Positions 1-64,000 of a stretch of 64,000 nt of DNA are shown here, one piece after another. A model generated the notes under the pieces. That model was not told the DNA's origin, made no database searches, and saw only the letters and a list, made by a program, of their open reading frames with translations. Within the stretch, counting starts at the first letter, position 1; every line of letters begins with the position of its first letter. Both the position numbers and the translations under genes were made by a program. The stretch comes from a bacterium HR28 (GTDB taxonomy: Bacteria; Chloroflexota; Chloroflexia; Thermomicrobiales; Thermomicrobiaceae), in contig BEIE01000001.1 in the NCBI GenBank assembly GCA_002898255.1, forward strand, positions 930,001 through 994,000, written 5' to 3'.

Positions 1-1107
1 AGGTTCGGTAGCCAGCAGTGCCTGATCGAACGGGCTTGCCAAGCCGGACTGGGCGCGCGCGTTGATCCAGCCCAGCTGCAGTACTCGCGAAGAGTCGTTC
101 CCTGCGAGGGTCAGTGCCCGCATCAGACGCATCTCGCCGAGCGTCAGCGTTCCGGTCTTGTCACTGCAGACAATGTCGATGCTGCCTAGGTTCTCGATTG
201 CTGGCAGTGACTTGACAAGCACGCGGCGCCGAGCCATCCGGATTGCTCCCTGAGCGAGAGCGATGGTGACGATCATCGGCAAAAACTCCGGGGTGAGGCC
301 GACCGCGAGCGCGACGGCGAAGAGCAAGGAGTCCAGAGGTGCACGACCAAGTGAGAGCGTGACGGCGAGGACGACAAGCACCAGCGCAACGATGGTACGA
401 GTGATCAGGTGACTAAACTCGCGAAGACCGCGTTGGAACTCGGTCTCAGGGGGCGGTGCACCGAGCCGGGCGACGATACCACCGAAAAGCGTGTTTTTCC
501 CCGTAGCGACCACCTCGGCGATGCCGGAGCCGGAAACGACCGAGGAACCGAGAAACACCATGTGCACGGCGTCCGGATCCTGGCTCGGCGGTGCAGTTGG
601 ATTCGCCTGCTTCTCGACCGGAAATGATTCCCCAGTCAACGCTGCTTGCTGGACTGTGAGGTGTATCGCTTCCAGCAGGCGTGCATCGGCGGGTACCAGA
701 TCGCCAGCGGTGAGGCGAATGACGTCACCGGGTACGAGTGTCCAGCGCGGGAGTTCCTGCCAGGTCCCGTCACGAAGCACAGTCGCCGTCGGCACGATGC
801 TCACAGACAGGCGCTCCACGGCGCGCTGCGATCGATACGCTTGGACGAAGTTCACTGTCGTGCTGGCGAGGACGATCGAGACAATGAGTATGGCATCCAC
901 GAACTCGCCGAGGAGTGCTGCGATCCCACTCGCAACGAGCAGGACGAATGTCAACGGCTCGACGAACAACTGCAAGAACTGCACAAGCGCTCGGCGGCGT
1001 TGCGGTGGCGCCGGCTCGTTCGGCCCAAAGCGCCGAAGGCGCTTGGCTGCCTCTGTGCTGGTCAGCCCGAGCGGTATTTCTGTAGTAATGCTCGTCTGTT
1101 CAGCCAC
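1..1107 (-). CDS. P-type cation-transporting ATPase, Mg2+-importer type (3' part outside window)
   Basis: Membrane P-type ATPase; 369 residues are visible and the C-terminal half lies beyond the left edge. The GTG start at 1107 overlaps the last codons of the upstream MFS gene by 8 bp, which implies translational coupling. An N-terminal cation-ATPase segment (LTSTEAAKRLRRFGPNEP) is followed by paired membrane helices, the actuator motif LTGES near residue 175 and the phosphorylation motif CSDKTGTLT with Asp at residue 316. The stretch after DKTGT (NDSSRVLQLGWINARAQSGL) resembles MgtA/MgtB Mg2+ transporters rather than heavy-metal or Ca2+ pumps. Substrate assignment to Mg2+ is by family resemblance only, because the ion-binding helices of the C-terminal half are not visible. 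Confidence 0.85.
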   Translation of the reverse strand, partial: MAEQTSITTEIPLGLTSTEAAKRLRRFGPNEPAPPQRRRALVQFLQLFVEPLTFVLLVASGIAALLGEFVDAILIVSIVLASTTVNFVQAYRSQRAVERLSVSIVPTATVLRDGTWQELPRWTLVPGDVIRLTAGDLVPADARLLEAIHLTVQQAALTGESFPVEKQANPTAPPSQDPDAVHMVFLGSSVVSGSGIAEVVATGKNTLFGGIVARLGAPPPETEFQRGLREFSHLITRTIVALVLVVLAVTLSLGRAPLDSLLFAVALAVGLTPEFLPMIVTIALAQGAIRMARRRVLVKSLPAIENLGSIDIVCSDKTGTLTLGEMRLMRALTLAGNDSSRVLQLGWINARAQSGLASPFDQALLATEP

Positions 1108-2359
1108 CGTCTGTTCCAACCTCTTCGTCGACGAAGGACAGCGAGAGGGGTCTTGGTTCGAGCCAGCGAGCGAATCCCCAAGCAAGGAGACTCATCCCGA
1201 CCATCATCACGATCGTCCCACCCCAGAGTGTCAGGCTCGTTCCTCTCTCGAGGAGTGTCCCGGCGATCCAAGCCGACCCTCCCCAGCCGATCGCCCAAAC
1301 GACACTGGAGAAGGCAAGATACCGAGCCCGATGCTCTGGGTCAGCGAGCGCGATCACAACCGCACCTGCTGCAGGAACGAACAGGAGTTCAGCCACGGAG
1401 TAGAGCAGTGCCCCGAGGAAGGCAAGGAACGGCTCCTTCGGCGCGAGCGCGATAACGGTGTAGGCGAGTGCCCATCCCAAGCCGGTACCGGCGAACAGGT
1501 ATGCCAGCGGTGTCTTGCCGATCCAGCGCGCCACCGGTACTTGGGCACCCACAACGAGCATATTGAGGGCGAAGAGCAGGCCGATAGCGCGTTCCGAAAA
1601 GTCAGCCTCCGAACGGAGAAAGGGAGGCACGCTCACTTGGAACTGTGTAAAGCCAGCGACGGCGAGGAGCAACACCACCTGGCTCGCCAGGAACCGGCGA
1701 TTTCCGAGAACGCGTGCCCATCCGGTTCGACCTCGCGACGAGGCTGTGCGATGTCCGCAATGCGCTGGGGGAACGAGCAGGGTGACCAGTACCGCGGCGA
1801 GGAGCACGCCGGCAGCGCTGAGGAGGAAGAGCGAACGGTACGCGGTGAGCTTCCCGTCACTCACAAGCAGCCCTCCCAGCAGCCCGCCGATCCCGAGGCC
1901 AAACGCGTTGGCCAGTCGTTGCAATGCGAATACTTCGCCGGCGCGTGTGGGCGGTAGGAAGGCGGTCGCGAGAGTGTCCGACGCGGGCCAGTAGACGTTC
2001 ACGGATATGCCGAATGCGCACATGAGCACCAAAAAGACAAGCGGTTCTTGCCCGAGCCAGAGCGTCGCGTGGACGACGGCGAGGGCGAGCAGGGCGTAGA
2101 GCAGAACACGGCGAGCTCCATACCGGTCGATAGTGCTGGCGAGCGCCAGCGTTGCACCGACGCCGACCGCGGAGGAGAGTGCGATTCCGGCACCGACCAG
2201 TGCCTCACCGAGTCCCACGACTTGCGCGAAATAAATAACGAGAAACGGCAGTATCATTCCTCGGGCGAGGAAGAGAACGAACGTCGCAAGTGCAAGTGCA
2301 AGGAGGCCTCTTGGGTAGAAGCGCCAACGACTCAGTGGTGTAAGTTCACGCTCGAGCAT
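1100..2359 (-). CDS. MFS transporter
   Basis: Predicted inner-membrane major facilitator of 419 residues with about 12 hydrophobic segments, in two halves joined by a basic loop near residues 195-215 (HCGHRTASSRGRTGWARV). The first-half A-loop region between helices 2 and 3 reads STIDRYGARRVLLY, a usual MFS feature. ATG at 2359 is preceded by a GAGGGT ribosome site. It overlaps the P-type ATPase start by 8 bp, so the two are one transcription unit. The substrate cannot be told; drug or small-molecule efflux is only a guess. Confidence 0.85.
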   Translation of the reverse strand: MLERELTPLSRWRFYPRGLLALALATFVLFLARGMILPFLVIYFAQVVGLGEALVGAGIALSSAVGVGATLALASTIDRYGARRVLLYALLALAVVHATLWLGQEPLVFLVLMCAFGISVNVYWPASDTLATAFLPPTRAGEVFALQRLANAFGLGIGGLLGGLLVSDGKLTAYRSLFLLSAAGVLLAAVLVTLLVPPAHCGHRTASSRGRTGWARVLGNRRFLASQVVLLLAVAGFTQFQVSVPPFLRSEADFSERAIGLLFALNMLVVGAQVPVARWIGKTPLAYLFAGTGLGWALAYTVIALAPKEPFLAFLGALLYSVAELLFVPAAGAVVIALADPEHRARYLAFSSVVWAIGWGGSAWIAGTLLERGTSLTLWGGTIVMMVGMSLLAWGFARWLEPRPLSLSFVDEEVGTDGG

Positions 2360-2510
2360 GCGTTGACCCTCGTCCGAACGCCGTGTGCAGCGTACCCGTT
2401 TTCGCTCATCCGGTCACGAGGGCTGGAGAGGACGCAGTACGATCGCAGTGTCACTCGGCCTCTCCCGCGCTGCACTCGGTGCACGCGTGAATTGCAGAAG
2501 GAGGTTGCGG

Positions 2511-3191
2511 ATGGTCATCATCGATCTGACGCATCCTTTCGACGCGAGTATTCCGATGTTCCCGGGGTTGCCTCAGCCAGAGCTCGTGGAGTATCGAACG
2601 CGTACAGCAACGGCTGCTTCGTATGCCAGCGGCACGAGCTTTGTGATCCACCGCTATACGTTCATCGGAAATTCCGGAACCTATCTGGATGCACCATTCC
2701 ACCGGTACGAGGATGGTGCAGACCTGGCGACGCTTCCCTTGGAGCGGACTGCCGACCTCCCAGGCGTTGTCATCGATGTCCGTTGGTTGGTCGCACAGGG
2801 GCAGCTTGGGATCGGTCCGGAACGCTTTGCCGGCTTGGAACTGGCAAGATGTGCCGTTCTCATTTGCACTGGCTGGGATCGCCACTGGGGAACGGAGCGG
2901 TACCTGGCAGCAAATCCGCATCTGGTGGGCGAGGCTGCCGAGTCACTCATCACGGCGGGGGCGGTGCTCGTCGGTATCGACAGCTGGAACATCGACAATG
3001 TCGCCGATCTGAGCCGTCCCGTGCACAGTAAACTGCTCGCCGCAGGCATACCGATCGTCGAGAACCTGCGGAACCTGAGCTCGCTCATTGGACGAACGTT
3101 CCGTTTCCATGCCGCACCGATTCCGATCCGTGCTGGATCAGCAGTACCGGTGCGGGCCTACGCAGTGCTCAGCGAGACGGCGGGGCGGTGA
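2511..3191 (+). CDS. Cyclase-family (kynurenine formamidase-like) hydrolase with altered metal motif
   Basis: Cytosolic protein of 226 residues of the putative cyclase family (PF04199 type), whose members hydrolyse amides or cyclic substrates (arylformamidase, isatin hydrolase). The family opening (IIDLTHPFDASIPMFPGLPQ) is clear. The usual metal motif HxGTHxDxPxH appears here as NSGTYLDAPFH, so two of the three expected ligands are Asn and Tyr while Asp and the last His remain. Start chosen at 2511 because GAAGGAGG lies 7-8 bp upstream; the frame extends further 5' but that part has no family similarity. It is divergent from the MFS gene and its 3' end overlaps the convergent 88-residue gene. 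Substrate unknown. Confidence 0.8.
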   Translation: MVIIDLTHPFDASIPMFPGLPQPELVEYRTRTATAASYASGTSFVIHRYTFIGNSGTYLDAPFHRYEDGADLATLPLERTADLPGVVIDVRWLVAQGQLGIGPERFAGLELARCAVLICTGWDRHWGTERYLAANPHLVGEAAESLITAGAVLVGIDSWNIDNVADLSRPVHSKLLAAGIPIVENLRNLSSLIGRTFRFHAAPIPIRAGSAVPVRAYAVLSETAGR

Positions 3192-3435
3192 AGTCGTGAG
3201 GCAGGCCATCAGCAGTCGGGAGCCCGACGAGTTGGCGGAACCGTGCCCACAGCTCTTCTTCGGTCCGTGCTGATTCGCTCTCCGCAGCTTCGCGGGCCCG
3301 GTGCCAGCGCTCGCGGAGCGATGCTTCCAACGCACGCCGCCGTTCCGAGGAGAGGGCAGCGGCGACCGCTGCTCCGGCCGCGATACCGAGAGCGCTACTG
3401 GCGAGGAAACGGAGGAGTCGGTACGCTGTGGCCAT
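3169..3435 (-). CDS. Small membrane-anchored protein (YtxH-like)
   Basis: 88 residues: one N-terminal hydrophobic helix (residues 8-28, Ala/Gly-rich) followed by a charged, probably helical tail rich in Glu and Arg. This layout resembles small YtxH-type stress or envelope proteins but no diagnostic motif is present. It is last in a minus-strand chain of six closely spaced genes and starts 4 bp after the stop of the gene at 3439. Its 3' end runs 23 bp into the end of the convergent cyclase gene. Function unknown. Confidence 0.6.
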   Translation of the reverse strand: MATAYRLLRFLASSALGIAAGAAVAAALSSERRRALEASLRERWHRAREAAESESARTEEELWARFRQLVGLPTADGLPHDFTAPPSR

Positions 3436-3438
3436 CGC

Positions 3439-3939
3439 TCACCTCCGCTTCGCGGTGATCGAACGGTCCAAGAGTGCCCCAGCCAGTAGTCCGACGATGA
3501 ATGTGGCCAGCGTTGCGAGAGGGAGGCGGACGAGCGCCGGGCCAGAAAGGTCGCGAACGAGAGCGATCCCAATGCGCCCATGCTCGATGATCGCGTGGTC
3601 AGCTCGGAGGAGACCGATACGAGCGCGCGAGGCGCGGAGTTCCCGGACGCGAGCAAGGGCGATCGCACTGCGGAGGGTTACGGCCCGTTCAGCTTCCAGA
3701 TAACGGATCGCGCTGCGATCGACCTGCGCGCTGCGTGCTTCGACGTGGTTGGCCGTGGACTGCTCGAGACTGACACGGGCTCCGGTCAGGTGCTCGACGC
3801 GGCTCTGCTGCACGATGACCATCTGCCCCTCGACACGCTCGGCGTGTACGCTGGTGGCACCCGTCGCTTCGGTGGGGACATTTCCGCCGGGCTGCCGGTA
3901 GTGCGTGTGGTGGATGCCTGGCTGCTGCGTGTCGTGCAT
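3439..3939 (-). CDS. Repeat protein, predicted short beta-solenoid with C-terminal membrane anchor
   Basis: 166 residues. From about residue 35 to 140 the sequence runs in short imperfect units of 9-11 residues with alternating small, polar and aliphatic positions (for example VQQSRVEHLTGARVSLEQS, then NHVEARSAQVDRSAIRYL). This is the pattern of a beta-helix such as in bactofilins. A single hydrophobic segment near the C terminus (LPLATLATFIVGLLAGALL) is followed by a basic tail, consistent with a membrane anchor. Start at 3939 is preceded by GAAGGGA; the frame continues upstream into the thioredoxin gene without meaning. Function unknown; a polymer-forming or scaffold role is speculation. 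Confidence 0.55.
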   Translation of the reverse strand: MHDTQQPGIHHTHYRQPGGNVPTEATGATSVHAERVEGQMVIVQQSRVEHLTGARVSLEQSTANHVEARSAQVDRSAIRYLEAERAVTLRSAIALARVRELRASRARIGLLRADHAIIEHGRIGIALVRDLSGPALVRLPLATLATFIVGLLAGALLDRSITAKRR

Positions 3940-3985
3940 CGATCCGATCCCTTCGCGCGACGCGGCCTGCGAGCGAAACCGCCCG

Positions 3986-4588
3986 TCAAGCCGCGCGGAC
4001 TCGTGCTGTTTTGGCGATCTCAGCCAGATCCTCAAACAGATAGCGTGTCCAGCGGTCGAACTGCTGTTCACGCCACTCGTTAAGGAACGCCCGAACGGCC
4101 AGGCGTGTCTCCGGTGGCATCTCGGCCCACGGGCGTTCCACTCCTTCGAGTTCTGGGTGCGTACGGGCGAACTCGGCGAGCGCCGCGCGCAACTCCGCGG
4201 CAGCGCGTTCCGGTCGCTCGATCAGCACGCCCAGTTCTTGGAAGTCTGCATCCAACAAGACAAAGGTCGGAATAGCCTGTGTGCCATCGGGCCGCCGATA
4301 GTGTGCGGCGAGGTCTTGATGCTCACTCCGTCGCACCAGGCGCACCTCAACCGTTGGCACACGCTGGGCGAGGGCAATCACCATCGGGACGAACTGGACC
4401 GAATCCGGGCACCAGTCCTCGGTAATGATGAGAATGTGCAACGGTTCCTGTCCGAACGCTGCCCAGTCACCCGGCATGATACGCGTCCGGGTGATGTTCC
4501 GTTCGAACTCCGCGCGATACTGCTGCATCGAGGCGATATACTCGTCAGGCGTCATTGCCTGCTCCCAGCGTTCGGCTGCAAGGCTCAT
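3986..4588 (-). CDS. Thioredoxin-like protein
   Basis: 200 residues with a thioredoxin fold: strand-motif-helix (LHILIITEDWCPDSVQFVPM) near residues 50-70 and the conserved cis-Pro region (GTQAIPTFVLLDADF) near residues 107-121. The active site reads WCPDS, so only one redox Cys is present, as in the thioredoxin_9 group whose members often act in stress or bacillithiol/monothiol chemistry. The ATG at 4588 has GGGGG 8 bp upstream; a GTG at 4597 is a weaker alternative. It lies 46 bp after the LLM oxidoreductase in the same direction. Partner and substrate unknown. Confidence 0.8.
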   Translation of the reverse strand: MSLAAERWEQAMTPDEYIASMQQYRAEFERNITRTRIMPGDWAAFGQEPLHILIITEDWCPDSVQFVPMVIALAQRVPTVEVRLVRRSEHQDLAAHYRRPDGTQAIPTFVLLDADFQELGVLIERPERAAAELRAALAEFARTHPELEGVERPWAEMPPETRLAVRAFLNEWREQQFDRWTRYLFEDLAEIAKTARVRAA

Positions 4589-4634
4589 CGAGCCCACCCC
4601 CTTTCCGCTGGACTCATCCTACACCGGCAGCGTC

Positions 4635-5534
4635 TCAGACGCTGAACTCGCCCCGTGCCGCCCGTTGCCGCAATTCGGGAATCACTTCCCGTGCACAGCG
4701 CTCAAGCACCGGCCACTGTGCTTCCGGCGGCATAGGGAAAACGAGATCGGTGAAGCCGTGTTGGAGATAGGCGATCGCAAGCGAGCGAAAACGCTCCACG
4801 CTCTCAAACGGCGGTCGCCACGTGAAGACCGAGCAGCGGAGTGTCGCTGGATCTCGACCGAACTCACGCGCTGCCTGGCGGACGAAGCGAGCGAGTTCAC
4901 CGACCTCGTCAGGTTCGCCACGCGTGTTCCAGATGTCGGCGTAGCGTGCGGCAAGCCGAAGCATGCGCGGCTTGAAGGCGCCAACGATCAGCGGGATGCG
5001 AGGCTGTTGGAGCGGCTTCGGCTCGAATGGTGCGTCCTCGAAGCGGTAGAAGCGACCGTGGAAGGTGACGCGTCGCTCGCGCTGCAGTCGATCAATGATC
5101 TGGATCGCTTCCTCCAACATAGCGATCCGGTCAGCGACGCTTGGGAAGGGGAACGAATAGGCGCGGTGTTCGCGCTCCCACCAGCCGGCACCGATACCGA
5201 GTTCGACGCGTCCGCCTGAAGCATGGTCGAGCGTGACCGCCATTTTGGCCAGCAGGCCAGGGTTCCGGTAAGTGTTCCCACTCACCAGGACGCCGAAGCG
5301 GAGGTGCTGGGTCTGGACACCAAGCGTGGCGATCAGTGTCCAAGCCTCAAAGTACGGGGTGTCCTCATTGTCGGCTGCCATAAAGTGATCAACGACCCAG
5401 GCGGTGTCGAAGCCGAGTTCTTCGATCCAGCGCCACTGGGCCAAGAGTTCGGGGAAGGGGCGGCGGTTCCCGGTCCCGATGCCGAAACGCACGGGCGGAA
5501 AGCTGTTCGCAGGGGCGGCAGAGTGCTCGCTCAT
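4635..5534 (-). CDS. LLM-class (luciferase-like) F420/FMN-dependent oxidoreductase
   Basis: Cytosolic TIM-barrel oxidoreductase of 299 residues. The N-terminal strand-helix unit (FGIGTGNRRPFPELLAQW, then IEELGFDTAWVVDHF), the middle LRFGVLVSGNTYRNPGLLAK and the cofactor-region motif LGIGAGWWEREHRAYSFPF are typical of F420-dependent LLM enzymes. Length matches the family. ATG at 5534 overlaps the stop of the 63-residue gene by 4 bp (ATGA), indicating coupling. Most relatives reduce or oxidise alcohols or heterocycles using F420; the substrate here is unknown, and F420 versus FMN cannot be decided from sequence alone. Confidence 0.88.
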   Translation of the reverse strand: MSEHSAAPANSFPPVRFGIGTGNRRPFPELLAQWRWIEELGFDTAWVVDHFMAADNEDTPYFEAWTLIATLGVQTQHLRFGVLVSGNTYRNPGLLAKMAVTLDHASGGRVELGIGAGWWEREHRAYSFPFPSVADRIAMLEEAIQIIDRLQRERRVTFHGRFYRFEDAPFEPKPLQQPRIPLIVGAFKPRMLRLAARYADIWNTRGEPDEVGELARFVRQAAREFGRDPATLRCSVFTWRPPFESVERFRSLAIAYLQHGFTDLVFPMPPEAQWPVLERCAREVIPELRQRAARGEFSV

Positions 5535-5722
5535 CCGTTCCGTTCCTCTTCACCGAATTCTGGCGTCACCATGTGGAGCCGCCGCTCGTGCTCGGCAAGC
5601 GCCGCAAGGATCGTGTCAGCGACCCGTTCGGCGAATGCGCGTAGAGCGGGATACCGTTCCAGCTCGCGGTCGAGATCACGGAGGAGAGACTCGACAAGAC
5701 GGTCACGGTCCAGATAGGTCAC
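5531..5722 (-). CDS. Small hypothetical protein
   Basis: 63 residues, charged and predicted fully helical (RDRLVESLLRDLDRELERY...). It shows no motif I recognise. Supported as a gene by its ATGA overlap with the LLM oxidoreductase start and by codon use like its neighbours. A GGAGGCACCC ribosome-site-like stretch lies upstream. Function unknown. Confidence 0.5.
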   Translation of the reverse strand: MTYLDRDRLVESLLRDLDRELERYPALRAFAERVADTILAALAEHERRLHMVTPEFGEEERNG

Positions 5723-5790
5723 GGGTGCCTCCCCTGGTCGATACCGCGCTGGCGCTCAGTATCGACCAAGGAGAGGCCACAAGGCAAGTC

Positions 5791-5976
5791 TCAGACAATG
5801 AAGGCGCGCTCAATGAGGCGGCGGACCGGTTCGAAGTCACGGCGCGCTTCCTCAACCGTCGGCACGCCGCTGCCCGCCTCGCTGACGAGGGCGCTGTAGT
5901 AGGCGGCGAAGCTTGGGTCACTGATCGGTGATCGATCCCGGTGCAGGATCCTCAGCAGTCGCTCGATGGTCCGCAT
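5791..5976 (-). CDS. Small hypothetical protein
   Basis: 61 residues (MRTIERLLRILHRDRSP...). It has no recognised domain; the C-terminal half is helical and charged. ATG at 5976 is preceded by GGAAGGGAGG at good distance, which supports it over longer starts in the frame. It is the first gene of the minus-strand chain and faces the secreted-protein gene across a region with a 16-bp perfect palindrome, so it may be part of a regulated divergent pair. Function unknown. Confidence 0.5.
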   Translation of the reverse strand: MRTIERLLRILHRDRSPISDPSFAAYYSALVSEAGSGVPTVEEARRDFEPVRRLIERAFIV

Positions 5977-6025
5977 GGTCTGGTTCCTCCCTTCCTGCCG
6001 TATCGGCAGCGTCTTGAGGATATCA

Positions 6026-6041
6026 CGATATCGCGATATCG
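6026..6041. promoter_or_regulatory. Perfect 16-bp palindrome in a divergent intergenic region, likely operator
   Basis: CGATATCGCGATATCG is its own reverse complement and is preceded by a further partial copy (GATATCA at 6019-6025). It lies 50 bp upstream of the 61-residue minus-strand gene and 116 bp upstream of the secreted repeat protein, where a transcription factor site would be expected. The binding protein is unknown. Confidence 0.5.
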
Positions 6042-6156
6042 ACAAGGAAGGGAGTTGTTGCCATGCGTGGGCTACTGCGCTAGGCTTCCAGGGAGCCCAG
6101 CGAGGGGGATGCGGGACGTGTTCGGCTCGCATCCGAGCGGGAAGGGAAGGGTGACC

Positions 6157-7953
6157 ATGCGGGAACCGGCTCACCTGGTGGCGCGCGTTCGGCTTCTCGC
6201 GGTGGCGGTCTTACTCCTTGGGGCGGTTCTGCCGTTCCTCCCGGTTGCTGCCCAAGAGTCGATGGACGGCTGGAGCGGCTACGTCGAGGCGTGTGGAACG
6301 GATGGCGGCTTCGCTCAGCAGGAGTTTGCGCCTGGACCAGGTACGCCGCCCTACGGTACCGGAAGCCTGCAGTTCTCTGTTGCCGTGGTGAACGAGGGGC
6401 GGATCTGGTCGCAGTTGGTCCAGCCGACGGTCGCACGAACCGCGCTCGCCGTAGTGCGCGAAATCCGCTATTGGACGTTCGTGACGCGTGGTGGTGCCGT
6501 CGCCCCACACGTGTTCCTTGACGTCGACCTGAACGATGACGGGGTTGCCGATGACCGGTTGATCTACCAGCCGGAGCTGAACGGCACGGTGACGCCGCTC
6601 ACCTGGCAGGAATGGGAAGCAGTCGGAGGGCGGTGGTGGTCGCAGCGAGGGCTCGGTGGGTTGCTTCGCGAAGCCCCAGGCCCGCTCTCAAGCTACCTGC
6701 TCGCCTTCCCGAACGCGCGACTCGCTGTGCCAGAGAGTGGGCAGGGCGGGCTCGGTATCGGTGTCGGTTGTTTTGGCAGTGGTTGGGCTGGGTGGCAGGG
6801 AGCGGTCGATGCTTTGCTCTTCCGCAGCGACCCGCTCACCGTCCTCTGGAACTTCGAGTCCACCGGTGTCGTGTCGACGCGGGGCGGTGGTGTCACAGCC
6901 GGGCCGACATTCCGTGAGTTAACTCCCCGCCCTTGGGCGACGGTCGCTCCAGGCACCGTGGTGATTGCCGTGACAGCAACGAGTGATGACGGCGTCCGCT
7001 CCGTGCGCCTCTGGCTTAACAACAATGAACTCTCACCGACTGTCACCGGTGATGACAAGACAAAGACCGTGAGCGTGCAGCAGACCTTGCAGCCCGGCTT
7101 TTTCACTGTTCGTGCGACGGCAACCGATGTACTCGGCCGCTCCTTCACGGCCCAGTGGCAGTTCGTTGTCTCTGCCAACCCACGTGACGGATGGTGGTTT
7201 ACTGCTGATGGAACGCCGCGCCGGGTGCAGATCGAGCAATCGCTTCGGGCGCTCAGCGAAGCGTTTCGCTGGCACTTCTTTGGTATCTCCTGGGATGGCG
7301 CTTACCATCCCGAGATGCCGACCCATGTAACGGTCGCCTCTACTATCCATTTTGTGACTCGCTCACCGATGCACTTCATGACGCTGCCACCCACGGATCC
7401 TGTCATGATCTCGGTCGAAGTGCTCTCGACTGACCAGCCGCTGGCTAGCGTAGAGCTCCGCTTAAACGGCCAACTCCTTAATGCCGAGATTTCGCGGGAC
7501 GACGCGCGGAGTTGGTTCGTCTTTACCACGCGTCAGCTTGAGCCAGGGCTTTATGGCGTGACCGCGACCGCTCGCGACACGGCTGGCCGGACCTTAACAA
7601 TGAGCTGGGGCTTCGTCGTGTCGAGTAATCCCAATGAGAGCCCATGGTTTACGCCCGATGGTCGTCTAAAGGTGGATACGGTCTCGCGTACTCTCCGTAC
7701 GCTGGTAGAAGGGTTCCGTTGGCATCTCAATGGCGTCTCGTGGGACGGCCAGCCGCATCCTGAGTTCCCCACCCATGCCACGAGTGTCTCCGGGCCGCAG
7801 CCACTCCGGCAATGGTTCGACAGCCAGGGGCGACCCAACACCGAGGCGATCACCCAGGAGCTCCGCTCGCTCGAAGAGGTCTTCCGCTGGCACTTCTGGG
7901 GGATTAGCTGGGACGGTGGCCGCCATCCCGACGTCCCGACTCATGCCAACTAA
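6157..7953 (+). CDS. Secreted protein with Ig-like domains and a three-fold FRWHF-SWDG repeat
   Basis: 598 residues. Residues 1-33 form a signal peptide (Arg, long Leu/Ala/Val core, then PVAAQES). Residues 35-250 are a region with strand-rich, Gly/Trp-rich sequence. Two Ig-like modules of the bacterial Big type follow (about 254-342 and 395-495; each has an SVRLWLNN or SVELRLNG strand and an AtatDxxGRt ending). Each of three repeats carries W-F-x-x-x-G near its start and FRWHFxGISWDGxxHPxxPTH at its end, with the FRWH blocks at residues 370, 520 and 576. Start chosen at 6157 because GAAGGGAAGGG precedes it. Probably exported and surface-located; ligand unknown. Confidence 0.75.
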   Translation: MREPAHLVARVRLLAVAVLLLGAVLPFLPVAAQESMDGWSGYVEACGTDGGFAQQEFAPGPGTPPYGTGSLQFSVAVVNEGRIWSQLVQPTVARTALAVVREIRYWTFVTRGGAVAPHVFLDVDLNDDGVADDRLIYQPELNGTVTPLTWQEWEAVGGRWWSQRGLGGLLREAPGPLSSYLLAFPNARLAVPESGQGGLGIGVGCFGSGWAGWQGAVDALLFRSDPLTVLWNFESTGVVSTRGGGVTAGPTFRELTPRPWATVAPGTVVIAVTATSDDGVRSVRLWLNNNELSPTVTGDDKTKTVSVQQTLQPGFFTVRATATDVLGRSFTAQWQFVVSANPRDGWWFTADGTPRRVQIEQSLRALSEAFRWHFFGISWDGAYHPEMPTHVTVASTIHFVTRSPMHFMTLPPTDPVMISVEVLSTDQPLASVELRLNGQLLNAEISRDDARSWFVFTTRQLEPGLYGVTATARDTAGRTLTMSWGFVVSSNPNESPWFTPDGRLKVDTVSRTLRTLVEGFRWHLNGVSWDGQPHPEFPTHATSVSGPQPLRQWFDSQGRPNTEAITQELRSLEEVFRWHFWGISWDGGRHPDVPTHAN

Positions 7954-7957
7954 GACT

Positions 7958-7989
7958 GCAGGCGGCCGGTCGATCGACCGGCCGCCTGC
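7958..7989. terminator. Bidirectional terminator, 32-bp perfect palindrome
   Basis: A perfect 32-bp inverted repeat (arms GCAGGCGGCCGGTCGA and its complement, no unpaired loop bases) lies between the convergent ends of the secreted-protein gene and guaB. No long T tract follows on either strand, so efficiency is uncertain, but position and strength fit a shared terminator. Confidence 0.65.
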
Positions 7990-8017
7990 TCAGCGTGCGA
8001 CTTGGTCGGTGAGGCCG

Positions 8018-9559
<1,542 letters not shown>

Positions 9560-9573
9560 TCACCCCCTGGCTC

Positions 9574-10383
9574 TCATGGTGTTCCGTGGGCGGATTCGAT
9601 CGGCTCTGGGACTTTGGAGAGCCCCAGCCGCTCGAGCAGTTCCGCGCCGAGTTCGTTGTACGCGCGGGCCGCGCGGGAAGCGGGGTCGTACTCGAAGATC
9701 GTTTGCCCATGACTCGGTGCTTCGGCAAGCCGAACGGCGCGCGGAATGATCGCGCGAAAGACCCGGGCGCCGAACGCACGCCGGACTTCCTGGACGACCT
9801 GCAGCGCGAGTCGCGTCCGCGCATCGAACATCGTCAGTACCACACCGATGACGTCGAGCGGCGGGTTCAACCGCCGCTTCACAAGATCCAGCGTTGTGAC
9901 CAGTTGGGCCAGCCCCTCCAAAGGCAGGTACTCGCACTGGATCGGTACCAGGACAGCGCGTGCTGCGACCAGCGCGTTGACCGTCAGGAGCCCAAGCGAC
10001 GGCGGACAATCGACCAAAACGACCGCATAGCGTGGTGCGAGGAGTTGGAGAACTGCTCGCAAACGGAACTCCCGCTGAGGCGTCGCGACCAACTCCACCT
10101 CGGCACCGGCGAGGAGCCCAGACGAAGGCAGAAGATCAAGCCCAGGCCGCACGTCGGCGAGGACGGCCGACTCGGCACCTTCCGGCTCCAGTAATGCCTC
10201 ATACACGGTCGTCTCGAGCTGCCCGCGATCGATGCCGAGACTGCTAGTCGCGTTCGCCTGTGGATCGAGGTCAACCAGCAACGTCCGAAAACCACGCTGG
10301 GCAAAAAACGCGGCGAGCTGCACAGCGGTCGTGGTCTTGCCAACACCACCCTTTTGGTTCGCGACCGCGATCACCCGCTCCAC
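9574..10383 (-). CDS. soj: ParA/Soj-family ATPase
   Basis: 269 residues. It begins with the deviant Walker A motif [14 protein letters not shown] (residues 10-23) and the Walker A' [16 protein letters not shown], then [12 protein letters not shown], all diagnostic of ParA/Soj/MinD-type dimerising ATPases that partition chromosomes or plasmids with ParB. No parB follows; guaB does. It lies 33 bp downstream of hemW. A role in chromosome segregation is the family default. Without ParB beside it, an orphan ParA that positions another cargo cannot be excluded. Confidence 0.88.
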
Positions 10384-10416
10384 GCCGCCCGTCCCCGCTT
10401 GCGCGGTCGGTGTTAA

Positions 10417-11634
10417 TTACCCCAGTGTACCACGCGGATCCAAGAAGCGGACAGCAACCTCATTCGCGACCCACACACCCCGCGGTGTCAAGCGAAGACG
10501 CTCTCCATCCCACTCAATCAGATCGAGCGCCGCGAGTTCCGCGAGGACAGGGCCATAGAGCTCCACCACGTCGATACCGTGCCGGGCTCGAAATGCAGTC
10601 GCCGAGACACCGTCCACCACCAGGCGAAGCCCAAGAATCATCGTCTCGACTACTTCTGTCCGCTGGTCAATGAGCTCTGTCTGCACGACCGGGAGTTCAC
10701 CGCGCCCGAGACGTTCAATGTACTGAGCTGGAAACCGCTCGTTGACCGTTCGCCGTCCGTCGAGATAGCCATGGGCGCCTGCGCCAGCACCGACATAGTA
10801 CCCATTGCGCCAATAGATCTGATTGTGGCGTGAGCGCCAGTTGCCTGACCGTGCCCAGTTCGAGATCTCGTAGTGCTCATATCCGTGAGCCGCAAGGAGT
10901 TCCGCTGCGAGCTCGGCAAACTCGGCCATCGTGTCATCGTCGAGTGGACGGAGCACGCCGCGGCGGACGCCGCGTTCGTAAGGGGTACCCGGCTCAATGG
11001 TCAGTGCATAGAGCGAAAGATGTTCGGGTTCCCAAGAGAGGACGGTTTGGAGGTCACGCATCCAGTCTTCGCGCAACTGTCCTGGCCAGCCGTAGATGAG
11101 GTCGAGATTAATGTTCTCGAATCCGGCGGCTCGCGCAGCACGGAAGGCCTCCACTGGTGTCTCGGGGCGATGGGCACGTCCGAGTACCTTGAGTCCGTGC
11201 CTGGCCAAAGTTTGTACGCCGATGCTCAGACGATTCACCCCGGCAGTGCGGTATCCGGCAAGCTTCGCCACGTTGAGCGTCTCCGGATTCGCCTCCAGCG
11301 TCACCTCCGCCCTATCGAGGACCATAAACTTCTGGGAGATAGTCTCGAGGAGTTCGGCGACCTGAGCCGGTTCGAGCAGCGACGGAGTGCCGCCACCAAG
11401 ATAAATGGTTTGGAGCGGGCGTCTGTCCACCCGTTCGGCCCAGAGAGTGAGTTCGCGCTGCAGGGCAGCGAGGTAGGCAGGGACGAGGTGCTCCTGCCGC
11501 GCATAGACGTTGAAATCGCAATAGGGACAGATACGGCGGCAGAAGGGAATATGGATGTACAACCCCAACGGTGCCTCGCGTGGCTGTGGTGCGGCTTGCT
11601 CGAGCGTTACTTGCGGAGTGGTGTGTGCCATCAT
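10417..11634 (-). CDS. hemW: HemW-type radical SAM protein (HemN/coproporphyrinogen III oxidase-like)
   Basis: 405 residues. The radical SAM motif C-RRI-C-PY-C (CxxxCxxC) sits near residue 32 after LGLYIHIPF, followed by DFNVYARQ. IYLGGGTPSLLEP and LEANPETLNV are the SAM-binding and glycyl-type motifs of the HemN/HemW group. HemW lacks the extra N-terminal Cys-rich extension and extra residues of true HemN. The short N terminus here argues for HemW, a heme chaperone, but an anaerobic coproporphyrinogen oxidase role cannot be excluded. First gene of the hemW-soj-guaB unit; ATG 11634 or 11631. Confidence 0.85.
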   Translation of the reverse strand: MMAHTTPQVTLEQAAPQPREAPLGLYIHIPFCRRICPYCDFNVYARQEHLVPAYLAALQRELTLWAERVDRRPLQTIYLGGGTPSLLEPAQVAELLETISQKFMVLDRAEVTLEANPETLNVAKLAGYRTAGVNRLSIGVQTLARHGLKVLGRAHRPETPVEAFRAARAAGFENINLDLIYGWPGQLREDWMRDLQTVLSWEPEHLSLYALTIEPGTPYERGVRRGVLRPLDDDTMAEFAELAAELLAAHGYEHYEISNWARSGNWRSRHNQIYWRNGYYVGAGAGAHGYLDGRRTVNERFPAQYIERLGRGELPVVQTELIDQRTEVVETMILGLRLVVDGVSATAFRARHGIDVVELYGPVLAELAALDLIEWDGERLRLTPRGVWVANEVAVRFLDPRGTLG

Positions 11635-11892
11635 ACACGGGCTCCAGATCTTGCTCTATTCTGTCAACTATAGTCCATCGGGCAATTGCGAGCTCGGCAG
11701 GCCGGCTTCGGGGCGGTGTCTCGTCGAACCTTCTGTGACCCCAGCGGGCTCATCGACAGTCGGCCCCTTTGCAGGTTCTTGCACCATGTCCGGGCAGCTG
11801 ACCTGGATTCGGCGTTTTGCTCCCGCTCTCGGCATCGGGCGGTGTCTTGTTTCCTGAATCCTCCTAGCCAGCTCCCAGCGAGGAATTCCCAG

Positions 11893-13035
11893 TCACTGTC
11901 TGCCGAACGCCGTACGTCGTCGATGGGTGAGGAGTGCCTGAATAAGGCCGAGTGCGGCGAATTGTGTCCAGATCGCGCTGCCGCCGAGACTGATGAAAGG
12001 CAGCGGAACGCCAGTCACGGGGAGCAAGCCGACATTCATCCCCATGTTGACAAATGCCTGGAAGAAAAAGAGTCCCGTCACCCCCGTTGCGAGTGCGCGG
12101 CTGAACAGATCGTCGACAAGGAGTGCCGCGCGACTGATCCGCCACAGCAAGAGGAGATAGGCCGCCACGAGTGCAACGCCGCCGACGAAGCCGACCATGC
12201 CCATAGCGTGTGCAAAGATGAAGTCGGTATGCCGCACGCGCAAGAGGCCGAGTTGGCTCTGCAGGCTCCCGGCGAGTCCATTGCCCAAAAGACCCCCCGT
12301 CCCAATGGCGATTTGGGCCTGGATGATGTTGAACCCTTCACCGAAGTAGTCCCGCTCCGGCTGGTACGAGATAAGGAGTCGCTCGCGCATATAGTCATGG
12401 AGCACAAAGTGCCAGGCGAAGAGCGCGGCAAAGGGGCTCGCGGCCACCACACCAAGCAAGTGGAGACGCCGGACCGGACTCACCAGCATCACCACCAACC
12501 AGATGGCAGCGAAGCAACCAGCCGTCCCAAGATCGGGTTGTTGGTATACCAGGGCCATCGGGACGGCGACAATGAGGCCAGCCAGGAGGAAATTGCGAAA
12601 GTGACGCATCTCGACACCGCGGTCGGCAACGAACGCGGCGAGTGCGATCAGGACGGCTACCTTGGCTGGCTCCGACGGCTGGAGTGTGAGTGGGCCGAGG
12701 TCGATCCAGCGGCGCGCACCGCCGATTGTCACGCCAATAAGATCGACAGCGACGAGCCCGACAAGTGCGACGGCGTAGATTGCCCAGGCAAGTGCCTTCA
12801 CGTACCGTGGGTCGACCCAACTGAGCACGGCCATCAGCATCAGTCCGAGGACAATCGCGACAGCTTGGCGAAAGACTGGCCCACCGAGGCGCAAGGGCCC
12901 AGCACCATCGGCACTCCAGATCGCTACCAGCCCAAAGCCGGAGAGCACAAGTGCCGTGACGAGCAGCGCCCAGTCGAAGTTGCGGAAGTTCGCCTGTCGT
13001 TCGTGCGAACGGAGTGAAAGACCAGCCGTAACCAC
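11893..13035 (-). CDS. rodA: RodA/FtsW-family (SEDS) peptidoglycan glycosyltransferase
   Basis: 380 residues with about ten membrane helices. SEDS hallmarks are visible: GGARRWIDLGPLTLQPSEPAK near residue 100, YQQPDLGTA, the large loop ending in ERDYFGEGFNIIQAQIAIG, LPVTGVPLPFISLGGSA and a final cytosolic basic tail. RodA polymerises lipid II during elongation and pairs with a class B PBP; no PBP gene is adjacent, so RodA versus FtsW rests on overall pattern. GTG at 13035 preceded by GAGGTGGG at 6 bp was taken as start; the longer upstream ATG (13086) adds residues without membrane or family character. Confidence 0.85.
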   Translation of the reverse strand: MVTAGLSLRSHERQANFRNFDWALLVTALVLSGFGLVAIWSADGAGPLRLGGPVFRQAVAIVLGLMLMAVLSWVDPRYVKALAWAIYAVALVGLVAVDLIGVTIGGARRWIDLGPLTLQPSEPAKVAVLIALAAFVADRGVEMRHFRNFLLAGLIVAVPMALVYQQPDLGTAGCFAAIWLVVMLVSPVRRLHLLGVVAASPFAALFAWHFVLHDYMRERLLISYQPERDYFGEGFNIIQAQIAIGTGGLLGNGLAGSLQSQLGLLRVRHTDFIFAHAMGMVGFVGGVALVAAYLLLLWRISRAALLVDDLFSRALATGVTGLFFFQAFVNMGMNVGLLPVTGVPLPFISLGGSAIWTQFAALGLIQALLTHRRRTAFGRQ

Positions 13036-13777
13036 GTGTTTCCCACCTCGGGGATGGCCCGCGCCGCCGCTGACAGGAGTGTACACCGAGCGTGTGTCAG
13101 GGGAATCGGCTGCCAGGCGTTTTCAGGCAAGCGACGGTAGACGGAAGAAAGTAAGACTCGTCAAAGTCGCTCGTCCGGCGGTGCTCGCGAACGGGAGATC
13201 GTCGTCTGTTGGCTAGGGCGGGCGCTGGTGAAAGAGCCACGTTCTCAGCGCTGCTCTTTTTGTTCGTGTTCCGCTGCTCCAATGAACATTCATGGTCGTT
13301 GGCTCTCGGTCTCGCACGGCTACCGTGCTGCTGCCCGGCTTGGTCCAGCCAGGCGGACATGTTGTTGGGGATGGGTGAGGCGAGATGCGGGCTGGAAGCA
13401 GCTGGTCACGTTGCGCGGCAAGCGCTCAACAGCGCGCGGTGCGGTGAAGAAGGATCGAGTCGCACACCGGATGACGCTCACTGACGGTCGCGGTCCGGCG
13501 AGTGGCTTGTGCCGTGAATCTGCCGCTGCTTGGCACGAGACCCCTGCCAAACGATAGGCGGTTGCTCCTTGATGGACTTTCCACCAGTTGGTCGTGAGGT
13601 GACTCCCCATCGGACGACAAGGAGCCTCCACATGGGGTCGCAATTGGAGACCCACTTCCTCGCCAAACGGTATCCGGTTTCCCGATCGGCTAGCGCGGCG
13701 CTTCTCTGGTGCGGCAGCCGAGGCAGAGGGTGGAGACCAATTGGCTCGTCAGCTATGACATGCATGGGGACAGACTC
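13036..13777. other. Gene-poor stretch upstream of hsp20 and rodA
   Basis: About 740 bp between the rodA start and the hsp20 promoter. Open frames here (for example 13209-13484 on the plus strand and 13478-14095 on the minus strand) overlap each other and have no ribosome sites or family-like sequence. No tRNA, SRP, RNase P or tmRNA signature was seen. I see nothing else I can support. Confidence 0.4.
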
Positions 13778-13806
13778 TTGACACGGATTGTGCAGCGTAC
13801 TATATA
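13778..13806 (+). promoter_or_regulatory. Sigma-70-type promoter of hsp20
   Basis: TTGACA (13778-13783), 17-bp spacer, TATATA (13801-13806). Perfect -35 and near-perfect -10, about 55 bp upstream of the hsp20 start. No CIRCE element (TTAGCACTC repeat) is visible, so this gene is not obviously under HrcA control. Confidence 0.75.
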
Positions 13807-13862
13807 TATCCCGTGGAAGAATCGATGAGCTCGTGGAGCCTCGACGCGAAAGGAGGCGAGCC

Positions 13863-14339
13863 ATGGTGGAGCGCTGGAGTCCGATCGCGGAGTTCGAGCG
13901 GCTCTGGAGTGAGATGGATCGCCTGATGAGCGAGGCCTTCGGCCGCACGGCTCGACCGTTCCTAGCGCGAGCGCTCACGGCTCGGCCGGCGATCGATCTT
14001 TTCGACACCGGCGAAGCGCTCGTCGTCAAGGCGGCGGTGCCGGGTGCGAAGCCGGAGGATCTCGAAGTCAGCATTGAGCAGAATACCCTGACCATCCGCG
14101 GTCGTTGCGGTTATGTGCTTGACGAGGAGACCGCAAAGCACGCGACCTGGTACCGGCGCGAGATTGGGTATGGTGAGTTCAGCGAGACGCTGACCTTGCC
14201 GGCACCGGTGGACGCTGACGCCGCCCAGGCGCAAATCGAGCACGGGATTTTGACGCTAACCTTGCCCAAGACGAGTGAGGCGCGCGTCAAGCGGATTCCC
14301 GTGCAGCAGCCGAAGGCGTTGGCGACCCCAGTCAACTGA
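13863..14339 (+). CDS. hsp20: Hsp20/alpha-crystallin small heat-shock protein
   Basis: 158 residues. N-terminal arm (MVERWSPIAEFERLWSEMDRL), then the alpha-crystallin domain from about residue 38 (ARPAIDLFDTGEALVVKAAVPGAK-type strands, ENTLTIRG) to GILTLTLPK near residue 138, ending in the IPV tail motif (KRIPVQQ) that docks to neighbouring dimers. It is an ATP-independent holdase that oligomerises and keeps unfolding proteins soluble. AAAGGAGG lies 7 bp upstream of ATG 13863. It has its own strong promoter and terminator, so it is monocistronic. Confidence 0.95.
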   Translation: MVERWSPIAEFERLWSEMDRLMSEAFGRTARPFLARALTARPAIDLFDTGEALVVKAAVPGAKPEDLEVSIEQNTLTIRGRCGYVLDEETAKHATWYRREIGYGEFSETLTLPAPVDADAAQAQIEHGILTLTLPKTSEARVKRIPVQQPKALATPVN

Positions 14340-14365
14340 TCGCGTTCGAGGCGTCCCTCAGGACG

Positions 14366-14390
14366 AGCCCGGGCTCCAGCCCGGGCTTTT
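14366..14390 (+). terminator. Rho-independent terminator after hsp20
   Basis: Arms AGCCCGGGCT (14366-14375 and 14378-14387) around a 2-base gap, followed by TTTTGCTTT. Located 27 bp after the hsp20 stop. Confidence 0.8.
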
Positions 14391-14456
14391 GCTTTCGACA
14401 GGGGGCAATTATTCCTGTCGTATCAAAGACACTCGTCTGCCGAGGCTTGTCTCGTG

Positions 14457-15722
14457 TCAGTGGTGTTGCGAGGGGGAGCCGGCCGAGACATGGGCGGGCT
14501 GTTGGGCGTGACGTGTCTCCGGGACGAAGACGACGAGCATACCGGCTGCGAGCAGTCCGAGGCCAGAACAGAGGCCGGCTGTCAAGGCGATGCCGAGTGC
14601 ATCGGCCGCAATACCGACGGCTAGCGGTGCGAGTGCCTGCCCACCGTCTCCGATGAGACGCCACAGGCCGAGGAACTCACCGGTGCGTCCTGGTGGGGCG
14701 AGGTCTGCACCGAGCGTCATCATCGTTCCAGAGCCCAAGCCGTTTGCGAGGCCGATGAGGAGGCCGACCAGGAGGAGTTCCGTATAGCTCGAGCTCATTG
14801 GTACCAGTGCCATGCCGAGACCGAGCAGCAAGAAGGATGGGACAGCCGCTGCTTTGCGGCCCCAGCGATCCATGATCCATCCGGCGGGCCAGAAGAGTGC
14901 CATGTCGACCATAGCCGAGAGGCTGACGATCTGCCCGATTGCAGCAGCGCTGAGACCGAGCGCGTCTGCGCCGTAGAGCGGGATGGCAACTTGCCGGGTC
15001 TGCCGAAGCATCTGACCGAAGAGTTGTGCTGTCCCAGCGCTGACCAGGACACTCCAGCGTGAGCGCAGCACGTCACTGATTGCGGCCAGTGGTGCAGGAC
15101 GCGTGGTCACGACCGGTCTCACAGCGGGCTCGAAGGCGAGTGCGGCGACGACAAAGGCGATCACAGCCACAACAGCGGTGACAACGATTGCCCAGCGGAG
15201 GCCCAGCAGGGTACCGAGCCATCCTCCCAGCGCTGGCCCGAGGAACCAACCGAGTCGGTTGATCCCACCGAAGACGGCAATTGCCCGTCCGCGTTGTTCA
15301 ACTGGCACGACGGTCGCCAGATAGGCGTGCCGGGAGAGTCCCCACAACGCAATCCCCACACCGGTAGCCAGTCGAAGGGCGATGAGCACAGCGGGGACTT
15401 TTCCTGCGAACGCGACACCGACTGTCGCAGCGGCGTAGATGAGTGAGCCGGCCAGAAAGGCTCGACGGTAGCCGATACGGGCGAGGAGCGTGCCGACTGG
15501 CACGTCCGCCGCGAGTGTCCCGACCCAGGCTGCTGCAATAGCCAGCCCGGTAACCGTGTAGCTGGCACCGTGCTCGCGCAGGAAGAGCGGGAGTACCGGT
15601 ACCATGACACCCTGCCCGAAGGCGAGGAGAACTGTGGGGAGATAGACTGGCCAAACGAGATCGCGTGTCCCGCGCACTGCAGCCTCCGTACCCGCGCCAC
15701 ATGGTGGCATCGTCGAGCGCAC
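14457..15722 (-). CDS. MFS transporter
   Basis: 421 residues, about 12 membrane helices, with the A-loop motif DVPVGTLLARIGYRRAF between helices 2 and 3 and a matching ALFWPAGWIMDRWGRKAAAVP loop in the second half. The N-terminal arm VYLPTVLLAFGQGVMVPVLPLFLREHG and the repeated Gly/Ala-rich helices resemble multidrug or sugar-efflux MFS families. It is convergent with hsp20 and stands alone. Substrate unknown; it is not closely similar to the MFS protein at 1100-2359. Confidence 0.85.
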   Translation of the reverse strand: MRSTMPPCGAGTEAAVRGTRDLVWPVYLPTVLLAFGQGVMVPVLPLFLREHGASYTVTGLAIAAAWVGTLAADVPVGTLLARIGYRRAFLAGSLIYAAATVGVAFAGKVPAVLIALRLATGVGIALWGLSRHAYLATVVPVEQRGRAIAVFGGINRLGWFLGPALGGWLGTLLGLRWAIVVTAVVAVIAFVVAALAFEPAVRPVVTTRPAPLAAISDVLRSRWSVLVSAGTAQLFGQMLRQTRQVAIPLYGADALGLSAAAIGQIVSLSAMVDMALFWPAGWIMDRWGRKAAAVPSFLLLGLGMALVPMSSSYTELLLVGLLIGLANGLGSGTMMTLGADLAPPGRTGEFLGLWRLIGDGGQALAPLAVGIAADALGIALTAGLCSGLGLLAAGMLVVFVPETRHAQQPAHVSAGSPSQHH

Positions 15723-16246
15723 GATGCAAGTGATTCGGTCGGCTCACTGGGGAGGCCTGATACAACTTGCTCGCCTCAAGTGGCAGTGTATGGCTTCCTG
15801 ATGACAAAGTCCGGAACGGCTTTGGGATGGAACTAGAGCTCCAGTGATCCTCCGTGGCTCGCGCTGCGCGAGCCCTGTTTCGGATGTTGTCGCTTTGTGC
15901 CCAGCCCTGCGGGGTCATGGCTTGCTCACGTAAAGCCTTTTGCCAGTGATCGTGACGGTCGAAGGCTTCTGATCCTACGCATCTCGGTCTACTGGGGAAG
16001 CGCTGTGTGCTGTTTTGGTGGGATAAGGCAGCAGGGCCAACTCGGCCGTTTGGCCAAGTGGCAACCTGGTGGGCCGAACCATCTGTAGGGCTCACGACTG
16101 GGACACGCGCTCGCGTTGTGTTCCTGCGGCTGCCCAGCCTCTGCAAAGAACGACCAATCCGCAACAAGGGCGGCTACCAGAGCGAGCTGGAGGTAGAGAG
16201 CGAGGGTACGAAAGGCGAAGGAGTTCATGTGGTCTAGACGGGTACC
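15723..16246. other. Stretch without recognisable gene, upstream of tRNA-Tyr
   Basis: About 520 bp with only short overlapping open frames lacking ribosome sites. Nothing was recognised apart from the tRNA promoter at its right end. Confidence 0.4.
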
Positions 16247-16276
16247 TTGCACTTTACAGAAGATATCGCGTATACT
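16247..16276 (+). promoter_or_regulatory. Promoter of the tRNA-Tyr gene
   Basis: TTGCAC (16247-16252), 18-bp spacer, TATACT (16271-16276), 48 bp upstream of the mature tRNA 5' end. Confidence 0.65.
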
Positions 16277-16323
16277 TTCTTCGCGGCCCAGGGGTGAGGG
16301 GGACACCTCCGGGTCGCTTTTGT

Positions 16324-16411
16324 GGGGAGATGCCCGAGCGGTTCAAGGGGCCGGTCTGTAAAATCGGTGCGCTGACGCGCGTCGGGGGTTCGAATCCCTC
16401 TCTCCCCACCA
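16324..16411 (+). tRNA. tRNA-Tyr (anticodon GTA)
   Basis: Acceptor GGGGAGA pairs with TCTCCCC; the D arm follows GCCCGAGCGG, and the anticodon stem-loop CCGGT-CTGTAAA-ATCGG gives anticodon GTA. A long variable arm (GCGCTGACGCGC) marks a class II tRNA, as bacterial tRNA-Tyr is. The T arm is GGGGG-TTCGAAT-CCCTC, discriminator A is at 16408 and CCA is encoded at 16409-16411. Confidence 0.95.
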
Positions 16412-16470
16412 GCACATTTCCGCGTGGTGAAGCCGAAATCACCCGCACCATGCCACTCCTCCTGCGCCGA

Positions 16471-17091
16471 TCATGACCCGGCCGTCCGCTCGCTGCTAGC
16501 AGTTTTGCTAGCAACGCGCCCCAGGACAGCAGCCGCTTCCCGTGCCAGGCTGGGTACGACGTGGCTATAGGTGTCCAGCGTGAGCTGGACCGTGCTGTGT
16601 CCGAGTAAGGCCGCGACGATCTTCGGGTGCACCCTTTCGCTCAGGAGCAACGTCGCTGTCGTGTGCCGGAGATCGTGAAAGCGGATGCGGGGGAGTCCCG
16701 CCTTCTCGAGAAGGCGCGGGAAGCGGCGGGAGACATCGCTGGGCTGGATCGGGTTCCCCAGCGCCGTGGTGAACACCCAGCCACCCTCGTTCCACAGCGG
16801 TCCCGCCTTCAGCCGTGCGAGTAGCTGCCGTCGCCGCTGTTCGCGCAGCGCCTCGACGGCTTGGGGCGGTAACGGCACCAGGCGGCGGGACGTGTCAGTC
16901 TTGGGTGGCACGGCCACCAGGCCGTGCCACCGGACCCGCTGGAGCGAGCAGACGATGGAGATCTCCCCGCGCTCAAGGTCCACGTTCTCCCACTTGAGGC
17001 CAAGGAGCTCACCCCGCCGCAAGCCGGTCAGGACCGCCACTGCGATGAGGGGACCGTTTGTGGAGTCGGGGAGTGCAACAAGCACTCGTTT
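16471..17091 (-). pseudogene. Tyrosine recombinase (integrase), catalytic half only
   Basis: About 207 recognisable residues. The full catalytic set of the phage integrase family is visible: Arg in TGLRRGELLGLKW, HDLRHTTATLLL (HxxR), GHSTVQLTLDTYSH (His and Tyr nucleophile). The N-terminal SAM-like core-binding domain expected for about 150 residues upstream is absent: the frame stays open to 17361 but the added residues (Cys/His/Arg-rich) do not resemble it. This indicates 5' truncation. It lies 60 bp from the 3' end of tRNA-Tyr, a classic integration target, so it is probably the remnant of an integrated element. Confidence 0.7.
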
Positions 17092-17514
17092 CGTGCTGGC
17101 TCGCGCTTTGCTCTGCGTCGCGTAATTCGGCTGAACGATTCCGGTAGCAGGTGTTTTTCTCTTGTCGACGTGCCGTGATCTGGTGCATCGAGATAGCTTG
17201 TCGGTGCTGCGCGTTACCGGAAGCGGAAGCGCATTCACGCTCGGCAGGGCTGACAAGCCTCCATGATTCGCTGCGTGACGGTCAATGCGTCGCAACGTCG
17301 AGCAATGCCGAGGGCCCAAAGGCATCAGCCGAGCGTGCCAGGACGCACATCTGTACCGCATGAGTCGAAGGAAGGCAAAGCTTCGCTCTGCAGGTAGCTC
17401 CGCTGCGGCAGGCTCTTAGTCGCCCCGGATACGGTTGACAACGGTATCTCCGGGCAGACGCGTGCTCTTTCGCCCTTGTCGCGAAACAGCGCTGTGACTC
17501 GTCCGGGCGACTGA
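17092..17514. other. Degenerate stretch beyond the integrase remnant
   Basis: No gene is supported. No direct repeat of the tRNA-Tyr 3' end was found here or elsewhere in the window, so the second attachment site, if it survives, is not visible. Confidence 0.35.
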
Positions 17515-17880
17515 TCACGACGACGCGGGGAGTGAGAGCGACGCTGCCGCTTCTGCCACAGAGATCGCGAGCTCTCTTGGCAATCCTGCATCGACCAAGA
17601 AATCGTGCATCTCACCTGGCGTTGTTGCGGAGCCACGGCGAACACGGAGACGCTGGTGCTCAGCGATGTCCTCCAATACCCATAGCCGGGCCTCAATTTC
17701 CCAACCAGACTGTTGGCGGCGGACGATGATGCGCCCCGCGAGTGCCTCACCGATGGCTGCACCACGCCGGTCGGTGCGGTGCGTCACGAGTTCAAGGTTC
17801 GACCTCGCCGCCTGCCAATCGCATACCCAACCGGCGATCTCATTGGGAAGTTGTGGCGGTGCACCCGTGACACCGGTCAT
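17515..17880 (-). CDS. Hypothetical protein downstream of argF
   Basis: 121 residues, soluble, with the pattern strand-rich middle (AGRIIVRRQQSGWEIEARLWVLEDIAEHQRLRVRR) and helical end. ATG at 17880 is preceded by AAAGGAG at 5 bp; an upstream ATG (17901) overlaps this site. It follows argF by 66 bp in the same direction, so co-transcription is likely. No recognised domain and no obvious link to arginine synthesis. Confidence 0.55.
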   Translation of the reverse strand: MTGVTGAPPQLPNEIAGWVCDWQAARSNLELVTHRTDRRGAAIGEALAGRIIVRRQQSGWEIEARLWVLEDIAEHQRLRVRRGSATTPGEMHDFLVDAGLPRELAISVAEAAASLSLPASS

Positions 17881-17946
17881 GCGTTCTCCTTTCGGCTTCA
17901 ATGCATCTCGCGTCTACCGCAAGCCAGTGTCAGAGTATGCTCTCGA

Positions 17947-18912
17947 CTACCGCAGCACTCCGGGGCCGGCATCGCTCAGGAGTTCGACCAGCAGCGCCTT
18001 GTGCAGGTGCAGCCGGTTCTCCGCCTGATCGAAGATCACGGATTGCGGCCCGTCTGCGACTTCGACGGTCACCTCTTGCCCGCGGAACATTGGGAGGCAG
18101 TGCATGAAGATCGCGTGTGGCGCTGCGGCAGCCATGATCGCTGGCGTGACCCGGTAGGCTTCCAGTGCTGCGAGCACCTCGTCCGGAACGGTTTGTCCCA
18201 TGCTGACCCAGACGTCGGTATAGACAACGTCCACCCCTCGTACAGCTTCGATCGGGTCAGTGAGTACCTCGATGCGTGCGCCGGTCCGGGCGGCGATCTG
18301 CTGCGCTCGCTGCACGATCTCTGGATCCGGTCGGCAACCTGGAGGCGTGGCTATACGGACCGAGAGTCCGACAAGCGCACCCGAGAGAGCCAGCGAGTGG
18401 GCCATGTTATTCGCACACCCCAGATAGGCGAGGGTCCGACCATTCCAGCCGCCAAGGTGTTCCTTAATGGTGAGCATGTCGGCCAGGCCTTGCGTGGGAT
18501 GCGCCAGGTCGGACAGGCCATTAATGACTGGCACGCTGGCGTGGGTGGCGAGCTCGACAACGTCAGCGTGGCGGAAGACACGGGCCATAATCGCGTCGAC
18601 GTACCGGGAGAGAACACGAGCGGTATCGGCGATGGTCTCGCCGCGGCCAAGCTGGAGGTCGGCAGTTGAAAGATAGAGTGCGTGGCCACCGAGCTGCGCC
18701 ATCCCGGCTTCGAAGGCGACGCGGGTACGCGTTGAGGGCTTCTGGAAGATCATGGCTAAGGTTTTCCCGCGGAGGAGATGGTGCTGCGGCTCGCCGGCGC
18801 GGTGTTGTGCTTTGAGCTGTGCGGCGAACTCGATGAGGGCGACCGCCTGCTCGGGCGAAAGATCGTCGTCAGTCAAGAGATGGAAAAGCTTGCGAACCGT
18901 CGGGACAGCCAT
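17947..18912 (-). CDS. argF: Ornithine carbamoyltransferase
   Basis: Joins carbamoyl phosphate and ornithine to give citrulline in arginine synthesis. 321 residues. The carbamoyl-phosphate loop FQKPSTRTRVAFE (Ser60-Arg64), the second site HPTQ in LSDLAHPTQGLADM, and the ornithine-site HCLP in IFMHCLPMFRGQEV are all present. The residue after HCLP is Met where Ala is usual. GAGGAGG precedes ATG 18912; a longer start at 18936 would add eight non-conserved residues. Catabolic use (arcB) cannot be excluded but no arcA or arcC is nearby. Confidence 0.94.
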   Translation of the reverse strand: MAVPTVRKLFHLLTDDDLSPEQAVALIEFAAQLKAQHRAGEPQHHLLRGKTLAMIFQKPSTRTRVAFEAGMAQLGGHALYLSTADLQLGRGETIADTARVLSRYVDAIMARVFRHADVVELATHASVPVINGLSDLAHPTQGLADMLTIKEHLGGWNGRTLAYLGCANNMAHSLALSGALVGLSVRIATPPGCRPDPEIVQRAQQIAARTGARIEVLTDPIEAVRGVDVVYTDVWVSMGQTVPDEVLAALEAYRVTPAIMAAAAPHAIFMHCLPMFRGQEVTVEVADGPQSVIFDQAENRLHLHKALLVELLSDAGPGVLR

Positions 18913-19539
18913 GGCAACCTCCTCGTCATGCTGCACACGATCCGGCCTCGGACGAACCGGTGACGCCTGGACCTAGACCTGTGCCTCATGCGGAGGTGCA
19001 CTGTCCCCATTCCTTTCCAATCGGGCAACTATGCCCTGCTCCGACTATCGCAAATCCAGGTCTGCGTGTCAAGAACCGCTGGCGTAATTGCGAGGTCATG
19101 CTGCCAGTTGTCTACTGCTTCCAACGTGGGTCGTGCAGGGGTTCAAGGTTGCGATGGTTCCTATCATCACACTGGTCGTTCGACCGTTCATTGGAAGGCG
19201 CCCCCAGCGTACTGCGGCCGTCTCGACAGATCGTGCGTGTGGCCGACGGTCGTGCCGAGGTCAGCAGTGCTGAATGATGACGGGCGTCCGTCAACACTGG
19301 CCTGAAGCTTGCCGTTCCGTGACGAACGGACCGCGACAGGTTAGGTATCGAGCTGCCTCGGGCATGACCAGTGCTCTTTCGAGAATCACCCGCTTTCTCG
19401 AATCACTCCAGCGGCGGGGCGGGGCAAATCCAGTGGCGACCAACTGTCTGGGGGCAGTCTGATGACAGGTTGCCCGATCGGACTGGTCATGGGGTGGGAG
19501 CGTGGTGAAGTGCGGCTGTCCGTGGGAAACACCACGCTA
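18913..19539. other. Stretch without recognisable gene between argF and the Nramp-like gene
   Basis: Over 600 bp with only short open frames on both strands. No structured RNA signature was recognised. It must contain the argF promoter on the minus strand, but I could not assign it with confidence. Confidence 0.35.
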
Positions 19540-19568
19540 TTGACAGTGTCATCAGTTTAGTTTAGAGT
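19540..19568 (+). promoter_or_regulatory. Promoter of the Nramp-like gene
   Basis: TTGACA (19540-19545), 17-bp spacer, TAGAGT (19563-19568). It leaves a leader of about 165 nt before the start codon, long enough for leader control, but no known riboswitch was recognised in it. Confidence 0.55.
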
Positions 19569-19740
19569 ACTAGCGAGCTTCGTCGTAACGCAATGGAACA
19601 AGGGAGCCACCAGGCCTTGTTGACAGTACTCTCGCAGTTCTTGTCGGAAGACGACAGAGTGCGACGCTCTCTTCTTGTGGCTGTACCTGTGCGCCCAAAG
19701 AGCGGGTCGGAGCATTGTGGCCTACAGAGAGGAGGGCTCT

Positions 19741-21267
19741 ATGGCCGTAGCAGGTGACGGTGGTGTTGTGCGTGAGGCGGTACAGATCGGTCGCGGTCGT
19801 CCGCCACTCCCGCTGGTTGATCTCCCGGAGCCTGAGGAGGTGTTCAGGGTTCCGCGGATCGACTTCAAAGCGGCTATCACGGCCGTCATCGGGCCCAGTC
19901 TCATCGCGCTGGGGTTGTCGATCGGTTCGGGTGAATGGCTTCTGGGACCGTTGGCCGTAGCGCAGTACGGCTTTGTTGGGATTGGCTGGGTCATCCTGCT
20001 CTCCGCAGTCTTACAGACGTTTTATAACGTCGAGATCACCCGCTACGTCATGGCGACCGGTGAGGTTCCAGTGCTTGGCTGGGCGCGTGTTCCCCCGGGA
20101 TGGTGGCTGTGGGTACCGGTGGCACTTTTGATGGTGTATTTCGCGAATATCTGGGGAGGCTGGGCTGCGGGGGCCGGCGAGGGACTCTACGTCTTGCTGA
20201 CGGGGAACCTCGTCGACCAGCCGAATGAGCGGACGGCAGCGCGCTGGCTTGCGGTCTTACTGATGGTTATCGTGTTCCTGCTTGTGCTCTTTGGGCGGAA
20301 GATTGCCCGGACACTGGAACTCGTCAATTGGGTCGTCGTCGGTTTTATCCTGATTACCCTACTCCTCGTGAATCTCTTCATTGTGCCGTTTGATACGTGG
20401 TGGACGGCTTTACGTGGTCTCCTCACGCCCGCACTTCCGCCGTCGGGAGTTGATGCGACGCTCCTTGGTGGACTGGCTGGCTACACAGCGCTTGCGTCTG
20501 GACTGAACTGGTACAACATGAATTACTACCGCGACCACGGATACGGCATGGGCGCGCGTGTCGGGTTCATCGCCGGACTGGTCGGTGGCAAACAAGAGGA
20601 AGTGTTGGCCAGTGGTGTCACCTTCCCCGACACAGCGGAGAACGAACGTCGCTGGAAGCGCTGGTTCCGCTTGCTGTTGCTCGACCAGTGGGTCGTGTTC
20701 TTTGGCGGCGCGCTGCTTGGCATGTACCTAACAACACTCCTGGTCTATCACTTGGTGAATCTACCTGGTGTGGAGAAGCCAACGCGGGCAACAATGCCCA
20801 CCTTTGCTGCCGATGTATTGTCGCGGCAATACGGAAGCTTTCTGTACACGTGGGCACTTGTCGTCGGATTCTTCATTCTGTTCAGCACCCAGCTTGGTAT
20901 TTTTGAGTCGTTGGTTCGCAACATGTCGGATGCACTGTATGGTCTGAGTCCTGCTTTCCGTCGAGCGATCGCTGGAGACCCCCGTCGCTTCTATTACCCG
21001 TTCATGATCGTGTTGCTAGTGGTCATCAGCTTCCTGATCTTCCAGGCACTGCCCACGGAGTTGATCCTGATCTCCGCCAACATGTCGAATCTTGGAGCGC
21101 TGGTCTTCCCGTTCCTTCTCATGTACTTGAACCGGCGCTTGCCACGAGCAGCTCGCCTACGCTGGTGGTCGTATGTCCTGCTCGTGGCAAACACGGTGTT
21201 CTTCGGATTCTTCTTCGTGAACTTCTTGTGGACGCAGATCTTTAAGGCGCCACTCGTCAAGTTCTAA
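19741..21267 (+). CDS. Nramp-like divalent metal/proton symporter family protein
   Basis: 508 residues with 11-12 membrane helices. The first helix region (ITAVIGPSLIALGLSIGSGEWLLGPLAVAQYGF) matches the Nramp-type inverted-repeat transporters of Chloroflexota and Planctomycetes, but the classical metal-binding DPGN motif of MntH is not present in this form. Mn2+ or Fe2+ uptake is therefore uncertain, and an amino-acid or other cation role is possible. GAGAGGAGG precedes ATG 19741. It has its own promoter and terminator, so it is monocistronic. Confidence 0.7.
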   Translation: MAVAGDGGVVREAVQIGRGRPPLPLVDLPEPEEVFRVPRIDFKAAITAVIGPSLIALGLSIGSGEWLLGPLAVAQYGFVGIGWVILLSAVLQTFYNVEITRYVMATGEVPVLGWARVPPGWWLWVPVALLMVYFANIWGGWAAGAGEGLYVLLTGNLVDQPNERTAARWLAVLLMVIVFLLVLFGRKIARTLELVNWVVVGFILITLLLVNLFIVPFDTWWTALRGLLTPALPPSGVDATLLGGLAGYTALASGLNWYNMNYYRDHGYGMGARVGFIAGLVGGKQEEVLASGVTFPDTAENERRWKRWFRLLLLDQWVVFFGGALLGMYLTTLLVYHLVNLPGVEKPTRATMPTFAADVLSRQYGSFLYTWALVVGFFILFSTQLGIFESLVRNMSDALYGLSPAFRRAIAGDPRRFYYPFMIVLLVVISFLIFQALPTELILISANMSNLGALVFPFLLMYLNRRLPRAARLRWWSYVLLVANTVFFGFFFVNFLWTQIFKAPLVKF

Positions 21268-21283
21268 TCGGTGACAGGTGTAC

Positions 21284-21314
21284 GCGGCGTACCGGCGGCA
21301 CGCCGGTACGCCGC
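21284..21314 (+). terminator. Terminator-like hairpin after the Nramp-like gene
   Basis: Perfect 14-bp arms GCGGCGTACCGGCG (21284-21297) and complement (21301-21314) around a GCA loop, 16 bp past the stop codon. The following run is only moderately T-rich. Confidence 0.7.
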
Positions 21315-21507
21315 ATTCTCATTGTTCCTCTGCGGAAGGGGACTGCTAGAGGGAAGATTGAGAGTTCCCTGCATCCCCGGTACCGTGAGAGTGATGAGGA
21401 GTTTTGGCTGCCGCGCCAGTGCAGCCTGGGACGTGTCCCCCAGGCTGAGGATGACGCGACACACCGGAAGTTGACGTGGCGGTCAGAGCACGCTAGGCTT
21501 GAAGTCT

Positions 21508-21525
21508 GTGGGTGTGCACACCCAC
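21508..21525. promoter_or_regulatory. 18-bp perfect palindrome in the rplU leader
   Basis: GTGGGTGTGCACACCCAC, 38 bp upstream of the rplU start. It could fold in the leader RNA or bind a protein dimer. A link to ribosomal-protein autoregulation is a guess. Confidence 0.4.
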
Positions 21526-21562
21526 ACGCTGGCACGTGTTTGCCCTCGGGGAAGGAAGAGAC

Positions 21563-21886
21563 GTGTACGCGGTCGTCCGAACGGGTAGCAAACAGTACCG
21601 AGTGCGCGTCGGCGACATCATCGAAGTCGAAAAGCTCCCGGTCGAGCCCGGGCAAGAGGTTACACTCGATGACGTCCTGCTCGTCGAAAAGGACGGGGTA
21701 GTGACAGTCGGGCAGCCAGTCGTGCCGGGCGCCCGGGTTGTGGCGCGAGTGCTCGACCAGGTCAAGGGGCCGAAGCTGATCGTCTTCAAGATGAAGCCGA
21801 AGACGCGCTATCGCCGAAAGACAGGGCATCGTCAGCGCTACACTCGGCTACAGGTGGAGGCAATCGAGCTCGGCGCGGCATCCTGA
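21563..21886 (+). CDS. rplU: 50S ribosomal protein L21
   Basis: 107 residues, full family length: starts [18 protein letters not shown], then the strand region [19 protein letters not shown], and ends in the RNA-binding tail [21 protein letters not shown]. Start taken as GTG 21563 with GGAAGGAAGAG just upstream; residues from an earlier ATG are not L21-like. It binds 23S rRNA. It is the first gene of rplU-rpmA-rpmE. Confidence 0.97.
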
Positions 21887-21906
21887 ACGAAGGCAGGAGG
21901 CGAACG

Positions 21907-22206
21907 ATGGCACATAAGAAGGGTGGAGGTTCGACGCGGAACGGGCGCGACAGTCGTGCCAAGCGGCTCGGCGTGAAGCGCTTCGATGGGCAGTTTGTTC
22001 GTGCTGGAAGCGTGCTCGTGCGGCAGCGGGGAACCGTCTTTCGCCCGGGTCGCAACGTCGGGATTGGCCGTGACTTCACACTCTTCGCGCTGGTCGATGG
22101 CTTTGTAAAGTTCGAGCCGATCTCACGTGACAAGCGGCGGGTGAGCGTCTATCCCGCGCCAGTCGTCCAGGCACAGCCAGCTGTGGCAGGGAGCGCAGTC
22201 GCATGA
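21907..22206 (+). CDS. rpmA: 50S ribosomal protein L27
   Basis: 99 residues: [20 protein letters not shown], then [22 protein letters not shown] and the typical HPGxNVGxGRD-like stretch ([18 protein letters not shown]). The N terminus needs no cleavage of the kind seen in Firmicutes L27. The C terminus has about 14 extra Ala/Val/Pro-rich residues. It is 20 bp after rplU and overlaps rpmE by 4 bp (ATGA). Confidence 0.97.
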
Positions 22207-22523
22207 AGAAGGGGATCCATCCACAATACTATCCCCAAGCAACGGTGATCTGCACGTGCGGCAATACATGGACGACGGGCTCGACGAAGCCGGTCCTGCG
22301 GATTGAGCTGTGCCCCAAGTGTCACCCGTTCTTCACCGGCGAGCAGAAGATTGTCGACACGGCTGGGCAAGTTGAGCGCTACATGCGCCGCTTGGAGAAG
22401 GCGCAAGCTCAGCCGCGCAAGAAGAAGGAAGAACGGCGGCGCAAGCGGCTCGAGCGGCGGGCGCTGCTTGTTGAGCGCGAAGAGGGGCAGGAAGTCGCGC
22501 AGACGGCTGAAGGCGAGGCCTGA
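22203..22523 (+). CDS. rpmE: 50S ribosomal protein L31, Cys-containing type, with basic C-terminal extension
   Basis: 106 residues. The core ([23 protein letters not shown]... [24 protein letters not shown]) carries the CxC and CxxC zinc ligands of the zinc-binding L31 type. The normal protein ends near residue 70; here about 36 additional charged residues ([14 protein letters not shown]..., then acidic) follow, probably helical. Overlaps rpmA by 4 bp. Confidence 0.95.
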
Positions 22524-22542
22524 TCGCTGTTCGGTTCTCCAG

Positions 22543-22553
22543 TATGCTATACT
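22543..22553 (+). promoter_or_regulatory. Extended -10 promoter upstream of the 69-residue gene
   Basis: TATGCTATACT contains TGN-TATACT at 22545-22553; no good -35 is visible, as usual for extended -10 promoters. Start codon is 84 bp downstream. Confidence 0.5.
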
Positions 22554-22636
22554 TTCGGTGCGAGTCGTCCGAGTTTCTCCTATTGATGGCGACTCGACAC
22601 CGCGCGCGGGGGCGCGCGTGGACAGGGAGGCGGGTC

Positions 22637-22846
22637 ATGACAGGTTTCAAGGCACTGACGCCGCGCCCCGAAGAGCAGGCCGAGCAGATGTGGCTCGAAG
22701 AGCTGGGCTTTACGCCTGAGCAGATCGCTCGCCTGCGCGAGCTGCGGGACATGTACCCCTACATCGAGTACATGGATTCGCGCAAGCAGTGGAATCGGTT
22801 GCGCTTCGTCAAGTGGCTCTACTCGCGGGGGGCGATCCCGCGCTAA
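22637..22846 (+). CDS. Small conserved-looking hypothetical protein
   Basis: 69 residues: acidic-basic helical protein with LEELGFTPEQIARLRELRDMYPYIEYMDSRKQWNRLRF-type sequence, ending RGAIPR. ATG 22637 is preceded by AGGGAGG. It has its own promoter and a clear terminator, which supports a real gene. I do not recognise the family. It sits between ribosomal-protein genes and ferredoxin. Confidence 0.65.
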   Translation: MTGFKALTPRPEEQAEQMWLEELGFTPEQIARLRELRDMYPYIEYMDSRKQWNRLRFVKWLYSRGAIPR

Positions 22847-22865
22847 TAGTGACTGTTGTGGGCAA

Positions 22866-22902
22866 CGCGGGGTTTATCGCCATGCCCCGCGTTTTTGTTT
22901 TC
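22866..22902 (+). terminator. Rho-independent terminator after the 69-residue gene
   Basis: Arms CGCGGGG (22866-22872) and CCCCGCG (22885-22891) followed directly by TTTTTGTTTTC. Confidence 0.85.
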
Positions 22903-22994
22903 GAGTCTTCACCAGAGTACACTTGCTGCACAACCAACGGCGGTTGGCGCGCGCCCGCGACGGCGCACAGACGGAGGGTGGAGGAGCAACACCG

Positions 22995-23246
22995 ATGACA
23001 TACGTGATCGCAGAGCCCTGCATCGGCGTGAAGGATGCCTCCTGTGTCGAAGTGTGCCCAGTCGACTGCATCAAGTCTGATCCGGAGGCAGATCAGTACT
23101 TCATCAATCCCGACGAATGCATCGACTGCGGTGTCTGTGCTGAAGTCTGCCCGGTCGAGGCGATTTACTTCGAGGACGATCTCCCCGAACAGTGGCGACA
23201 TTACCTGCAGAAGAACCGCGAGTACTTCCAGAAGCAGCGTGTGTAG
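22995..23246 (+). CDS. fdxA: 7Fe ferredoxin ([3Fe-4S]/[4Fe-4S])
   Basis: 83 residues. Cys at 9, 17, 21, 25, 42, 45, 48 and 52 follow the spacing of Thermus and Azotobacter 7Fe ferredoxins (C-x7-C-x3-CP ... CIDCGVC-x3-CP). Cys9, 17 and 52 would hold the 3Fe cluster, and Cys21, 42, 45 and 48 the 4Fe cluster. The C-terminal LPEQWRHYLQKNREYF tail is also typical. Cytosolic electron carrier, partner unknown. GGAGGGTGGAGGAG precedes the start. Confidence 0.93.
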   Translation: MTYVIAEPCIGVKDASCVEVCPVDCIKSDPEADQYFINPDECIDCGVCAEVCPVEAIYFEDDLPEQWRHYLQKNREYFQKQRV

Positions 23247-23274
23247 TACGACTGAGATCGGAACCGAAAACAGG

Positions 23275-23297
23275 GCGGGCGGGGATTCCCCGCCCGC
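23275..23297. terminator. Bidirectional terminator between ferredoxin and aminomutase-like gene
   Basis: 10-bp GC arms GCGGGCGGGG (23275-23284) and complement (23288-23297) with an ATT loop, between convergent genes; T-rich on the plus strand (TCGTTGTTCTTC) and A-rich to the left for the minus strand (AAAA at 23266). Confidence 0.8.
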
Positions 23298-23327
23298 TCG
23301 TTGTTCTTCTCGCGAGGGTGCAAACGT

Positions 23328-24746
23328 TTACTGCGCGATACCCGGCATGGCGAGACTGGCCTGGTCGGTTACCGGCTGTTCACGGAGCGAGCGTGCCACT
23401 TCCAGCGCAGCCTCATGCGCAGCTTCCAGTGTTGCGCGCACATCGGCCTCGCTGTGGGCCGTGGAAATAAACCACCGCTCCAAGTGATAGGGGTGGAAGT
23501 AGACGCCGCGCTTGAGCATCGCACGGTGGAATCGATCGTAAATATCAATACTCGTGTACGCATGTGCCTCGCGATAGTTGCGGATCCGATCCAGCGCGGG
23601 AGCATTCGGCTTGGCGAAGAAGATGTGCCACACCGGGCCAATCCCTTGGACGATGCAACGCAACCCTGCAGCCTCACAGGCCTCGCGAAGCCCCTCCCGG
23701 AGGCGTTCGCCAAAGCCGTCCAGGATGGCCCACAGCTCCTGGCGTCGTGTCTTCATCTCGGTCAGAACCGCGCGAGCAGCGGCCAGCGCTAGCACATTCG
23801 CGGTGTAGGTACCGCCATGCATCACCTGATTCGTTGCTTCCAGCTGCATCACTTCGCGTGAACCGCCGAAGGCGGCGATTGGGAAACCGGCTCCCAGCGC
23901 CTTGGCGTAGGTCGCGATGTCTGGAATCACGCCGAGTCGCTCTTGTGCTCCCCCTGGCGCTAGGCGAAAGCCAGTGATCACCTCATCGAAGATGAGCAGT
24001 GCACCATACGCGCGGGTGATTTCGCGGAGGAACTCCAGGTATCCAGGCTCGGGGAGGATCACACCTGAATTGCACTGAACTGGCTCGACCAGGACACCAG
24101 CGATCTCGTGCCCATGCTCCAGGAAGAGCCGCTCCAGACTCTCACGATCGTTGTACTGCGCGATGAGGAGCGCGTCGCCATAGACCTCGGGGATGCCTCG
24201 CGAACCAGGAATTGGCCGTGGACTGTAGGGCCGCAGTTGCGGGCGCCACACGTCGGGGTGACTCGACCACAGGTGTGTATCGGCCCAGCCGTGATAGGCC
24301 CCCTCCATCTGGACGATCTTCGGCCGACCGGTGTAGGCGCGAGCGAGACGGGCAGCCGCCATCGTTGCCTCGGTACCGGAGTTGGCGAACCGCAGGAGCT
24401 CGACCCCTGGCACCAGCTCGGTGAACAGCTCGCCGACTTCGGCATCCAGTTCATAGGGGAAGGTTGCTATAGTGCCGTATCGTTCGATCGCTTCGATGAC
24501 GGCTTGGATCACGCGCCGTGGCTTATGACCGAAGATGAGGGGGCCGTAACCCAGACTGTAGTCGATGTACTCGTGGCCATCGACATCCCAGAAGTGGGAA
24601 CCCTCACCGTGGGAGAAGCAGAGTTCAAGGCCTTTCTTTAAACGCGCGTAAGAGCTTTCGCCGCCAGCGATTGTCTGGCTAATTCGTTCAAACAGCTTCC
24701 TACTCTGGGCGAAATAGTGGTCGCCCAGCAAAAGATCGGTACTCAT
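23328..24746 (-). CDS. Class III PLP aminotransferase, glutamate-1-semialdehyde 2,1-aminomutase-like
   Basis: 472 residues. PLP fold type I: HFWDVDGHEYIDYSLGYGPLIFGH, the phosphate-binding FANSGTEATMAAARLARAYTGR, LVEPVQCNSGVILP, LIFDEVITGFRLAPGGAQE and the PLP lysine in TYAKALGAGFPIAAFGG. The HGGTYTANVLA segment is typical of GSA aminomutase relatives. Longer (472) than canonical HemL (about 430), so a paralogue acting on another amino compound is possible; no heme genes are adjacent except hemW far away. Start at 24746 preceded by GGAGGG; the frame extends to 25064 without family similarity. Confidence 0.85.
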   Translation of the reverse strand: MSTDLLLGDHYFAQSRKLFERISQTIAGGESSYARLKKGLELCFSHGEGSHFWDVDGHEYIDYSLGYGPLIFGHKPRRVIQAVIEAIERYGTIATFPYELDAEVGELFTELVPGVELLRFANSGTEATMAAARLARAYTGRPKIVQMEGAYHGWADTHLWSSHPDVWRPQLRPYSPRPIPGSRGIPEVYGDALLIAQYNDRESLERLFLEHGHEIAGVLVEPVQCNSGVILPEPGYLEFLREITRAYGALLIFDEVITGFRLAPGGAQERLGVIPDIATYAKALGAGFPIAAFGGSREVMQLEATNQVMHGGTYTANVLALAAARAVLTEMKTRRQELWAILDGFGERLREGLREACEAAGLRCIVQGIGPVWHIFFAKPNAPALDRIRNYREAHAYTSIDIYDRFHRAMLKRGVYFHPYHLERWFISTAHSEADVRATLEAAHEAALEVARSLREQPVTDQASLAMPGIAQ

Positions 24747-25374
24747 ACAGTCCCTCCATGGTTGACCCAATGGCTGCGCAGTCACGGGGGCAGCCACGCC
24801 CGGGCGTATCCAGCCTGACGGTGGGTGACAGAGCGGGGCACCGTCGTGAGGTGGACCGCACGACCACAGTCTACGCGAGCCCCCGGGGGAGTTGTCAAGG
24901 TGCCGAAACAGGATCGGCGAGGGAGAAAAAACGCGCCTCTCGGCGCATTGTAGTCCTGAATGAGGGTCTTGGGACGTGGCACATGACCCGACTCCTAACA
25001 GGGCTCCAGAAAGCGCGAAGCACATCAGGAAGCGAAGGATTGGCAGGGACGATCGATAAGACAATGCCGTTGTGCTCCAGTGATCACAGAATGTTTGTTG
25101 CTTGGCAAGGAAAAGGGCGCGACGGGTGTCTCTTGCGGGGGCATAGGAATCCCCTCCGGGCTGCGCGCAGCGATGTGACTGTGCTCCTCGTCTCGCGATG
25201 CCATGGGTCTCCCGTGTGAGCTGGGAGGGAATACGAGTCGATCACCTATGGTTGGCTGCCCCGAAAAGGGTATAGGTGGGGTGAACAAGGTGCAACGAGC
25301 CACCCCCGAGTCCCACCGCCTGCTACGCTTACGTCGACGTAGGCTTGTCACGAAGGTTCCTGAGGAGGGTCACC
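24747..25374. other. Divergent intergenic stretch upstream of the predicted selenoprotein
   Basis: About 630 bp without a supportable gene. It contains a 12-bp palindrome TACGTCGACGTA (25330-25341) 34 bp upstream of the selenoprotein start, possibly an operator. I could not assign promoters with confidence. Confidence 0.35.
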
Positions 25375-26877
25375 GTGCGACGATGGGACGAGGAGTATGG
25401 TGCAGTACGCGCACCGGATTTCCCTACCGGGCTCACATGGTTCAACGTTCGCCGACCGGTCACGCTTGCTGACCTGCGTGGTCGCCTGGTGATCCTGGAT
25501 TTCTGGACATACTGCTGAATCAATTGCCTGCACGTCCTGCCCGCGTTGCGGGCGGTGGAGGAGCGGTATCCGGCGCAGGTTGTCGTCATCGGTGTTCACT
25601 CGCCAAAGTTCCCGAACGAGCGTGAGCCGGCAAACGTGCGGCAAGCGATCCTCCGCGAGGACATCGCGCATCCGGTCGTGCACGACCCGGAGTTGCTCCT
25701 CTGGAGGAGGTATGCCGTGCGGGCATGGCCGACGCTCGTCTTTGTCGGCCCTGATGGTCGTATTCTCGGGGTTCACGAGGGGGAGATACCGGTTGAGAGC
25801 CTGGTGCGGGCGGTTGCGCAACTACTTGCCCGCGCCGGTGTGACAGAAGCAAGTCCGCTCGATTTCCTGGCGCCTGAGCAGCGTCCGCGCACGCCACTCG
25901 CATTTCCGGGAAAGCTCGCTGTCAGCGAGGCGCGTGATCGGCTCGTAGTGAGCGATACAGGGCACCACCGGCTGGTGGTGGCGGCACTTGACGGGACAGT
26001 CTACCAGGTGATCGGCGATGGAACACCCGGTCTGCGCGATGGCTCGCTCGATGAGGCGCGCTTCTGCGAACCGCAGGGGGTCTTTCTCCACGGCGATCTC
26101 TGCTTTGTTGCTGATCGCGGCAACCATGCGATCCGTCGCGTCGATCTGGCACGGGGTGTCGTAGAGACGATCGCAGGAACGGGACGTTTAGGGCATGGCT
26201 TTCCAAGCGCTGGTCCAGCGCGCCAACTCGATCTTCGCTCACCGTGGGCGCTCTGGTATCGAGACGGTTTCCTGTTCGTCGCGATGGCTGGTAGTCACCA
26301 GATCTGGGTATTGGATCTGGCCACGGGACTCTTTCAGCCCTATGCCGGCTCCGGCATGGAAGGGATTCAGGGCGGACCTCTCGACCGTGCCTGGTTCGCC
26401 CAGCCATCTGGTCTGACAAGCGATGGGCACGTCCTCTACGTTGCCTGTCCGGAAGCAAGCGCAGTCCGAACGGTCGATCTGCCTGGGACCCCGAACCCGA
26501 AAGTTGGGCGGCTCGTTGGGACCGGTCTCTTTGACTTCGGCGATCGGGATGGGACGGGTGATGCGGTGCGCTTGCAGCATCCGCTCGATGTCGCCTGGTC
26601 GGGCCGGGAGCTCCTGGTCGCCGATACCTACAATCACAAGGTGAAGCGTCTCGATCCCACAACGCGGACGTGCATGACGTGGGCTGGCGACGGACATCCA
26701 GGTCATGAGGACGGGCCGCTCGAGCGCGCCCGATTCTGGGAGCCGGGCGGGCTAGCCGTCGCGGGAGATCGGGTCTTTGTCGCCGACACGAATCAGCATG
26801 CCGTCCGTGTGATTGACCAGGTGCGGGGTGTGGTGTGGACGTTGGAACTGCGTGGACTGACACCGCCAGGAGGCTGA
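25375..26877 (+). CDS. NHLRC2-like thioredoxin/NHL-repeat protein, predicted selenoprotein (Sec at in-frame TGA)
   Basis: 500 residues if TGA at 25516-25518 is read as selenocysteine (residue 48). GTG 25375 follows GAGGAGGG. The N-terminal thioredoxin-like domain reads [24 protein letters not shown], where NHLRC2 relatives have FTYCCINCLH; the Sec replaces the first Cys of the CxxC pair, giving UxxC. Similarity continues uninterrupted after the TGA ([37 protein letters not shown]), then an NHL beta-propeller ([63 protein letters not shown]). A SECIS-like hairpin follows the TGA. The alternative is a nonsense mutation or sequencing error. Confidence 0.75.
25537..25555 (+). promoter_or_regulatory. 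Putative bacterial SECIS hairpin
   Basis: Stem CTGCCCGC (25537-25544, one T-G wobble) pairs with GCGGGCGG (25548-25555) around loop GTT (25545-25547). The loop guanosine is 27 nt after the TGA. Bacterial SECIS elements are known to have a short stem, a small loop with G in its first two positions, and a UGA-to-loop distance of roughly 16-37 nt; all are met. Confidence 0.6.
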
Positions 26878-26878
26878 A

Positions 26879-27874
26879 GTGAGGAATCCAGCGATGGTGC
26901 GCTCGTCGATCCGACTCGCTTTCATTGGTGACGTGATGCTCGGACGGCTGGTCAACCGCGTGCTGCGCGACGTGCCACCATCCTATGTCTGGGGCGATGT
27001 GCTACCGGTGCTCCTCTCGGCTGATGCGCGGATTGCGAACCTCGAATGCGTCCTCTCTGACCGTGGTGAGCCCTGGCCAGGAAAGCTCTTCGTCTTTCGG
27101 AGCGACCGCAAGAACGTCGCTGTGCTGACGACAGCGCAGATCACGGCCGTTTCACTTGCCAACAACCATGTGCTCGACTTCGGCGACATGGCGCTTGAGG
27201 AGATGCTAGAAACACTGGATGAAGCCGGAATCGCTCATGCCGGTGCCGGGCGCGACGCACAGGAGGCGCGGCGGCCAGCTACTTTTGTGGTCTCCGGCAT
27301 ACGCTGTGCCCTCATCGCCGCGACGGACAACGAGCCGGACTGGGAAGCGGGACCGAACAGCCCTGGCGTGTTTTATGTGCCCTGTGACCCTGGGGACACG
27401 CGTTTTCAAACACTCTGCGAACTCGTTCGCCAGGCCGCTGCGAGCCATGACCTCGTTATCGTCTCTTATCACTGGGGCCCGAACTGGGGTGAGCGACCAC
27501 TTCCCGAGCATGTGCGGGTTGGGCGTGCACTGGTCGAAGCGGGAGCGCGCATCGTGTACGGGCATAGCGCACACATCACACGTGGAGTGGAGTTCTACCG
27601 CGGGGGAGCGATTCTCTATAGTTGTGGCGACTTCGTCGATGACTACGCGGTGGATGAAGTCGAGCGGAATGACGAGTCGTTCGTCTTTACGGTAGTGATG
27701 GACGGTACGACGCTCCGTGAGCTTCAGCTTGTCCCGACGATCATCGCCGACTTTCAGGCTCGCCGCCCTGATCCGATCCGGGCAGCACGCCAGTCCGAAC
27801 GGATGCGCCGCCTGTGCGCCGAGCTTGGCACTCGCGTCGAGATTGTGCCGGAAGGATTGCGTCTTCTCCCCTGA
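26879..27874 (+). CDS. CapA-family (metallophosphatase-like) protein
   Basis: 331 residues. The CapA/PgsA pattern is clear: LAFIGDVMLGR near the start, ADARIANLECVLSD, VSLANNHVLDFGDMALEEML, HAGAG, VIVSYHWGPNW, YGHSAHITRGVEFYRGGAILYSCGDFV. These give the Asp/Asn/His ligands of the calcineurin-like fold. The best-known member takes part in poly-gamma-glutamate synthesis, but most homologues are of unknown substrate and no capBC genes are present. GTG 26879 has AGGAGG 5 bp upstream; ATG 26894 with GTGAGGA is an alternative. One base separates it from the selenoprotein stop, so both are co-translated. Confidence 0.85.
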   Translation: MRNPAMVRSSIRLAFIGDVMLGRLVNRVLRDVPPSYVWGDVLPVLLSADARIANLECVLSDRGEPWPGKLFVFRSDRKNVAVLTTAQITAVSLANNHVLDFGDMALEEMLETLDEAGIAHAGAGRDAQEARRPATFVVSGIRCALIAATDNEPDWEAGPNSPGVFYVPCDPGDTRFQTLCELVRQAAASHDLVIVSYHWGPNWGERPLPEHVRVGRALVEAGARIVYGHSAHITRGVEFYRGGAILYSCGDFVDDYAVDEVERNDESFVFTVVMDGTTLRELQLVPTIIADFQARRPDPIRAARQSERMRRLCAELGTRVEIVPEGLRLLP

Positions 27875-28207
27875 GGAGGGCAGCTTTTGGCTGCGTCCCA
27901 GTGGTCGGATGCCGCTGGCTTTACCACTATCACCGAGTCAACGGTGGCAAGTCCGCAGCAGAGTGATTGATCTCCCGGGAGTTCATGTCTTGCTCGCTGC
28001 GTAACTCGGGGGCTCTTGGTAAGACAGAACAGCAGAGTTTCCCACGCATCAGCGTACCAGACGGTCTGCTCTCCTGGGTGCTGCCGCTGGCGGTGGTAAT
28101 CGATTCCTCGCTCTTCTGCGACGCGGTGGCGCAGAGAGTCTGTATCCTTTCTGGCGTCCGGAGTGATCACCCTGTCTCGATACGATAGTAGGGTCGTGTG
28201 CGCCGTG
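27875..28207. other. Stretch without recognisable gene before csoR
   Basis: About 330 bp; only short, unsupported open frames. Nothing recognised. Confidence 0.35.
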
Positions 28208-28237
28208 TTGTCGGGCAGTGGATCAATGGTGTATCCT
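28208..28237 (+). promoter_or_regulatory. Promoter of csoR-copA
   Basis: TTGTCG (28208-28213), 18-bp spacer, TATCCT (28232-28237). The CsoR-type operator lies just downstream, around the expected start of transcription. Confidence 0.5.
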
Positions 28238-28246
28238 GCAACGGAG

Positions 28247-28263
28247 ATACCCTAGAGGGGTAT
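28247..28263. promoter_or_regulatory. CsoR operator
   Basis: ATACCC-TAGAG-GGGTAT, a perfect 6-bp inverted repeat with 5-bp centre. CsoR operators are known to contain TACCC/GGGTA arms. It overlaps the probable +1 of the csoR-copA transcript and sits 12 bp before the csoR start codon, so apo-CsoR would block transcription until Cu(I) binds. Confidence 0.75.
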
Positions 28264-28275
28264 ACGGAGGAGCCC

Positions 28276-28587
28276 ATGGACGAACAGAGCGAACGGCTGG
28301 AATGCGAACGGCGAGTCGATTCCTATCGTGCTGACAAGGCACGCATCCTTGCTCGCTTGCGCCGGATGGAAGGGCAGGTGCGTGGCATCATCCGCATGGT
28401 GGAAGACGATCGCTACTGCGTCGATATTCTCGTGCAGCTCTCATCAGTGATCGCCGCGGCGCGGAGTATCGGCTTGGTGCTGCTGGAAGACCACATCCGC
28501 GGTTGTGTCCTGAACGCAGAGGACAAAGAGGCGGCGATCCAAGAGCTGACCGAAGCGATCGAGCGGTTCACGCGGAGCGTGAGCTGA
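28276..28587 (+). CDS. csoR: CsoR-family copper-sensing repressor
   Basis: 103 residues, all-helical DUF156 fold ([42 protein letters not shown]). The Cu(I) ligands Cys48, His73 and Cys77 keep the spacing of known CsoR proteins. Start at 28276 rather than the upstream codon at 28198, because the operator lies between them and GGAGGA precedes the ATG. It represses itself and copA 20 bp downstream. Confidence 0.93.
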
Positions 28588-28606
28588 CCTTGTTCGGGGG
28601 ACGATA

Positions 28607-31132
28607 ATGAGCGAGCGAACAGAGCGCCCAATGGGCCAGCCTACGACGATACGGCTCGCGATTCAGGGAATGACCTGTGCGTCGTGTGTGCGGCGCGTGG
28701 AGCGGGCGATCACTGCCGTACCGGGTGTGGCAGAGGCGAGTGTGAACCTGGCCACGGAGGAGGCGCTCGTTCAGCTGGCGCGACCCGACATCGCCCTCGA
28801 CGAGCTCCTCGCCGCCGTCGAACGAGCTGGCTACCACGCCAGCCCGCTTGTCAGCGAACCGTCTGTCAGCGAATCGAATGAGGCGACGGTGGAGTTCGCG
28901 ATTGAGGGGATGACCTGCGCGTCGTGTGTTCGGCGCGTCGAGCGGGCACTCCTGGCGGTTCCTGGTGTCCACGAGGCCGTGGTCAACCTGGCAAGTGAGC
29001 GAGCGCTGGTGCGCTTTGACCCAACGCGGGTCAGTATCGACCGGATGCTCCGGGCGGTTGAGGAGGCCGGATATCGGGCGGCAGTTGTCCCAACCGAGAT
29101 ACCGTTGGAAGAGGTGTCTGACGAGGCCGAGCAACGGCGAGCGCGCGAGTTGGCACGACTGCGGTGGGACGTGATCCTCGCCTGGGCGCTTGCTGTACCG
29201 GTGGTGGCGGTGAGCATGCTTATGCCCTCTTCCCCCTGGGTAGGACTCTTGCTGCTCGCGCTGACCGTGCCGGTATGGGGCTACTTCGGCCGACGATTCC
29301 ACCTCACAGCGCTACGCAATCTCCGGCATGGGCAGTTCACGATGGACACGCTCGTGAGCCTCGGCACCAGTGCGGCCTTCTTCTCGTCGCTCGCCAGCAC
29401 TTTGCAAGTGCTCCTGGCGGAGCCTGGGCATGTCGCGCACTACTACTATGATGTTGCTGCAGTTGTCATCGCAGCGATCTTGCTTGGCCGTTATCTGGAG
29501 GCGCGTGCACGCGGCCAGACGTCGGCGGCGGTGCGCCGGTTGTTGGGCCTTCAACCGAAGACGGCGCGCGTCCGGCGTGGTGGAATCGAGGTCGAGATCC
29601 CAGTGCGTGAGGTGCGCCCAGGTGATCTCGTCATCGTTCGTCCAGGCGAACGAATTCCCGTGGACGGAATCATCGTCGAAGGAACTTCGACGGTGGACGA
29701 GAGCATGCTCACTGGCGAGAGCCTACCGGTCGAGAAGCAGCCGGGTGACCGGGTCTGGGGCGGAACGCTCAACGCGACCGGTTCGTTTGTGCTGCAGGCA
29801 ACAGCAGTGGGGCACGCGACGGTGCTGGCCCAGATTGTGCGGCTGGTTCAGCAGGCACAGGGGTCGAAGGCTCCGATCCAGTCGCTGGTTGACCGCGTGG
29901 CGAGCGTCTTCGTGCAGGGTGTTATTCTCGTGGCGCTTCTGACCTTTGGCGCCTGGTGGCTTGCCACGGGTGATCCGCTACGTGGGCTGCTCCCGGCTGT
30001 CGCCGTCCTCGTGATCGCCTGTCCCTGTGCCATGGGACTGGCAACCCCCACGGCGGTCATGGTCGGCACGGGGCGGGGTGCGGAGCTTGGAGTACTTATC
30101 AAGCGGGCAGACGTGCTCGAGCGGATCGAGCGCCTGACGACAGTCATACTGGACAAGACTGGTACAGTCACAGTTGGTGCTCCGAGCGTGACGGATATTG
30201 TCCCGCTTTCGGGGTGGAGCAGCACTGACGTTCTGCGTTTCGCTGCGGCGGTCGAGTCGCGGAGCGAGCATCCGCTCGCGCGGGCGATCGTCCAGGCGTT
30301 CGACGAAGCGGCAGGTATACCGGTCGAGCAGTTCGAGGCGGTACCTGGGCAAGGTGTGAGCGCACTGGTCGATGGACGGACAGTACTCGTTGGGACGGCA
30401 CGGTTCCTGAGGGAGCGTGGCGTGACCGTCACACCGGGTGAAGAGGAAGCGGCCGCGCTCGAAGCAGCCGGGAGAACGGTGGTCTTTGTTGCCATCGATG
30501 GGCGTCTCGCTGGACTGATTGCGCTGGCCGATCGGCCCCGTCCCGAGGCGGCAGCGGTGGTGCGAGCGCTCCGTGAGCGCGGCCTACGGGTGGTGCTCTT
30601 GACCGGTGACAACGCGCGCACGGCGCGAGCAATTGCTCGCGAGGTGGGCATCGACGACGTGCGAGCCGAGGTTTTGCCTGATCAGAAGGTGGCGGTTGTC
30701 CAGGAGCTCCGTGGAGCAGGACAGGTCGTCGCCATGGTTGGTGATGGCATCAACGATGCTCCAGCGCTCGCGCAGGCGGATGTCGGGATTGCAATGGGAA
30801 GCGGGACGGACGTCGCACTCGAGGCAGGCGACGTCGTCCTCGTTCGCCCCGACCTCCGCGGCCTCCTTGTGACGTTGGAGCTCGCCCGGCGCACGCTGGC
30901 GACAATCCGGTGGAACCTGTTCTGGGCCTTTGCCTACAACACCATTCTGATCCCAGTCGCAGCAGTTGGTCTCCTGAACCCGATACTCGCCGGGCTGGCT
31001 ATGGCACTGAGCTCCGTTTTCGTGGTGACGAACTCGCTGCGGTTGCGCCGCTTCATCCCGCGGACACTGACGATAGACGGCGTGGCAGGCTCGGCGGCGC
31101 ACGTCAAGGAACTCGTGGCAGCAGGACGGTGA
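28607..31132 (+). CDS. copA: Cu(I)-exporting P1B-type ATPase
   Basis: 841 residues. Two N-terminal heavy-metal domains each with [12 protein letters not shown] (about residues 23-34 and 103-114), then eight membrane helices, [11 protein letters not shown] actuator, the intramembrane CPC motif (Cys472-Pro-Cys474), DKTGTVT with phospho-Asp516, SEHPLA nucleotide motif, [20 protein letters not shown] and late-helix YN and MxxSS residues ([27 protein letters not shown]) that define Cu(I) specificity. Pumps Cu(I) out of the cytosol. Regulated by csoR just upstream. Confidence 0.96.
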
Positions 31133-31169
31133 GCTCCGACGATAGGCGGCTGTTGCCTGGCTGGCCGAC

Positions 31170-32951
31170 TCAGGGGGCGAGCGCTCGCATAGGTAGCGTG
31201 AGGCCGTTCGCTGCCAGGAACTCCTCGACGTCCGTGAAAGCGTTGAAGAAGAGCGGAGTGCCGGCGAAGGAGAGTGGGGAGACTGGGCCAACGGTCATGA
31301 ACGAGTACTCACGGCTCGTTGGGTCAAAACTCGAATGTGGATCCCGGAACAGCCGGTAAAGTGCGAGCGCATGTTCGTCACCACCGGCGAAACTCTCGAG
31401 CGCGCGGTACTCCTGACCGAGGCCCAGACCATAACCAAAGAAGGCGATGCGAAGCTGGGAGATGATCTCCGCATCGAGGCTGGCCAGCGTCTGACTAATG
31501 ACGAGCCAGCCCACCCCGTACTTCCGAGTTGTTCGGACCGCGTCCTTGAGCAAGGTGCGGATCTGGGCCCGGGGAGTATCCGGATCAAGATAGCCAGACG
31601 GAGCAAGTCGATGAGCCTCGTCGATGAGGATAAGAGTATTGAGGTTTTGTGACTGCTGGTAAGCCTGCTCGGCTGCAACACGGATTCCTTCGAGGAGACG
31701 TCGGATAACAATCTCTTGAATCGTCTCGTTCCAAAGGACCGAATCGTTCTGCCCACTGCGATCAGTCCCCGAGAGGTCGAGCGCAATGATCAAACGATCT
31801 TGCGGCCGGAACAAGCCGTTGACTATACGTGCGATCGTTCGTGCCCGAGCGTTGTGCCGGTCGTTAAAGAGCAAGGTGAGGGGCCGCCAGGAGTGGTGAT
31901 AGAGTTCATCACGGTCGGCGTTCTGCAGAGCCCACTGGAAACGCGCGCGAGCCTCAGCAGAACGGTAGAAAACGCGTTGCACCTGCTCGTCGCTCAGGAT
32001 CTGCCAGACAAGCTGGAAACTCCTCCACTCGTGTAAGGCCGTTAAGGCAAGCCCTTGCTTGCGAAGGCGTTGGGCGAGTTCCCGGGCAGCGAGTTGACGA
32101 TTTTCGCGAGCGCCAAACGTGAGTTTGTCGAAGAACTCCGATGTGGTGAGGAGTTCTTCGAACAGTTCCCACTGATCCAGAATCAGGTCCCGCACGGACA
32201 TCACAACGGTCATTCGCTGGAGCCGTTCCTGGAGTAGAGCGTGTAGCGGCAGGAGGAATCCACCTGGGGCTGGTTGCCCACGCAGGTCCTTGCTGTACTC
32301 GCCTTGTGGGTCGATGATGAGGATTGCCATTTCCAGATGGCGCGCGTAAGCGACGAGGAGCATTTTGGCAAGGACGGATTTCCCCGAGCCGGTTTTGCCG
32401 AAGATCCCGAGGTGGTAAGCCTCGCCGGCACCACGCGGACCAATCCCAAAGTGCTTGAACCAGAGCGGTAGCTTGGGGCCAGAGCCGTAGACACGACCAA
32501 GATAGAAGAGATCCTCACGTGCATGGGCGAGCAGTTTCGCGAGCACGTCGTCAGTCACCGCATAGATCGGCGTACCGGTTGGCGGGACGGTACCGAGAAT
32601 CGAGGGACGGAAGCGCCCATTCTCCTCGCAGAATACCGCGCTGACTTCAAGAATCCCGCGATGAGTGTCTTGCCGCTCACTCACGGCATCGATGCGACCA
32701 CGCTGCCGGACGAGGCTGCGAATAGTCGGGTCTTCATGCCATACATTACGCAGTTCAACTTCGGTGATCTGCCCGAGCGCGTAGTGGCGGAGACCGTCTT
32801 GGAAGAACGGCAGCAGGACGAGTTCCCCAACAAGCTTGCGCCGCGCCGCCGCATCGAGAAGTTCCAGGGTCAGGTGTCCCGTCGAGGACGGGGAACCGAC
32901 GACACCGATCGGCTCGATACCATCAACGGTGAGCAGCGCTGAGCCGTTCAT
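31170..32951 (-). CDS. herA: HerA-type hexameric DNA-translocating ATPase
   Basis: 593 residues. A HAS-like beta-barrel N-terminal region (VDGIEPIGVVGSP..., residues 1-60) precedes the RecA-like core: Walker A FGKTGSGKS (185-192), Walker B LILIDEAHRLAP, and RTTRKYGVGWLVISQTLASL sensor region. HerA forms hexamers that pump DNA to the NurA nuclease for end resection. ATG 32951 overlaps nurA by 4 bp, which strongly supports the pair. It is convergent with copA. Confidence 0.88.
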   Translation of the reverse strand: MNGSALLTVDGIEPIGVVGSPSSTGHLTLELLDAAARRKLVGELVLLPFFQDGLRHYALGQITEVELRNVWHEDPTIRSLVRQRGRIDAVSERQDTHRGILEVSAVFCEENGRFRPSILGTVPPTGTPIYAVTDDVLAKLLAHAREDLFYLGRVYGSGPKLPLWFKHFGIGPRGAGEAYHLGIFGKTGSGKSVLAKMLLVAYARHLEMAILIIDPQGEYSKDLRGQPAPGGFLLPLHALLQERLQRMTVVMSVRDLILDQWELFEELLTTSEFFDKLTFGARENRQLAARELAQRLRKQGLALTALHEWRSFQLVWQILSDEQVQRVFYRSAEARARFQWALQNADRDELYHHSWRPLTLLFNDRHNARARTIARIVNGLFRPQDRLIIALDLSGTDRSGQNDSVLWNETIQEIVIRRLLEGIRVAAEQAYQQSQNLNTLILIDEAHRLAPSGYLDPDTPRAQIRTLLKDAVRTTRKYGVGWLVISQTLASLDAEIISQLRIAFFGYGLGLGQEYRALESFAGGDEHALALYRLFRDPHSSFDPTSREYSFMTVGPVSPLSFAGTPLFFNAFTDVEEFLAANGLTLPMRALAP

Positions 32952-34099
32952 GGCGAGCGGAACGCCTCGCTCCGGTAACTCTCCAGTGCCAGGAAGACCT
33001 CTTCGAACACAGGATACTCGCGGGAGGCAGCTTCGCGCACGGCATGACGCAAGGCGCGTGTCGCTCGACGCAGGTGGCGAATCATCCGATCGGCGAGGAA
33101 GAGCGGGAATGGTTCGAAAAGTGCTCCCGTGCCGCTCTGGAAGCGTACGACCTCAAGGACGGAAGCCAGGCGTTCAGGGTCGGTAGCGGTTGCTGCGGGG
33201 AGCTCGATACGAAGCGCTGGCAACCAGCGGTGGGGGCGGGTGTAAACGGCCTGTAACGTGTCAACACGCTGGAGCACCTTGTGGACAAGCTGGTCAGTCC
33301 GTGCGCGGTACTGGGCGGGTACTAATGAGATGCCGAAACCATGTGGGCGACGCGCCTGGCGCAGTGGCATGGGGCGCGTGTATTCGCCTGGCTCCAAAAG
33401 GGACGTCAGGAGCGCACGGTCATCGATCTTGTCCTTGACACCAAGGAGACTCGCCACCTCCCGCCGAGTTGTGTACTTCGGGATGCCCACCCAGCTTTGG
33501 CGTTGATCCGGTGGATCGAGCAGGCGAAGAAGAAGTTCGAGTCGTCGAGGAAGGCAGTCCCAGAAGTTTGCGGCGCTGGCAGGCTGCTCGTTTTGGGCTG
33601 CCAGTGCTCTGGCCGCCTGGTCGAAGGCGATCAGGGGTGTCGCCAGCGAACCGTCGACGAGGACGACGTCATGCGGGGCCTGGACAGCGAGTTCGACTTC
33701 GAGCCCGGCCATCATGGCGCGTGCCAAGAGGTCGTTCGCGTCTGAGTGCGGCTCGAGTTCGACCCAGACGGCATGGCGTGGCTCAGGCCAGTAGCGTTGC
33801 TCTGAGGGGGGCGTTAATCCCTCAACGGCCAATGCACCTGCAACCAAGAGGTCATGCGCCAGCAGTCGCTCGACGGCGACGGAGCCATCAACCCCGCAGC
33901 TGGTTGGCGTTGGGACAGCTGGGAGTTCCTCGACCCGCGCGAGCAACCCCAGGGCAGCGAGACGGTCCCGGAGTTCGGCACGCCGTGCTGTGCGCTCTTC
34001 AAGTTGAGCGACGACTGAGCGGGTGAGAACTGGGGTCTTTTCAAGCAGTTCCTCCACCAGCGCAGCAGGAAGGTCAAGGAAGATGGTGTGCGTTGTCAT
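32948..34099 (-). CDS. nurA: NurA-domain 5'-3' nuclease
   Basis: 383 residues. NurA signature motifs with metal-binding aspartates: SCGVDGSVAVERLL (Asp71) and VVLVDGSLATPLI (Asp149), plus the C-terminal region ALFEPFPLFLADRMIRH seen in NurA proteins. Acts on DNA ends together with HerA in archaea and thermophilic bacteria. Translationally coupled to herA. A role in defence rather than repair is possible but nothing else in the neighbourhood suggests it. Confidence 0.82.
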   Translation of the reverse strand: MTTHTIFLDLPAALVEELLEKTPVLTRSVVAQLEERTARRAELRDRLAALGLLARVEELPAVPTPTSCGVDGSVAVERLLAHDLLVAGALAVEGLTPPSEQRYWPEPRHAVWVELEPHSDANDLLARAMMAGLEVELAVQAPHDVVLVDGSLATPLIAFDQAARALAAQNEQPASAANFWDCLPRRLELLLRLLDPPDQRQSWVGIPKYTTRREVASLLGVKDKIDDRALLTSLLEPGEYTRPMPLRQARRPHGFGISLVPAQYRARTDQLVHKVLQRVDTLQAVYTRPHRWLPALRIELPAATATDPERLASVLEVVRFQSGTGALFEPFPLFLADRMIRHLRRATRALRHAVREAASREYPVFEEVFLALESYRSEAFRSP

Positions 34100-34124
34100 C
34101 GATACCCTGACTTACCCCCTTTGC

Positions 34125-35423
34125 TCATTCTCGGTATATCGGCTGTTTTGTACGGGCAAGTACGGCGATGAGGCGTGCTGCGCGTCGTCTCCCATCTGCT
34201 GCCTGAATCCGGGTACTCGCCGCAGCGAGGCGTGCCTTGCGCTGGTGGTTCGTCAAAAGATCCTCGAGGGCACGGAAGAAGTCATCGTCGCTGAACTGGT
34301 AGGGGTGGAAACGATAGCCAAAATCGCATTCTGCCACGCGCTGAGCGTTGTCGTGCTGGTCCCAGAAGAGCGGCAGAACAAGCATCGGCTTTCCAAAATG
34401 CATGCACTCCGTTGTGGTGTTATTTCCACCATGGGTGATCACGGCATCAACCAGCGGCAGTATTGAGGGCTGTGGCAGATACTCGTCACCCCACACGTTG
34501 TCCGGAAGTGCAAGTTTTCCTTTCTGAGGCCCCAGACTGATGATCACCCGGTAGTCGGTACGCCCAAGCAGCTCAACTAGTCGGCCCATCAGTTCCGGCT
34601 CAGCCGAGCCCAGACTCCCAAGGCTGACGTACAGCAGTGGACCACCGTCTCGCAATTGCTCGGGGAGTTCAAACGGTGGTTCGGTGTCGCGGACTGAGGT
34701 GTCGATACGATGCCAGGTCGGCGCAAGTGGCTGGGAACGTGGGTAGTCGAGTTCTGCTGGATAGAGGTACAGGTTGAGATAAGGGCTTTCCCAGATGAAC
34801 GCGTGCTCGGGCAGTGGGGGAGCGCCCTGCTCACGGCAAAAGGAGTCCAGCTTGTGGTGGAGAGGGCCGACAGCGGTCCAGTACTCGCGCCGCCAGGCGT
34901 CCCACTGTGAACGGTCGGTGGTTGGTAGACCACTCAAGGCCGGCGGAAGGTTGGGATCGGGGATTTCCAGCGGGTTGCAGGAGACGATGCGAACCCAAGG
35001 GACGCCGGCCGTCACGACTGCGGGAAAAGCAACGACGTTGTCCTCGACGATGACATCAGGGCGAAGCTCGGCGAAGATTTCGCGCAGCCGTGGCTCCACG
35101 TACAGTGCACCATCGATCAATGACTCCCAGATTGGGGCAATAAGGGTGTGGATCTGCTCGAAGGTGCTCTCACGGAAGTGCGGTGCCGTATTGGCGATAA
35201 AGTCTTTCCAAAACTGCCCGGGCTCTTCAGGTTGTTCAGGTGGTGGTGTCAGCCGCATCAGTCGCTCTTCGAACCCTTTGGCTTCAAGGGTGCCGGCGAA
35301 TGACTCCTCGACAACGAAGACGACACGAACTCCAAGTTCCTGGAGAGCGCGGCCGATGCCGATACAGTTATTCGTCGGCCCATAAGCACCTTCGGGAAAG
35401 AAGACGACCGTCGGCTGATCCAT
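34125..35423 (-). CDS. GT1-family glycosyltransferase (MGT/UGT-like)
   Basis: 432 residues. GT-B fold: N-terminal acceptor domain starting VVFFPEGAYGPTNNCIGIGRAL, C-terminal donor domain with LLYVSLGSLGSAEPELMGRLVELL and the nucleotide-sugar signature HGGNNTTTECMHFGKPMLVLPLFWDQHDNAQR. Transfers a sugar to a small or lipid-like acceptor; relatives glycosylate macrolides, sterols or carotenoids. The acceptor is unknown here. GGAGTGATCT precedes ATG 35423. It stands alone, divergent from the riboswitch region. Confidence 0.88.
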   Translation of the reverse strand: MDQPTVVFFPEGAYGPTNNCIGIGRALQELGVRVVFVVEESFAGTLEAKGFEERLMRLTPPPEQPEEPGQFWKDFIANTAPHFRESTFEQIHTLIAPIWESLIDGALYVEPRLREIFAELRPDVIVEDNVVAFPAVVTAGVPWVRIVSCNPLEIPDPNLPPALSGLPTTDRSQWDAWRREYWTAVGPLHHKLDSFCREQGAPPLPEHAFIWESPYLNLYLYPAELDYPRSQPLAPTWHRIDTSVRDTEPPFELPEQLRDGGPLLYVSLGSLGSAEPELMGRLVELLGRTDYRVIISLGPQKGKLALPDNVWGDEYLPQPSILPLVDAVITHGGNNTTTECMHFGKPMLVLPLFWDQHDNAQRVAECDFGYRFHPYQFSDDDFFRALEDLLTNHQRKARLAAASTRIQAADGRRRAARLIAVLARTKQPIYRE

Positions 35424-35756
35424 AGATCACTCCGTGCCTTTCTCATCTCTCAGGAACCGACAATGTGATCTTAGCAGAAGGTTGGCATAGTCGTGAGAGT
35501 TGGCAGACGTCGTGCAGCCGTCTGGCCACTCTTTGCGTTTGTGGCGTTGCGCTGTCCACATGTGCGGTGGCCCTACTTCCCTTTGGGCTCCGTCATTAGG
35601 AACCGTGTTGGCCGAACATCTTCGGTTGAAGCAAAGGCTCCGTGCACTGGCTATTGCGCCAGTGGTCGGTTGTGCCACAAGGCACAGGCATGCACTTGCG
35701 CTGATGGGCGTGGTACTGCCGATCCGATGAGACACAGTGGGTCTTTCTGGAACATC
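35424..35756. other. Stretch without recognisable gene upstream of the B12 riboswitch
   Basis: About 330 bp with no supportable gene; must contain the minus-strand promoter for the glycosyltransferase. Confidence 0.35.
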
Positions 35757-35785
35757 TTGTCAGGCATACCACCTGCACGTACACT
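35757..35785 (+). promoter_or_regulatory. Promoter of the riboswitch-nrdAB transcript
   Basis: TTGTCA (35757-35762), 17-bp spacer, TACACT (35780-35785), with expected transcription start near 35792, about 60 nt before the aptamer. Confidence 0.6.
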
Positions 35786-35854
35786 GTGGGTGTGACCACG
35801 AGATGTAGCGGTGCGATTTAGGAGAGACGCAACATCTTGTGGTCTCTGGAGCCC

Positions 35855-36019
35855 AGGACGGGTGCCGGGAAGTCCGGTGCAAATCCGGCGCTGCCCCGCA
35901 GCGGTGAGCGGGGACGAACGCTGCACCCGGTCGTTGCGACCGAGAAGCCACTGGCGGAAGATCCGCTGGGAAGGCGCAGCTAGTAGGACGATCCGCAAGC
36001 CCGAAGACCGACCCGTCCT
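35855..36019 (+). ncRNA. Cobalamin (B12) riboswitch aptamer
   Basis: A closing stem AGGACGGGT (35855-35863) pairs with ACCCGTCCT (36011-36019). Inside are the conserved cobalamin-aptamer blocks GGTGCCGGGAAGTCCGGTGC, AAATCC, GCCCCGCAGCGGTGA, GCCACTGG, and the B12 box AAGCCCGAAGACCGAC (35997-36012). Binds adenosylcobalamin and should lower expression of nrdAB downstream. Confidence 0.93.
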
Positions 36020-36130
36020 GAGGAAAGAACGGTACCGCGCCTCGCGGGTGGGTGCGGGCCGGAGATCGGTGACGCGCAGGCGAGCGCGCTGTCGCGGGTG
36101 CTGAGTTCCCCGGGGAAGCATCCGCACCGG

Positions 36131-36181
36131 CTCCGTCCTACCCTGCCTCCTGGGCGCGGGAAGAGAGAAGGGAGGACGGAG
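36131..36181 (+). promoter_or_regulatory. Expression platform: ribosome-site-sequestering stem of the B12 riboswitch
   Basis: CTCCGTCC (36131-36138) is perfectly complementary to GGACGGAG (36174-36181), which overlaps the nrdA Shine-Dalgarno region GGGAGGA and ends 2 nt before the ATG. Pairing would hide the ribosome site. This suggests translational control, with no U-tract terminator visible before the start. Confidence 0.65.
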
Positions 36182-36183
36182 CA

Positions 36184-38490
36184 ATGACGACGGCGCTTCC
36201 ACTCGAACTGCAAGCGATTACCCCGGCGCAGACCCGCCTACTGGAAACCCAAATCCTTGCAGCCCTCCAGCAGTTGCCAGATCGCCCCGAGGCGGAGAAG
36301 GAGGCGGCGGCACTGCTCTTGCAGAAGATCGCCCTTGAGGCGGACAGTGGCGATGTTCTGCCCTATCCAGAGCATTTCCGCCGGTACATCGAGCGCGGCA
36401 TTGCTTGCGGAGCACTCGACCCACGGCTGGCCAGCTTCAATCTTGAGCGACTTGCAGGCGCGTTAGATCCGGCTCGTGACCGTTTGCTCGGATACATGGC
36501 TGTGGCCACGCTGGCGGATCGTTACCTCGTGCGAGATCCTGAAACACGGCAGATCCTGGAACGACCGCAGTCCCTCTTCATGCGCGTGGCCATGGGGTTA
36601 GCGCTGGCCGAGCGGCCGGAGGAGCGAACCGCCTGGGCTCTGCGCTGGTATGACCTCTTCAGCAGCCTCCGCTACTTGCCGAGCACACCGACACTCTTCA
36701 ATGCCGGGACGCCGCATCACCAACTCGCCTCGTGCTATCTGGCCGAGGTGGAAGACAGTCTGGAAAGCATCCTCGGTTCGGCCTACGAGTTTGGCATGTT
36801 GGCCAAATATGCCGGGGGCATTGGTGCAGCCGTTACCCGTATCCGGGCAGTCGGTGCTCCGGTGCGCGGCATCAACGGGACAAGCGGCGGGCTCATTCCC
36901 TTCCTCCATCTCTACGATGCGCTGATTGCCTCGATCAGTCAGGGTGGGCGGCGGCGAGGCACGATGTGTGTCTATCTTGAGCCGTGGCACCTTGAAATGG
37001 AGGCGTTCCTTGATCTTCGGCGGAATGCTGGTGATCCGTACCGGCGCACGCATCAGCTCAATACGGCGCTTTGGATCCCCGACGAATTCCTACGTCGTGT
37101 CGAGGCTGATGAGCCATGGTACCTGTTTGACCCGGCGGTAGCTCCCGAACTTCCGGATCTCTTCGGAACGGCGTTTGCGATCCGGTATCGCGAGCTCTGT
37201 CGACAGGCTGAGGGTGGGCTCCTACCGCGGCGTGCGTGGCGCGTGCTGCCCGCTCGCGAGCTTTGGCTGCAGATCCTGGCAAGCCTCATGGAGACCGGTC
37301 ATCCCTGGATCACCTTTAAGGATGCGGGAAACCTTCGTTCGCAGTTGCGTGGAGTGGGCGTCATCCACTCAAGCAATCTCTGCACCGAGATCTTTCTGCC
37401 GACGAGTCGAGAGGAAGTCGCAGTCTGCAATCTCGGCAGTGTCAATCTGGCGCGGCATTGCGGGCCGAACGGCGAGCTGGATTGGGAACAGCTCGCTGAG
37501 ACGGTACGGCTGGCGATGCGCGCGCTCGACAACGTGATTGACATCAATCTCTACCCCTCTGAGCGGGCCGAACGTGCAAACCTGCGCAACCGTCCTGTCG
37601 GCTTGGGCCTGATGGGTTTCGCCGAGCTCCTGGCTCGGCGTGGGGTTTCTTACGCTGCTCCAGAGGCTGCCGAGATCGCCGACCAGATTGCCGAGTTCCT
37701 GAGTTACCACGCGATTGCCACCAGCTGTGATCTGGCGGCGGAGCGAGGAAGTTTCCCGACGTTCGCGGCATCACGCTGGGCAGAAGGGGTGCTTCCTATC
37801 GATACGCTCGAGGAGCTCGAGGCAGAACGTGGAATGCCCATCGAAATCGAGCGCTCGCGTCGACTCGATTGGGAGATGCTCCGGGAGCGCGTGCGGCGTG
37901 GCATGCGCAACGGTGCAGTTATGGCGGTCGCTCCCACAGCAACGATTGCGTTGATTGCCGGGACTACGCCGAGCCTCGATCCCTACTATGCCAACGTCTT
38001 TAGTCGGCAAACATTGTCTGGAAAGTTTCTCGAGGTCAACCCCGTGTTAGTGGAGGAGCTGCGGCGGCGAGGGCTATGGGAGCAATTACTGCCTGACCTC
38101 GTTGCTGCGCGGGGTGATTTGCGAGCTGTGCCTGGCTGCCCGGTTGATCTTGCCGAGCGCTTTCCGACGGCATACCAGATCCCGCCCGCAGCCTACATTG
38201 AGGTCGCGGCTCGAGTCCAAAAGTGGGTGGACATGGGGGTGAGCCGGAACCTCTACCACGCGGCTGACCGGCCGGGCCAGCTCAGTGCGGCTTATCTCTT
38301 GGCCTGGCGCAAAGGGCTGAAGAGTACCTACTACTGTTTCGTTCGTCCGCGAATGGAGGTGGAACAGGCGACCGTCGCGATCAATAAGACACGACGACGC
38401 CCACAGTGGGTGCAGCTGGCTGAGCAGGAGGTGCTGGCGCGAGAAGCAGCGGCCTGCAGTCTGAACGGTGAGTGCGAGAGTTGCCAGTGA
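36184..38490 (+). CDS. nrdA: Ribonucleoside-diphosphate reductase, alpha (catalytic) subunit
   Basis: 768 residues. Reduces ribonucleotides to deoxyribonucleotides. Active-site Cys pair and radical Cys are visible: Cys in HHQLASCYLAEVED, the NxCxE motif SSNLCTEIF and Cys in EVAVCNLGSVNL. The radical-transfer tyrosine pair STYYCF lies near residue 718, and the C-terminal swinging Cys pair is in the last 12 residues (CSLNGECESC). The N terminus is not an obvious ATP-cone, so allosteric activity control may be absent. Located under the B12 riboswitch, 24 bp before nrdB. Confidence 0.94.
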   Translation: MTTALPLELQAITPAQTRLLETQILAALQQLPDRPEAEKEAAALLLQKIALEADSGDVLPYPEHFRRYIERGIACGALDPRLASFNLERLAGALDPARDRLLGYMAVATLADRYLVRDPETRQILERPQSLFMRVAMGLALAERPEERTAWALRWYDLFSSLRYLPSTPTLFNAGTPHHQLASCYLAEVEDSLESILGSAYEFGMLAKYAGGIGAAVTRIRAVGAPVRGINGTSGGLIPFLHLYDALIASISQGGRRRGTMCVYLEPWHLEMEAFLDLRRNAGDPYRRTHQLNTALWIPDEFLRRVEADEPWYLFDPAVAPELPDLFGTAFAIRYRELCRQAEGGLLPRRAWRVLPARELWLQILASLMETGHPWITFKDAGNLRSQLRGVGVIHSSNLCTEIFLPTSREEVAVCNLGSVNLARHCGPNGELDWEQLAETVRLAMRALDNVIDINLYPSERAERANLRNRPVGLGLMGFAELLARRGVSYAAPEAAEIADQIAEFLSYHAIATSCDLAAERGSFPTFAASRWAEGVLPIDTLEELEAERGMPIEIERSRRLDWEMLRERVRRGMRNGAVMAVAPTATIALIAGTTPSLDPYYANVFSRQTLSGKFLEVNPVLVEELRRRGLWEQLLPDLVAARGDLRAVPGCPVDLAERFPTAYQIPPAAYIEVAARVQKWVDMGVSRNLYHAADRPGQLSAAYLLAWRKGLKSTYYCFVRPRMEVEQATVAINKTRRRPQWVQLAEQEVLAREAAACSLNGECESCQ

Positions 38491-38514
38491 CAAGAGTGGA
38501 GGGGAGTAGGACAT

Positions 38515-39501
38515 ATGGCGCGGAAGCTTCTCGGTGGTGACCCCTTGGCGCCGGTAGAACTCTTTCCCTTGAGTCATCCCTGGGCCTATGCGCACGTGCA
38601 GCAGGCCAAGCACAACACCTGGTTTCCCGAGGAAGTGCCGCTGCACGACGATGTCCGTGACTGGCATGAACGCTTGACCGATGAAGAGCGTCGCGCGGTC
38701 GAGATGTTCCTCGGTTTCTTCAACCCGATGGAATCACTGGTGACGACCAACCTGCTTCTCAGTCTCTATCAGGTTGTGACGGCGCCGGAAGCCCGGTTGT
38801 ATCTCGCGCGCCAGGCCTGGGAAGAGGCGAACCATGTCATGGCGTTCGAGTACGTGATCAAGACGTTGCCGCTCGATCGTCAGCGCGTTTTTGGCCTCCA
38901 TGTCGAGCATCCGGCAGTGGCGGCCAAAGAGGCCTTCCAGCGTCGCCTCACTGAGGCGTGGCTTGCTGCACCGGATATCACCAGTGTCGAGGGATTACAG
39001 CGACTGGTGCGGAATCTGGTGGGATACTTCGTGGTCTTGGAGGGCATCTTTTTCTACTCCGGGTTCGCGCTTGCTCTTGCGTTTCGGCAACGGAACCTGT
39101 TGCGCGGGCTGTGCAGCATCGTAGACTGGGTGCTCAAAGACGAGTCACTGCACCTCTCGTTCGGTATCCACCTCGTGACGACGATTTTGGAGGAGCATCC
39201 GGAGATCATGACGCCGGAGTTCGGACAAGAGCTCCGACAGTTGATCTTGGAGGCAGTGGAACTTGAGGAGGCGTATAACCGTGCTGTCCTGCCTCAACCA
39301 TTGATCGGGATCGACAGCGAGTCGCTCAACGGCTATGTCCGCTACATCGCTGACCGTCGGCTCGAGGAGCTCGGACTGCCTCCTGCCTTCGGGAATCCGA
39401 ATCCGCTCCGTTGGATGGCGACGCAGGTCGATGTGCCGGAAATCGTCAACTTCTTCGAGGCCCGGAACGTGCATTACGAAGTCGGTCGTGAGCGACGATA
39501 A
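38515..39501 (+). CDS. nrdB: Ribonucleotide reductase small subunit, class Ic-like (Phe at the radical site)
   Basis: 328 residues of the ferritin-like R2 family. Metal ligands are Glu73, Glu104, His107, Glu176, Glu210 and His213. Four residues after His107, where class Ia/Ib R2 has the radical Tyr (E-x-x-H-x3-Y), the residue is Phe111; and ligand 1 is Glu73 rather than Asp. Both traits characterise class Ic subunits, which use a Mn/Fe cofactor instead of a tyrosyl radical. Pairs with NrdA; the conserved tail is RNVHYEVGRERR. GGAGGGGAG precedes ATG 38515. Confidence 0.92.
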   Translation: MARKLLGGDPLAPVELFPLSHPWAYAHVQQAKHNTWFPEEVPLHDDVRDWHERLTDEERRAVEMFLGFFNPMESLVTTNLLLSLYQVVTAPEARLYLARQAWEEANHVMAFEYVIKTLPLDRQRVFGLHVEHPAVAAKEAFQRRLTEAWLAAPDITSVEGLQRLVRNLVGYFVVLEGIFFYSGFALALAFRQRNLLRGLCSIVDWVLKDESLHLSFGIHLVTTILEEHPEIMTPEFGQELRQLILEAVELEEAYNRAVLPQPLIGIDSESLNGYVRYIADRRLEELGLPPAFGNPNPLRWMATQVDVPEIVNFFEARNVHYEVGRERR

Positions 39502-39758
39502 GCGAAACCGAGTAGATAAGGCGACAGCAAGGCGCTGGCCTCAAGACGAACCAGGCGAGGCGATGCGCTGGAGTCGCTGTCCGGTAGCGATGCCTTTTCA
39601 AGGAAGCTCCAGTGGCAGGGTGGTTGGCAGTGTCTCCAACGAAACCCGGCGGCTGGTTCGCATACCAGCGACAAGGGTAGGGAGCAACGAGCGCGGGGGC
39701 GGGTGTTGCGCCGGGTACTGAGTACCGTGGCACTGGTAGAAGGGACGAGACAGAGAAA
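39502..39758. other. Intergenic stretch between nrdB and the ABC cluster
   Basis: About 260 bp, convergent genes, no gene supported; ends in the terminator at 39759. Confidence 0.4.
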
Positions 39759-39784
39759 GGGGGAGCGGCTTGTGCCGCTCCCCC
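39759..39784. terminator. Strong terminator hairpin, convergent
   Basis: Perfect 11-bp arms GGGGGAGCGGC (39759-39769) and complement (39774-39784), loop TTGT. On the minus strand it is followed by TTTCTCTGTCTCG, ending the transcript of the binding-protein gene at 39805. Confidence 0.8.
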
Positions 39785-39804
39785 GCTGGGTACCCGGAGA
39801 CAAA

Positions 39805-41151
39805 TCAGCTCTTCCACTTCGGCTTGGGGACGAGTGGCTCTGCACCAGCACGGTCGCGTGGCATGATCGCGACGTACTCCAGCTTACCATCCGGCTGACG
39901 CTGCCACTGGCCGATGAGCCAGTTGCCAAGGAAGGCGTTACCGGTGAGCTTGACTGGCCCCATGATCGTATCGAAGGTACCGTTCAGAATTTCGTCGCCG
40001 ATTGCCTTGCGGTCCACTTTGCCAACACGCTCGAGGGCCTGTTGGATAACTTGGCCAACAGTGTAATACACGTGGCCACCCCAGCGGTCTGCTTCCGTCC
40101 CGTGCATCGCCTTGTACCGATTGTAGAAGTCGACGATTTGCTTATTGCGGACATCGATACCGCCGAGTCCCATGACGCCCTCGGCGTCTTCACCATAAGT
40201 GCCCAGGAAGAAGAAGTAATTGGGACCGTTCGCTGCGAAGAAGACAGGCGGGTTATACCCGAGAACCTTCATTGGTGGCACGTAGAGCATGGAGTCGTTC
40301 GGGTAGGAGATCGCCACTACTGCATCGGGGTTCAAGCGCATGATTTCGGTGATGATCGACTGCATGTCACTAATTTCCATGGGATAGCCCTGGTCGTAGA
40401 CGATCTCGAAGCCGGCAGCCTGCAGGGCCGGCCGGAGTGGCTTGACGAAGTCAAGTGCGAACTCGGCGTCGACGTAGGGCATGGCGACACGCTTGCCGAT
40501 CTTCCCTTGCCCATTGAGGTACTTGAGTAGTTCAACAATTCCCTGCTCGGCGTACTGCTCCGGTCGTCCGAGGAAGCTCACAAAGTATGGGAAGCGCTTC
40601 GCATCCTCTTCGGTGACCCACGTCGCGACGGCAGGTTGCGGGTAGCCGTTCTGATGGAAAATCGGTGCGACAGCGTGGTTGATACCGGTGGAATACGGTG
40701 GGATAAGGAGATCGACCTTTTCCTGAGTGATGAGGCGCTGGACTTGGCGGATACACTCTTCGGGATTGCTCTGGTCGTCGGCCCAAATGATTTCGACCAT
40801 GTACCGGCCATCGCTCAGCTGGATACCACCAGCGTCGTTCACGTCCTTCTGCCAGAGCTTGTAGCAATTGACGATTGTCTCCTGTGCACCAGCAGCGAAC
40901 ACGCCACTGAGCGATACTGCGCAGCCGATACGTAGTGTCTTGGTGGGTTGGGTTGCCACAACCGTCGGTGTTGCACCCGCCGCAGTGCCTGGAGTCGGCG
41001 TCGCGCTGGGCTGCTGTCCGGCAGGAGCAGTGGTTGGTGTGGGCTGCGGTGCTTGTGTCGGGGTAGCCTGACCACCGGCGCAAGCTGCCAGGAGAGCTGA
41101 AGCACTGAGTGCAGCTGCAGTGACAATGAATCGTCGTCGTGAGATGCGCAT
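39805..41151 (-). CDS. ABC transporter substrate-binding lipoprotein (LivK/aromatic-acid type)
   Basis: 448 residues. Tat-like SRRRFIV and a lipobox LLAACAGG, then a long Pro/Thr/Ala linker and a Leu/Ile/Val-type binding domain starting LRIGCAVSLSGVFAAGAQE. The first M is at 41151 with GAGGAGAG upstream. It follows its own promoter and IclR-type operator in the 307 bp after the LivF gene, so it can be induced separately from the permease genes. It is a paralogue of the protein at 45106 (about the same length, same linker style). Ligand probably an aromatic acid, from context only. Confidence 0.88.
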   Translation of the reverse strand: MRISRRRFIVTAAALSASALLAACAGGQATPTQAPQPTPTTAPAGQQPSATPTPGTAAGATPTVVATQPTKTLRIGCAVSLSGVFAAGAQETIVNCYKLWQKDVNDAGGIQLSDGRYMVEIIWADDQSNPEECIRQVQRLITQEKVDLLIPPYSTGINHAVAPIFHQNGYPQPAVATWVTEEDAKRFPYFVSFLGRPEQYAEQGIVELLKYLNGQGKIGKRVAMPYVDAEFALDFVKPLRPALQAAGFEIVYDQGYPMEISDMQSIITEIMRLNPDAVVAISYPNDSMLYVPPMKVLGYNPPVFFAANGPNYFFFLGTYGEDAEGVMGLGGIDVRNKQIVDFYNRYKAMHGTEADRWGGHVYYTVGQVIQQALERVGKVDRKAIGDEILNGTFDTIMGPVKLTGNAFLGNWLIGQWQRQPDGKLEYVAIMPRDRAGAEPLVPKPKWKS

Positions 41152-41327
41152 GTTTCTCTCCTCCCCGATCATCTAGAGTTGATCACTGACCTCTCGCTCA
41201 ATGTTTCCAGCTTTTGGGTAGCCTCTTCCCGTTCGTAGCCTCCTCTCGTCCTTGATAGGCCCGACCTACGAACGACTCTTTTGACGACACTATCGCATTG
41301 TGCTCTGTTCAGCGCTACGCTTCGGAT

Positions 41328-41356
41328 AGTTTATGGGAAAACCATGAGCTTCGCAA
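41328..41356 (-). promoter_or_regulatory. Promoter of the substrate-binding gene at 41151
   Basis: On the minus strand: TTGCGA (41356-41351), 17-bp spacer, TAAACT (41333-41328). The IclR-type operator lies exactly 7 bp upstream of the -35. Confidence 0.65.
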
Positions 41357-41363
41357 GCTGGCG

Positions 41364-41380
41364 GTTCTGCTATCCTGAAC
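41364..41380. promoter_or_regulatory. IclR-type operator O1
   Basis: GTTCTGCTATCCTGAAC, matching GTTC-N9-GAAC. Seven bases (41357-41363) separate it from the -35 of the substrate-binding promoter. Confidence 0.7.
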
Positions 41381-41458
41381 GACCGCCCGAGCAGCACTGC
41401 GCAGGAGGGGGTGGCCGTCCCCGTTCTTGAGCCTCGAGGGTGCGACCAGGTGCAGCAA

Positions 41459-42178
41459 TTACTGGCTACCGAGGTAGGCTGCTCGCACGGCGGGGTCGTC
41501 CTGGAGCTCGGCGGCACTTGACGCATGCACCAACTCGCCGTTGCTGAGCACTGCGCCGCGTTGGGCGACGGCGAGACTGAGGTGGGCATTTTGCTCGACG
41601 AGTAACACGCCAATACCTTGAGCCGCGATCTGCGGCAGGACACGGAGCAGTTGTTTGGCTAAGACGGGCGCCAGTCCAAGCGTCGGTTCGTCCAAGAGGA
41701 GAAAGCGTGGCGCCGAAAGCAGTGCCCGAGCCACGGCCACCATCCGTTGCTCGCCGCCGCTCATCGTACCGACCCGTTGATTCCAGCGTTCCTTAAGGCG
41801 AGGGAAGAGACTCAGGGCGAATTCCAAGAGTTCCTTCTCTTTCGCGCGTGCTCGGCGTGGAAACGCTCCGAGCAGTAAGTTCTCGCGCACAGTAAGGTCT
41901 GTGAAGGTCCCACCCCGCTCCGGTACCAGGATGAGTCCTTGCTCGACGATCTGATGCGTCAAGTTACGGCGCACGAGACTTGTTAGGTCAAGGCCGTCGA
42001 GCAACACATGCCCACTAGCTGGGCGAACCATCCCCATGGTTGCCCGGAGGAGGGTCGATTTCCCGGCGCCGTTCGCTCCGAGCACGACTACGATTTCGCC
42101 CGGTTCCACCTGCAGCGACACGTTGCGGATTGCAGCATGCAGGCCGTAGTACACGGTCAACTCTCGGATCTCAAGCAT
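41459..42178 (-). CDS. livF: Branched-chain-type ABC transporter ATPase (LivF-like)
   Basis: 239 residues. Walker A GANGAGKSTLLRA (residues 39-51), Q-loop, signature MSGGEQRMVAVARAL, Walker B RFLLLDEPTLGLAP, switch His in LVEQN. Start at 42178 (MLEIRELTVYYG) overlaps the fused LivMG stop by 8 bp. It energises import together with the fused LivG domain. The following binding-protein gene has its own promoter. Confidence 0.92.
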   Translation of the reverse strand: MLEIRELTVYYGLHAAIRNVSLQVEPGEIVVVLGANGAGKSTLLRATMGMVRPASGHVLLDGLDLTSLVRRNLTHQIVEQGLILVPERGGTFTDLTVRENLLLGAFPRRARAKEKELLEFALSLFPRLKERWNQRVGTMSGGEQRMVAVARALLSAPRFLLLDEPTLGLAPVLAKQLLRVLPQIAAQGIGVLLVEQNAHLSLAVAQRGAVLSNGELVHASSAAELQDDPAVRAAYLGSQ

Positions 42179-43940
42179 TGTCAGCCTCTCCGAGATAGAC
42201 ACGAACGACTTCCGGATTGGCAAGCACCTCTTCCGGCGTACCCTCGGCGATCTTCTGACCAAAGCTCATGACGATACAGCGGTCGCAGAGACGACGCACC
42301 GCTTGCATCAGATGTTCGATCAGCACGATGGTTGTTCCCCGTCCGCGCAACGACTCGATGAGTTCCATGCCGATCAGCATCTCTGATGGATTGAGGCCGG
42401 CGAGCCACTCATCGAGCAGCAGCAGTTTCGGGCGTAGCGCAAGAGCGCGGGCGAGCTCCAGCCGCTTCTGGTCGATGAAGTTCAGCTGCCCGGCGGGGAC
42501 GTGCATGAACTGGCCCATACCGAGTTCCTCCAGCAACTCGCTCGCGTACTCTCGAGCTTCCGCAAGCGAGCGGACGTGGCCTCCAAACAAGGCGGCTGGG
42601 ACCACGTGATCAAGGCATGTCAGCGCTGGGTAGATCCGCACGAGCTGGAAGGTGCGAGCGATGCCGGCTCGTGCGATCTCTTCCGGGGCCTTGTGCGCGA
42701 GTGACCGCCCAAGGAAGAGAATTTGTCCGCGGTCCGGCTCGTAGACGCCGGAGATGAGGTTGAGAACGGTTGTCTTGCCCGAACCATTTGGTCCGATGAT
42801 GCCGAAGACTTCACCTTCACGAATCGTGAAAGAGAGATCGTCTACCGCAACGATACCGCCGAATGCTTTTCGCACTCCGTTCACTTCAAGCAAGACTGCT
42901 CCGTTCAGTGTCGATGCCCGCGGTGTTCCAGTTATCCCGTCGACTCCTGGACTTGCTGTCCGCGTTGGCGTCGAGGGGACCAGGGGTGCGCTGAGGGATG
43001 CCGGAGCAGCTGTCGGGGCGGGTGCTGCGCCGCGCAGACGTTGGAGCTTGGGAAGAAGACCGAGAATGCCATCGGGGATGACAAAGACGATCACCATGAA
43101 GAGGAGACCAAGGATCAGCGTGTAGGTGGTCGGGAAGCGCGCATTCAACTGGTCAAAGAGAATGACGAGAGGGATGGCCCCGACCAGCGGACCCCAGAAG
43201 CGTTGCATACCACCGAGGAGCGCAATCACGGCGGGCATGAAGGAGAGCGTCGGATTGAACGCGATGTTAGGATCCAGGTAGGTCCAGCGGGGTGCCACAA
43301 TTGCGCCGGTGACCGCCATGATCGCAGACGTCAAAGCGAGTACAACCACCTTCACGGCAGTCGTGCGAACCCCGCTATGCCGTGCTGCGAGTTCGTCCTC
43401 CCCAATCATGAGGAGCGCCAGCCCATAGCGTGATCGGGCTAGCAGCCACCCGCCGAGGAGTGTCAGGGCGAGCAAGGCCGTGAGGCTCCAGTAAATCTGC
43501 CGTGCAGTGATATCCGTGATGATGTAAACTCCGACGGATCCAGTGACGTTCCGTTGATACCAGGTCATCAGCTGGCGGATCAGCTCGGCCAGCCCGAAGG
43601 TGAAGATGGTGAAGTACATTCCCTGAATCCGCAGCGTTGTAAGGCCGACAAAGGTCGCGAGCACCGCACCGATCAGCGCCGCGATTGGATAGAGTGCAAG
43701 CATCGGAACGCGCTCGTAGAAGAGTCCGACGGTGTAGGCGCCGACCCCGAAAAACGCGGCCGTCGCAAGGCTGATGTACTTCGTCGGCCCGGCGAAGAGT
43801 CCCCACGCCGTCGCCAAGACGGCGTTGAGCAGAATCGAGATACCGAGCGCGATGTAGAAGTCGTTGCCCGTGAATGGTACCAGGGCTGCGAGAACGAGCA
43901 TGACCGGGAGTACTGCGATGCGTGTGATGGAACCCATCAC
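42171..43940 (-). CDS. Fused ABC permease-ATPase (LivM-LivG)
   Basis: 589 residues. Residues 1 to about 300 are LivM-type permease (8-10 helices, with the EELAARHSGVRTTAVKV EAA-type loop near residue 180), then a Pro/Ala/Thr linker (about 305-340), then a LivG-type ATPase with Walker A GPNGSGKTTVLNLI, a signature AGQLNFIDQKRLELARALA in place of the standard LSGGQ, and Walker B LLLLDEWLAGL. LivM and LivG are normally separate. The GTG/ATG start overlaps the LivH stop by 4 bp. Confidence 0.9.
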   Translation of the reverse strand: MMGSITRIAVLPVMLVLAALVPFTGNDFYIALGISILLNAVLATAWGLFAGPTKYISLATAAFFGVGAYTVGLFYERVPMLALYPIAALIGAVLATFVGLTTLRIQGMYFTIFTFGLAELIRQLMTWYQRNVTGSVGVYIITDITARQIYWSLTALLALTLLGGWLLARSRYGLALLMIGEDELAARHSGVRTTAVKVVVLALTSAIMAVTGAIVAPRWTYLDPNIAFNPTLSFMPAVIALLGGMQRFWGPLVGAIPLVILFDQLNARFPTTYTLILGLLFMVIVFVIPDGILGLLPKLQRLRGAAPAPTAAPASLSAPLVPSTPTRTASPGVDGITGTPRASTLNGAVLLEVNGVRKAFGGIVAVDDLSFTIREGEVFGIIGPNGSGKTTVLNLISGVYEPDRGQILFLGRSLAHKAPEEIARAGIARTFQLVRIYPALTCLDHVVPAALFGGHVRSLAEAREYASELLEELGMGQFMHVPAGQLNFIDQKRLELARALALRPKLLLLDEWLAGLNPSEMLIGMELIESLRGRGTTIVLIEHLMQAVRRLCDRCIVMSFGQKIAEGTPEEVLANPEVVRVYLGEADNA

Positions 43941-44815
43941 CGGAGTGCCCTTCCAAAAATCCCTGTACGCATCGTGAGCACCGCAAGGACGAACAAGCCA
44001 TAGACTGCTGCCAACGTGAGGCCCGGACTAATGAACCGGGCCACAAATGATTCAGTGACGCCGAGGATGAGACCTGCGACGAGCGCCCCTACAGCATTTC
44101 CAACGCCACCCATGATCACCACGACGAGTGCCTTCAGCGTGAAGGTGACACCCATCGGAACGTTGAAGGTCTGGAACATGCTGATGAGAACGCCGCTTGC
44201 TGCGCAGATGATGCCGCCAAACGCAAAGGTCAAACCAGCCCACCGGCGAACATCGATCCCGGCTAATGGAGCTCCGTCGGGATCGACGGCAATCGCACGG
44301 ATCGCCGTACCGATCCGCGTGCGAACGAGCAGAAGATAAGCGAAACCGCCGAAGGCCAGTGCGAGGACCAAAGCCAACAGGCGGTTGGCCGGAACCACGC
44401 TCCCGAGGAGCTGTACCGGAACCAGCAAGTACGAGTAGCTGAACAGCTTGCCGCCGAAGATCGCGAGCATCGCTCCAGAGACGACAAACGACAGGCCGAA
44501 CGCCAGAAGGATGCTCGAGGCTTCCATCGCTCGCCAGGAGCCGCGACGCCGCTCAAGCTGGACGAAGACGAGATGGTAGACGAGCAAATGGATGAGGAAG
44601 CTCGCAGGCAGGAGAAGCAGGAGAGAGACAAGCGGACTGAGTTGAAAGCGTTGGTACAGCAGCGTCGCAAACACTGCTGCGGCGATCAGAAAATCTCCGT
44701 AGGCCAGGTTGAGAATCCTGGCGACGCCATATTGGAGGGTCAGTCCGAGCGCCAATAAGGCGTAGATCCCCCCGTAGACAAGCCCTGTCACGAGCGCATC
44801 GAGTATCGACGTCAT
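43937..44815 (-). CDS. livH: Branched-chain-type ABC permease (LivH-like)
   Basis: 292 residues, 8 or more membrane helices. LivH features: LDALVTGLVYGGIYALLALGLTLQYGVARILNLAYGDFL, and the EAA-like loop RAIAVDPDGAPLAGIDVRRWAGLTF. Partner of the fused LivM domain, which it overlaps by 4 bp. ATG with GGAGGGG upstream. It follows the substrate-binding gene at 45106 after a strong hairpin. Confidence 0.92.
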   Translation of the reverse strand: MTSILDALVTGLVYGGIYALLALGLTLQYGVARILNLAYGDFLIAAAVFATLLYQRFQLSPLVSLLLLLPASFLIHLLVYHLVFVQLERRRGSWRAMEASSILLAFGLSFVVSGAMLAIFGGKLFSYSYLLVPVQLLGSVVPANRLLALVLALAFGGFAYLLLVRTRIGTAIRAIAVDPDGAPLAGIDVRRWAGLTFAFGGIICAASGVLISMFQTFNVPMGVTFTLKALVVVIMGGVGNAVGALVAGLILGVTESFVARFISPGLTLAAVYGLFVLAVLTMRTGIFGRALR

Positions 44816-45013
44816 CTCCCCTCCGTCGTTTCCGGCCGCTCGACTGATCTCTCTGTTCCGACTCGGTGTGTCGGCAACGGAACTTTAGCGATCAAGCAGA
44901 TTGTAATGGGCGAACGCCATCGTTTCAAGATCTCCTGGTGTCCAGCCGCTGCGTCGTCCGCTTCGTCGCTGGGTCCGGCTGGAGCAGGTTTGCGCATGCG
45001 AAAGGTGGGCGTT

Positions 45014-45048
45014 GAGCTGTCTCCTGGCAGCGCACCAGGAGACAGCTC
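45014..45048. terminator. Intercistronic hairpin between binding protein and livH (system A)
   Basis: 14-bp perfect arms (GAGCTGTCTCCTGG, 45014-45027; complement 45035-45048), loop CAGCGCA. Located just past the stop of the binding-protein gene. With no T tract on the minus strand it would act as a partial terminator or an RNA stabiliser. Confidence 0.65.
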
Positions 45049-45105
45049 GACGAGTGCCCGGCCCAGTGCCGCACCAGCCGGGGTGTGCGCAGCGCGAATG
45101 CGCCG

Positions 45106-46434
45106 TCACTTCTTCCAGGCCGGCTTGGGCACGATCGGAGTAGCAGCGGCCTTGTTCTTTGGCCAGAGCGCCAGAAACTCCCCATTCTGCCACTGGCCGA
45201 GAAGCCAGTTGCCGTAGTAAATGTTCCCTTCCAGCTTCACCGTCCCGATGATTGTCTGGAACGAACCGGTTGCTACTTCGCGAGCAACTGCCTGCCGGTC
45301 GACTTTGCCGACCCGCTCCAGCGCTTGCTGAAGGACCTGGAGAGAGGCGTAACAAACCGGACTGCCCCAGCGATCGGGATCTTGCCCAGTGACCTCCTTG
45401 TGACGCTTGTAGTAGTCCATGAGGCCTGGAGCCTTCGGATCGATGCCTCCTAGCCCCATGACGCCTTCGGCATTCTGCCCGAACTTTCCGACATAGACTG
45501 GGAATGCTGTGCCGACTGCTGTGAGAAAGACTGGGGGATTGAAATCAACAACCATCGCTGCTTCGGGGAGGGTAAGCGTGTCTGCCGGATAACTGCAGGC
45601 GACGAAGGCGTCCGGCTGCCGCTGCTTGATGTCAGTCAGAATCGGCTGAAAGTCAGTGGTACCAAGCGGATATCCCTGATCATAGACAAGTTCGAACCCC
45701 GTTGCCTTAAACTTCTTCCGAGCAGCTTCAGACAACTCGAGGCCAAACGCGTCATCGACGTAGATCAACGCCACCTTCTTGCCGATTTTGCCCTGGTTGG
45801 CAAGGTCGCTGAGCAGATCGGCTACTGCTTCCGAGTATTGACTGGAGGTGCCCAAGAAGGAGAAGTATCCTGGCCATTGCTTAACAAGTTCCGGGGTCTT
45901 ATCACTGAGATTTGCGACACCAAGTTGGGGATAGCCGAGCTGATGGAAAACGGGTGCCACAGCGAGGTTCATCGCCGTGCCCCAGGGCGGAAGGAGAAGG
46001 TCGACCTTATCCTGGTTGACGAGACGTTGAATCGCCTTGATTGCTTCTTCAGGGCTGCTCTGATCATCGTATTCGATCAGTTCAACGGTGTAGACACCGT
46101 CGCTGAGCTTGATCCCTCCCGCGTCGTTCACATCCTTCGCCCAGAGGACATAGTTCGGGTAGATGGTGATTCCCGCGCCCGCTGCATAGGGCCCGCTCTT
46201 CGAGATAGCGAACCCGACGCGGAGCGTCTTCTTCGGTTGCGTCGCGACCACGGTCGGCGTCGGAGCGGCTGCTGTGGTCGGCGTCGGTGACGGCTGTTGG
46301 GCAGGCGCTGACGTGGGTGACGGTTGTGGTGCGGGCGTGGGTGTTGCCTGCCCACCTCCGCAGGCCGCCAACAGGGCTGATATGCTGGCCGTTCCGATGA
46401 GGCCAAGAACCGCGCGACGCGTATAGCGCTGCAT
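45106..46434 (-). CDS. ABC transporter substrate-binding lipoprotein (LivK/aromatic-acid type)
   Basis: 442 residues. MQRYTRRAVLGLIG is a Tat-like signal and LLAACGGG the lipobox; a Pro/Thr/Ala linker is followed by LRVGFAISKSGPYAAGAG. Start at 46434 rather than 46452 because GAGGAGG lies just before it. Highly similar in layout to the protein at 39805 (VVATQPKKTLRVG versus VVATQPTKTLRIG), so the two are recent paralogues serving the same permease. Precedes livH. Confidence 0.88.
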   Translation of the reverse strand: MQRYTRRAVLGLIGTASISALLAACGGGQATPTPAPQPSPTSAPAQQPSPTPTTAAAPTPTVVATQPKKTLRVGFAISKSGPYAAGAGITIYPNYVLWAKDVNDAGGIKLSDGVYTVELIEYDDQSSPEEAIKAIQRLVNQDKVDLLLPPWGTAMNLAVAPVFHQLGYPQLGVANLSDKTPELVKQWPGYFSFLGTSSQYSEAVADLLSDLANQGKIGKKVALIYVDDAFGLELSEAARKKFKATGFELVYDQGYPLGTTDFQPILTDIKQRQPDAFVACSYPADTLTLPEAAMVVDFNPPVFLTAVGTAFPVYVGKFGQNAEGVMGLGGIDPKAPGLMDYYKRHKEVTGQDPDRWGSPVCYASLQVLQQALERVGKVDRQAVAREVATGSFQTIIGTVKLEGNIYYGNWLLGQWQNGEFLALWPKNKAAATPIVPKPAWKK

Positions 46435-46544
46435 CGAATACCTCCTCCTCATGTGACCTCACAACCGTCTCTCTGCGCGAAAACTCACCAACCACCGGCA
46501 AACGAAATACCGAGTCTTTGAACGAGATCAACTGACTCAAACGC

Positions 46545-47564
46545 CTACTCAGCGGAGGCCACGGCCGTACTCTCCGCACCAATCTGGGCCGCTGGTGTCC
46601 CGTACACCCAGTATTCGACTGGGAAGCTGCCACCGAGCCAGGGCAGGCCACCCTCTTGGGCGGCGCGCTCGATGTGATCCTCAGTCCAGCGGATGGGACG
46701 CCAGTCTGGTTCGAAGATCAGATATCCAACGTCGCCGAAGAGTTCGATGCGATTACCACCTGGCTCATAGACATATAACGGCATTGCTTGGGTGATTCCG
46801 TGCTTTGCTGGCCCGAGCTCGATGTGAATTCGATTTTCGCGGAAGAGGTCGCCGACTTCCCAAAGTTGATGCGGATAACCGTACCAGTAGCAAACGTGAT
46901 GCAGGCGTCCGCCCGGACCGGCCTCGTCGTGCATGAAGGCGATCTCGTGGACCATCGGGCTAACGGAGAGCCAGACGCCGCGGTAGCCGCCGGAACGCGC
47001 TTCGATGTACTCCCGAAGCTGGAAGCCGAGCGTATTCATCATGAACTCACCGCAGCGCTTGACATCCTTGGCAAAGAGGTTGATATGGTCGAGGCGGCGG
47101 ACCGGCACACCGCGTCCCGGCCGCTTCTGCGGTCGATTCGGGAGACGACTCTGCAGTTCTCCCGGCGCCTCGTACCACTCGACCTCCCAGAAGATTTCCA
47201 TTTGGTGACCCTCGGGCGTCGTGAAGCGGTACGCCGGACCGTGCCCTACGTCCCCATCGATCCAGCCTTGGCCAAGACCAGTTGCCTCGATCACTTGCAC
47301 GCGGCGCTCGAGGGCTCGCGGTGAGCGGGCCCGCCACGCGGCGTGGCCAAGCCCTGGCTTCTCAGACGGGGTGAGCTTGAGTGAGGTAAGATAGCGCTCA
47401 TCGAAGGCGCGCAAATACACCGCCCCGTCCTTCCTCGCCACCTCCTCCATGCCAAGGAGATCGCGGAAGAACCAGAGCGATCGCTCGAGATCGGGGGTGA
47501 GCAGTTCCACGTGTGCGAGCTGTGCAACGTCGAAGATATAGCCGTAATCCGCTGCGGCCGACAT
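46545..47564 (-). CDS. Type I extradiol ring-cleavage dioxygenase (catechol 2,3-dioxygenase-like)
   Basis: 339 residues, four VOC modules in two domains. Fe ligands His160 (RRLDHINLF), His222 (GRLHHVCYW) and Glu274 (GGNRIELFG), with catalytic His206, His255 and Tyr264 matching the XylE pattern. The DHIN, LHH and RIE motifs show an active-type enzyme, unlike the structural N-terminal domain. It cleaves catechols in meta position. It has a paralogue at 55718. Preceded by an IclR-type operator and promoter; GGGGAGG precedes ATG 47564. Confidence 0.92.
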
Positions 47565-47629
47565 GCTGTACCTCCCCTGCCAACCACCTAGGATCGTTGC
47601 GGATCCAAACAGGACGCTGTCTACTGAAT

Positions 47630-47659
47630 AGGATAGATAACGATCTAGAGAGTATGCAA
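47630..47659 (-). promoter_or_regulatory. Promoter of the extradiol dioxygenase at 47564
   Basis: Minus strand: TTGCAT (47659-47654), 18-bp spacer, TATCCT (47635-47630). Confidence 0.65.
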
Positions 47660-47666
47660 GTTTTAG

Positions 47667-47683
47667 GTTCAGATAATCAGAAC
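47667..47683. promoter_or_regulatory. IclR-type operator O2
   Basis: GTTCAGATAATCAGAAC, seven bases upstream of the -35 of the dioxygenase promoter. Confidence 0.7.
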
Positions 47684-47707
47684 AAGCATATAGTTCATTG
47701 CTTAATA

Positions 47708-47724
47708 GTTCAATATATCTGAAC
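47708..47724. promoter_or_regulatory. IclR-type operator O3
   Basis: GTTCAATATATCTGAAC, 41 bp from O2 centre to centre (about four helical turns), in the same AT-rich intergenic stretch. Possibly a second, cooperative site. Confidence 0.6.
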
Positions 47725-47729
47725 CCATC

Positions 47730-48671
47730 TCAGTCGATAAGAGAGCTTTCTCTCGCTTCCCATGACGGAACGGATGGGGGCCACATAGCGAGATCGAACG
47801 GGAAGTCCGAGCCAGGTACGAGGCGATCCGGTCCCACCAAGGCAGACAGGTACTCGATTGTCTCCCGACGCCACAACACGGTGTCGTACCAGAACCGACG
47901 AAGATACGCTGTCGGTGGTGCGGCGAGCTGCCGTCGCACCGCCTCCCAGACCTCATAGCCCTTTTCGAGTCGACCAAGCTGGTAGGGGAGGTATCCACCT
48001 CCATGAGCAAGAAGAATTCGCACTCGCGGATATCGGTCGAGCATGCCACCAAAGATGAGGTCTACTGCTGCAACTGTTGTCTCCCACGGCACGCCGACAA
48101 GGTTCGGTAATTGAGGGCGTGCGAGTCGTCCATCGCGGCTCAGAAGCGGATGCAGGAAGATGATCGCCTGCCGCTCGTCGGCAGCACTCCAGAATGGCGC
48201 AAAGAACGGGTCGCTGAGGAGGCGATCTCCAACACCTGGGCCGACAATTGCTCCACGCATCCCCTGCTCCATGGCCCAGACGAGCTCGGTTGCCGCGGTG
48301 TCTGGGTCATTGAGCGGGACAGTCGCGAGGAGCGCGATTCGATCTGGGGCCGTGGCTCGCCAGGCGAGAAGTGCCTCGTTATACGCGCGTGCTGCCTCCC
48401 TGGTGAGACTCGGGTCGGCGTCATAAAAGAACAGTTGTGGCACCGGAGACAAGAGCGCTTGCTGAACACCCGCGGCTTCCAGCTCTTGGAGAAACTGATC
48501 ACGGTCGTGGAAGACAGGTTTAAGCTCGAACGGCCAACGGCCGCCGACGATCAGGAAGGGTGCCTTGCTCGGGTCGCGTCGCTCGAAACGCGCGTCGGCC
48601 TGCTCGCTGTGCTCCCGCAGCCAATCCAACATCCCCTGAGGAATTGCGTGGATGTGGTGATCGATCGTCAT
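47730..48671 (-). CDS. Amidohydrolase-family protein (ACMSD/gamma-resorcylate-decarboxylase type)
   Basis: 313 residues, metal-dependent TIM barrel. MTIDHHIHAIPQ gives the DxHxH-like metal site; SPVPQLFFYDADP and the later FLHPLLSRDGRL and LAHGGGYLPYQLGRLEKG motifs with the Asp in LVPGSDFPFD are characteristic of the ACMSD group of non-oxidative decarboxylases, for which metal His and Asp are as here. Function as decarboxylase or hydrolase is undetermined. Start at ATG 48671 with AAGGAGAGG; GTG 48674 is the alternative. Confidence 0.8.
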   Translation of the reverse strand: MTIDHHIHAIPQGMLDWLREHSEQADARFERRDPSKAPFLIVGGRWPFELKPVFHDRDQFLQELEAAGVQQALLSPVPQLFFYDADPSLTREAARAYNEALLAWRATAPDRIALLATVPLNDPDTAATELVWAMEQGMRGAIVGPGVGDRLLSDPFFAPFWSAADERQAIIFLHPLLSRDGRLARPQLPNLVGVPWETTVAAVDLIFGGMLDRYPRVRILLAHGGGYLPYQLGRLEKGYEVWEAVRRQLAAPPTAYLRRFWYDTVLWRRETIEYLSALVGPDRLVPGSDFPFDLAMWPPSVPSWEARESSLID

Positions 48672-48787
48672 CACACCTCTCCTTGATCCCTGTGAGTCGG
48701 CCTCGTCGAATCGTCAGTGCGGAGCATAGAGAACGGGAAACCGTCTGCCAGCCTTCCGTTCGCCTATACAGGACAAAGGTGCCTATT

Positions 48788-49498
48788 TCAGCGGCGCCTT
48801 TCCCCTCGCCTCCGCTCTACACGCCGTACAAGGAGCTCCCAGGCGGCTGAGAGTTGCGTTGGCCCGTAGCAATGTTCTCGCTTGGTCAGTGCCTCTGCGT
48901 CGCTGGACCATGTGTGAGGCCCTCCAGCAGCCATCGCGAGGAGCTGCTTGTGACAGGCTCGCTCGAGCAGAAGGGCGCGGAACACTGCGGTGGGGACATC
49001 TGGTCCCACTGTGACGATGCCATGGTGAACGAGGAGGATCGCTGGCCGATCCCCAAGCGCGTCAGCTAACTGCTTGCCGAGCTCAGGCGTCGTGATCAGA
49101 TCTCCGGTCAGTGTAAAGCGAGGAATATCGGGTGGAACGAAAACCGTCGCCTCGTGACTGATCGGCCGCAAAGGAACGCCGAGCGCGGCAAAGGCGAGCG
49201 CATGGGGCGGATGCGTGTGGACCACGGCGTTGACATCCGAACGGGCGCGCATGATTTCGGTGTGGATCGGGTATTCGCTATGACGTTTCCCGGAACCGAC
49301 CAGGACGGTTCCATCCCAGTCGACAAGGAGGACGTCACTGGGCGTGACTTCCTCGAAGCCGAGGCCCGCTGCTTTCATCCACACGCCGCGACCATCCGGA
49401 TCTCGTACCGACACGTGTCCCCATACATAGTCGTCCTGTCCCTCAAGGGCGAGTACCTGACAGGCAACTGCAACCAGCTCGCGAAGATCCATCTCCAT
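48788..49498 (-). CDS. Class II aldolase/adducin-family protein (3,4-dihydroxyphthalate decarboxylase-like?)
   Basis: 236 residues. Zinc-dependent class II aldolase fold: GHVSVRDPDGRGVWMKAAGLGFEEV, HTEIMRARSDVNAVVHTHPPHALAFAALGVPL with the His-x-His ligands, VLLVHHGIVTVGPDVPTAVFRA, and Glu-rich YPIHTEIM. Family members include L-fuculose-phosphate aldolase and dihydroxyphthalate decarboxylases. Placed between two other putative decarboxylases in an aromatic cluster, so the latter role is favoured but unproven. Confidence 0.75.
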   Translation of the reverse strand: MEMDLRELVAVACQVLALEGQDDYVWGHVSVRDPDGRGVWMKAAGLGFEEVTPSDVLLVDWDGTVLVGSGKRHSEYPIHTEIMRARSDVNAVVHTHPPHALAFAALGVPLRPISHEATVFVPPDIPRFTLTGDLITTPELGKQLADALGDRPAILLVHHGIVTVGPDVPTAVFRALLLERACHKQLLAMAAGGPHTWSSDAEALTKREHCYGPTQLSAAWELLVRRVERRRGERRR

Positions 49499-49509
49499 AC
49501 CTGCACCAC

Positions 49510-50508
49510 TCAGATTACGAACTCCTCCAACGTCGAAGGAGCAAAGAGATCCTCGACGCGGAACCGTTGTCGGATGAGACCCTGTTCGTACGCGTAGCGG
49601 ATAGCTGTCTCGAGGACGTGTCGATTCGCTTCGATGCCGTAGGGCCAGTAATCCTCACCGAGGAGCGCACGTGTGCGCTCGACTTCCGCATGCAACCAGG
49701 GCAGCATCACCGCCAGCGCTGCGGTCTGTCGCAGGTCGGTCAAGGCGATACGCCGAGCGGCTTCAAATGCCTCGAAGAGATTACGGGCAACCCAAGGAAA
49801 ACGTTCCAAGACGTCATCACGGATCACGACCACGTGCATGATAGGGAAGATGCCGGTCCGGCGGAAGTACTCAGCCTCGACTTCGGGATAGTTGGGGAAC
49901 AGCCGGCCCACTGCGGGATGTCCCTCGAGGAACGCGGAGGGTGCGCGTGGGGCGATCATTGCATCGATTTCGCCGCGGACGAGGAGCTCGGTCAACGTGG
50001 TATTCGGGGGGATTGGATGGATCCGGATTCGATCGGGAAGTTGGAGTGGTAACTTCTCTCGTCGTCCTGCCCGTTCTTCACCACCTACATACCACTCGAT
50101 GTCTTCTGGACGGACACCATAATCGTCGGCGAGGATTCCACGTACCCACAGGAGTGCCGTAAGCTGGTATTCGGGTATTCCCACTCGCCGTCCAATCAAG
50201 TCACGCGGTTCCTTGATACCGGCGCGCGTGTTCACGTAGACAGCGGAATGCCGAAACATTCGGGAAGGGAAAACGGGAATGGCCGTAAGACGTGGCTCAC
50301 CACGGTCCCGCGCGATGAGGTAGGAGGACAGGGAGAACTCAGCGACATCGTACTCCTGGTATCGAGCCATACGCCAGAACGTCTCTTCAACTAGCTGGGG
50401 CAAATAAATGAGCTCGATACCGCGGACGGCTACACGACCATCGACAAGTGGGAGGATCCGGTCATACGGCGCGGCAGCAAGGGTGAGCGTAATCCGCGAC
50501 ATCGTCAT
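49510..50508 (-). CDS. 4,5-dihydroxyphthalate decarboxylase-like protein (Pht5 family)
   Basis: 332 residues with no signal peptide, hence cytosolic and not a binding protein despite the periplasmic-binding-protein-like fold. Family traits: LVDGRVAVRGIELIYLP, YDVAEFSLSSYLIARDRG, AIPVFPSRMFRHSAVYVN, RVGIPEYQLTALLWVRGILADDYGV. Known members decarboxylate 4,5-dihydroxyphthalate to protocatechuate. Substrate here not proven. AGAAGGGA precedes ATG 50508. Confidence 0.8.
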   Translation of the reverse strand: MTMSRITLTLAAAPYDRILPLVDGRVAVRGIELIYLPQLVEETFWRMARYQEYDVAEFSLSSYLIARDRGEPRLTAIPVFPSRMFRHSAVYVNTRAGIKEPRDLIGRRVGIPEYQLTALLWVRGILADDYGVRPEDIEWYVGGEERAGRREKLPLQLPDRIRIHPIPPNTTLTELLVRGEIDAMIAPRAPSAFLEGHPAVGRLFPNYPEVEAEYFRRTGIFPIMHVVVIRDDVLERFPWVARNLFEAFEAARRIALTDLRQTAALAVMLPWLHAEVERTRALLGEDYWPYGIEANRHVLETAIRYAYEQGLIRQRFRVEDLFAPSTLEEFVI

Positions 50509-50716
50509 GTTCCCTTCTCATGCCACCTCGGATTTGACCGAGGACGCACGTTCGCCCATCCGGCGCCTCTTCGGTCGTCGTCTCACCGCAAACGTGTCCC
50601 CGCGCGAGGGGGCAGGTACACCGTTGCAGCCGAGAGCAGCCACCGGTCAACGACCGTTTCCACGTGCAGAGACGAAAGGATGGCGACGAAGGCACTACGA
50701 CCGGACCGTCTGGGTG

Positions 50717-51433
50717 TCACACCTCGACCCGTAGACCGAGGTACGTCTCCTGCAGATCCCGGTTCGCGAGGAGTTCTTGCGCCGAGCCGTGCCAAATGAC
50801 TCGCCCCTCTTCGATAATGTACGCAACGTCGATAACTGAGAGGGCAAGATCGAGGTTCTGCTCGGCGAGGAGAATCGAGAGCCCCGCCTGCTTGAGTCGC
50901 TGCAAGATTTCGCCGACGCGCTGCACCATCACTGGTGCCAATCCCTCGGACGGCTCGTCACAGAGCAGGACGAGCGGTTGGGTCATTAACGAGCGTGCAA
51001 TGGTGAGCATTTGCTGCTCACCACCACTAAGTAGCGTGCCGCGAATCTTCCCGCGTTCCTTGAGGATAGGGAAGAGGCGGTAAATTTCCTCGACCGTCCA
51101 CCGCACCCGCTGGTCGGGGCGTGGTGGGCGAGCGCCTAGGAGGAGGTTTTCCGTGACCGTGAGTGAGGGGAAGATCCGTCGCCCTTGTGGGACAAGGGCC
51201 AGGCCCTTACTCGAGATAACGTACGGTGGCAAACCGATTAGCGACTCCCCGCGCAGCCGAATTTCTCCTGCCAAGCGCGGAAGGAGCCCCATGATGGCAC
51301 GCATCGTTGTCGTCTTGCCGGCCCCGTTGCGACCGAGCAGCCCGACGACTTGTCCCTCTTCTACGGTGAGGGAAAGACCGTTGAGAACAAATCCTTCGCC
51401 ATAGCCACCGTAAACGTCACGCAGCTCCAGCAT
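50717..51433 (-). CDS. livF: Branched-chain-type ABC transporter ATPase (LivF-like, system B)
   Basis: 238 residues. Walker A GRNGAGKTTTMRA, signature LLSGGEQQMLTIARSL, Walker B LVLLCDEPSEGLAP. Start at 51433 (MLELRDVYGGYG) overlaps LivG by 17 bp. Last ATPase of the second transport system, followed by 208 bp before the Pht5-like gene. Confidence 0.92.
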   Translation of the reverse strand: MLELRDVYGGYGEGFVLNGLSLTVEEGQVVGLLGRNGAGKTTTMRAIMGLLPRLAGEIRLRGESLIGLPPYVISSKGLALVPQGRRIFPSLTVTENLLLGARPPRPDQRVRWTVEEIYRLFPILKERGKIRGTLLSGGEQQMLTIARSLMTQPLVLLCDEPSEGLAPVMVQRVGEILQRLKQAGLSILLAEQNLDLALSVIDVAYIIEEGRVIWHGSAQELLANRDLQETYLGLRVEV

Positions 51434-52190
51434 CGCGTCCTCGCATCGCTCCCGCGAGATAGGCAGCCTGCACGTCCTCGTTCTGCTGGATTTCGTCTGG
51501 CGTTCCGTCAGCCAGCACCGCCCCGTGGTGCAGGACGGTGATGCGATCGGCAAAGGAGAAAACGACTCGCATGCTGTGCTCGACGAGCACAACCGTCATG
51601 TCTCGTGGGAGTTGCTTGAGCCGTTCGATAAACGCGGGTATCTCGTCGACAGCCAGTCCAGCGGCTGGCTCATCGAGGAGCAAGAGCTTCGGGCGCAGGG
51701 CAAAGCGTGCAGCGAGCTCCACTCGCCGCTGGTAGCCGTGGGGAAGATGCCGGACTTCGACGTCACTCACGTCGAGCAATCCCCACTCCTCAAGCACCTG
51801 CTCTGCCAGGCGCTGAATCTCACGGTCGCGCTCGACGAGTCCACCGAGCCCCAGGGGCGAGTGGCGTCCGCGCAGCAGAGCAATCAGGATGTTTTGGCGT
51901 GTCGTTAGCTCATGGAAGACTGCTGGTTGCTGATTGGTTTTCAGAAGGCCGACGTCGACTCGACGATGGGCGGGGAGTTTTGTGACATCGCGTCCGAAAA
52001 CGAGCACTCGACCCCGTGTGGCCGGGAGGAACCCCGCGATGACATTAAGTAGTGTCGTCTTCCCTGCGCCGTTTGGCCCAATGATCGCTCGCCGTTCCCC
52101 TGGCTGGACGGTGAGCGAGATGTCTTCGAGAATAGTGAGACCGCCAATGACCTTGCTGACGTGCTCGAGCTGTAGTGCTGGTACGGCCAT
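51417..52190 (-). CDS. livG: Branched-chain-type ABC transporter ATPase (LivG-like, system B)
   Basis: 257 residues. Walker A GPNGAGKTTLLNVIAGF, Walker B LLLLDEPAAGLAVDEI; the signature is replaced by VRHLPHGYQRRVELAARFAL as usual in LivG. 2 bp after livM and overlapping livF by 17 bp. Confidence 0.92.
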   Translation of the reverse strand: MAVPALQLEHVSKVIGGLTILEDISLTVQPGERRAIIGPNGAGKTTLLNVIAGFLPATRGRVLVFGRDVTKLPAHRRVDVGLLKTNQQPAVFHELTTRQNILIALLRGRHSPLGLGGLVERDREIQRLAEQVLEEWGLLDVSDVEVRHLPHGYQRRVELAARFALRPKLLLLDEPAAGLAVDEIPAFIERLKQLPRDMTVVLVEHSMRVVFSFADRITVLHHGAVLADGTPDEIQQNEDVQAAYLAGAMRGRDAGAA

Positions 52191-52192
52191 CG

Positions 52193-53242
52193 TTAGGACC
52201 TCTCGATGACTCGTTCGACCGCGCGTTCGGATGGAGTGTGATGCGCTGGTGCTGTCGGCCGAGGAAGCGGGGCTTCTCGCCGCAGTTGGGCACGGATCTC
52301 ACGAATGCGATTCGGCAACCGCACAATTCCCTGTGGAAGCAAGAGAACGGTCAGGATGAAGACAATACCGAGGATCATCACCCAGCGCTGAGTGAAGGCG
52401 CTCACCTCATAACGCAGGAGAAGGACAAGGATTGTCCCGATCGCTGGGCCCCAGAAGGTGCCGGCACCACCGAGAATGACCATAACCATGCCTTCGCCAG
52501 CGAGGAGCCAACTAATCTGCCCTGGCCCGACAAAGCCTTTGAAGTACGCGAACAGGCCTCCGGCCAGCGCGCCGTATCCGCCAGCGAGCGCATAGGCCAC
52601 GTACTTCAGCGTCCACGTCGGATAGCCAAGGCCTTCCAGATACCGCTCATTCTCGCGGATACCCACGAGCGCAAGTCCAAAAGGAGAGCGGACTACCCAT
52701 GCGATGGTAGCGATCGCGATGCCTACGACGATAAGAGTCAGGTAATAGAAGTTAGCGGTATCAGACACGCGGCCGAGGAGGAACGGCAGCTTGGGGGTCG
52801 GAATACCGGGAAGACCGTCGTCACCCCCTGTGACTCGACGCCAGAGCCAGACGATCCCGAAGAGTACCTGTGTCAACGAAAGAGTCAGGATGAGGAAGTA
52901 CGCGCCGTGGGTGCGCAAGACGAACGGTCCCGTGATGAGCGCGAGTGCGATGCCAGCGACTACTGCAATGAGCAAGGCAAGCGGCGCCGGGGTGCCAAGA
53001 TATTTGGCAAGGAGCCCGACTGCGTAGCCGCCGGTTCCGAAAAAGGCAGAATGGCCGAGCGATGGCAGGCCAGCGTACCCGAGCAGGATGTTGAGCGACA
53101 TTGCGAAGAGCGTAAAGATCAGAATTTCTGTTAAGACGCTGAGAGGGTATGTCGGAAGGACGAACGGTGCGATGAGCAGCAGAACGAGCAGCCCGAGGAT
53201 CGCGGCCGGTCGCCACTGAGCGCTGATGGACTTGGCGTTCAT
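52193..53242 (-). CDS. livM: Branched-chain-type ABC permease (LivM-like, system B)
   Basis: 349 residues, about ten helices; EAA-type loop VGIRENERYLEGLGYPTWTLKYVAYALAG. GGAGAGGAG precedes ATG 53242. Separate LivM and LivG here contrast with the fusion in system A. Confidence 0.92.
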   Translation of the reverse strand: MNAKSISAQWRPAAILGLLVLLLIAPFVLPTYPLSVLTEILIFTLFAMSLNILLGYAGLPSLGHSAFFGTGGYAVGLLAKYLGTPAPLALLIAVVAGIALALITGPFVLRTHGAYFLILTLSLTQVLFGIVWLWRRVTGGDDGLPGIPTPKLPFLLGRVSDTANFYYLTLIVVGIAIATIAWVVRSPFGLALVGIRENERYLEGLGYPTWTLKYVAYALAGGYGALAGGLFAYFKGFVGPGQISWLLAGEGMVMVILGGAGTFWGPAIGTILVLLLRYEVSAFTQRWVMILGIVFILTVLLLPQGIVRLPNRIREIRAQLRREAPLPRPTAPAHHTPSERAVERVIERS

Positions 53243-53260
53243 GGTCTCCTCTCCGTCCCT

Positions 53261-54118
53261 TCACGCTGCGCGGCCGAGCAGGCCTTGCGGACGAACGATA
53301 AGGACCAACGCAGCGAGTGCCCACACGGCGAAGAAGGAGGCCTCAGGCCAGAATGTCCGCACGATTGTATCGACCAGCGCAACGACGATGCTCGCGACAA
53401 TGGCACCGGTCACTGATCCCAGACCTCCAAGGACAACGACGATGAGGGCCATGAGCTGCAATTGAATATCCGTGCCCGGTGCCACGCCAGTCACCGGGGT
53501 ACCGAGCGCTCCACCCAGACCACAGAGCAATGCTCCGAGCGAGAAGACAATCGCGAAGACGCGACGAGCGTTAATACCAAGGCACTGTACCATCTCGAGA
53601 TCGTCGACTCCGGCGCGCACGTAGGCGCCCCACTTCGTCCGCTCCAGGAGATACCAGACGAGGACAGCCAGCAGTGCACCAATCCCGATGAGCGCGACTC
53701 GATAGATCGGCACGACTGAGCCAAAGAGCTCCATCGAACCGCGCAGGAGTTCCGGTGGGCGGAGCCGCAGCGGGTCACCGCCCCAGATCCAGCGGGTCAC
53801 GTCTTGCACAATGTATGCAACACCGAGCGTCAAGCAGACCTGCAGCAGCTCCTTTCGGTGGAGACGCTGCAAGAAACCACGCTCAATCAGGACCCCGACG
53901 ACGAGTGCAGCAAGGGCACCGGCGATGAGCGCGAGGAAGAAATTCCCCGTGGAGCGGGCCACCGACCAGCCGATGTACCCCCCGATAAGGTACAGCGATC
54001 CCGTCGCGAGATTGACAAACCGCATCAGCCCGAAAACCACCGAGAGCCCGACCGAAACCAGGAAGAGGAGGCTCGCATACGACAATCCGATGACGAGGCT
54101 CGCAGTGTTGACCGGCAC
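53261..54118 (-). CDS. livH: Branched-chain-type ABC permease (LivH-like, system B)
   Basis: 285 residues with multiple membrane helices; VNTASLVIGLSYASLLFLVSVGLSVVFGLMRFVNLATGSLYLIGGYIG and the loop GVDDLEMVQCLGINARRVFAI are typical. GTG start at 54118 with AAGGGACG upstream. It follows the binding-protein gene across a strong hairpin. Confidence 0.92.
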   Translation of the reverse strand: MPVNTASLVIGLSYASLLFLVSVGLSVVFGLMRFVNLATGSLYLIGGYIGWSVARSTGNFFLALIAGALAALVVGVLIERGFLQRLHRKELLQVCLTLGVAYIVQDVTRWIWGGDPLRLRPPELLRGSMELFGSVVPIYRVALIGIGALLAVLVWYLLERTKWGAYVRAGVDDLEMVQCLGINARRVFAIVFSLGALLCGLGGALGTPVTGVAPGTDIQLQLMALIVVVLGGLGSVTGAIVASIVVALVDTIVRTFWPEASFFAVWALAALVLIVRPQGLLGRAA

Positions 54119-54225
54119 CGATCGTCCCTTTCCGCTCGCTTCACCGGTTCGTGTCTGGCCTTTGCGGCGAGCGCCGTTGATATCTCAACGATACTCGAGC
54201 GACTCAGAAGACGCAAAAGGGCGAG

Positions 54226-54261
54226 CGTTGAGGGTGGCGGCTGCTACCGCCACCCTCAACG
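54226..54261. terminator. Intercistronic hairpin between binding protein and livH (system B)
   Basis: 15-bp perfect arms (CGTTGAGGGTGGCGG, 54226-54240; complement 54247-54261) with loop CTGCTA, directly downstream of the binding-protein stop. Same placement as in system A. Confidence 0.65.
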
Positions 54262-54267
54262 ATGCGA

Positions 54268-55620
54268 TCAGAACGACAGGTCATCGACGTTCTCGCGCTT
54301 GCCTAGAACCACGTTGCCAAGCGATCCGTCTGGCAGCCGTTGGACCTTACGGAAGTAGACCGTCAGCACGACGTTCTGCGTCTCCGGATGGAAACGGAAC
54401 GGTCCAGCCGGGCCGACGAACTGGACATCCTTGATTGCCTTAAGAAGCGCCTGCTTGTCCTCGACTTTGCCCTGAACCTTGCTGAGAGCTTCCGCTGCGA
54501 CGCGACCAGCGATGTAGCCCTGGTAGGCGAACTGGTTCGGGATTCGTCCGTACTTCTTCTTGAACGCGTCGACAAAGGCCTTGTTCTCGGGCGAGTCGAT
54601 GTGTGGCGAATAGTGCAATGAGGTGACCACATCGAGTGCTGCATCACCTTGCTGGTCGAGGTAGGCCTCGTCCACAAGATCACCCACACCGATCAGCGGG
54701 AACTGGTCTTTCAGACCGAAGTCCGCGTACTGCTGGACAAACCGAACGGCGTCGGCCCCAGCGAAGAACGCCCAGACCGCGTCGGCCTGCATTTGACTGA
54801 TGCGCTGGAGGAACGGCGCGAAGTCAGCGGTGTCCAGTGGCGGATAGACTTCGCCAGCGATTTCTCCCCCTGCATTCTGGAACGCCTTCTTAATCGCTTC
54901 GGCCTTCTCGTGCCCGGCGACAAAGTCGGATGCAGTGAAGATGAGCCGCTTGTAGCCCAGCTGCTCAACGGCATAGGGCCCGAGGGGCCACTCGTACTGA
55001 CCGTTGGCGAAAGAGACACGGAAAATGTAGGGACTTCGTCGTTGTGGATCACGCGTCAACGCCTGTGCACCGGCGTTGTCCACAATGGTGGGTACTCCAG
55101 ACTGGTGAATGTAATCGCGGACGGCAAGTGCCACACCACTGTGGTTGTAGCCGATAATGAGATGGACCTTATCGCGCTCCACAAGCTGCTTGGTCTTCGT
55201 GAGGCCCTGCTCCGGATTCGAGGCGTCATCCTCCTGAATAAAGGTCACCTTGCGTCCTGCCACGGTGTTGTCGATCGACTCAAAGTAAAGCTGGATTCCC
55301 CGGGTAAGGTTTTCGGCGAGCGCTGCAAAGACACCGGTATAGCCGTGAATAAGCCCGATGCGCACCGGCTCGGCCGCAGCAGCCGGAGTGACAACGACGG
55401 TGGGGGTTGCCGCCGCTGCTGGGGTTGGTGTGGCGGCAGGTGGTGTGGGAGTTGCCGGCGCGGGCGTCGGCGTAGCTGGTGCCGAGGTGGGCGTCGGCGT
55501 TGCCCCACCACCCGCACAGGCACTCAGTAACCCGCCAAGTGCAGCCACACCCACTCCAAGGAGCAGGCCGCGCCGCGATACTCGTCGACCGAGTACCGGA
55601 TGGGGTTCTGGATGAGCCAT
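54268..55620 (-). CDS. ABC transporter substrate-binding lipoprotein (system B)
   Basis: 450 residues. Tat-like RRVSRRGLLLGVGVAAL and lipobox LLSACAGG, then a long repeated Ala/Thr/Pro linker (about residues 38-80) and a LivK-type domain starting VRIGLIHGYTGVFAALAENL, with FIQEDDASNPEQGLTKTKQLVE. Start at ATG 55620 or 55623; GAGGAGG is upstream. Distinct in sequence from the two system A proteins. Confidence 0.88.
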   Translation of the reverse strand: MAHPEPHPVLGRRVSRRGLLLGVGVAALGGLLSACAGGGATPTPTSAPATPTPAPATPTPPAATPTPAAAATPTVVVTPAAAAEPVRIGLIHGYTGVFAALAENLTRGIQLYFESIDNTVAGRKVTFIQEDDASNPEQGLTKTKQLVERDKVHLIIGYNHSGVALAVRDYIHQSGVPTIVDNAGAQALTRDPQRRSPYIFRVSFANGQYEWPLGPYAVEQLGYKRLIFTASDFVAGHEKAEAIKKAFQNAGGEIAGEVYPPLDTADFAPFLQRISQMQADAVWAFFAGADAVRFVQQYADFGLKDQFPLIGVGDLVDEAYLDQQGDAALDVVTSLHYSPHIDSPENKAFVDAFKKKYGRIPNQFAYQGYIAGRVAAEALSKVQGKVEDKQALLKAIKDVQFVGPAGPFRFHPETQNVVLTVYFRKVQRLPDGSLGNVVLGKRENVDDLSF

Positions 55621-55673
55621 CATTCCCCTCCTCACGTCATCGAGAACCGACCCGACCCACGCAGCGTAGTGAC

Positions 55674-55703
55674 GGAGCCGGCAGGGTTTACCCTGCCGGC
55701 TCC
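55674..55703. terminator. Intercistronic hairpin between dioxygenase and binding protein
   Basis: 13-bp perfect arms GGAGCCGGCAGGG (55674-55686) and complement (55691-55703), loop TTTA, in the 97 bp after the dioxygenase stop. Confidence 0.6.
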
Positions 55704-55717
55704 TACCGCAGCCTTAC

Positions 55718-56698
55718 TTAGACGCGCACCGTTACCTTTTCCGGTGTGCCATAGGTGTAGAACGACTCCGGCATGGTCGACGCGCCAAGCCAGACGGTGC
55801 TCGAGTAGAGATCCGACTCGTGCGAGACGTCCCAGACAACTGTCTGCCAGTTGGGATCGAAGATCAGATATCCGGCATCGCCCCAGAGTTCGACTCGGTT
55901 GCCGCCTGGCTCAAAGACGTAGAGGAACATTGCCTGCGTTGTGCCGTGCTTCCCCGGGCCAGCTTCGATCTTGATACCCCAGTCGCGGCAGGCGTCAGCG
56001 ATGTCATAGCAGTGTTGCGGGTATCCGTACCAGTACGCGATGTGGTGCAGGCGGTTCCCCTGACCAGTTCCATCGCGCATGACTGCAATTTCGTGAACGA
56101 GTGGGCTGACGGAAAGCCAGGACCCCACCTTCTTCCCGTTGCCGTCGATCTTCGTTTCGCGCAGCTTGAAGCCGAGATACTCGCGCAGGAACGCTTCGTG
56201 CGTCTCGACGTCGGTCACAAAGCAGTTGATATGGTCGAGCCGGCGCACCGGCACACCGTCGAGCGGTCGCCGCTGTGGGCGGTTCTTGAGTGCGCTCTTC
56301 TGATCCTCGGGGGCCTGATAGTACTCCAGATCCCAGACCAGCTCCATGCGATGCCCATCCGGCATGCGGAACTGGTACGCACGCCCAGCCCCGTACTCGC
56401 TCTCTTGCCAACCAAGTCCCAAACCTGCTGCCTCGATTTTGGCCGCTGCCTCATCGAGGAGCTCCGGCGCGGAGACGCGCCATGCGGCATGCCCTAAGCC
56501 GGCCTGCGGCGCTTCGGTCAGCTTCAGTGTCCAGAGGAACCAGTCTTCATAGGCCCGCAGGTACACCGACTGTCCCTCGCGGTGCACCACGCTCATGCCT
56601 AGGAGTTTGGTGAAGAACCAGAGGCTTTCCTCTGGCTTTGGAGTGTAAATCTCGACGTGCGCAAGCTGCGCGACCACCGGAACGCGAACGTCTGCCAT
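55718..56698 (-). CDS. Type I extradiol ring-cleavage dioxygenase (catechol 2,3-dioxygenase-like)
   Basis: 326 residues. Fe ligands His156 (RRLDHINCF), His218 (NRLHHIAYW) and Glu270 (GGNRVELWG); catalytic His202, His251, Tyr260. Clear paralogue of the protein at 46545 (same LSVSPxVHEIA, KHGxTQAM and GYLIFxPxW stretches), but under a different promoter. It is 34 bp downstream of the HpaB-type monooxygenase, so hydroxylation and cleavage are coupled. Substrate preference of the two paralogues probably differs. Confidence 0.92.
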
Positions 56699-56732
56699 GA
56701 CTCACCCTCCTTTCGGGCGACTTCCCCCAACC

Positions 56733-58268
56733 TCACCGTCCGGTACCGTCCGGTTCCCACACCCATGTAGAGTCGCGCCAGCCTGTGAGATCGTACTGGT
56801 TGAGACATTCGTCGACGAGGGCCTTCCACTGTTGCATGAACCCGCGTCGCTCTGCCCACTGCAGCGGATCGAGGTACTTCTGCTCGTGGTTACCCGCGTA
56901 GTTCAATTCGTAGAGACCGTGGCGGCCACCGAATTCGGAATAGAGTGCATCCCAGACGAGCTTGTAGAGCTTGCTGCGCTCCTCAGCCGTCATCCCGGTG
57001 CCGCGCAGGTAACGATCCAGGATCGGTCGCACCTCCGGATTGAGGAAGTCTCGGTAGCTTGAGACGTTGATAATGGGCGCACCGCCCAGGATGCGCTCGT
57101 AGATCTGGCGGATCCGATCCCAAGCGAAATTAGTATAGACCCGCGCCGCAGCAGCATATTCGAGTCGCGGCACAACCGAACCACCGAGACTCGGCTCGGG
57201 ATCGCTCACCATAGCAGTGACGATCGCCCACAGGAGGTGTCGCAAGGCGACGAGCTCGCCAACCAACACCTGGTTACCACGGAAGTCCGCTGTCCCGTTG
57301 CACTCCAGCCCCTTCTGCAGGAGCCCAATCATGAACTCCAGCTTGATCATGAAGCGGATCGTTGTCTGGAGGTTGAAGCGGTTGAAGAAGCCGGAATCGG
57401 CGTAGAAGCGCTTGCACTTGGCAACGTCGCGGTAGATGAGGACGTCTTCCCAAGGAATGAACGCCTCGTCGAGCACGAGGAAGGCATCGTTCTCATCGAA
57501 GCGGCTGGACAGCGGATTGTCGAAGGGGCTTTCGGCATTCAGCTCGTAGGAGGCGCGCGAGATCAGGTATTGTCGCGGATTGTCCATGCGGACGAAGAAG
57601 ACGAGCGCCACATCTTCGTCGCGCCCCTCCTGAAGCCGAGCCGCGCTCCCGCTATTGACACCGACAAAGGTGCCGTGCGTCAACGCCGAAGCTGTCGCGA
57701 CCTGCTTGGCGCCACTGACGATAATCCCGCCGTCCGTCTCCTTGACGACGTGGATATACACGTCGCGTACCTCGCTCGGCGGCCGGTTGCGATCAATCGG
57801 CGGATCCACGATCACATGGTTCATGAAAAGGACGCGGGTCGCGTACTCGCGATACCAGCGCCGGGCGGTCTCGCCGAAGGGTGCATAGTAGTCGGGATCA
57901 GCGCCGAGCGTCGCCATGAACGCTGCTTTGTACTCGGGCGTGCGCCCCATCCAGCCGAAGCTCATGCGCTGCCAGAGGGTGATAGCCTCAGCCGCTTCCT
58001 TCAGGTCCTGGGCTGAGTAAGCTGGAGCGAAGAACTTGTGGGTCAAAATACCCCAGCGATCGACCTTGGTTAAAATGTCGCGTGTCTCGGGCGCATGGAG
58101 CGCGTCATACAGACGCGCAACCGACCGTGCGGCATTGCGGAACGCCGGGTGGGTGGTGACGTCCTTGACCCATTCGCCGCGGAAGAAGACCTTGCGCCCA
58201 TCACGCAAGCTCTCCAGGTACTCCTCCCCCGTCATCGGACGAGTTGGTGTCCCCACCACTTGTGTCAT
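56733..58268 (-). CDS. hpaB: HpaB-family flavin-dependent aromatic monooxygenase (oxygenase component)
   Basis: 511 residues of the 4-hydroxyphenylacetate 3-hydroxylase/phenol hydroxylase (two-component, FADH2-using) family: TGEEYLESLRDGRKVFFRGEWVKDVTTHPAFRNAARSVARLYD, GVNSGSAA, LVLDEAFIPWEDVLIYRD, and the long C-terminal helical bundle. Takes reduced flavin from the reductase at 61205. Substrate could be phenol, a cresol or 4-hydroxyphenylacetate; the DmpF/DmpG pathway genes downstream favour phenol-like compounds going through catechol. ATG 58268 has GAGGAGATGG upstream. Confidence 0.88.
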   Translation of the reverse strand: MTQVVGTPTRPMTGEEYLESLRDGRKVFFRGEWVKDVTTHPAFRNAARSVARLYDALHAPETRDILTKVDRWGILTHKFFAPAYSAQDLKEAAEAITLWQRMSFGWMGRTPEYKAAFMATLGADPDYYAPFGETARRWYREYATRVLFMNHVIVDPPIDRNRPPSEVRDVYIHVVKETDGGIIVSGAKQVATASALTHGTFVGVNSGSAARLQEGRDEDVALVFFVRMDNPRQYLISRASYELNAESPFDNPLSSRFDENDAFLVLDEAFIPWEDVLIYRDVAKCKRFYADSGFFNRFNLQTTIRFMIKLEFMIGLLQKGLECNGTADFRGNQVLVGELVALRHLLWAIVTAMVSDPEPSLGGSVVPRLEYAAAARVYTNFAWDRIRQIYERILGGAPIINVSSYRDFLNPEVRPILDRYLRGTGMTAEERSKLYKLVWDALYSEFGGRHGLYELNYAGNHEQKYLDPLQWAERRGFMQQWKALVDECLNQYDLTGWRDSTWVWEPDGTGR

Positions 58269-58326
58269 CGGCCCATCTCCTCGCGAACGTGTCCGACGCC
58301 TCGCGCGATTCTCCACTCCAGTCTCC

Positions 58327-58355
58327 AACCTAGAATGGCTGGGGACTCGTGTCAA
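58327..58355 (-). promoter_or_regulatory. Promoter of the HpaB-type monooxygenase operon
   Basis: Minus strand: TTGACA (58355-58350), 17-bp spacer, TAGGTT (58332-58327). Confidence 0.7.
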
Positions 58356-58362
58356 TGCATGT

Positions 58363-58379
58363 GTTCAGGTATACTGAAC
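58363..58379. promoter_or_regulatory. IclR-type operator O4
   Basis: GTTCAGGTATACTGAAC, almost perfect palindrome, seven bases (58356-58362) upstream of the -35 of the monooxygenase promoter. Confidence 0.75.
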
Positions 58380-58423
58380 CCGCGGCGTTGGCGGGCGTTC
58401 CTGGGCAGAATCACGGGTCGAGG

Positions 58424-58440
58424 GTTCATGCATCCTGAAC
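58424..58440. promoter_or_regulatory. IclR-type operator O5
   Basis: GTTCATGCATCCTGAAC, seven bases (58441-58447) upstream of the -35 of the regulator's own promoter, suggesting autoregulation. Confidence 0.75.
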
Positions 58441-58447
58441 AGGGCGC

Positions 58448-58476
58448 TTGCTGGTTTGGCAACGCGCTGGTATCGT
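58448..58476 (+). promoter_or_regulatory. Promoter of the IclR-family regulator and meta-pathway operon
   Basis: TTGCTG (58448-58453), 17-bp spacer, TATCGT (58471-58476). Confidence 0.65.
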
Positions 58477-59251
58477 GAAGGTCGGAGGGCGTTATGCTCC
58501 AGACGGTGCAAAAAGCAGCACAAGTCCTTCGCCTTTTTACTCCCCAGCAGCCAGAGTGGGGTGTGACTGAGGTTGCCGCGGCGCTGGAGATCCCCAAGTC
58601 CGGGGCGCATGCGTTGCTCCGGACACTGGCAGCGGAGGGGCTCCTTCAGCGGACGGGAAACGGTCGGTATCGCCTGGGTTGGACGCTGTTCGAGCTCAGT
58701 CAGACGTTGCTTGACTCGAGCTCGCTCTTGCGAGCGGCCCGCCCGATTATGGAACGGCTGGTGGCTGGCTGGGGGGAGACGACGCACCTAGCGGTGCTGG
58801 TGGACGGTCAGGTGCTCTACGTTGAGAAGCTCCAAGGCGACCGCGCCTTGGAGATTGTGCTCTCGGGGGTCGGCAAGCGCTTACCGGCTCACTGCTCGGG
58901 AGTTGGGAAGGTACTCCTCGCGCACCAGCCATGGGAGAACGTGCTGCGGATCGTCGAGACGACCGGACTTATCAGCTTCACGCCGAACACAATCACGACG
59001 GTTGAGCAGCTCCGCGAGGAGCTGGAGCGGGTACGGCAGCAGGGCTTTGCCTACGATCAAGAAGAAGTGATGGTCGGGCTGTGCTGCGCTGCCGCCCCAA
59101 TCCGAGACGAGAGCGGGCAGGTCATCGCGGCAATGAGTCTCTCGGTGCCGGCCTATCGCTTCTATCCGAACCGACAGCGGTTGACGACCGCGATCGTGGA
59201 TGCGGCACGGCGGGTCTCAGAGGAACTTGGGTATTACCAGGAGGACTGGGC

Positions 59252-60174
<923 letters not shown>

Positions 60175-60178
<4 letters not shown>

Positions 60179-61245
60179 AGGCGCTGAAACCACCGCGCGT
60201 CACCGACACCACCCTGCGAGACGGCTCCCATGCCATGCGTCACCAGTTCACTCGCGAGCAGGTGCGGGCGATCGTCTCCGCACTAGACGAAGCGGGAGTG
60301 CCGGTGATTGAAGTGACGCATGGCGATGGCTTGGGCGGGAGTTCGATCCAGTACGGGTTCTCTGGCACAAGTGAACTCGATCTGATCGACGAGGCTGCGA
60401 AGGCGGCCAAGCGCGCCAAGATTGCTGCGCTCCTGTTGCCGGGAATCGGGACACGGAAGGAGCTCGCGGCAGCGATCGAGCGCGGCATCAAGGTCGTGCG
60501 GATCGCCACGCAGTGCACCGAGGCTGATATCTCCGAGCAGCACTTCGGCATGGCGAAGGAAATGGGGCTGGAGACGGTCGGCTTCCTGATGATGGCTCAC
60601 ATGCGTCCGCCGGAGTTCCTGGCGGAGCAGGCAGCGCTGATGGAATCGTATGGGGCCGACTGCGTCTATATTGTCGACTCGGCCGGCGCGATGCTGCCGG
60701 ACGATGTTCGGCGGCGGGTGGCAGCGCTGAAGGAGCGGTTGTCGATCCAGGTTGGCTTTCACGCCCACAACAATCTCGGGCTTGCCATTGGCAATACTTT
60801 GGCAGCCATTGAAGAGGGTGCGGATCAGGTCGATGGCTGCCTCCGTGGGCTCGGGGCTGGGGCTGGAAACGCACCGACCGAGCTGATCGCGGCGGTTTTG
60901 GACAAGATGGGCCTGAATCCGGGGCTTGACGTGTTCAAGCTGATGGACGCGGCGGAGTACATCGTCGCTCCGATCATGCCGTACCAGCCCATTCCCGATC
61001 GGGATGCGATCACAATCGGATATGCAGGGGTGTACTCGACGTTCCTCTTGCATGCCCGGCATATCGCAGCAGAGTTCGGGCTCGATCCCCGCGAGATCCT
61101 TGTGGAGCTCGGACGGCGCCAGGCGGTCGCGGGGCAAGAGGACTGGATCCTTGATGTCGCACTTGACATCGTTCGTGCCAAGCGTGCGGCGGAAGGAGCG
61201 GGTGATGCACGCGAACCGGCAGCCGTCGAGCGACCAGCTGACTGA
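60175..61245 (+). CDS. mhpE: 4-hydroxy-2-oxovalerate aldolase, DmpG/MhpE type
   Basis: 356 residues. Cleaves 4-hydroxy-2-oxovalerate into pyruvate and acetaldehyde. [17 protein letters not shown] carries the catalytic Arg/Asp, [14 protein letters not shown] the metal His ligands, and [19 protein letters not shown] the C-terminal part of the barrel; the small end domain contacts the dehydrogenase. Forms a complex with the enzyme upstream; starts within its stop. Confidence 0.95.
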
Positions 61246-61753
61246 GGAAAGCGCTCCGGAAATTGACCCCCGGCACTTCCGGCGCACGTTGGGGCGATTT
61301 GCTACCGGCGTGACCGTGGTGACGGTGGCACGGCCGGAAGGGCCGCATGGGATGACGGCGAACGCATTTCTTTCCGTCTCGCTCGATCCGCCGCTAGTGC
61401 TGGTCTCGGTTGACCGGCGGGCACGGATGCACGCCTACCTCGCAGAGGCGACCCGGTACGGGGTGAGCATCCTGGCTCGCGATCAGGAGATTGCCGCGCG
61501 GCATTTTGCGGGGAAGCCGCAGCCGGGATTCGATCCGGTCTTCCGCTGGGTGGCCGGGGTGCCCTTACTTGAAGGCGCAGTGGCGCAACTCGTCTGTGAT
61601 GTCTGGGAACGGGTACCAGCGGGTGATCACACGCTGGTCCTGGGGCGGGTTCGCTGGCTGGATTACTGGGATCGGGAACCGCTCGTCTTTTTTGGTGGTG
61701 ACTTCCGCTGTCTAGAGGTCCAGCTGCACGATACCAGCATGTGGTGGTGGTGA
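61205..61753 (+). CDS. Flavin reductase (HpaC-like) component of the monooxygenase
   Basis: 182 residues. FMN/FAD-reductase fold: [58 protein letters not shown] and the final [28 protein letters not shown]. Supplies reduced flavin to the HpaB-type oxygenase, encoded on the opposite arm of the cluster. ATG 61205 preceded by GGAAGGAGCGGGTG. Overlaps the aldolase 3' end by 41 bp. Confidence 0.88.
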
Positions 61754-61783
61754 GCTGGTCGCCGTGGGGAAGGGGAGAGGCTC

Positions 61784-62629
61784 GTGACGGTGAGCGAGTT
61801 CGTTGTGCAGGCTGGCCGCCTGCCAACGCATCTGTATCGGGCTGGCCAGGGACAACCGGTCATTTTCCTCCACGGTTCAGGACCTGGCGTGACGGCTTGG
61901 GCGAATTGGCGCTTTGCCGTGCCGGCACTAGCTGACCAGTTCGACTGTATTGCTCCCGACCTCTGGGGATTCGCTCGCAGCGGACACCCCGATCCGCCTC
62001 CTGTGGGCGCACGGGCGTGGATGGATCTGTGGGTCGAGCAGGTGATCGCGCTTATGGATCACCTTGGCATCGAGCGGGCGCACCTGGTTGGGAACTCGAT
62101 GGGTGGCGCAATCGCCCTGCATCTTCTGCACCGCCACCGAGAGCGGTTCGAGCGTGTCGTGCTCATGGGTACAGCGGGGGCACCGCACCGTATTACGCCG
62201 CAACTCGATGTCGCCTGGGGATTCTACGAGGAACCGACTGCGGAGCGGCTCGCGCAGATCATACGGTGGTTCGTCTACGATCCAGCCAGTGTTGGGGGCG
62301 ATCTGGACGCGATTGCGCGCGACCGCCTGCAGGCAGCGCTTGACCCGGTGGTACGTCGGAGCTACGAGGCCATGTTCCCAGCACCACGGCAGCAGCACCT
62401 GGATGCGCTTGTGCTCCCTGAAGAGGCGTACGGCGCGATGGATCGGGCGATCCTCCTCGTGCACGGACGCGACGATGTGGTGGTTCCATTGGAGACCAGT
62501 CTGTGGCTCTTGCCGCGGTTACCGCGAGTACAGCTCCACGTCTTCGGACAGTGCAGCCACTGGGTGCAGATCGAGAAGCGTGAGAGTTTCAACGCGCTTA
62601 TTCGTGCTTTTCTCAGCGGAGCGCTCTGA
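61784..62629 (+). CDS. Alpha/beta hydrolase, 2-hydroxymuconic semialdehyde hydrolase-like
   Basis: 281 residues. Catalytic triad Ser105 (GNSMGG), Asp230/231 (LVHGRDDVVVP) and His259 (CSHWVQIE); oxyanion motif FLHGSGPGVTAWANWR near the N terminus. Matches DmpD/XylF/MhpC, which hydrolyse the ring-fission product to 2-hydroxypentadienoate plus formate or an acid. GTG start with GGGGAAGGGGAG upstream. Confidence 0.9.
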   Translation: MTVSEFVVQAGRLPTHLYRAGQGQPVIFLHGSGPGVTAWANWRFAVPALADQFDCIAPDLWGFARSGHPDPPPVGARAWMDLWVEQVIALMDHLGIERAHLVGNSMGGAIALHLLHRHRERFERVVLMGTAGAPHRITPQLDVAWGFYEEPTAERLAQIIRWFVYDPASVGGDLDAIARDRLQAALDPVVRRSYEAMFPAPRQQHLDALVLPEEAYGAMDRAILLVHGRDDVVVPLETSLWLLPRLPRVQLHVFGQCSHWVQIEKRESFNALIRAFLSGAL

Positions 62630-62642
62630 CTGAGGTGCGACG

Positions 62643-62855
62643 ATGCTGGTTCTCAAGATAACGATGGTCGAAGGCCGGACACCGGAACAGAAGGCTGAGC
62701 TGATCCGCCGTCTCGCTGAGGCAGCGGCACGGCATTTCGACGTGCCAATCGGTGAGATCCGGACCATTATTTACGAGGTTGGTCGTCACGAGTGGGGCAT
62801 CGGTCCGATGACAATGGCGGAGCGCGACGCTGTTCCGCCCCAGACAGGGGCATGA
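62643..62855 (+). CDS. 4-oxalocrotonate tautomerase-family protein lacking the N-terminal Pro
   Basis: 70 residues. MLVLKITMVEGRTPEQKAELIRRLAEAAARHFDVPIGEIRTIIYEV aligns with the 4-OT subunit, except that the catalytic Pro1 exposed after Met removal is here Leu2. No upstream start can supply a Pro. Arg at the family's position 11 is kept (EGRTPEQK). If real, the enzyme may be inactive or use another mechanism. Overlaps the next gene's alternative start. Confidence 0.8.
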   Translation: MLVLKITMVEGRTPEQKAELIRRLAEAAARHFDVPIGEIRTIIYEVGRHEWGIGPMTMAERDAVPPQTGA

Positions 62856-62872
62856 GGAGGGATGGGCTGACG

Positions 62873-63601
62873 ATGCTGAGCGAGCCGGAGAAAAAACTTC
62901 TGGATGCCATTGTGAGCGCGCGGCGCGAGCGCCGGCCACTGACACCGTTGGCAGAATCGCTCGGTGTTGATCTGGCCGGCGCCTATCGTGTCCAGGCCGC
63001 TTCATTCGCTGGCCAGGAACTGATCGGCTATAAGCTCGGCTTGGTGAGTCCCGCCAAGCAGCGCCAGATGGGTCTCTCAAGCCCAATCTACGGTCGCGTG
63101 ACGCGAGGGATGCTCCGTGAAGGAACGGTTTCGCTCGGAGAGTTTGTCCAACCGCGTATTGAGCCTGAACTCGCTGTGGTCCTGAGAGATCCGGTGGCGC
63201 CTGATGCCTCACCCGGTGCCGTGATGTTGGCTGTCGGCGCGGTCTTCCTCGGGATCGACCTCTTGGATAGTGTCTGGGAGGGCTATCGCTTCACCGCGCC
63301 TGACGTCGTCGCGGATAATGCGTCGGGTGGTGCATTCTTCCTGGGCGATCGTGCGCTTCCTTGGCCGACGGAAGGTGAACTCACGCTTGCGCTTGACGGG
63401 GAACTCGTCGCGACGGGACCGATTGCTGCTCTTGAACCAATCGCTGAGCACATCGCGTGGCTGGCGAGTGCTGTTGGCGGGCTCGAGCCCGGTCAGGTGA
63501 TCTACCTTGGATCGCCAGCTGCCGCAGTGCCAGCCAAACCAGGACTACTCGAACTGCGTGGGCCGTGCGGGGCTGTCCTTCTGGCGCGACTGGAGGCGTG
63601 A
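62873..63601 (+). CDS. 2-hydroxypenta-2,4-dienoate hydratase / 4-oxalocrotonate decarboxylase family
   Basis: 242 residues. Family opening (PLTPLAESLGVDLAGAYRVQ), LIGYKLGLVSPAKQRQMGLSSPIYG, metal-binding Glu in PRIEPELAVVL, and FLGIDLLDSVWEGYRF. Hydratase and decarboxylase of the meta pathway share this fold and are not distinguishable here. Because a second family member follows directly, one is likely the decarboxylase and the other the hydratase. Start 62873 or 62852 (ATGA overlap with the tautomerase). Confidence 0.85.
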   Translation: MLSEPEKKLLDAIVSARRERRPLTPLAESLGVDLAGAYRVQAASFAGQELIGYKLGLVSPAKQRQMGLSSPIYGRVTRGMLREGTVSLGEFVQPRIEPELAVVLRDPVAPDASPGAVMLAVGAVFLGIDLLDSVWEGYRFTAPDVVADNASGGAFFLGDRALPWPTEGELTLALDGELVATGPIAALEPIAEHIAWLASAVGGLEPGQVIYLGSPAAAVPAKPGLLELRGPCGAVLLARLEA

Positions 63602-63602
63602 G

Positions 63603-64000
63603 ATGGCGGAGCAGGTCGTGACGGTGGACGTCCAGGCGGTGGCACAGCAACTCGAGGCGGCGCTCGTAAACAAGCAGACTATCCCGCCGCTGACAGAGAC
63701 GTTGGGGCCACTGACGCCCGAGCAGGCCTACGCGATTCAGACACGGTGGACCGAGCTCCGCGTCGCAGCGGGTGAACGCGTCATCGGACGCAAGATTGGC
63801 CTGACCAGTCGGGCAATGCAGGAGCAGCTTGGGGTGCGGGAGCCGGATTATGGCAGTCTCTGGGCATCCCGGTATTTTCCCGCAGCGGGCGGTCGCGTTG
63901 AGGTGCCTCGGGACCTTCTGATCCAGCCACGTCTGGAAGGGGAGATCGCGTTTCTTATCGGCCGCCGACTGCAGGGGCCTGGTGTTACCTTGCAGCAGGT
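63603..64000 (+). CDS. 2-oxopent-4-enoate hydratase/decarboxylase family (truncated by window end)
   Basis: 132 residues visible. PPLTETLGPLTPEQAYAIQTRWTELRVAAGERVIGRKIGLTS, MQEQLGVREPDYGSLWASR, and the metal Glu pair in QPRLEGEIAFLIG match the MhpD/DmpE family. Continues past the right edge. Starts 1 bp after the preceding stop. Confidence 0.88.
   Translation, partial: MAEQVVTVDVQAVAQQLEAALVNKQTIPPLTETLGPLTPEQAYAIQTRWTELRVAAGERVIGRKIGLTSRAMQEQLGVREPDYGSLWASRYFPAAGGRVEVPRDLLIQPRLEGEIAFLIGRRLQGPGVTLQQ

Follow-up and report, generated by a model that had tools for sequence, protein, structure and literature searches.

The nrdA and nrdB genes in the 64,000-nucleotide stretch of DNA analysed here (the window) are best explained, taken as a whole, as a class I ribonucleotide reductase (RNR) operon with a class Ic-type R2 subunit, which acts as a backup under B12 scarcity. 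The probability of this reading was put at about 80%. The R2 subunit is best filed, on sequence grounds, as a variant of class Ic with a presumed Mn/Fe cofactor, because it belongs to a clade separate from that of Chlamydia and because the Tyr222 relay of the chlamydial enzyme is replaced.

The R2 subunit and its predicted metal site

The nrdB gene (38515..39501, + strand) is a complete ORF with an ATG start and encodes a class Ic-type R2 subunit of 328 amino acids (NrdB), the only R2 in the genome. NrdB matched the Pfam family PF00268 (Ribonuc_red_sm) over residues 14-297 (6.6e-77) and passed two NCBIfam R2 models (365.2 bits where 237 was required). Its best match in a PDB sequence search was the R2 of Chlamydia trachomatis (R2c; 1syy, 4.9e-85), and the residue register was taken from an alignment to segment 27-339 of that entry. 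All six metal ligands of R2c had counterparts in NrdB, namely E73 (E89 in R2c), E104 (E120), H107 (H123), E176 (E193), E210 (E227) and H213 (H230). The position of the radical tyrosine was occupied by F111, which aligned with F127 of R2c, and the radical-path residues W51, D226 and Y338 of R2c were matched by W36, D209 and Y321. The initial annotation had placed Phe111 at the radical-Tyr position beside E104 and H107, and Glu73 as ligand 1, and these residue numbers were right. It had also suggested looking for another Tyr at the radical site; none was present there in the alignment to R2c, and the nearby Y113 corresponds to the conserved Y129 of R2c. Both the Glu and the Phe were retained in genus relatives with 92-94% identity to NrdB. 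Class Ic is defined by this Phe/Glu pairing in Ruskoski and Boal (2021, PMC8463856); NrdB carries the signature (Glu as ligand 1 plus Phe), and the metals of its cofactor are predicted.

An AlphaFold model of NrdB, built from 39 sequences, had a mean pLDDT of 88.7, with low values for residues 307-328. The 14 best Foldseek matches of the model were 13 C. trachomatis R2 chains and the R2 of Saccharopolyspora erythraea (6y2n). On realignment, the model superposed on the Mn/Fe structure 4m1i with a Z score of 39.0 (1.2 Å over 276 residues, 44% identity), compared with Z scores of about 31-33 for E. coli class Ia chains and about 29-31 for class Id structures. The closest solved folds to the predicted NrdB structure are thus those of the Mn/Fe R2 of C. 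trachomatis. The C-terminal tail of the window R2 (HYEVGRERR) differs from the TEYQ...W type of C. trachomatis R2c.

Among the ligands and second-sphere residues checked, the sole departure from R2c was W205, which lies at the position of Tyr222. In R2c, Tyr222 helps to pass the activation electron, and its conservation across R2c proteins has been reported (PMC4118035, part of the text). This relay tyrosine, which lies outside the Phe/Glu definition of class Ic, is absent from the window R2. The two branches of Glu/Phe R2 proteins described below differed at this position: Trp was found in all rows of clade B (70/70), while clade A had Tyr in 54 of 58 rows and Phe in the other four (4/58). 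Among the Asp/Tyr rows, Trp was present in 25 of 33. W205 probably takes over the electron-feeding job of Tyr222.

Two branches of Glu/Phe R2 proteins and the alternative readings

A total of 161 R2 rows were compared, including the window and after one self-copy had been dropped. They were drawn from the phylum of the window, genome contigs (80 loci kept of 580 relatives), Actinomycetes, plasmids, phages and E. coli. The first tree contained 67 of the 161 rows, selected by eye to give a good spread, and three PDB segments; the second contained 43 rows, with the long PDB_6zjk row dropped. Three trait columns were excluded from both trees. The Glu/Phe rows fell into two branches. Clade A comprised Chlamydia, Planctomycetes, Verrucomicrobia, most Chloroflexota and S. 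erythraea-type rows, and clade B comprised the window genus, Thermoflexus, Microbacteriaceae, Jiangella, Demequina, Aeromicrobium, Saccharibacteria and Parcubacteria. Phe was found at the 111 position in 70/70 clade-B rows and Glu at the 73 position in 69/69 rows with a letter there, which speaks against a chance occurrence of the pair in NrdB. Clade B was recovered as a single clade in both trees (support 97/93 and 98/94), which places the window R2 outside the Chlamydia branch in the phylogenetic check that the initial annotation had proposed. Its likeness to the Chlamydia class Ic subunits held for the signature, the ligands, the radical path and the closest matches in sequence and fold, but not for its place on the tree, in a clade of its own, nor for the Tyr222 position.

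The deeper forks between clade B, clade A and the Asp/Tyr class Ia rows were weak (81/44 and 80/39). Pseudomonas-type Asp/Tyr R2s were nested within the clade-A side (100/100), and it is with these that the S. erythraea R2 (6y2n) grouped, away from clade B, although it shares the Glu/Phe pair with the window R2. At least four changes between Glu/Phe and Asp/Tyr were counted on the 43-row tree, and a single clade of all Glu/Phe rows was rejected (AU p 0.027, for a group named after the first tree had been seen). As the Glu/Phe rows do not form one clade on this tree, the motif alone does not prove that an Mn/Fe cofactor has come down from a shared ancestor. Mixed class Ia and Ic groups are already known, both in the RNRdb group NrdBz (PMC6370689, in part) and in cluster 2 of a sequence similarity network (SSN; PMC8463856, in part). 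Within NrdBz, the NrdBzc proteins have Glu as ligand 1 and are defined by a Phe, Leu or Val in place of the radical Tyr (PMC6370689, same text). The window R2 shares Phe at the radical site and Glu as ligand 1 with this group, and NrdBz, by its published definition, is the probable home group of the window R2. The R2 of a Thermomicrobiales metagenome-assembled genome (MAG) (L091, 5001-5975) has Leu at the position of the radical Tyr and Glu as ligand 1.

When the window R2 and a Jiangella R2 were searched against the PDB, the top matches were to C. trachomatis and S. erythraea and none came from clade B, and literature searches found no clade-B R2 with a reported cofactor. Clade B is widespread and, judged from these searches, seemingly never studied in the laboratory. 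Since they yielded neither a clade-B structure nor a reported cofactor, the Mn/Fe assignment rests on the motif and on a relative with 44% identity.

Three other readings of the window R2 were weighed. The protein might be a metal-oxidant R2 with class Ic-like chemistry but a different metal pair (di-Fe or di-Mn), whose Glu/Phe state arose separately from that of the Chlamydia branch. The repeated Glu/Phe and Asp/Tyr changes, the rejection of a single Glu/Phe clade, the Asp/Tyr Pseudomonas-type R2s placed among Glu/Phe rows and the presence of Trp, as at W205, in most Asp/Tyr class Ia rows all lean this way. The closest fold is nevertheless that of an Mn/Fe enzyme, and every ligand and second-sphere residue checked is as in R2c, except at Y222; this reading was considered rather unlikely. 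The R2-like ligand-binding oxidases (R2lox) also use Mn/Fe, and a weak match to an R2lox model was obtained (NF006200, 76.8 bits, where the cut-off is 194). The window R2, however, lies directly 3' of nrdA and passed the RNR R2 models. In addition, R2lox has Ala in place of F197 of R2c (PMC4118035, part of the text), and the window R2 retains Phe (F180) at that position. With F180 kept, nrdA adjoining and the R2lox models below cut-off, an R2lox identity was rejected as extremely improbable. A class Id-like dimanganese R2 with a metal-based oxidant would have Glu as ligand 1 in common with the window R2, but class Id is characterised by a Tyr/Glu pairing (PMC8463856, in part), so it keeps the Tyr that is Phe here. 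Class Id structures also ranked far lower in the fold comparison (8dq3, Z 29.4; 6cwp, Z 28.8; against 39.0 for C. trachomatis), and this reading was rejected as very unlikely.

In the preferred reading, that of a class Ic-type R2, NrdB would bind two metals, with Mn the most likely occupant of site 1 and Fe that of site 2, and would activate O2 so that the oxidising equivalent stays on the metals and not on a tyrosine, with W205, the Trp found in place of Tyr222, probably feeding the activation electron. The conserved residues suggest that the hole would then pass through W36/D209 and Y321 of R2 to the Tyr-Tyr pair of R1 and on to the active-site cysteine.

Clade B spans Chloroflexota, Actinobacteria and the tiny-genome Saccharibacteria and Parcubacteria. 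It is possible, and we suggest it tentatively, that the clade-B proteins form a second lineage of metal-oxidant (Ic-type) R2s, one that separated in ancient times, reached or kept Glu/Phe independently of the Chlamydia branch and feeds the activation electron through the Trp that replaces Tyr222. Class Ic as defined by the motif would then consist of several lineages. This touches on the open questions of how the scaffold chooses Mn/Fe over Fe/Fe and of how often metal-based oxidants have replaced a tyrosyl radical. The biochemistry of true R2c comes largely from one organism, and clade B offers a distant natural comparison, thermophiles included, in which a single relay residue is changed in all members examined.

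The nrdA gene and its leader

The nrdA gene (36184..38490, + strand) encodes the catalytic subunit R1 (768 amino acids; Pfam PF02867 and PF00317) and ends 24 bases upstream of nrdB, so that a partner R1 is present. The closest solved structure to NrdA was 5im3 (2.8e-201). The sequence contains the active-site motif NLCTE, a TYY and a C-terminal CESC. The ATP-cone (PF03477) was not found in NrdA by the Pfam search, and the N-terminal 114 amino acids gave zero matches even at E 10. Besides the N-terminal region of the window NrdA (36184-36480) and the NrdA of its genus, an ATP-cone was also missing from two Thermoflexus-type NrdAs (L039 and L122), and four other clade-B NrdAs carry one. Unlike the window NrdA, the one encoded in a Chlamydiales MAG (L087) includes an ATP-cone. 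Given a NrdA without this domain, allosteric on/off control may perhaps have disappeared as control passed to the leader.

The leader of nrdA comprises, in order, a promoter-like element, tandem NrdR-like boxes, a riboswitch and a hairpin over the Shine-Dalgarno (SD) sequence, and all four were kept in three genus relatives. The promoter (35757..35785, + strand), read from the sequence as likely sigma-70-type, consists of TTGTCA, a 17-base spacer and TACACT, with both hexamers conserved in the alignment of these relatives. Two putative NrdR repressor sites follow on the same strand: box 1 at 35796..35811 (score 18/24; kept in L119, L120 and L121) and, 31 bases after it, box 2 at 35827..35842 (score 20/24). 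The scores refer to an NrdR-box consensus. Nowhere else in the 64-kb window did two boxes scoring at least 17 each lie 28-35 bases apart; 100 Markov simulations of the window gave a mean of 0.01 such pairs, none of which equalled the observed one. An nrdR gene is present in the genome.

A cobalamin (AdoCbl) riboswitch aptamer occupies 35843..36030 (+ strand; Rfam RF00174, 91.2 bits, above the gathering score of 31.5, full model 1-189), and was the only RF00174 match over the cut-off in the genome. It is followed by a conserved hairpin, read from the sequence at 36035..36057 (+ strand), whose loop UCGCGGGU is the complement of a CCCGC loop in the aptamer and is presumably the partner in an L5-L13 kissing interaction. 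The hairpin block was the same in L119, L120 and L121, and related blocks were seen in L122 and L039. A further hairpin (36130..36182, + strand; -32.9 kcal/mol, z -2.8) masks the SD sequence GGGAGG (36170-36175) just 5' of the nrdA start codon, and was predicted in the fold of the full leader as well. In L121 matching changes on both sides (C-to-T / G-to-A) preserve the pairing of the same arm. The leader of L120, though diverged, folds to pair its own SD. No T run was found after this hairpin; an SD hairpin without such a terminator-like run makes control of nrdAB likelier to be translational. No anti-sequester pairing linking AdoCbl to the SD hairpin was found. The proposed control has two steps: the tandem NrdR boxes at the promoter would act on transcription, answering to dATP/ATP, and the riboswitch with the SD hairpin would turn translation off at plentiful AdoCbl.

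B12 control and the link with NrdJ

The co-occurrence of a B12 riboswitch with a class Ic subunit had been called notable in the initial annotation. The riboswitch is real, but riboswitches also precede Asp/Tyr class Ia nrdAB, in all 20 of the 20 actinomycete loci scanned, and the riboswitch as a mark of class Ic was therefore dropped. Among Actinomycetes, riboswitches were likewise found upstream of nrdAB in 13 of the 13 clade-B loci scanned (the R2 of L129 lies outside the locus) and in 5 of 7 clade-A loci (L142-L148, the same type as S. erythraea; the R2 of L146 was not seen). Elsewhere, RF00174 matches were present at the clade-A loci L125, L126, L127, L088, L091 and L112. These results come from Rfam scans, which were used because a strict riboswitch sequence pattern missed most Rfam-positive loci. 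An aptamer of a different class, AdoCbl-II (RF01689), lies upstream of the Ic-type nrdAB at an Anaerolineae clade-A locus (L099, 2307-2384), and two divergent cobalamin riboswitches (1725-1873 and 2039-2237) lie upstream of nrdA in Aeromicrobium (L040).

The B12 control of the window nrdAB is of a known kind. The nrdABS operon of Streptomyces coelicolor, which we take to be under NrdR control, is one such system. The B12 riboswitch on Streptomyces nrdABS has long been known (Borovok 2006, as cited in PMC4991794), and S. coelicolor, like the window organism, has the riboswitch upstream of nrdAB and NrdJ in the genome (PMC4991794, in part). Its nrdABS is reported as class Ia in the same text, whereas the window R2 has Glu/Phe and control here looks translational. 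Large actinomycete genomes with nrdABS-like riboswitch loci also have Asp/Tyr R2s, in contrast to the Glu/Phe of the window.

Two NrdJ frames were found in the genome (1134 and 591 amino acids), and a tandem NrdR-like box pair is also present upstream of the long nrdJ. The short NrdJ lies on another contig (L003, G000:C7) and has no tandem NrdR box pair upstream. Of the B12-synthesis markers sought in the genome, cobJ was matched only far below the cut-off and CobS not at all. This is in line with the prediction that T. roseum lacks B12 synthesis (PMC2615216, in part), and the window organism is likely a B12 auxotroph. With two B12-dependent NrdJ and the marker genes for B12 synthesis missing, nrdAB would most likely serve as an aerobic backup when B12 is short.

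Across 41 genomes with intact nrdAB, a riboswitch on nrdAB was present in 17 of the 19 genomes with NrdJ and in none of the 22 without (Fisher test, 1e-9). In this table L088 and G295 are one genome counted twice, 'no riboswitch' means below the Rfam gathering score, and NrdJ absence means no TIGR02504 match over the cut-off apart from the nrdA locus. The link persisted (7e-8) once close relatives (G295, G166, G174, G182 and L094) were dropped. When relatedness was allowed for, 3 independent pairs remained (sign test, p 0.25), so that the link is a pattern and no proof. The two NrdJ genomes without the riboswitch were L043 and the archaeon L106. As three R2 lineages occur in riboswitch-nrdAB units within one bacterial class, B12-riboswitch control at the locus appears, on this pattern, to go with NrdJ and not with the cofactor class of the R2.

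Genome G208, which is related to the Thermoflexus-like G276, was excluded from the table as it has no intact nrdAB. It keeps NrdJ, gave no NrdA match and has an R2 remnant (L123, 4210-4557; query 44-170). Its nrdAB is decayed, as would be expected of a dispensable backup. In G276:C22 and G166:C1, NrdJ is broken up inside a single long frame (2098 and 1515 amino acids, respectively), and the interruptions look like inteins or other in-frame inserts.

Follow-up and report, generated by a model that had tools for sequence, protein, structure and literature searches.

A predicted IclR-family aromatic regulon in Thermomicrobium with operators set 7 bp ahead of their -35 boxes

The stretch of Thermomicrobium sp. 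DNA analyzed here (64,000 nucleotides, the window) contains a meta-cleavage cluster for aromatic compounds, and each transcription unit of that cluster, namely, the hpaB operon, a second extradiol dioxygenase operon, a binding-protein gene, and the iclR operon, is headed by a GTTC-N9-GAAC palindrome and a promoter at a set distance from it. We consider it probable, from the placement and recurrence of these sites, that the IclR-family protein of the cluster is an aromatic-responsive activator of the cluster and of about nine distant promoters and that it regulates its own operon positively.

Results

The hpaB operon (minus strand) begins with the oxygenase component of an HpaB-family flavin-dependent aromatic monooxygenase (56733 to 58268) and extends to 47730, with genes for an extradiol dioxygenase, a branched-chain-type ABC transporter, a class II aldolase/decarboxylase, and an ACMSD-like amidohydrolase. 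The TTG start listed for hpaB, at 58355, is the -35 box itself, and the conserved ATG lies at 58268. The second minus-strand unit starts with a catechol 2,3-dioxygenase-type extradiol dioxygenase (46545 to 47564; TIGR03211 above cut-off), followed by binding-protein, permease, permease-ATPase, and ATPase genes ending at 41459. An ABC-transporter substrate-binding protein (Peripla_BP_6) is encoded at 39805 to 41172 on the minus strand. On the plus strand, the iclR gene (58494 to 59315) is followed by meta-pathway genes (59261 to 63601) for an acetylating acetaldehyde dehydrogenase, 4-hydroxy-2-oxovalerate aldolase, flavin reductase, C-C hydrolase, and a 2-oxopent-4-enoate hydratase-like protein.

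A pattern search of the window recovered all five palindromes of the preliminary description, at 41364, 47667, 47708, 58363, and 58424, each in an intergenic position. This number compares with 1.18 expected and was reached in 1 of 100 dinucleotide shuffles. All but the site at 47708 are followed by a TTGNNN sequence exactly 7 bp past GAAC and, 17 or 18 bp further on, by a hexamer resembling a -10 box, as had been described; for TTG at one given distance in four of five palindromes, P is ~2e-6, a value uncorrected for a distance chosen after the fact. No further palindrome in the window, with up to one mismatch allowed, has TTG at 7 bp. At 48758, in the gap that separates the aldolase gene from the amidohydrolase gene, there is one more palindrome with a single mismatch (GTTCGCCTATACAGGAC); its score is far lower than those of the five sites and no TTG follows at 7 bp, so we left it out of the count.

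Operator A and its promoter (41328 to 41380, minus strand) comprise GTTCAGGATAGCAGAAC (41364 to 41380), 7 bp, TTGCGA (41351 to 41356), 17 bp, and TAAACT (41328 to 41333), and serve the binding-protein gene. The orthologous site in Thermomicrobium G003 has the 7-bp spacing with one mismatch, and that in G001 has 6 bp to TTG. Operator B and its promoter (47630 to 47683, minus strand) lie ahead of the second extradiol dioxygenase operon, with GTTCTGATTATCTGAAC (47667 to 47683), 7 bp, TTGCAT (47654 to 47659), 18 bp, and TATCCT (47630 to 47635); the palindrome has the same letters in G003. The fifth site, operator B2 (GTTCAGATATATTGAAC, 47708 to 47724, minus strand), is an auxiliary palindrome centered 41 bp upstream of operator B, and a second palindrome with 0 or 1 mismatch occurs 41 to 42 bp away at the corresponding dioxygenase promoter of three other species (G003, G004, and G001).

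Operators C and D stand back to back. The first (58327 to 58379, minus strand; GTTCAGTATACCTGAAC at 58363 to 58379, 7 bp, TTGACA at 58350 to 58355, 17 bp, TAGGTT at 58327 to 58332) faces the hpaB operon, and its spacing is kept ahead of hpaB in G001 to G004, G006, G013, G016, and G018; on the hpaB side in G009 there is no TTG at 7 bp. The second (58424 to 58476, plus strand; GTTCATGCATCCTGAAC at 58424 to 58440, 7 bp, TTGCTG at 58448 to 58453, 17 bp, TATCGT at 58471 to 58476) faces the iclR operon, where positive and negative autoregulation cannot be separated from sequence alone. An iclR promoter with a 7-bp operator is found in all nine other genomes in which this promoter is readable (G001 to G005, G009, G013, G016, and G018). 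An operator at the regulator's promoter and operators at catabolic genes, both kept across species, define an autoregulated aromatic catabolic regulon, and the preliminary assignment of such a regulon, with its four served units, is borne out in this way. Thermalbibacter (G013) has a single palindrome that faces both divergent promoters, each with its TTG 7 bp away, which suggests that the feature kept is the spacing to the -35 box.

The same arrangement extends well beyond the window, and the four units described at the outset are genuine but understate the regulon. A genome-wide search for GTTC-N9-GAAC placed 7 bp before TTG gave 13 exact sites each in the window genome (G000) and G001, compared to about 2.5 (2.4 to 2.7) for each other distance. 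With the window left out, 9 sites at 7 bp remain in its genome, against 2.6 per other distance (P = 0.0015); a second complete genome, with the cluster left out, has 10 compared to 2.4 (P = 0.0002). These held-out excesses remove the worry that the distance was picked post hoc. The target promoters are orthologous across species and belong, by homology, to HpaB monooxygenases (a second one included), LigM/DesA-like O-demethylases, alcohol dehydrogenases, a tannase-like esterase, and transporters.

Taking TTGNNN with TANNNT at 16 to 18 bp as the mark of a sigma-70-type promoter, we find such promoters at the sites. In a set of 73 sites drawn from ten genomes, 55 have TANNNT at 17 or 18 bp, where chance would give 0.5, and about a quarter lack a perfect match; the -10 hexamer was not used in the search. 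Four further exact matches from other genomes, at loci L099, L116, L121, and L132, were set aside by hand because their downstream gene and -10 region looked unconvincing, and this selection tilts the outcome slightly in favor of the result.

The palindrome is short, with 1.2 expected per window, and most of the 110 genomic copies show no set spacing to a TTG; either fact could be taken to mean that the sites arose by chance or are those of a regulator from some unrelated family. That explanation is scarcely credible given the spacing excess in held-out sequence, the independent placement of the -10 hexamer, the orthologous conservation, and the iclR promoter conserved along with the sites. 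One family member that lacks the orthologue (G008) has no exact site. G005, with only 2, carries a broken O-demethylase and no longer has the alcohol dehydrogenase clade. Loss of the regulator was rejected as the cause there, since all four IclR genes are kept and it is the targets that were lost.

The window regulator (273 residues) has the build of the IclR family, an N-terminal HTH_IclR domain (PF09339, 54.4 bits) and a C-terminal IclR_C effector domain (PF01614, 169.3 bits) in a protein of ~250 residues, with both matches above cut-off. The closest solved sequence is the IclR of 1mkm (8e-29). Its second-best NCBIfam match, to TIGR02431 (PcaR/PcaU/PobR), reaches 164.4 bits against a curated cut-off of 284.75 and places it outside that subfamily. 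Published group-1 GTT-11-AAC operators are odd palindromes of 17 bp (GTTYCRYW3RYGRAAC) with an A/T center, according to the survey of Suvorova and Gelfand (2021; PMC8222616), in which this subgroup is the only group-1 motif reported in Chloroflexi. The sites here are likewise 17-bp GTT...AAC palindromes with an A/T-rich center, and we place them in this group because a central position (base 9, counted from zero) is A or T in 73 of 73 sites, as in that motif; another central position is never G. Where the published motif has its inner C/G pair, the cluster sites mostly have A/T.

Paralogous IclR proteins were rejected as owners of the window sites, as their upstream regions bear other operators. 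Paralogue P1 (C1:234711) is 42% identical to the window IclR and has GTTC-N8-GAAC directly after its -10 box; P2 has TGTC-N10-GACA close to its start codon. The GTTC half-site is thus common to P1, and some distant sites could be P1's. A division in which the window IclR holds the cluster and another regulator with the same half-site, such as P1, holds the distant sites (O-demethylase, alcohol dehydrogenases, tannase-like esterase, and second HpaB) appears unlikely to us, though it is the most serious competitor. The P1 recognition helix (PKSTLHAVLTTL) is similar to that of the window IclR, the inner bases are more variable at the distant sites than in the cluster, and IclR proteins usually control adjacent operons only (PMC8222616). 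However, the P1 palindromes are N8 rather than N9 in G000, G001, G003, and G009; the distant sites match the iclR promoter itself in having N9 and the 7-bp geometry; and G002 (90% complete) has 11 sites with only three IclR genes found, none of them P1-like.

An activator contacting RNA polymerase, as the preliminary description had it, is the best inference from the rigid -35 spacing and from an operator that lies upstream of the promoter without overlapping it. The fixed upstream placement of the N9 sites fits an activator, and the placement of the paralogue operators, downstream of their promoters, fits repressors. The same protein might instead repress its targets or act in both ways, sitting ahead of the -35 box when no inducer is present and blocking RNA polymerase or holding it in an inactive complex until the inducer frees it. 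Many IclR-family members repress and dual regulators are known (PMC8222616), and several of the promoters, having -35 boxes close to consensus (TTGACA/TTGACG), might work unaided. We regard such a role as improbable, since the operator spans about -59 to -43, outside the -35 and -10 boxes, and steric repression needs no spacing precise to 1 bp across dozens of promoters; palindromes at repressor-like positions, downstream of the -10 box, are instead those of the paralogues.

Discussion

MhpR, which controls the meta-pathway for 3-(3-hydroxyphenyl)propionate in E. coli, is an IclR-family activator whose target is an extradiol meta-cleavage operon, and it has a 17-bp palindrome upstream of its promoter, near -58. 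Its operator (GGTGCACCTGGTGCACA) and spacing differ from those described here, and it controls one operon. PcaU, PobR, and PcaR, regulators of protocatechuate and 4-hydroxybenzoate genes, are also IclR proteins of aromatic catabolism and activate transcription; the PcaU-type operator (GTTCGATWATCGMAC, in three boxes for PcaU) differs from GTTC-N9-GAAC, and the pathway here is one of meta-cleavage and O-demethylation, unlike their targets. The motif of NpdR from Rhodococcus opacus (GTTCMRYATMRTGAWS; table 1 of PMC8222616) resembles the cluster operators, and its pathway, for 2,4,6-trinitrophenol, differs. In that survey, GTT-11-AAC regulons are poor in aromatic genes, site positions are given relative to gene starts with no fixed -35 distance described in the sections drawn on here, and tandem sites about three and four turns apart are over-represented; the present regulon differs in serving aromatic catabolism with a 7-bp spacing. 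This type of switch is known, and in the literature searched we found neither the Thermomicrobium network nor its rigid spacing described, no usable account of IclR in Thermomicrobium, and none of start-site geometry for MhpR, PcaU, or PobR.

In the activator mechanism that we favor, the IclR protein would bind the palindromes as a dimer, at operators centered near -51, and would contact RNA polymerase through sigma region 4 and/or alpha, probably with an aromatic pathway intermediate bound. Its predicted targets are the monooxygenase/meta-cleavage operon, the second extradiol dioxygenase operon, the binding-protein gene, and its own operon, together with about nine distant promoters, in this and related Thermomicrobium genomes, whose genes would O-demethylate and oxidize lignin-type aromatics. 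The tandem palindrome of the second dioxygenase promoter, four helical turns upstream, would probably allow cooperative binding as a tetramer.

Whether the protein is a master activator of lignin-type aromatic catabolism throughout the genus, acting on a dozen or so unlinked promoters from one rigid position, we judge to be evenly poised. If it is, the regulon would be unusually large and geometrically uniform for the IclR family, with a distinct activation geometry in which one operator could fire two divergent promoters. The strict spacing and its natural variants (the shared operator, the 6-bp case, and the genome with lost targets) offer a clean set for study of the contact between an IclR activator and RNA polymerase. 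The motif also flags further genes as likely members of the same pathway, the alcohol dehydrogenases and the tannase-like esterase being examples, and a Thermomicrobiota thermophile would gain a concrete, testable control circuit, with a dozen or so target promoters in each species, for degrading methoxylated aromatics.

Operators and transcription units of the cluster

The five GTTC-N9-GAAC palindromes of the preliminary description (41364, 47667, 47708, 58363, and 58424) are present at exactly those positions, and every one is intergenic. As it also claimed, TTG begins 7 bp past GAAC in four of the five, and at these four a -10-like hexamer lies 17 or 18 bp beyond the TTG box; none of the near-palindromes elsewhere in the window has this TTG-at-7-bp and -10 layout. 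With a scoring matrix derived from the same five sites that it scored, these reach 20.6 to 24.7 bits, compared to 9.5 for the next-best in the window. In three other species, a palindrome with zero or one mismatch corresponds to the fifth site (47708), at a distance of 41 to 42 bp, or four helical turns; published work reports an over-representation of IclR tandem sites spaced by roughly three and four turns (PMC8222616).

The genes proposed to be served by the four sites held up, in that these sites jointly head each transcription unit of the cluster, with operon limits deduced from gene order and orientation. One unit, the hpaB operon, runs from 58268 to 47730 and encodes an HpaB monooxygenase, an extradiol dioxygenase, an ABC transporter, a class II aldolase/decarboxylase, and an ACMSD-like amidohydrolase. 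Another is a second catechol 2,3-dioxygenase-type operon extending from 47564 to 41459, and a third is a binding-protein gene at 39805-41172. In the fourth, the iclR operon, iclR (58494-59315) precedes genes for an acetaldehyde dehydrogenase, a hydroxy-oxovalerate aldolase, a flavin reductase, a C-C hydrolase, and a hydratase. The cluster is a meta-cleavage pathway plus its own two-component monooxygenase and importers. At its longest, the hpaB reading frame begins at the -35 box's own TTG (58355); ATG at 58268 is the conserved start. The source organism is a Thermomicrobium species, as its iclR shares 98% identity with the gene from Thermomicrobium sp. CFH 73360.

Genome-wide occurrence of the 7-bp geometry

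The genome search suggested in the preliminary description yielded 13 exact GTTC-N9-GAAC-N7-TTG matches in the source genome (G000) and likewise 13 apiece in two further near-complete Thermomicrobium genomes, while a reversed-pattern control gave 0 to 4 per related genome. When the spacing is varied from 2 to 12 bp, the 7-bp class has 13 sites both in G000 and in Thermomicrobium genome G001; the mean at other spacings is 2.7 and 2.4, respectively. Without the window, 9 sites remain at 7 bp in G000 versus 2.6 (P 0.0015), and a held-out comparison in a second genome gave 10 versus 2.4 (P 0.0002). TANNNT, which is absent from the search pattern and so unselected, lies 17 or 18 bp past TTGNNN in 55 of 73 non-redundant sites (0.5 expected), with any other single spacing seen in 0 to 4 of them; a binomial figure for this set overstates independence, since many of the sites are orthologous promoters, and the exclusion of four matches as unconvincing by gene context and -10 region adds a small bias. 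All 73 have A or T at one central palindrome position. Six of the nine G000 sites outside the window have a TANNNT-type -10 box, picked by eye.

Conservation and distant sites

In five other Thermomicrobium genomes (G001-G005) and in four of other genera (G009, G013, G016, and G018), the orthologous iclR promoter retains the operator, with zero or one mismatch and a distance to TTG of exactly 7 bp. In a further genome, G006, iclR sits at a contig end and the comparison covers the hpaB promoter, which carries the site. Thermalbibacter (G013) has a single palindrome instead of two divergent operators, with TTG at 7 bp on both sides. Beside its iclR-led meta-pathway operon, this genome has another copy (regulator 69% identical; C1:344976-345782, L166:3971-4780), with the palindrome GTTCAGTATAGTGGAAC about 840 bp upstream and without TTG at 7 bp.

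Across species, distant sites precede the same set of genes, although the sequence separating the boxes drifts. These genes encode two HpaB monooxygenases, NDMA-dependent alcohol dehydrogenases, LigM/DesA-like O-demethylases (match to LigM structure 5x1i, 3e-137), a tannase/feruloyl-esterase-like protein, an ABC importer, a PEP-utilizer-domain protein, and an E1 dehydrogenase. O-demethylase genes lie near such sites in other genera too; in Thermalbibacter a one-mismatch site lies about 170 bp upstream of one such gene, and an exact site heads a unit containing another. In G000, a compact island (C2:390000-408500, L017) holds the O-demethylase, tannase-like esterase, and PEP-utilizer-domain genes, all three with their own GTTC-N9-GAAC-N7-TTG promoter, and the palindrome GTTCTTCAGT(C/G)CTGAAC upstream of the tannase-like gene is near-invariant across five species. 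G005, of the same genus, has just two exact sites and lacks the regulated alcohol dehydrogenase clade. The sole O-demethylase homologue found there (C14:52257-53365, L195) is broken by several stop codons, accompanying the loss of most regulon sites.

Assignment of the sites and mode of action

G000 has four IclR genes, and the three paralogues show no GTTC-N9-GAAC operator with the 7-bp geometry. P1 (C1:234711-235418, L027; orthologues L153, L156, and L160) has GTTC-N8-GAAC just past its own -10 in four genomes, P2 (C6:55851-56603, L026) has TGTC-N10-GACA near its start codon, and the region upstream of P3 has no obvious palindrome. The P2-type palindrome (TGTCTGAAATATCGGACA-type) is recognisable in all five genomes compared (orthologues L154, L157, L149, and L159). 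Because the other three carry other operators or none, the window IclR is the only one with a cis link to the N9 class. P1 has the same half-site and a recognition helix that is largely the same, so that we infer, rather than consider proven, that the distant sites belong to the window IclR. The N8 palindromes of P1 and the N9 sites place the same half-site in contrasting repressor-like and activator-like layouts.

Given a spacer of 17 bp, the operator spans about -59 to -43, which leaves the promoter free and fixes the helical phase to the -35 box. An activator is favored, since a free promoter and fixed phase would be needed by an activator that touches sigma or alpha and not by a repressor; the window IclR would make such contact from upstream of the -35 box. 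The paralogue operators downstream of the -10 look like repressor sites, an internal contrast. We infer activation by the window IclR, positive autoregulation of iclR, and an inducer of the regulon.

Comparison with known IclR systems

The window protein is a clear IclR member and falls below the curated cut-off for the PcaR/PcaU/PobR subfamily. The operator motif belongs to the GTT-11-AAC subgroup; among IclR group-1 motifs, no other subgroup is reported for Chloroflexi in PMC8222616, whose supplementary tables may hold an earlier computational prediction for Thermomicrobium roseum. As described there, an IclR protein typically regulates its own gene plus one or two neighboring operons, and the GTT-11-AAC subgroup is poor in many genes of aromatic metabolism, whereas the proposed regulon here comprises about thirteen promoters, mostly of aromatic catabolism, in a single rigid geometry. 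By the norms of that report, the proposed window IclR regulon ranks among the larger ones of a known kind.
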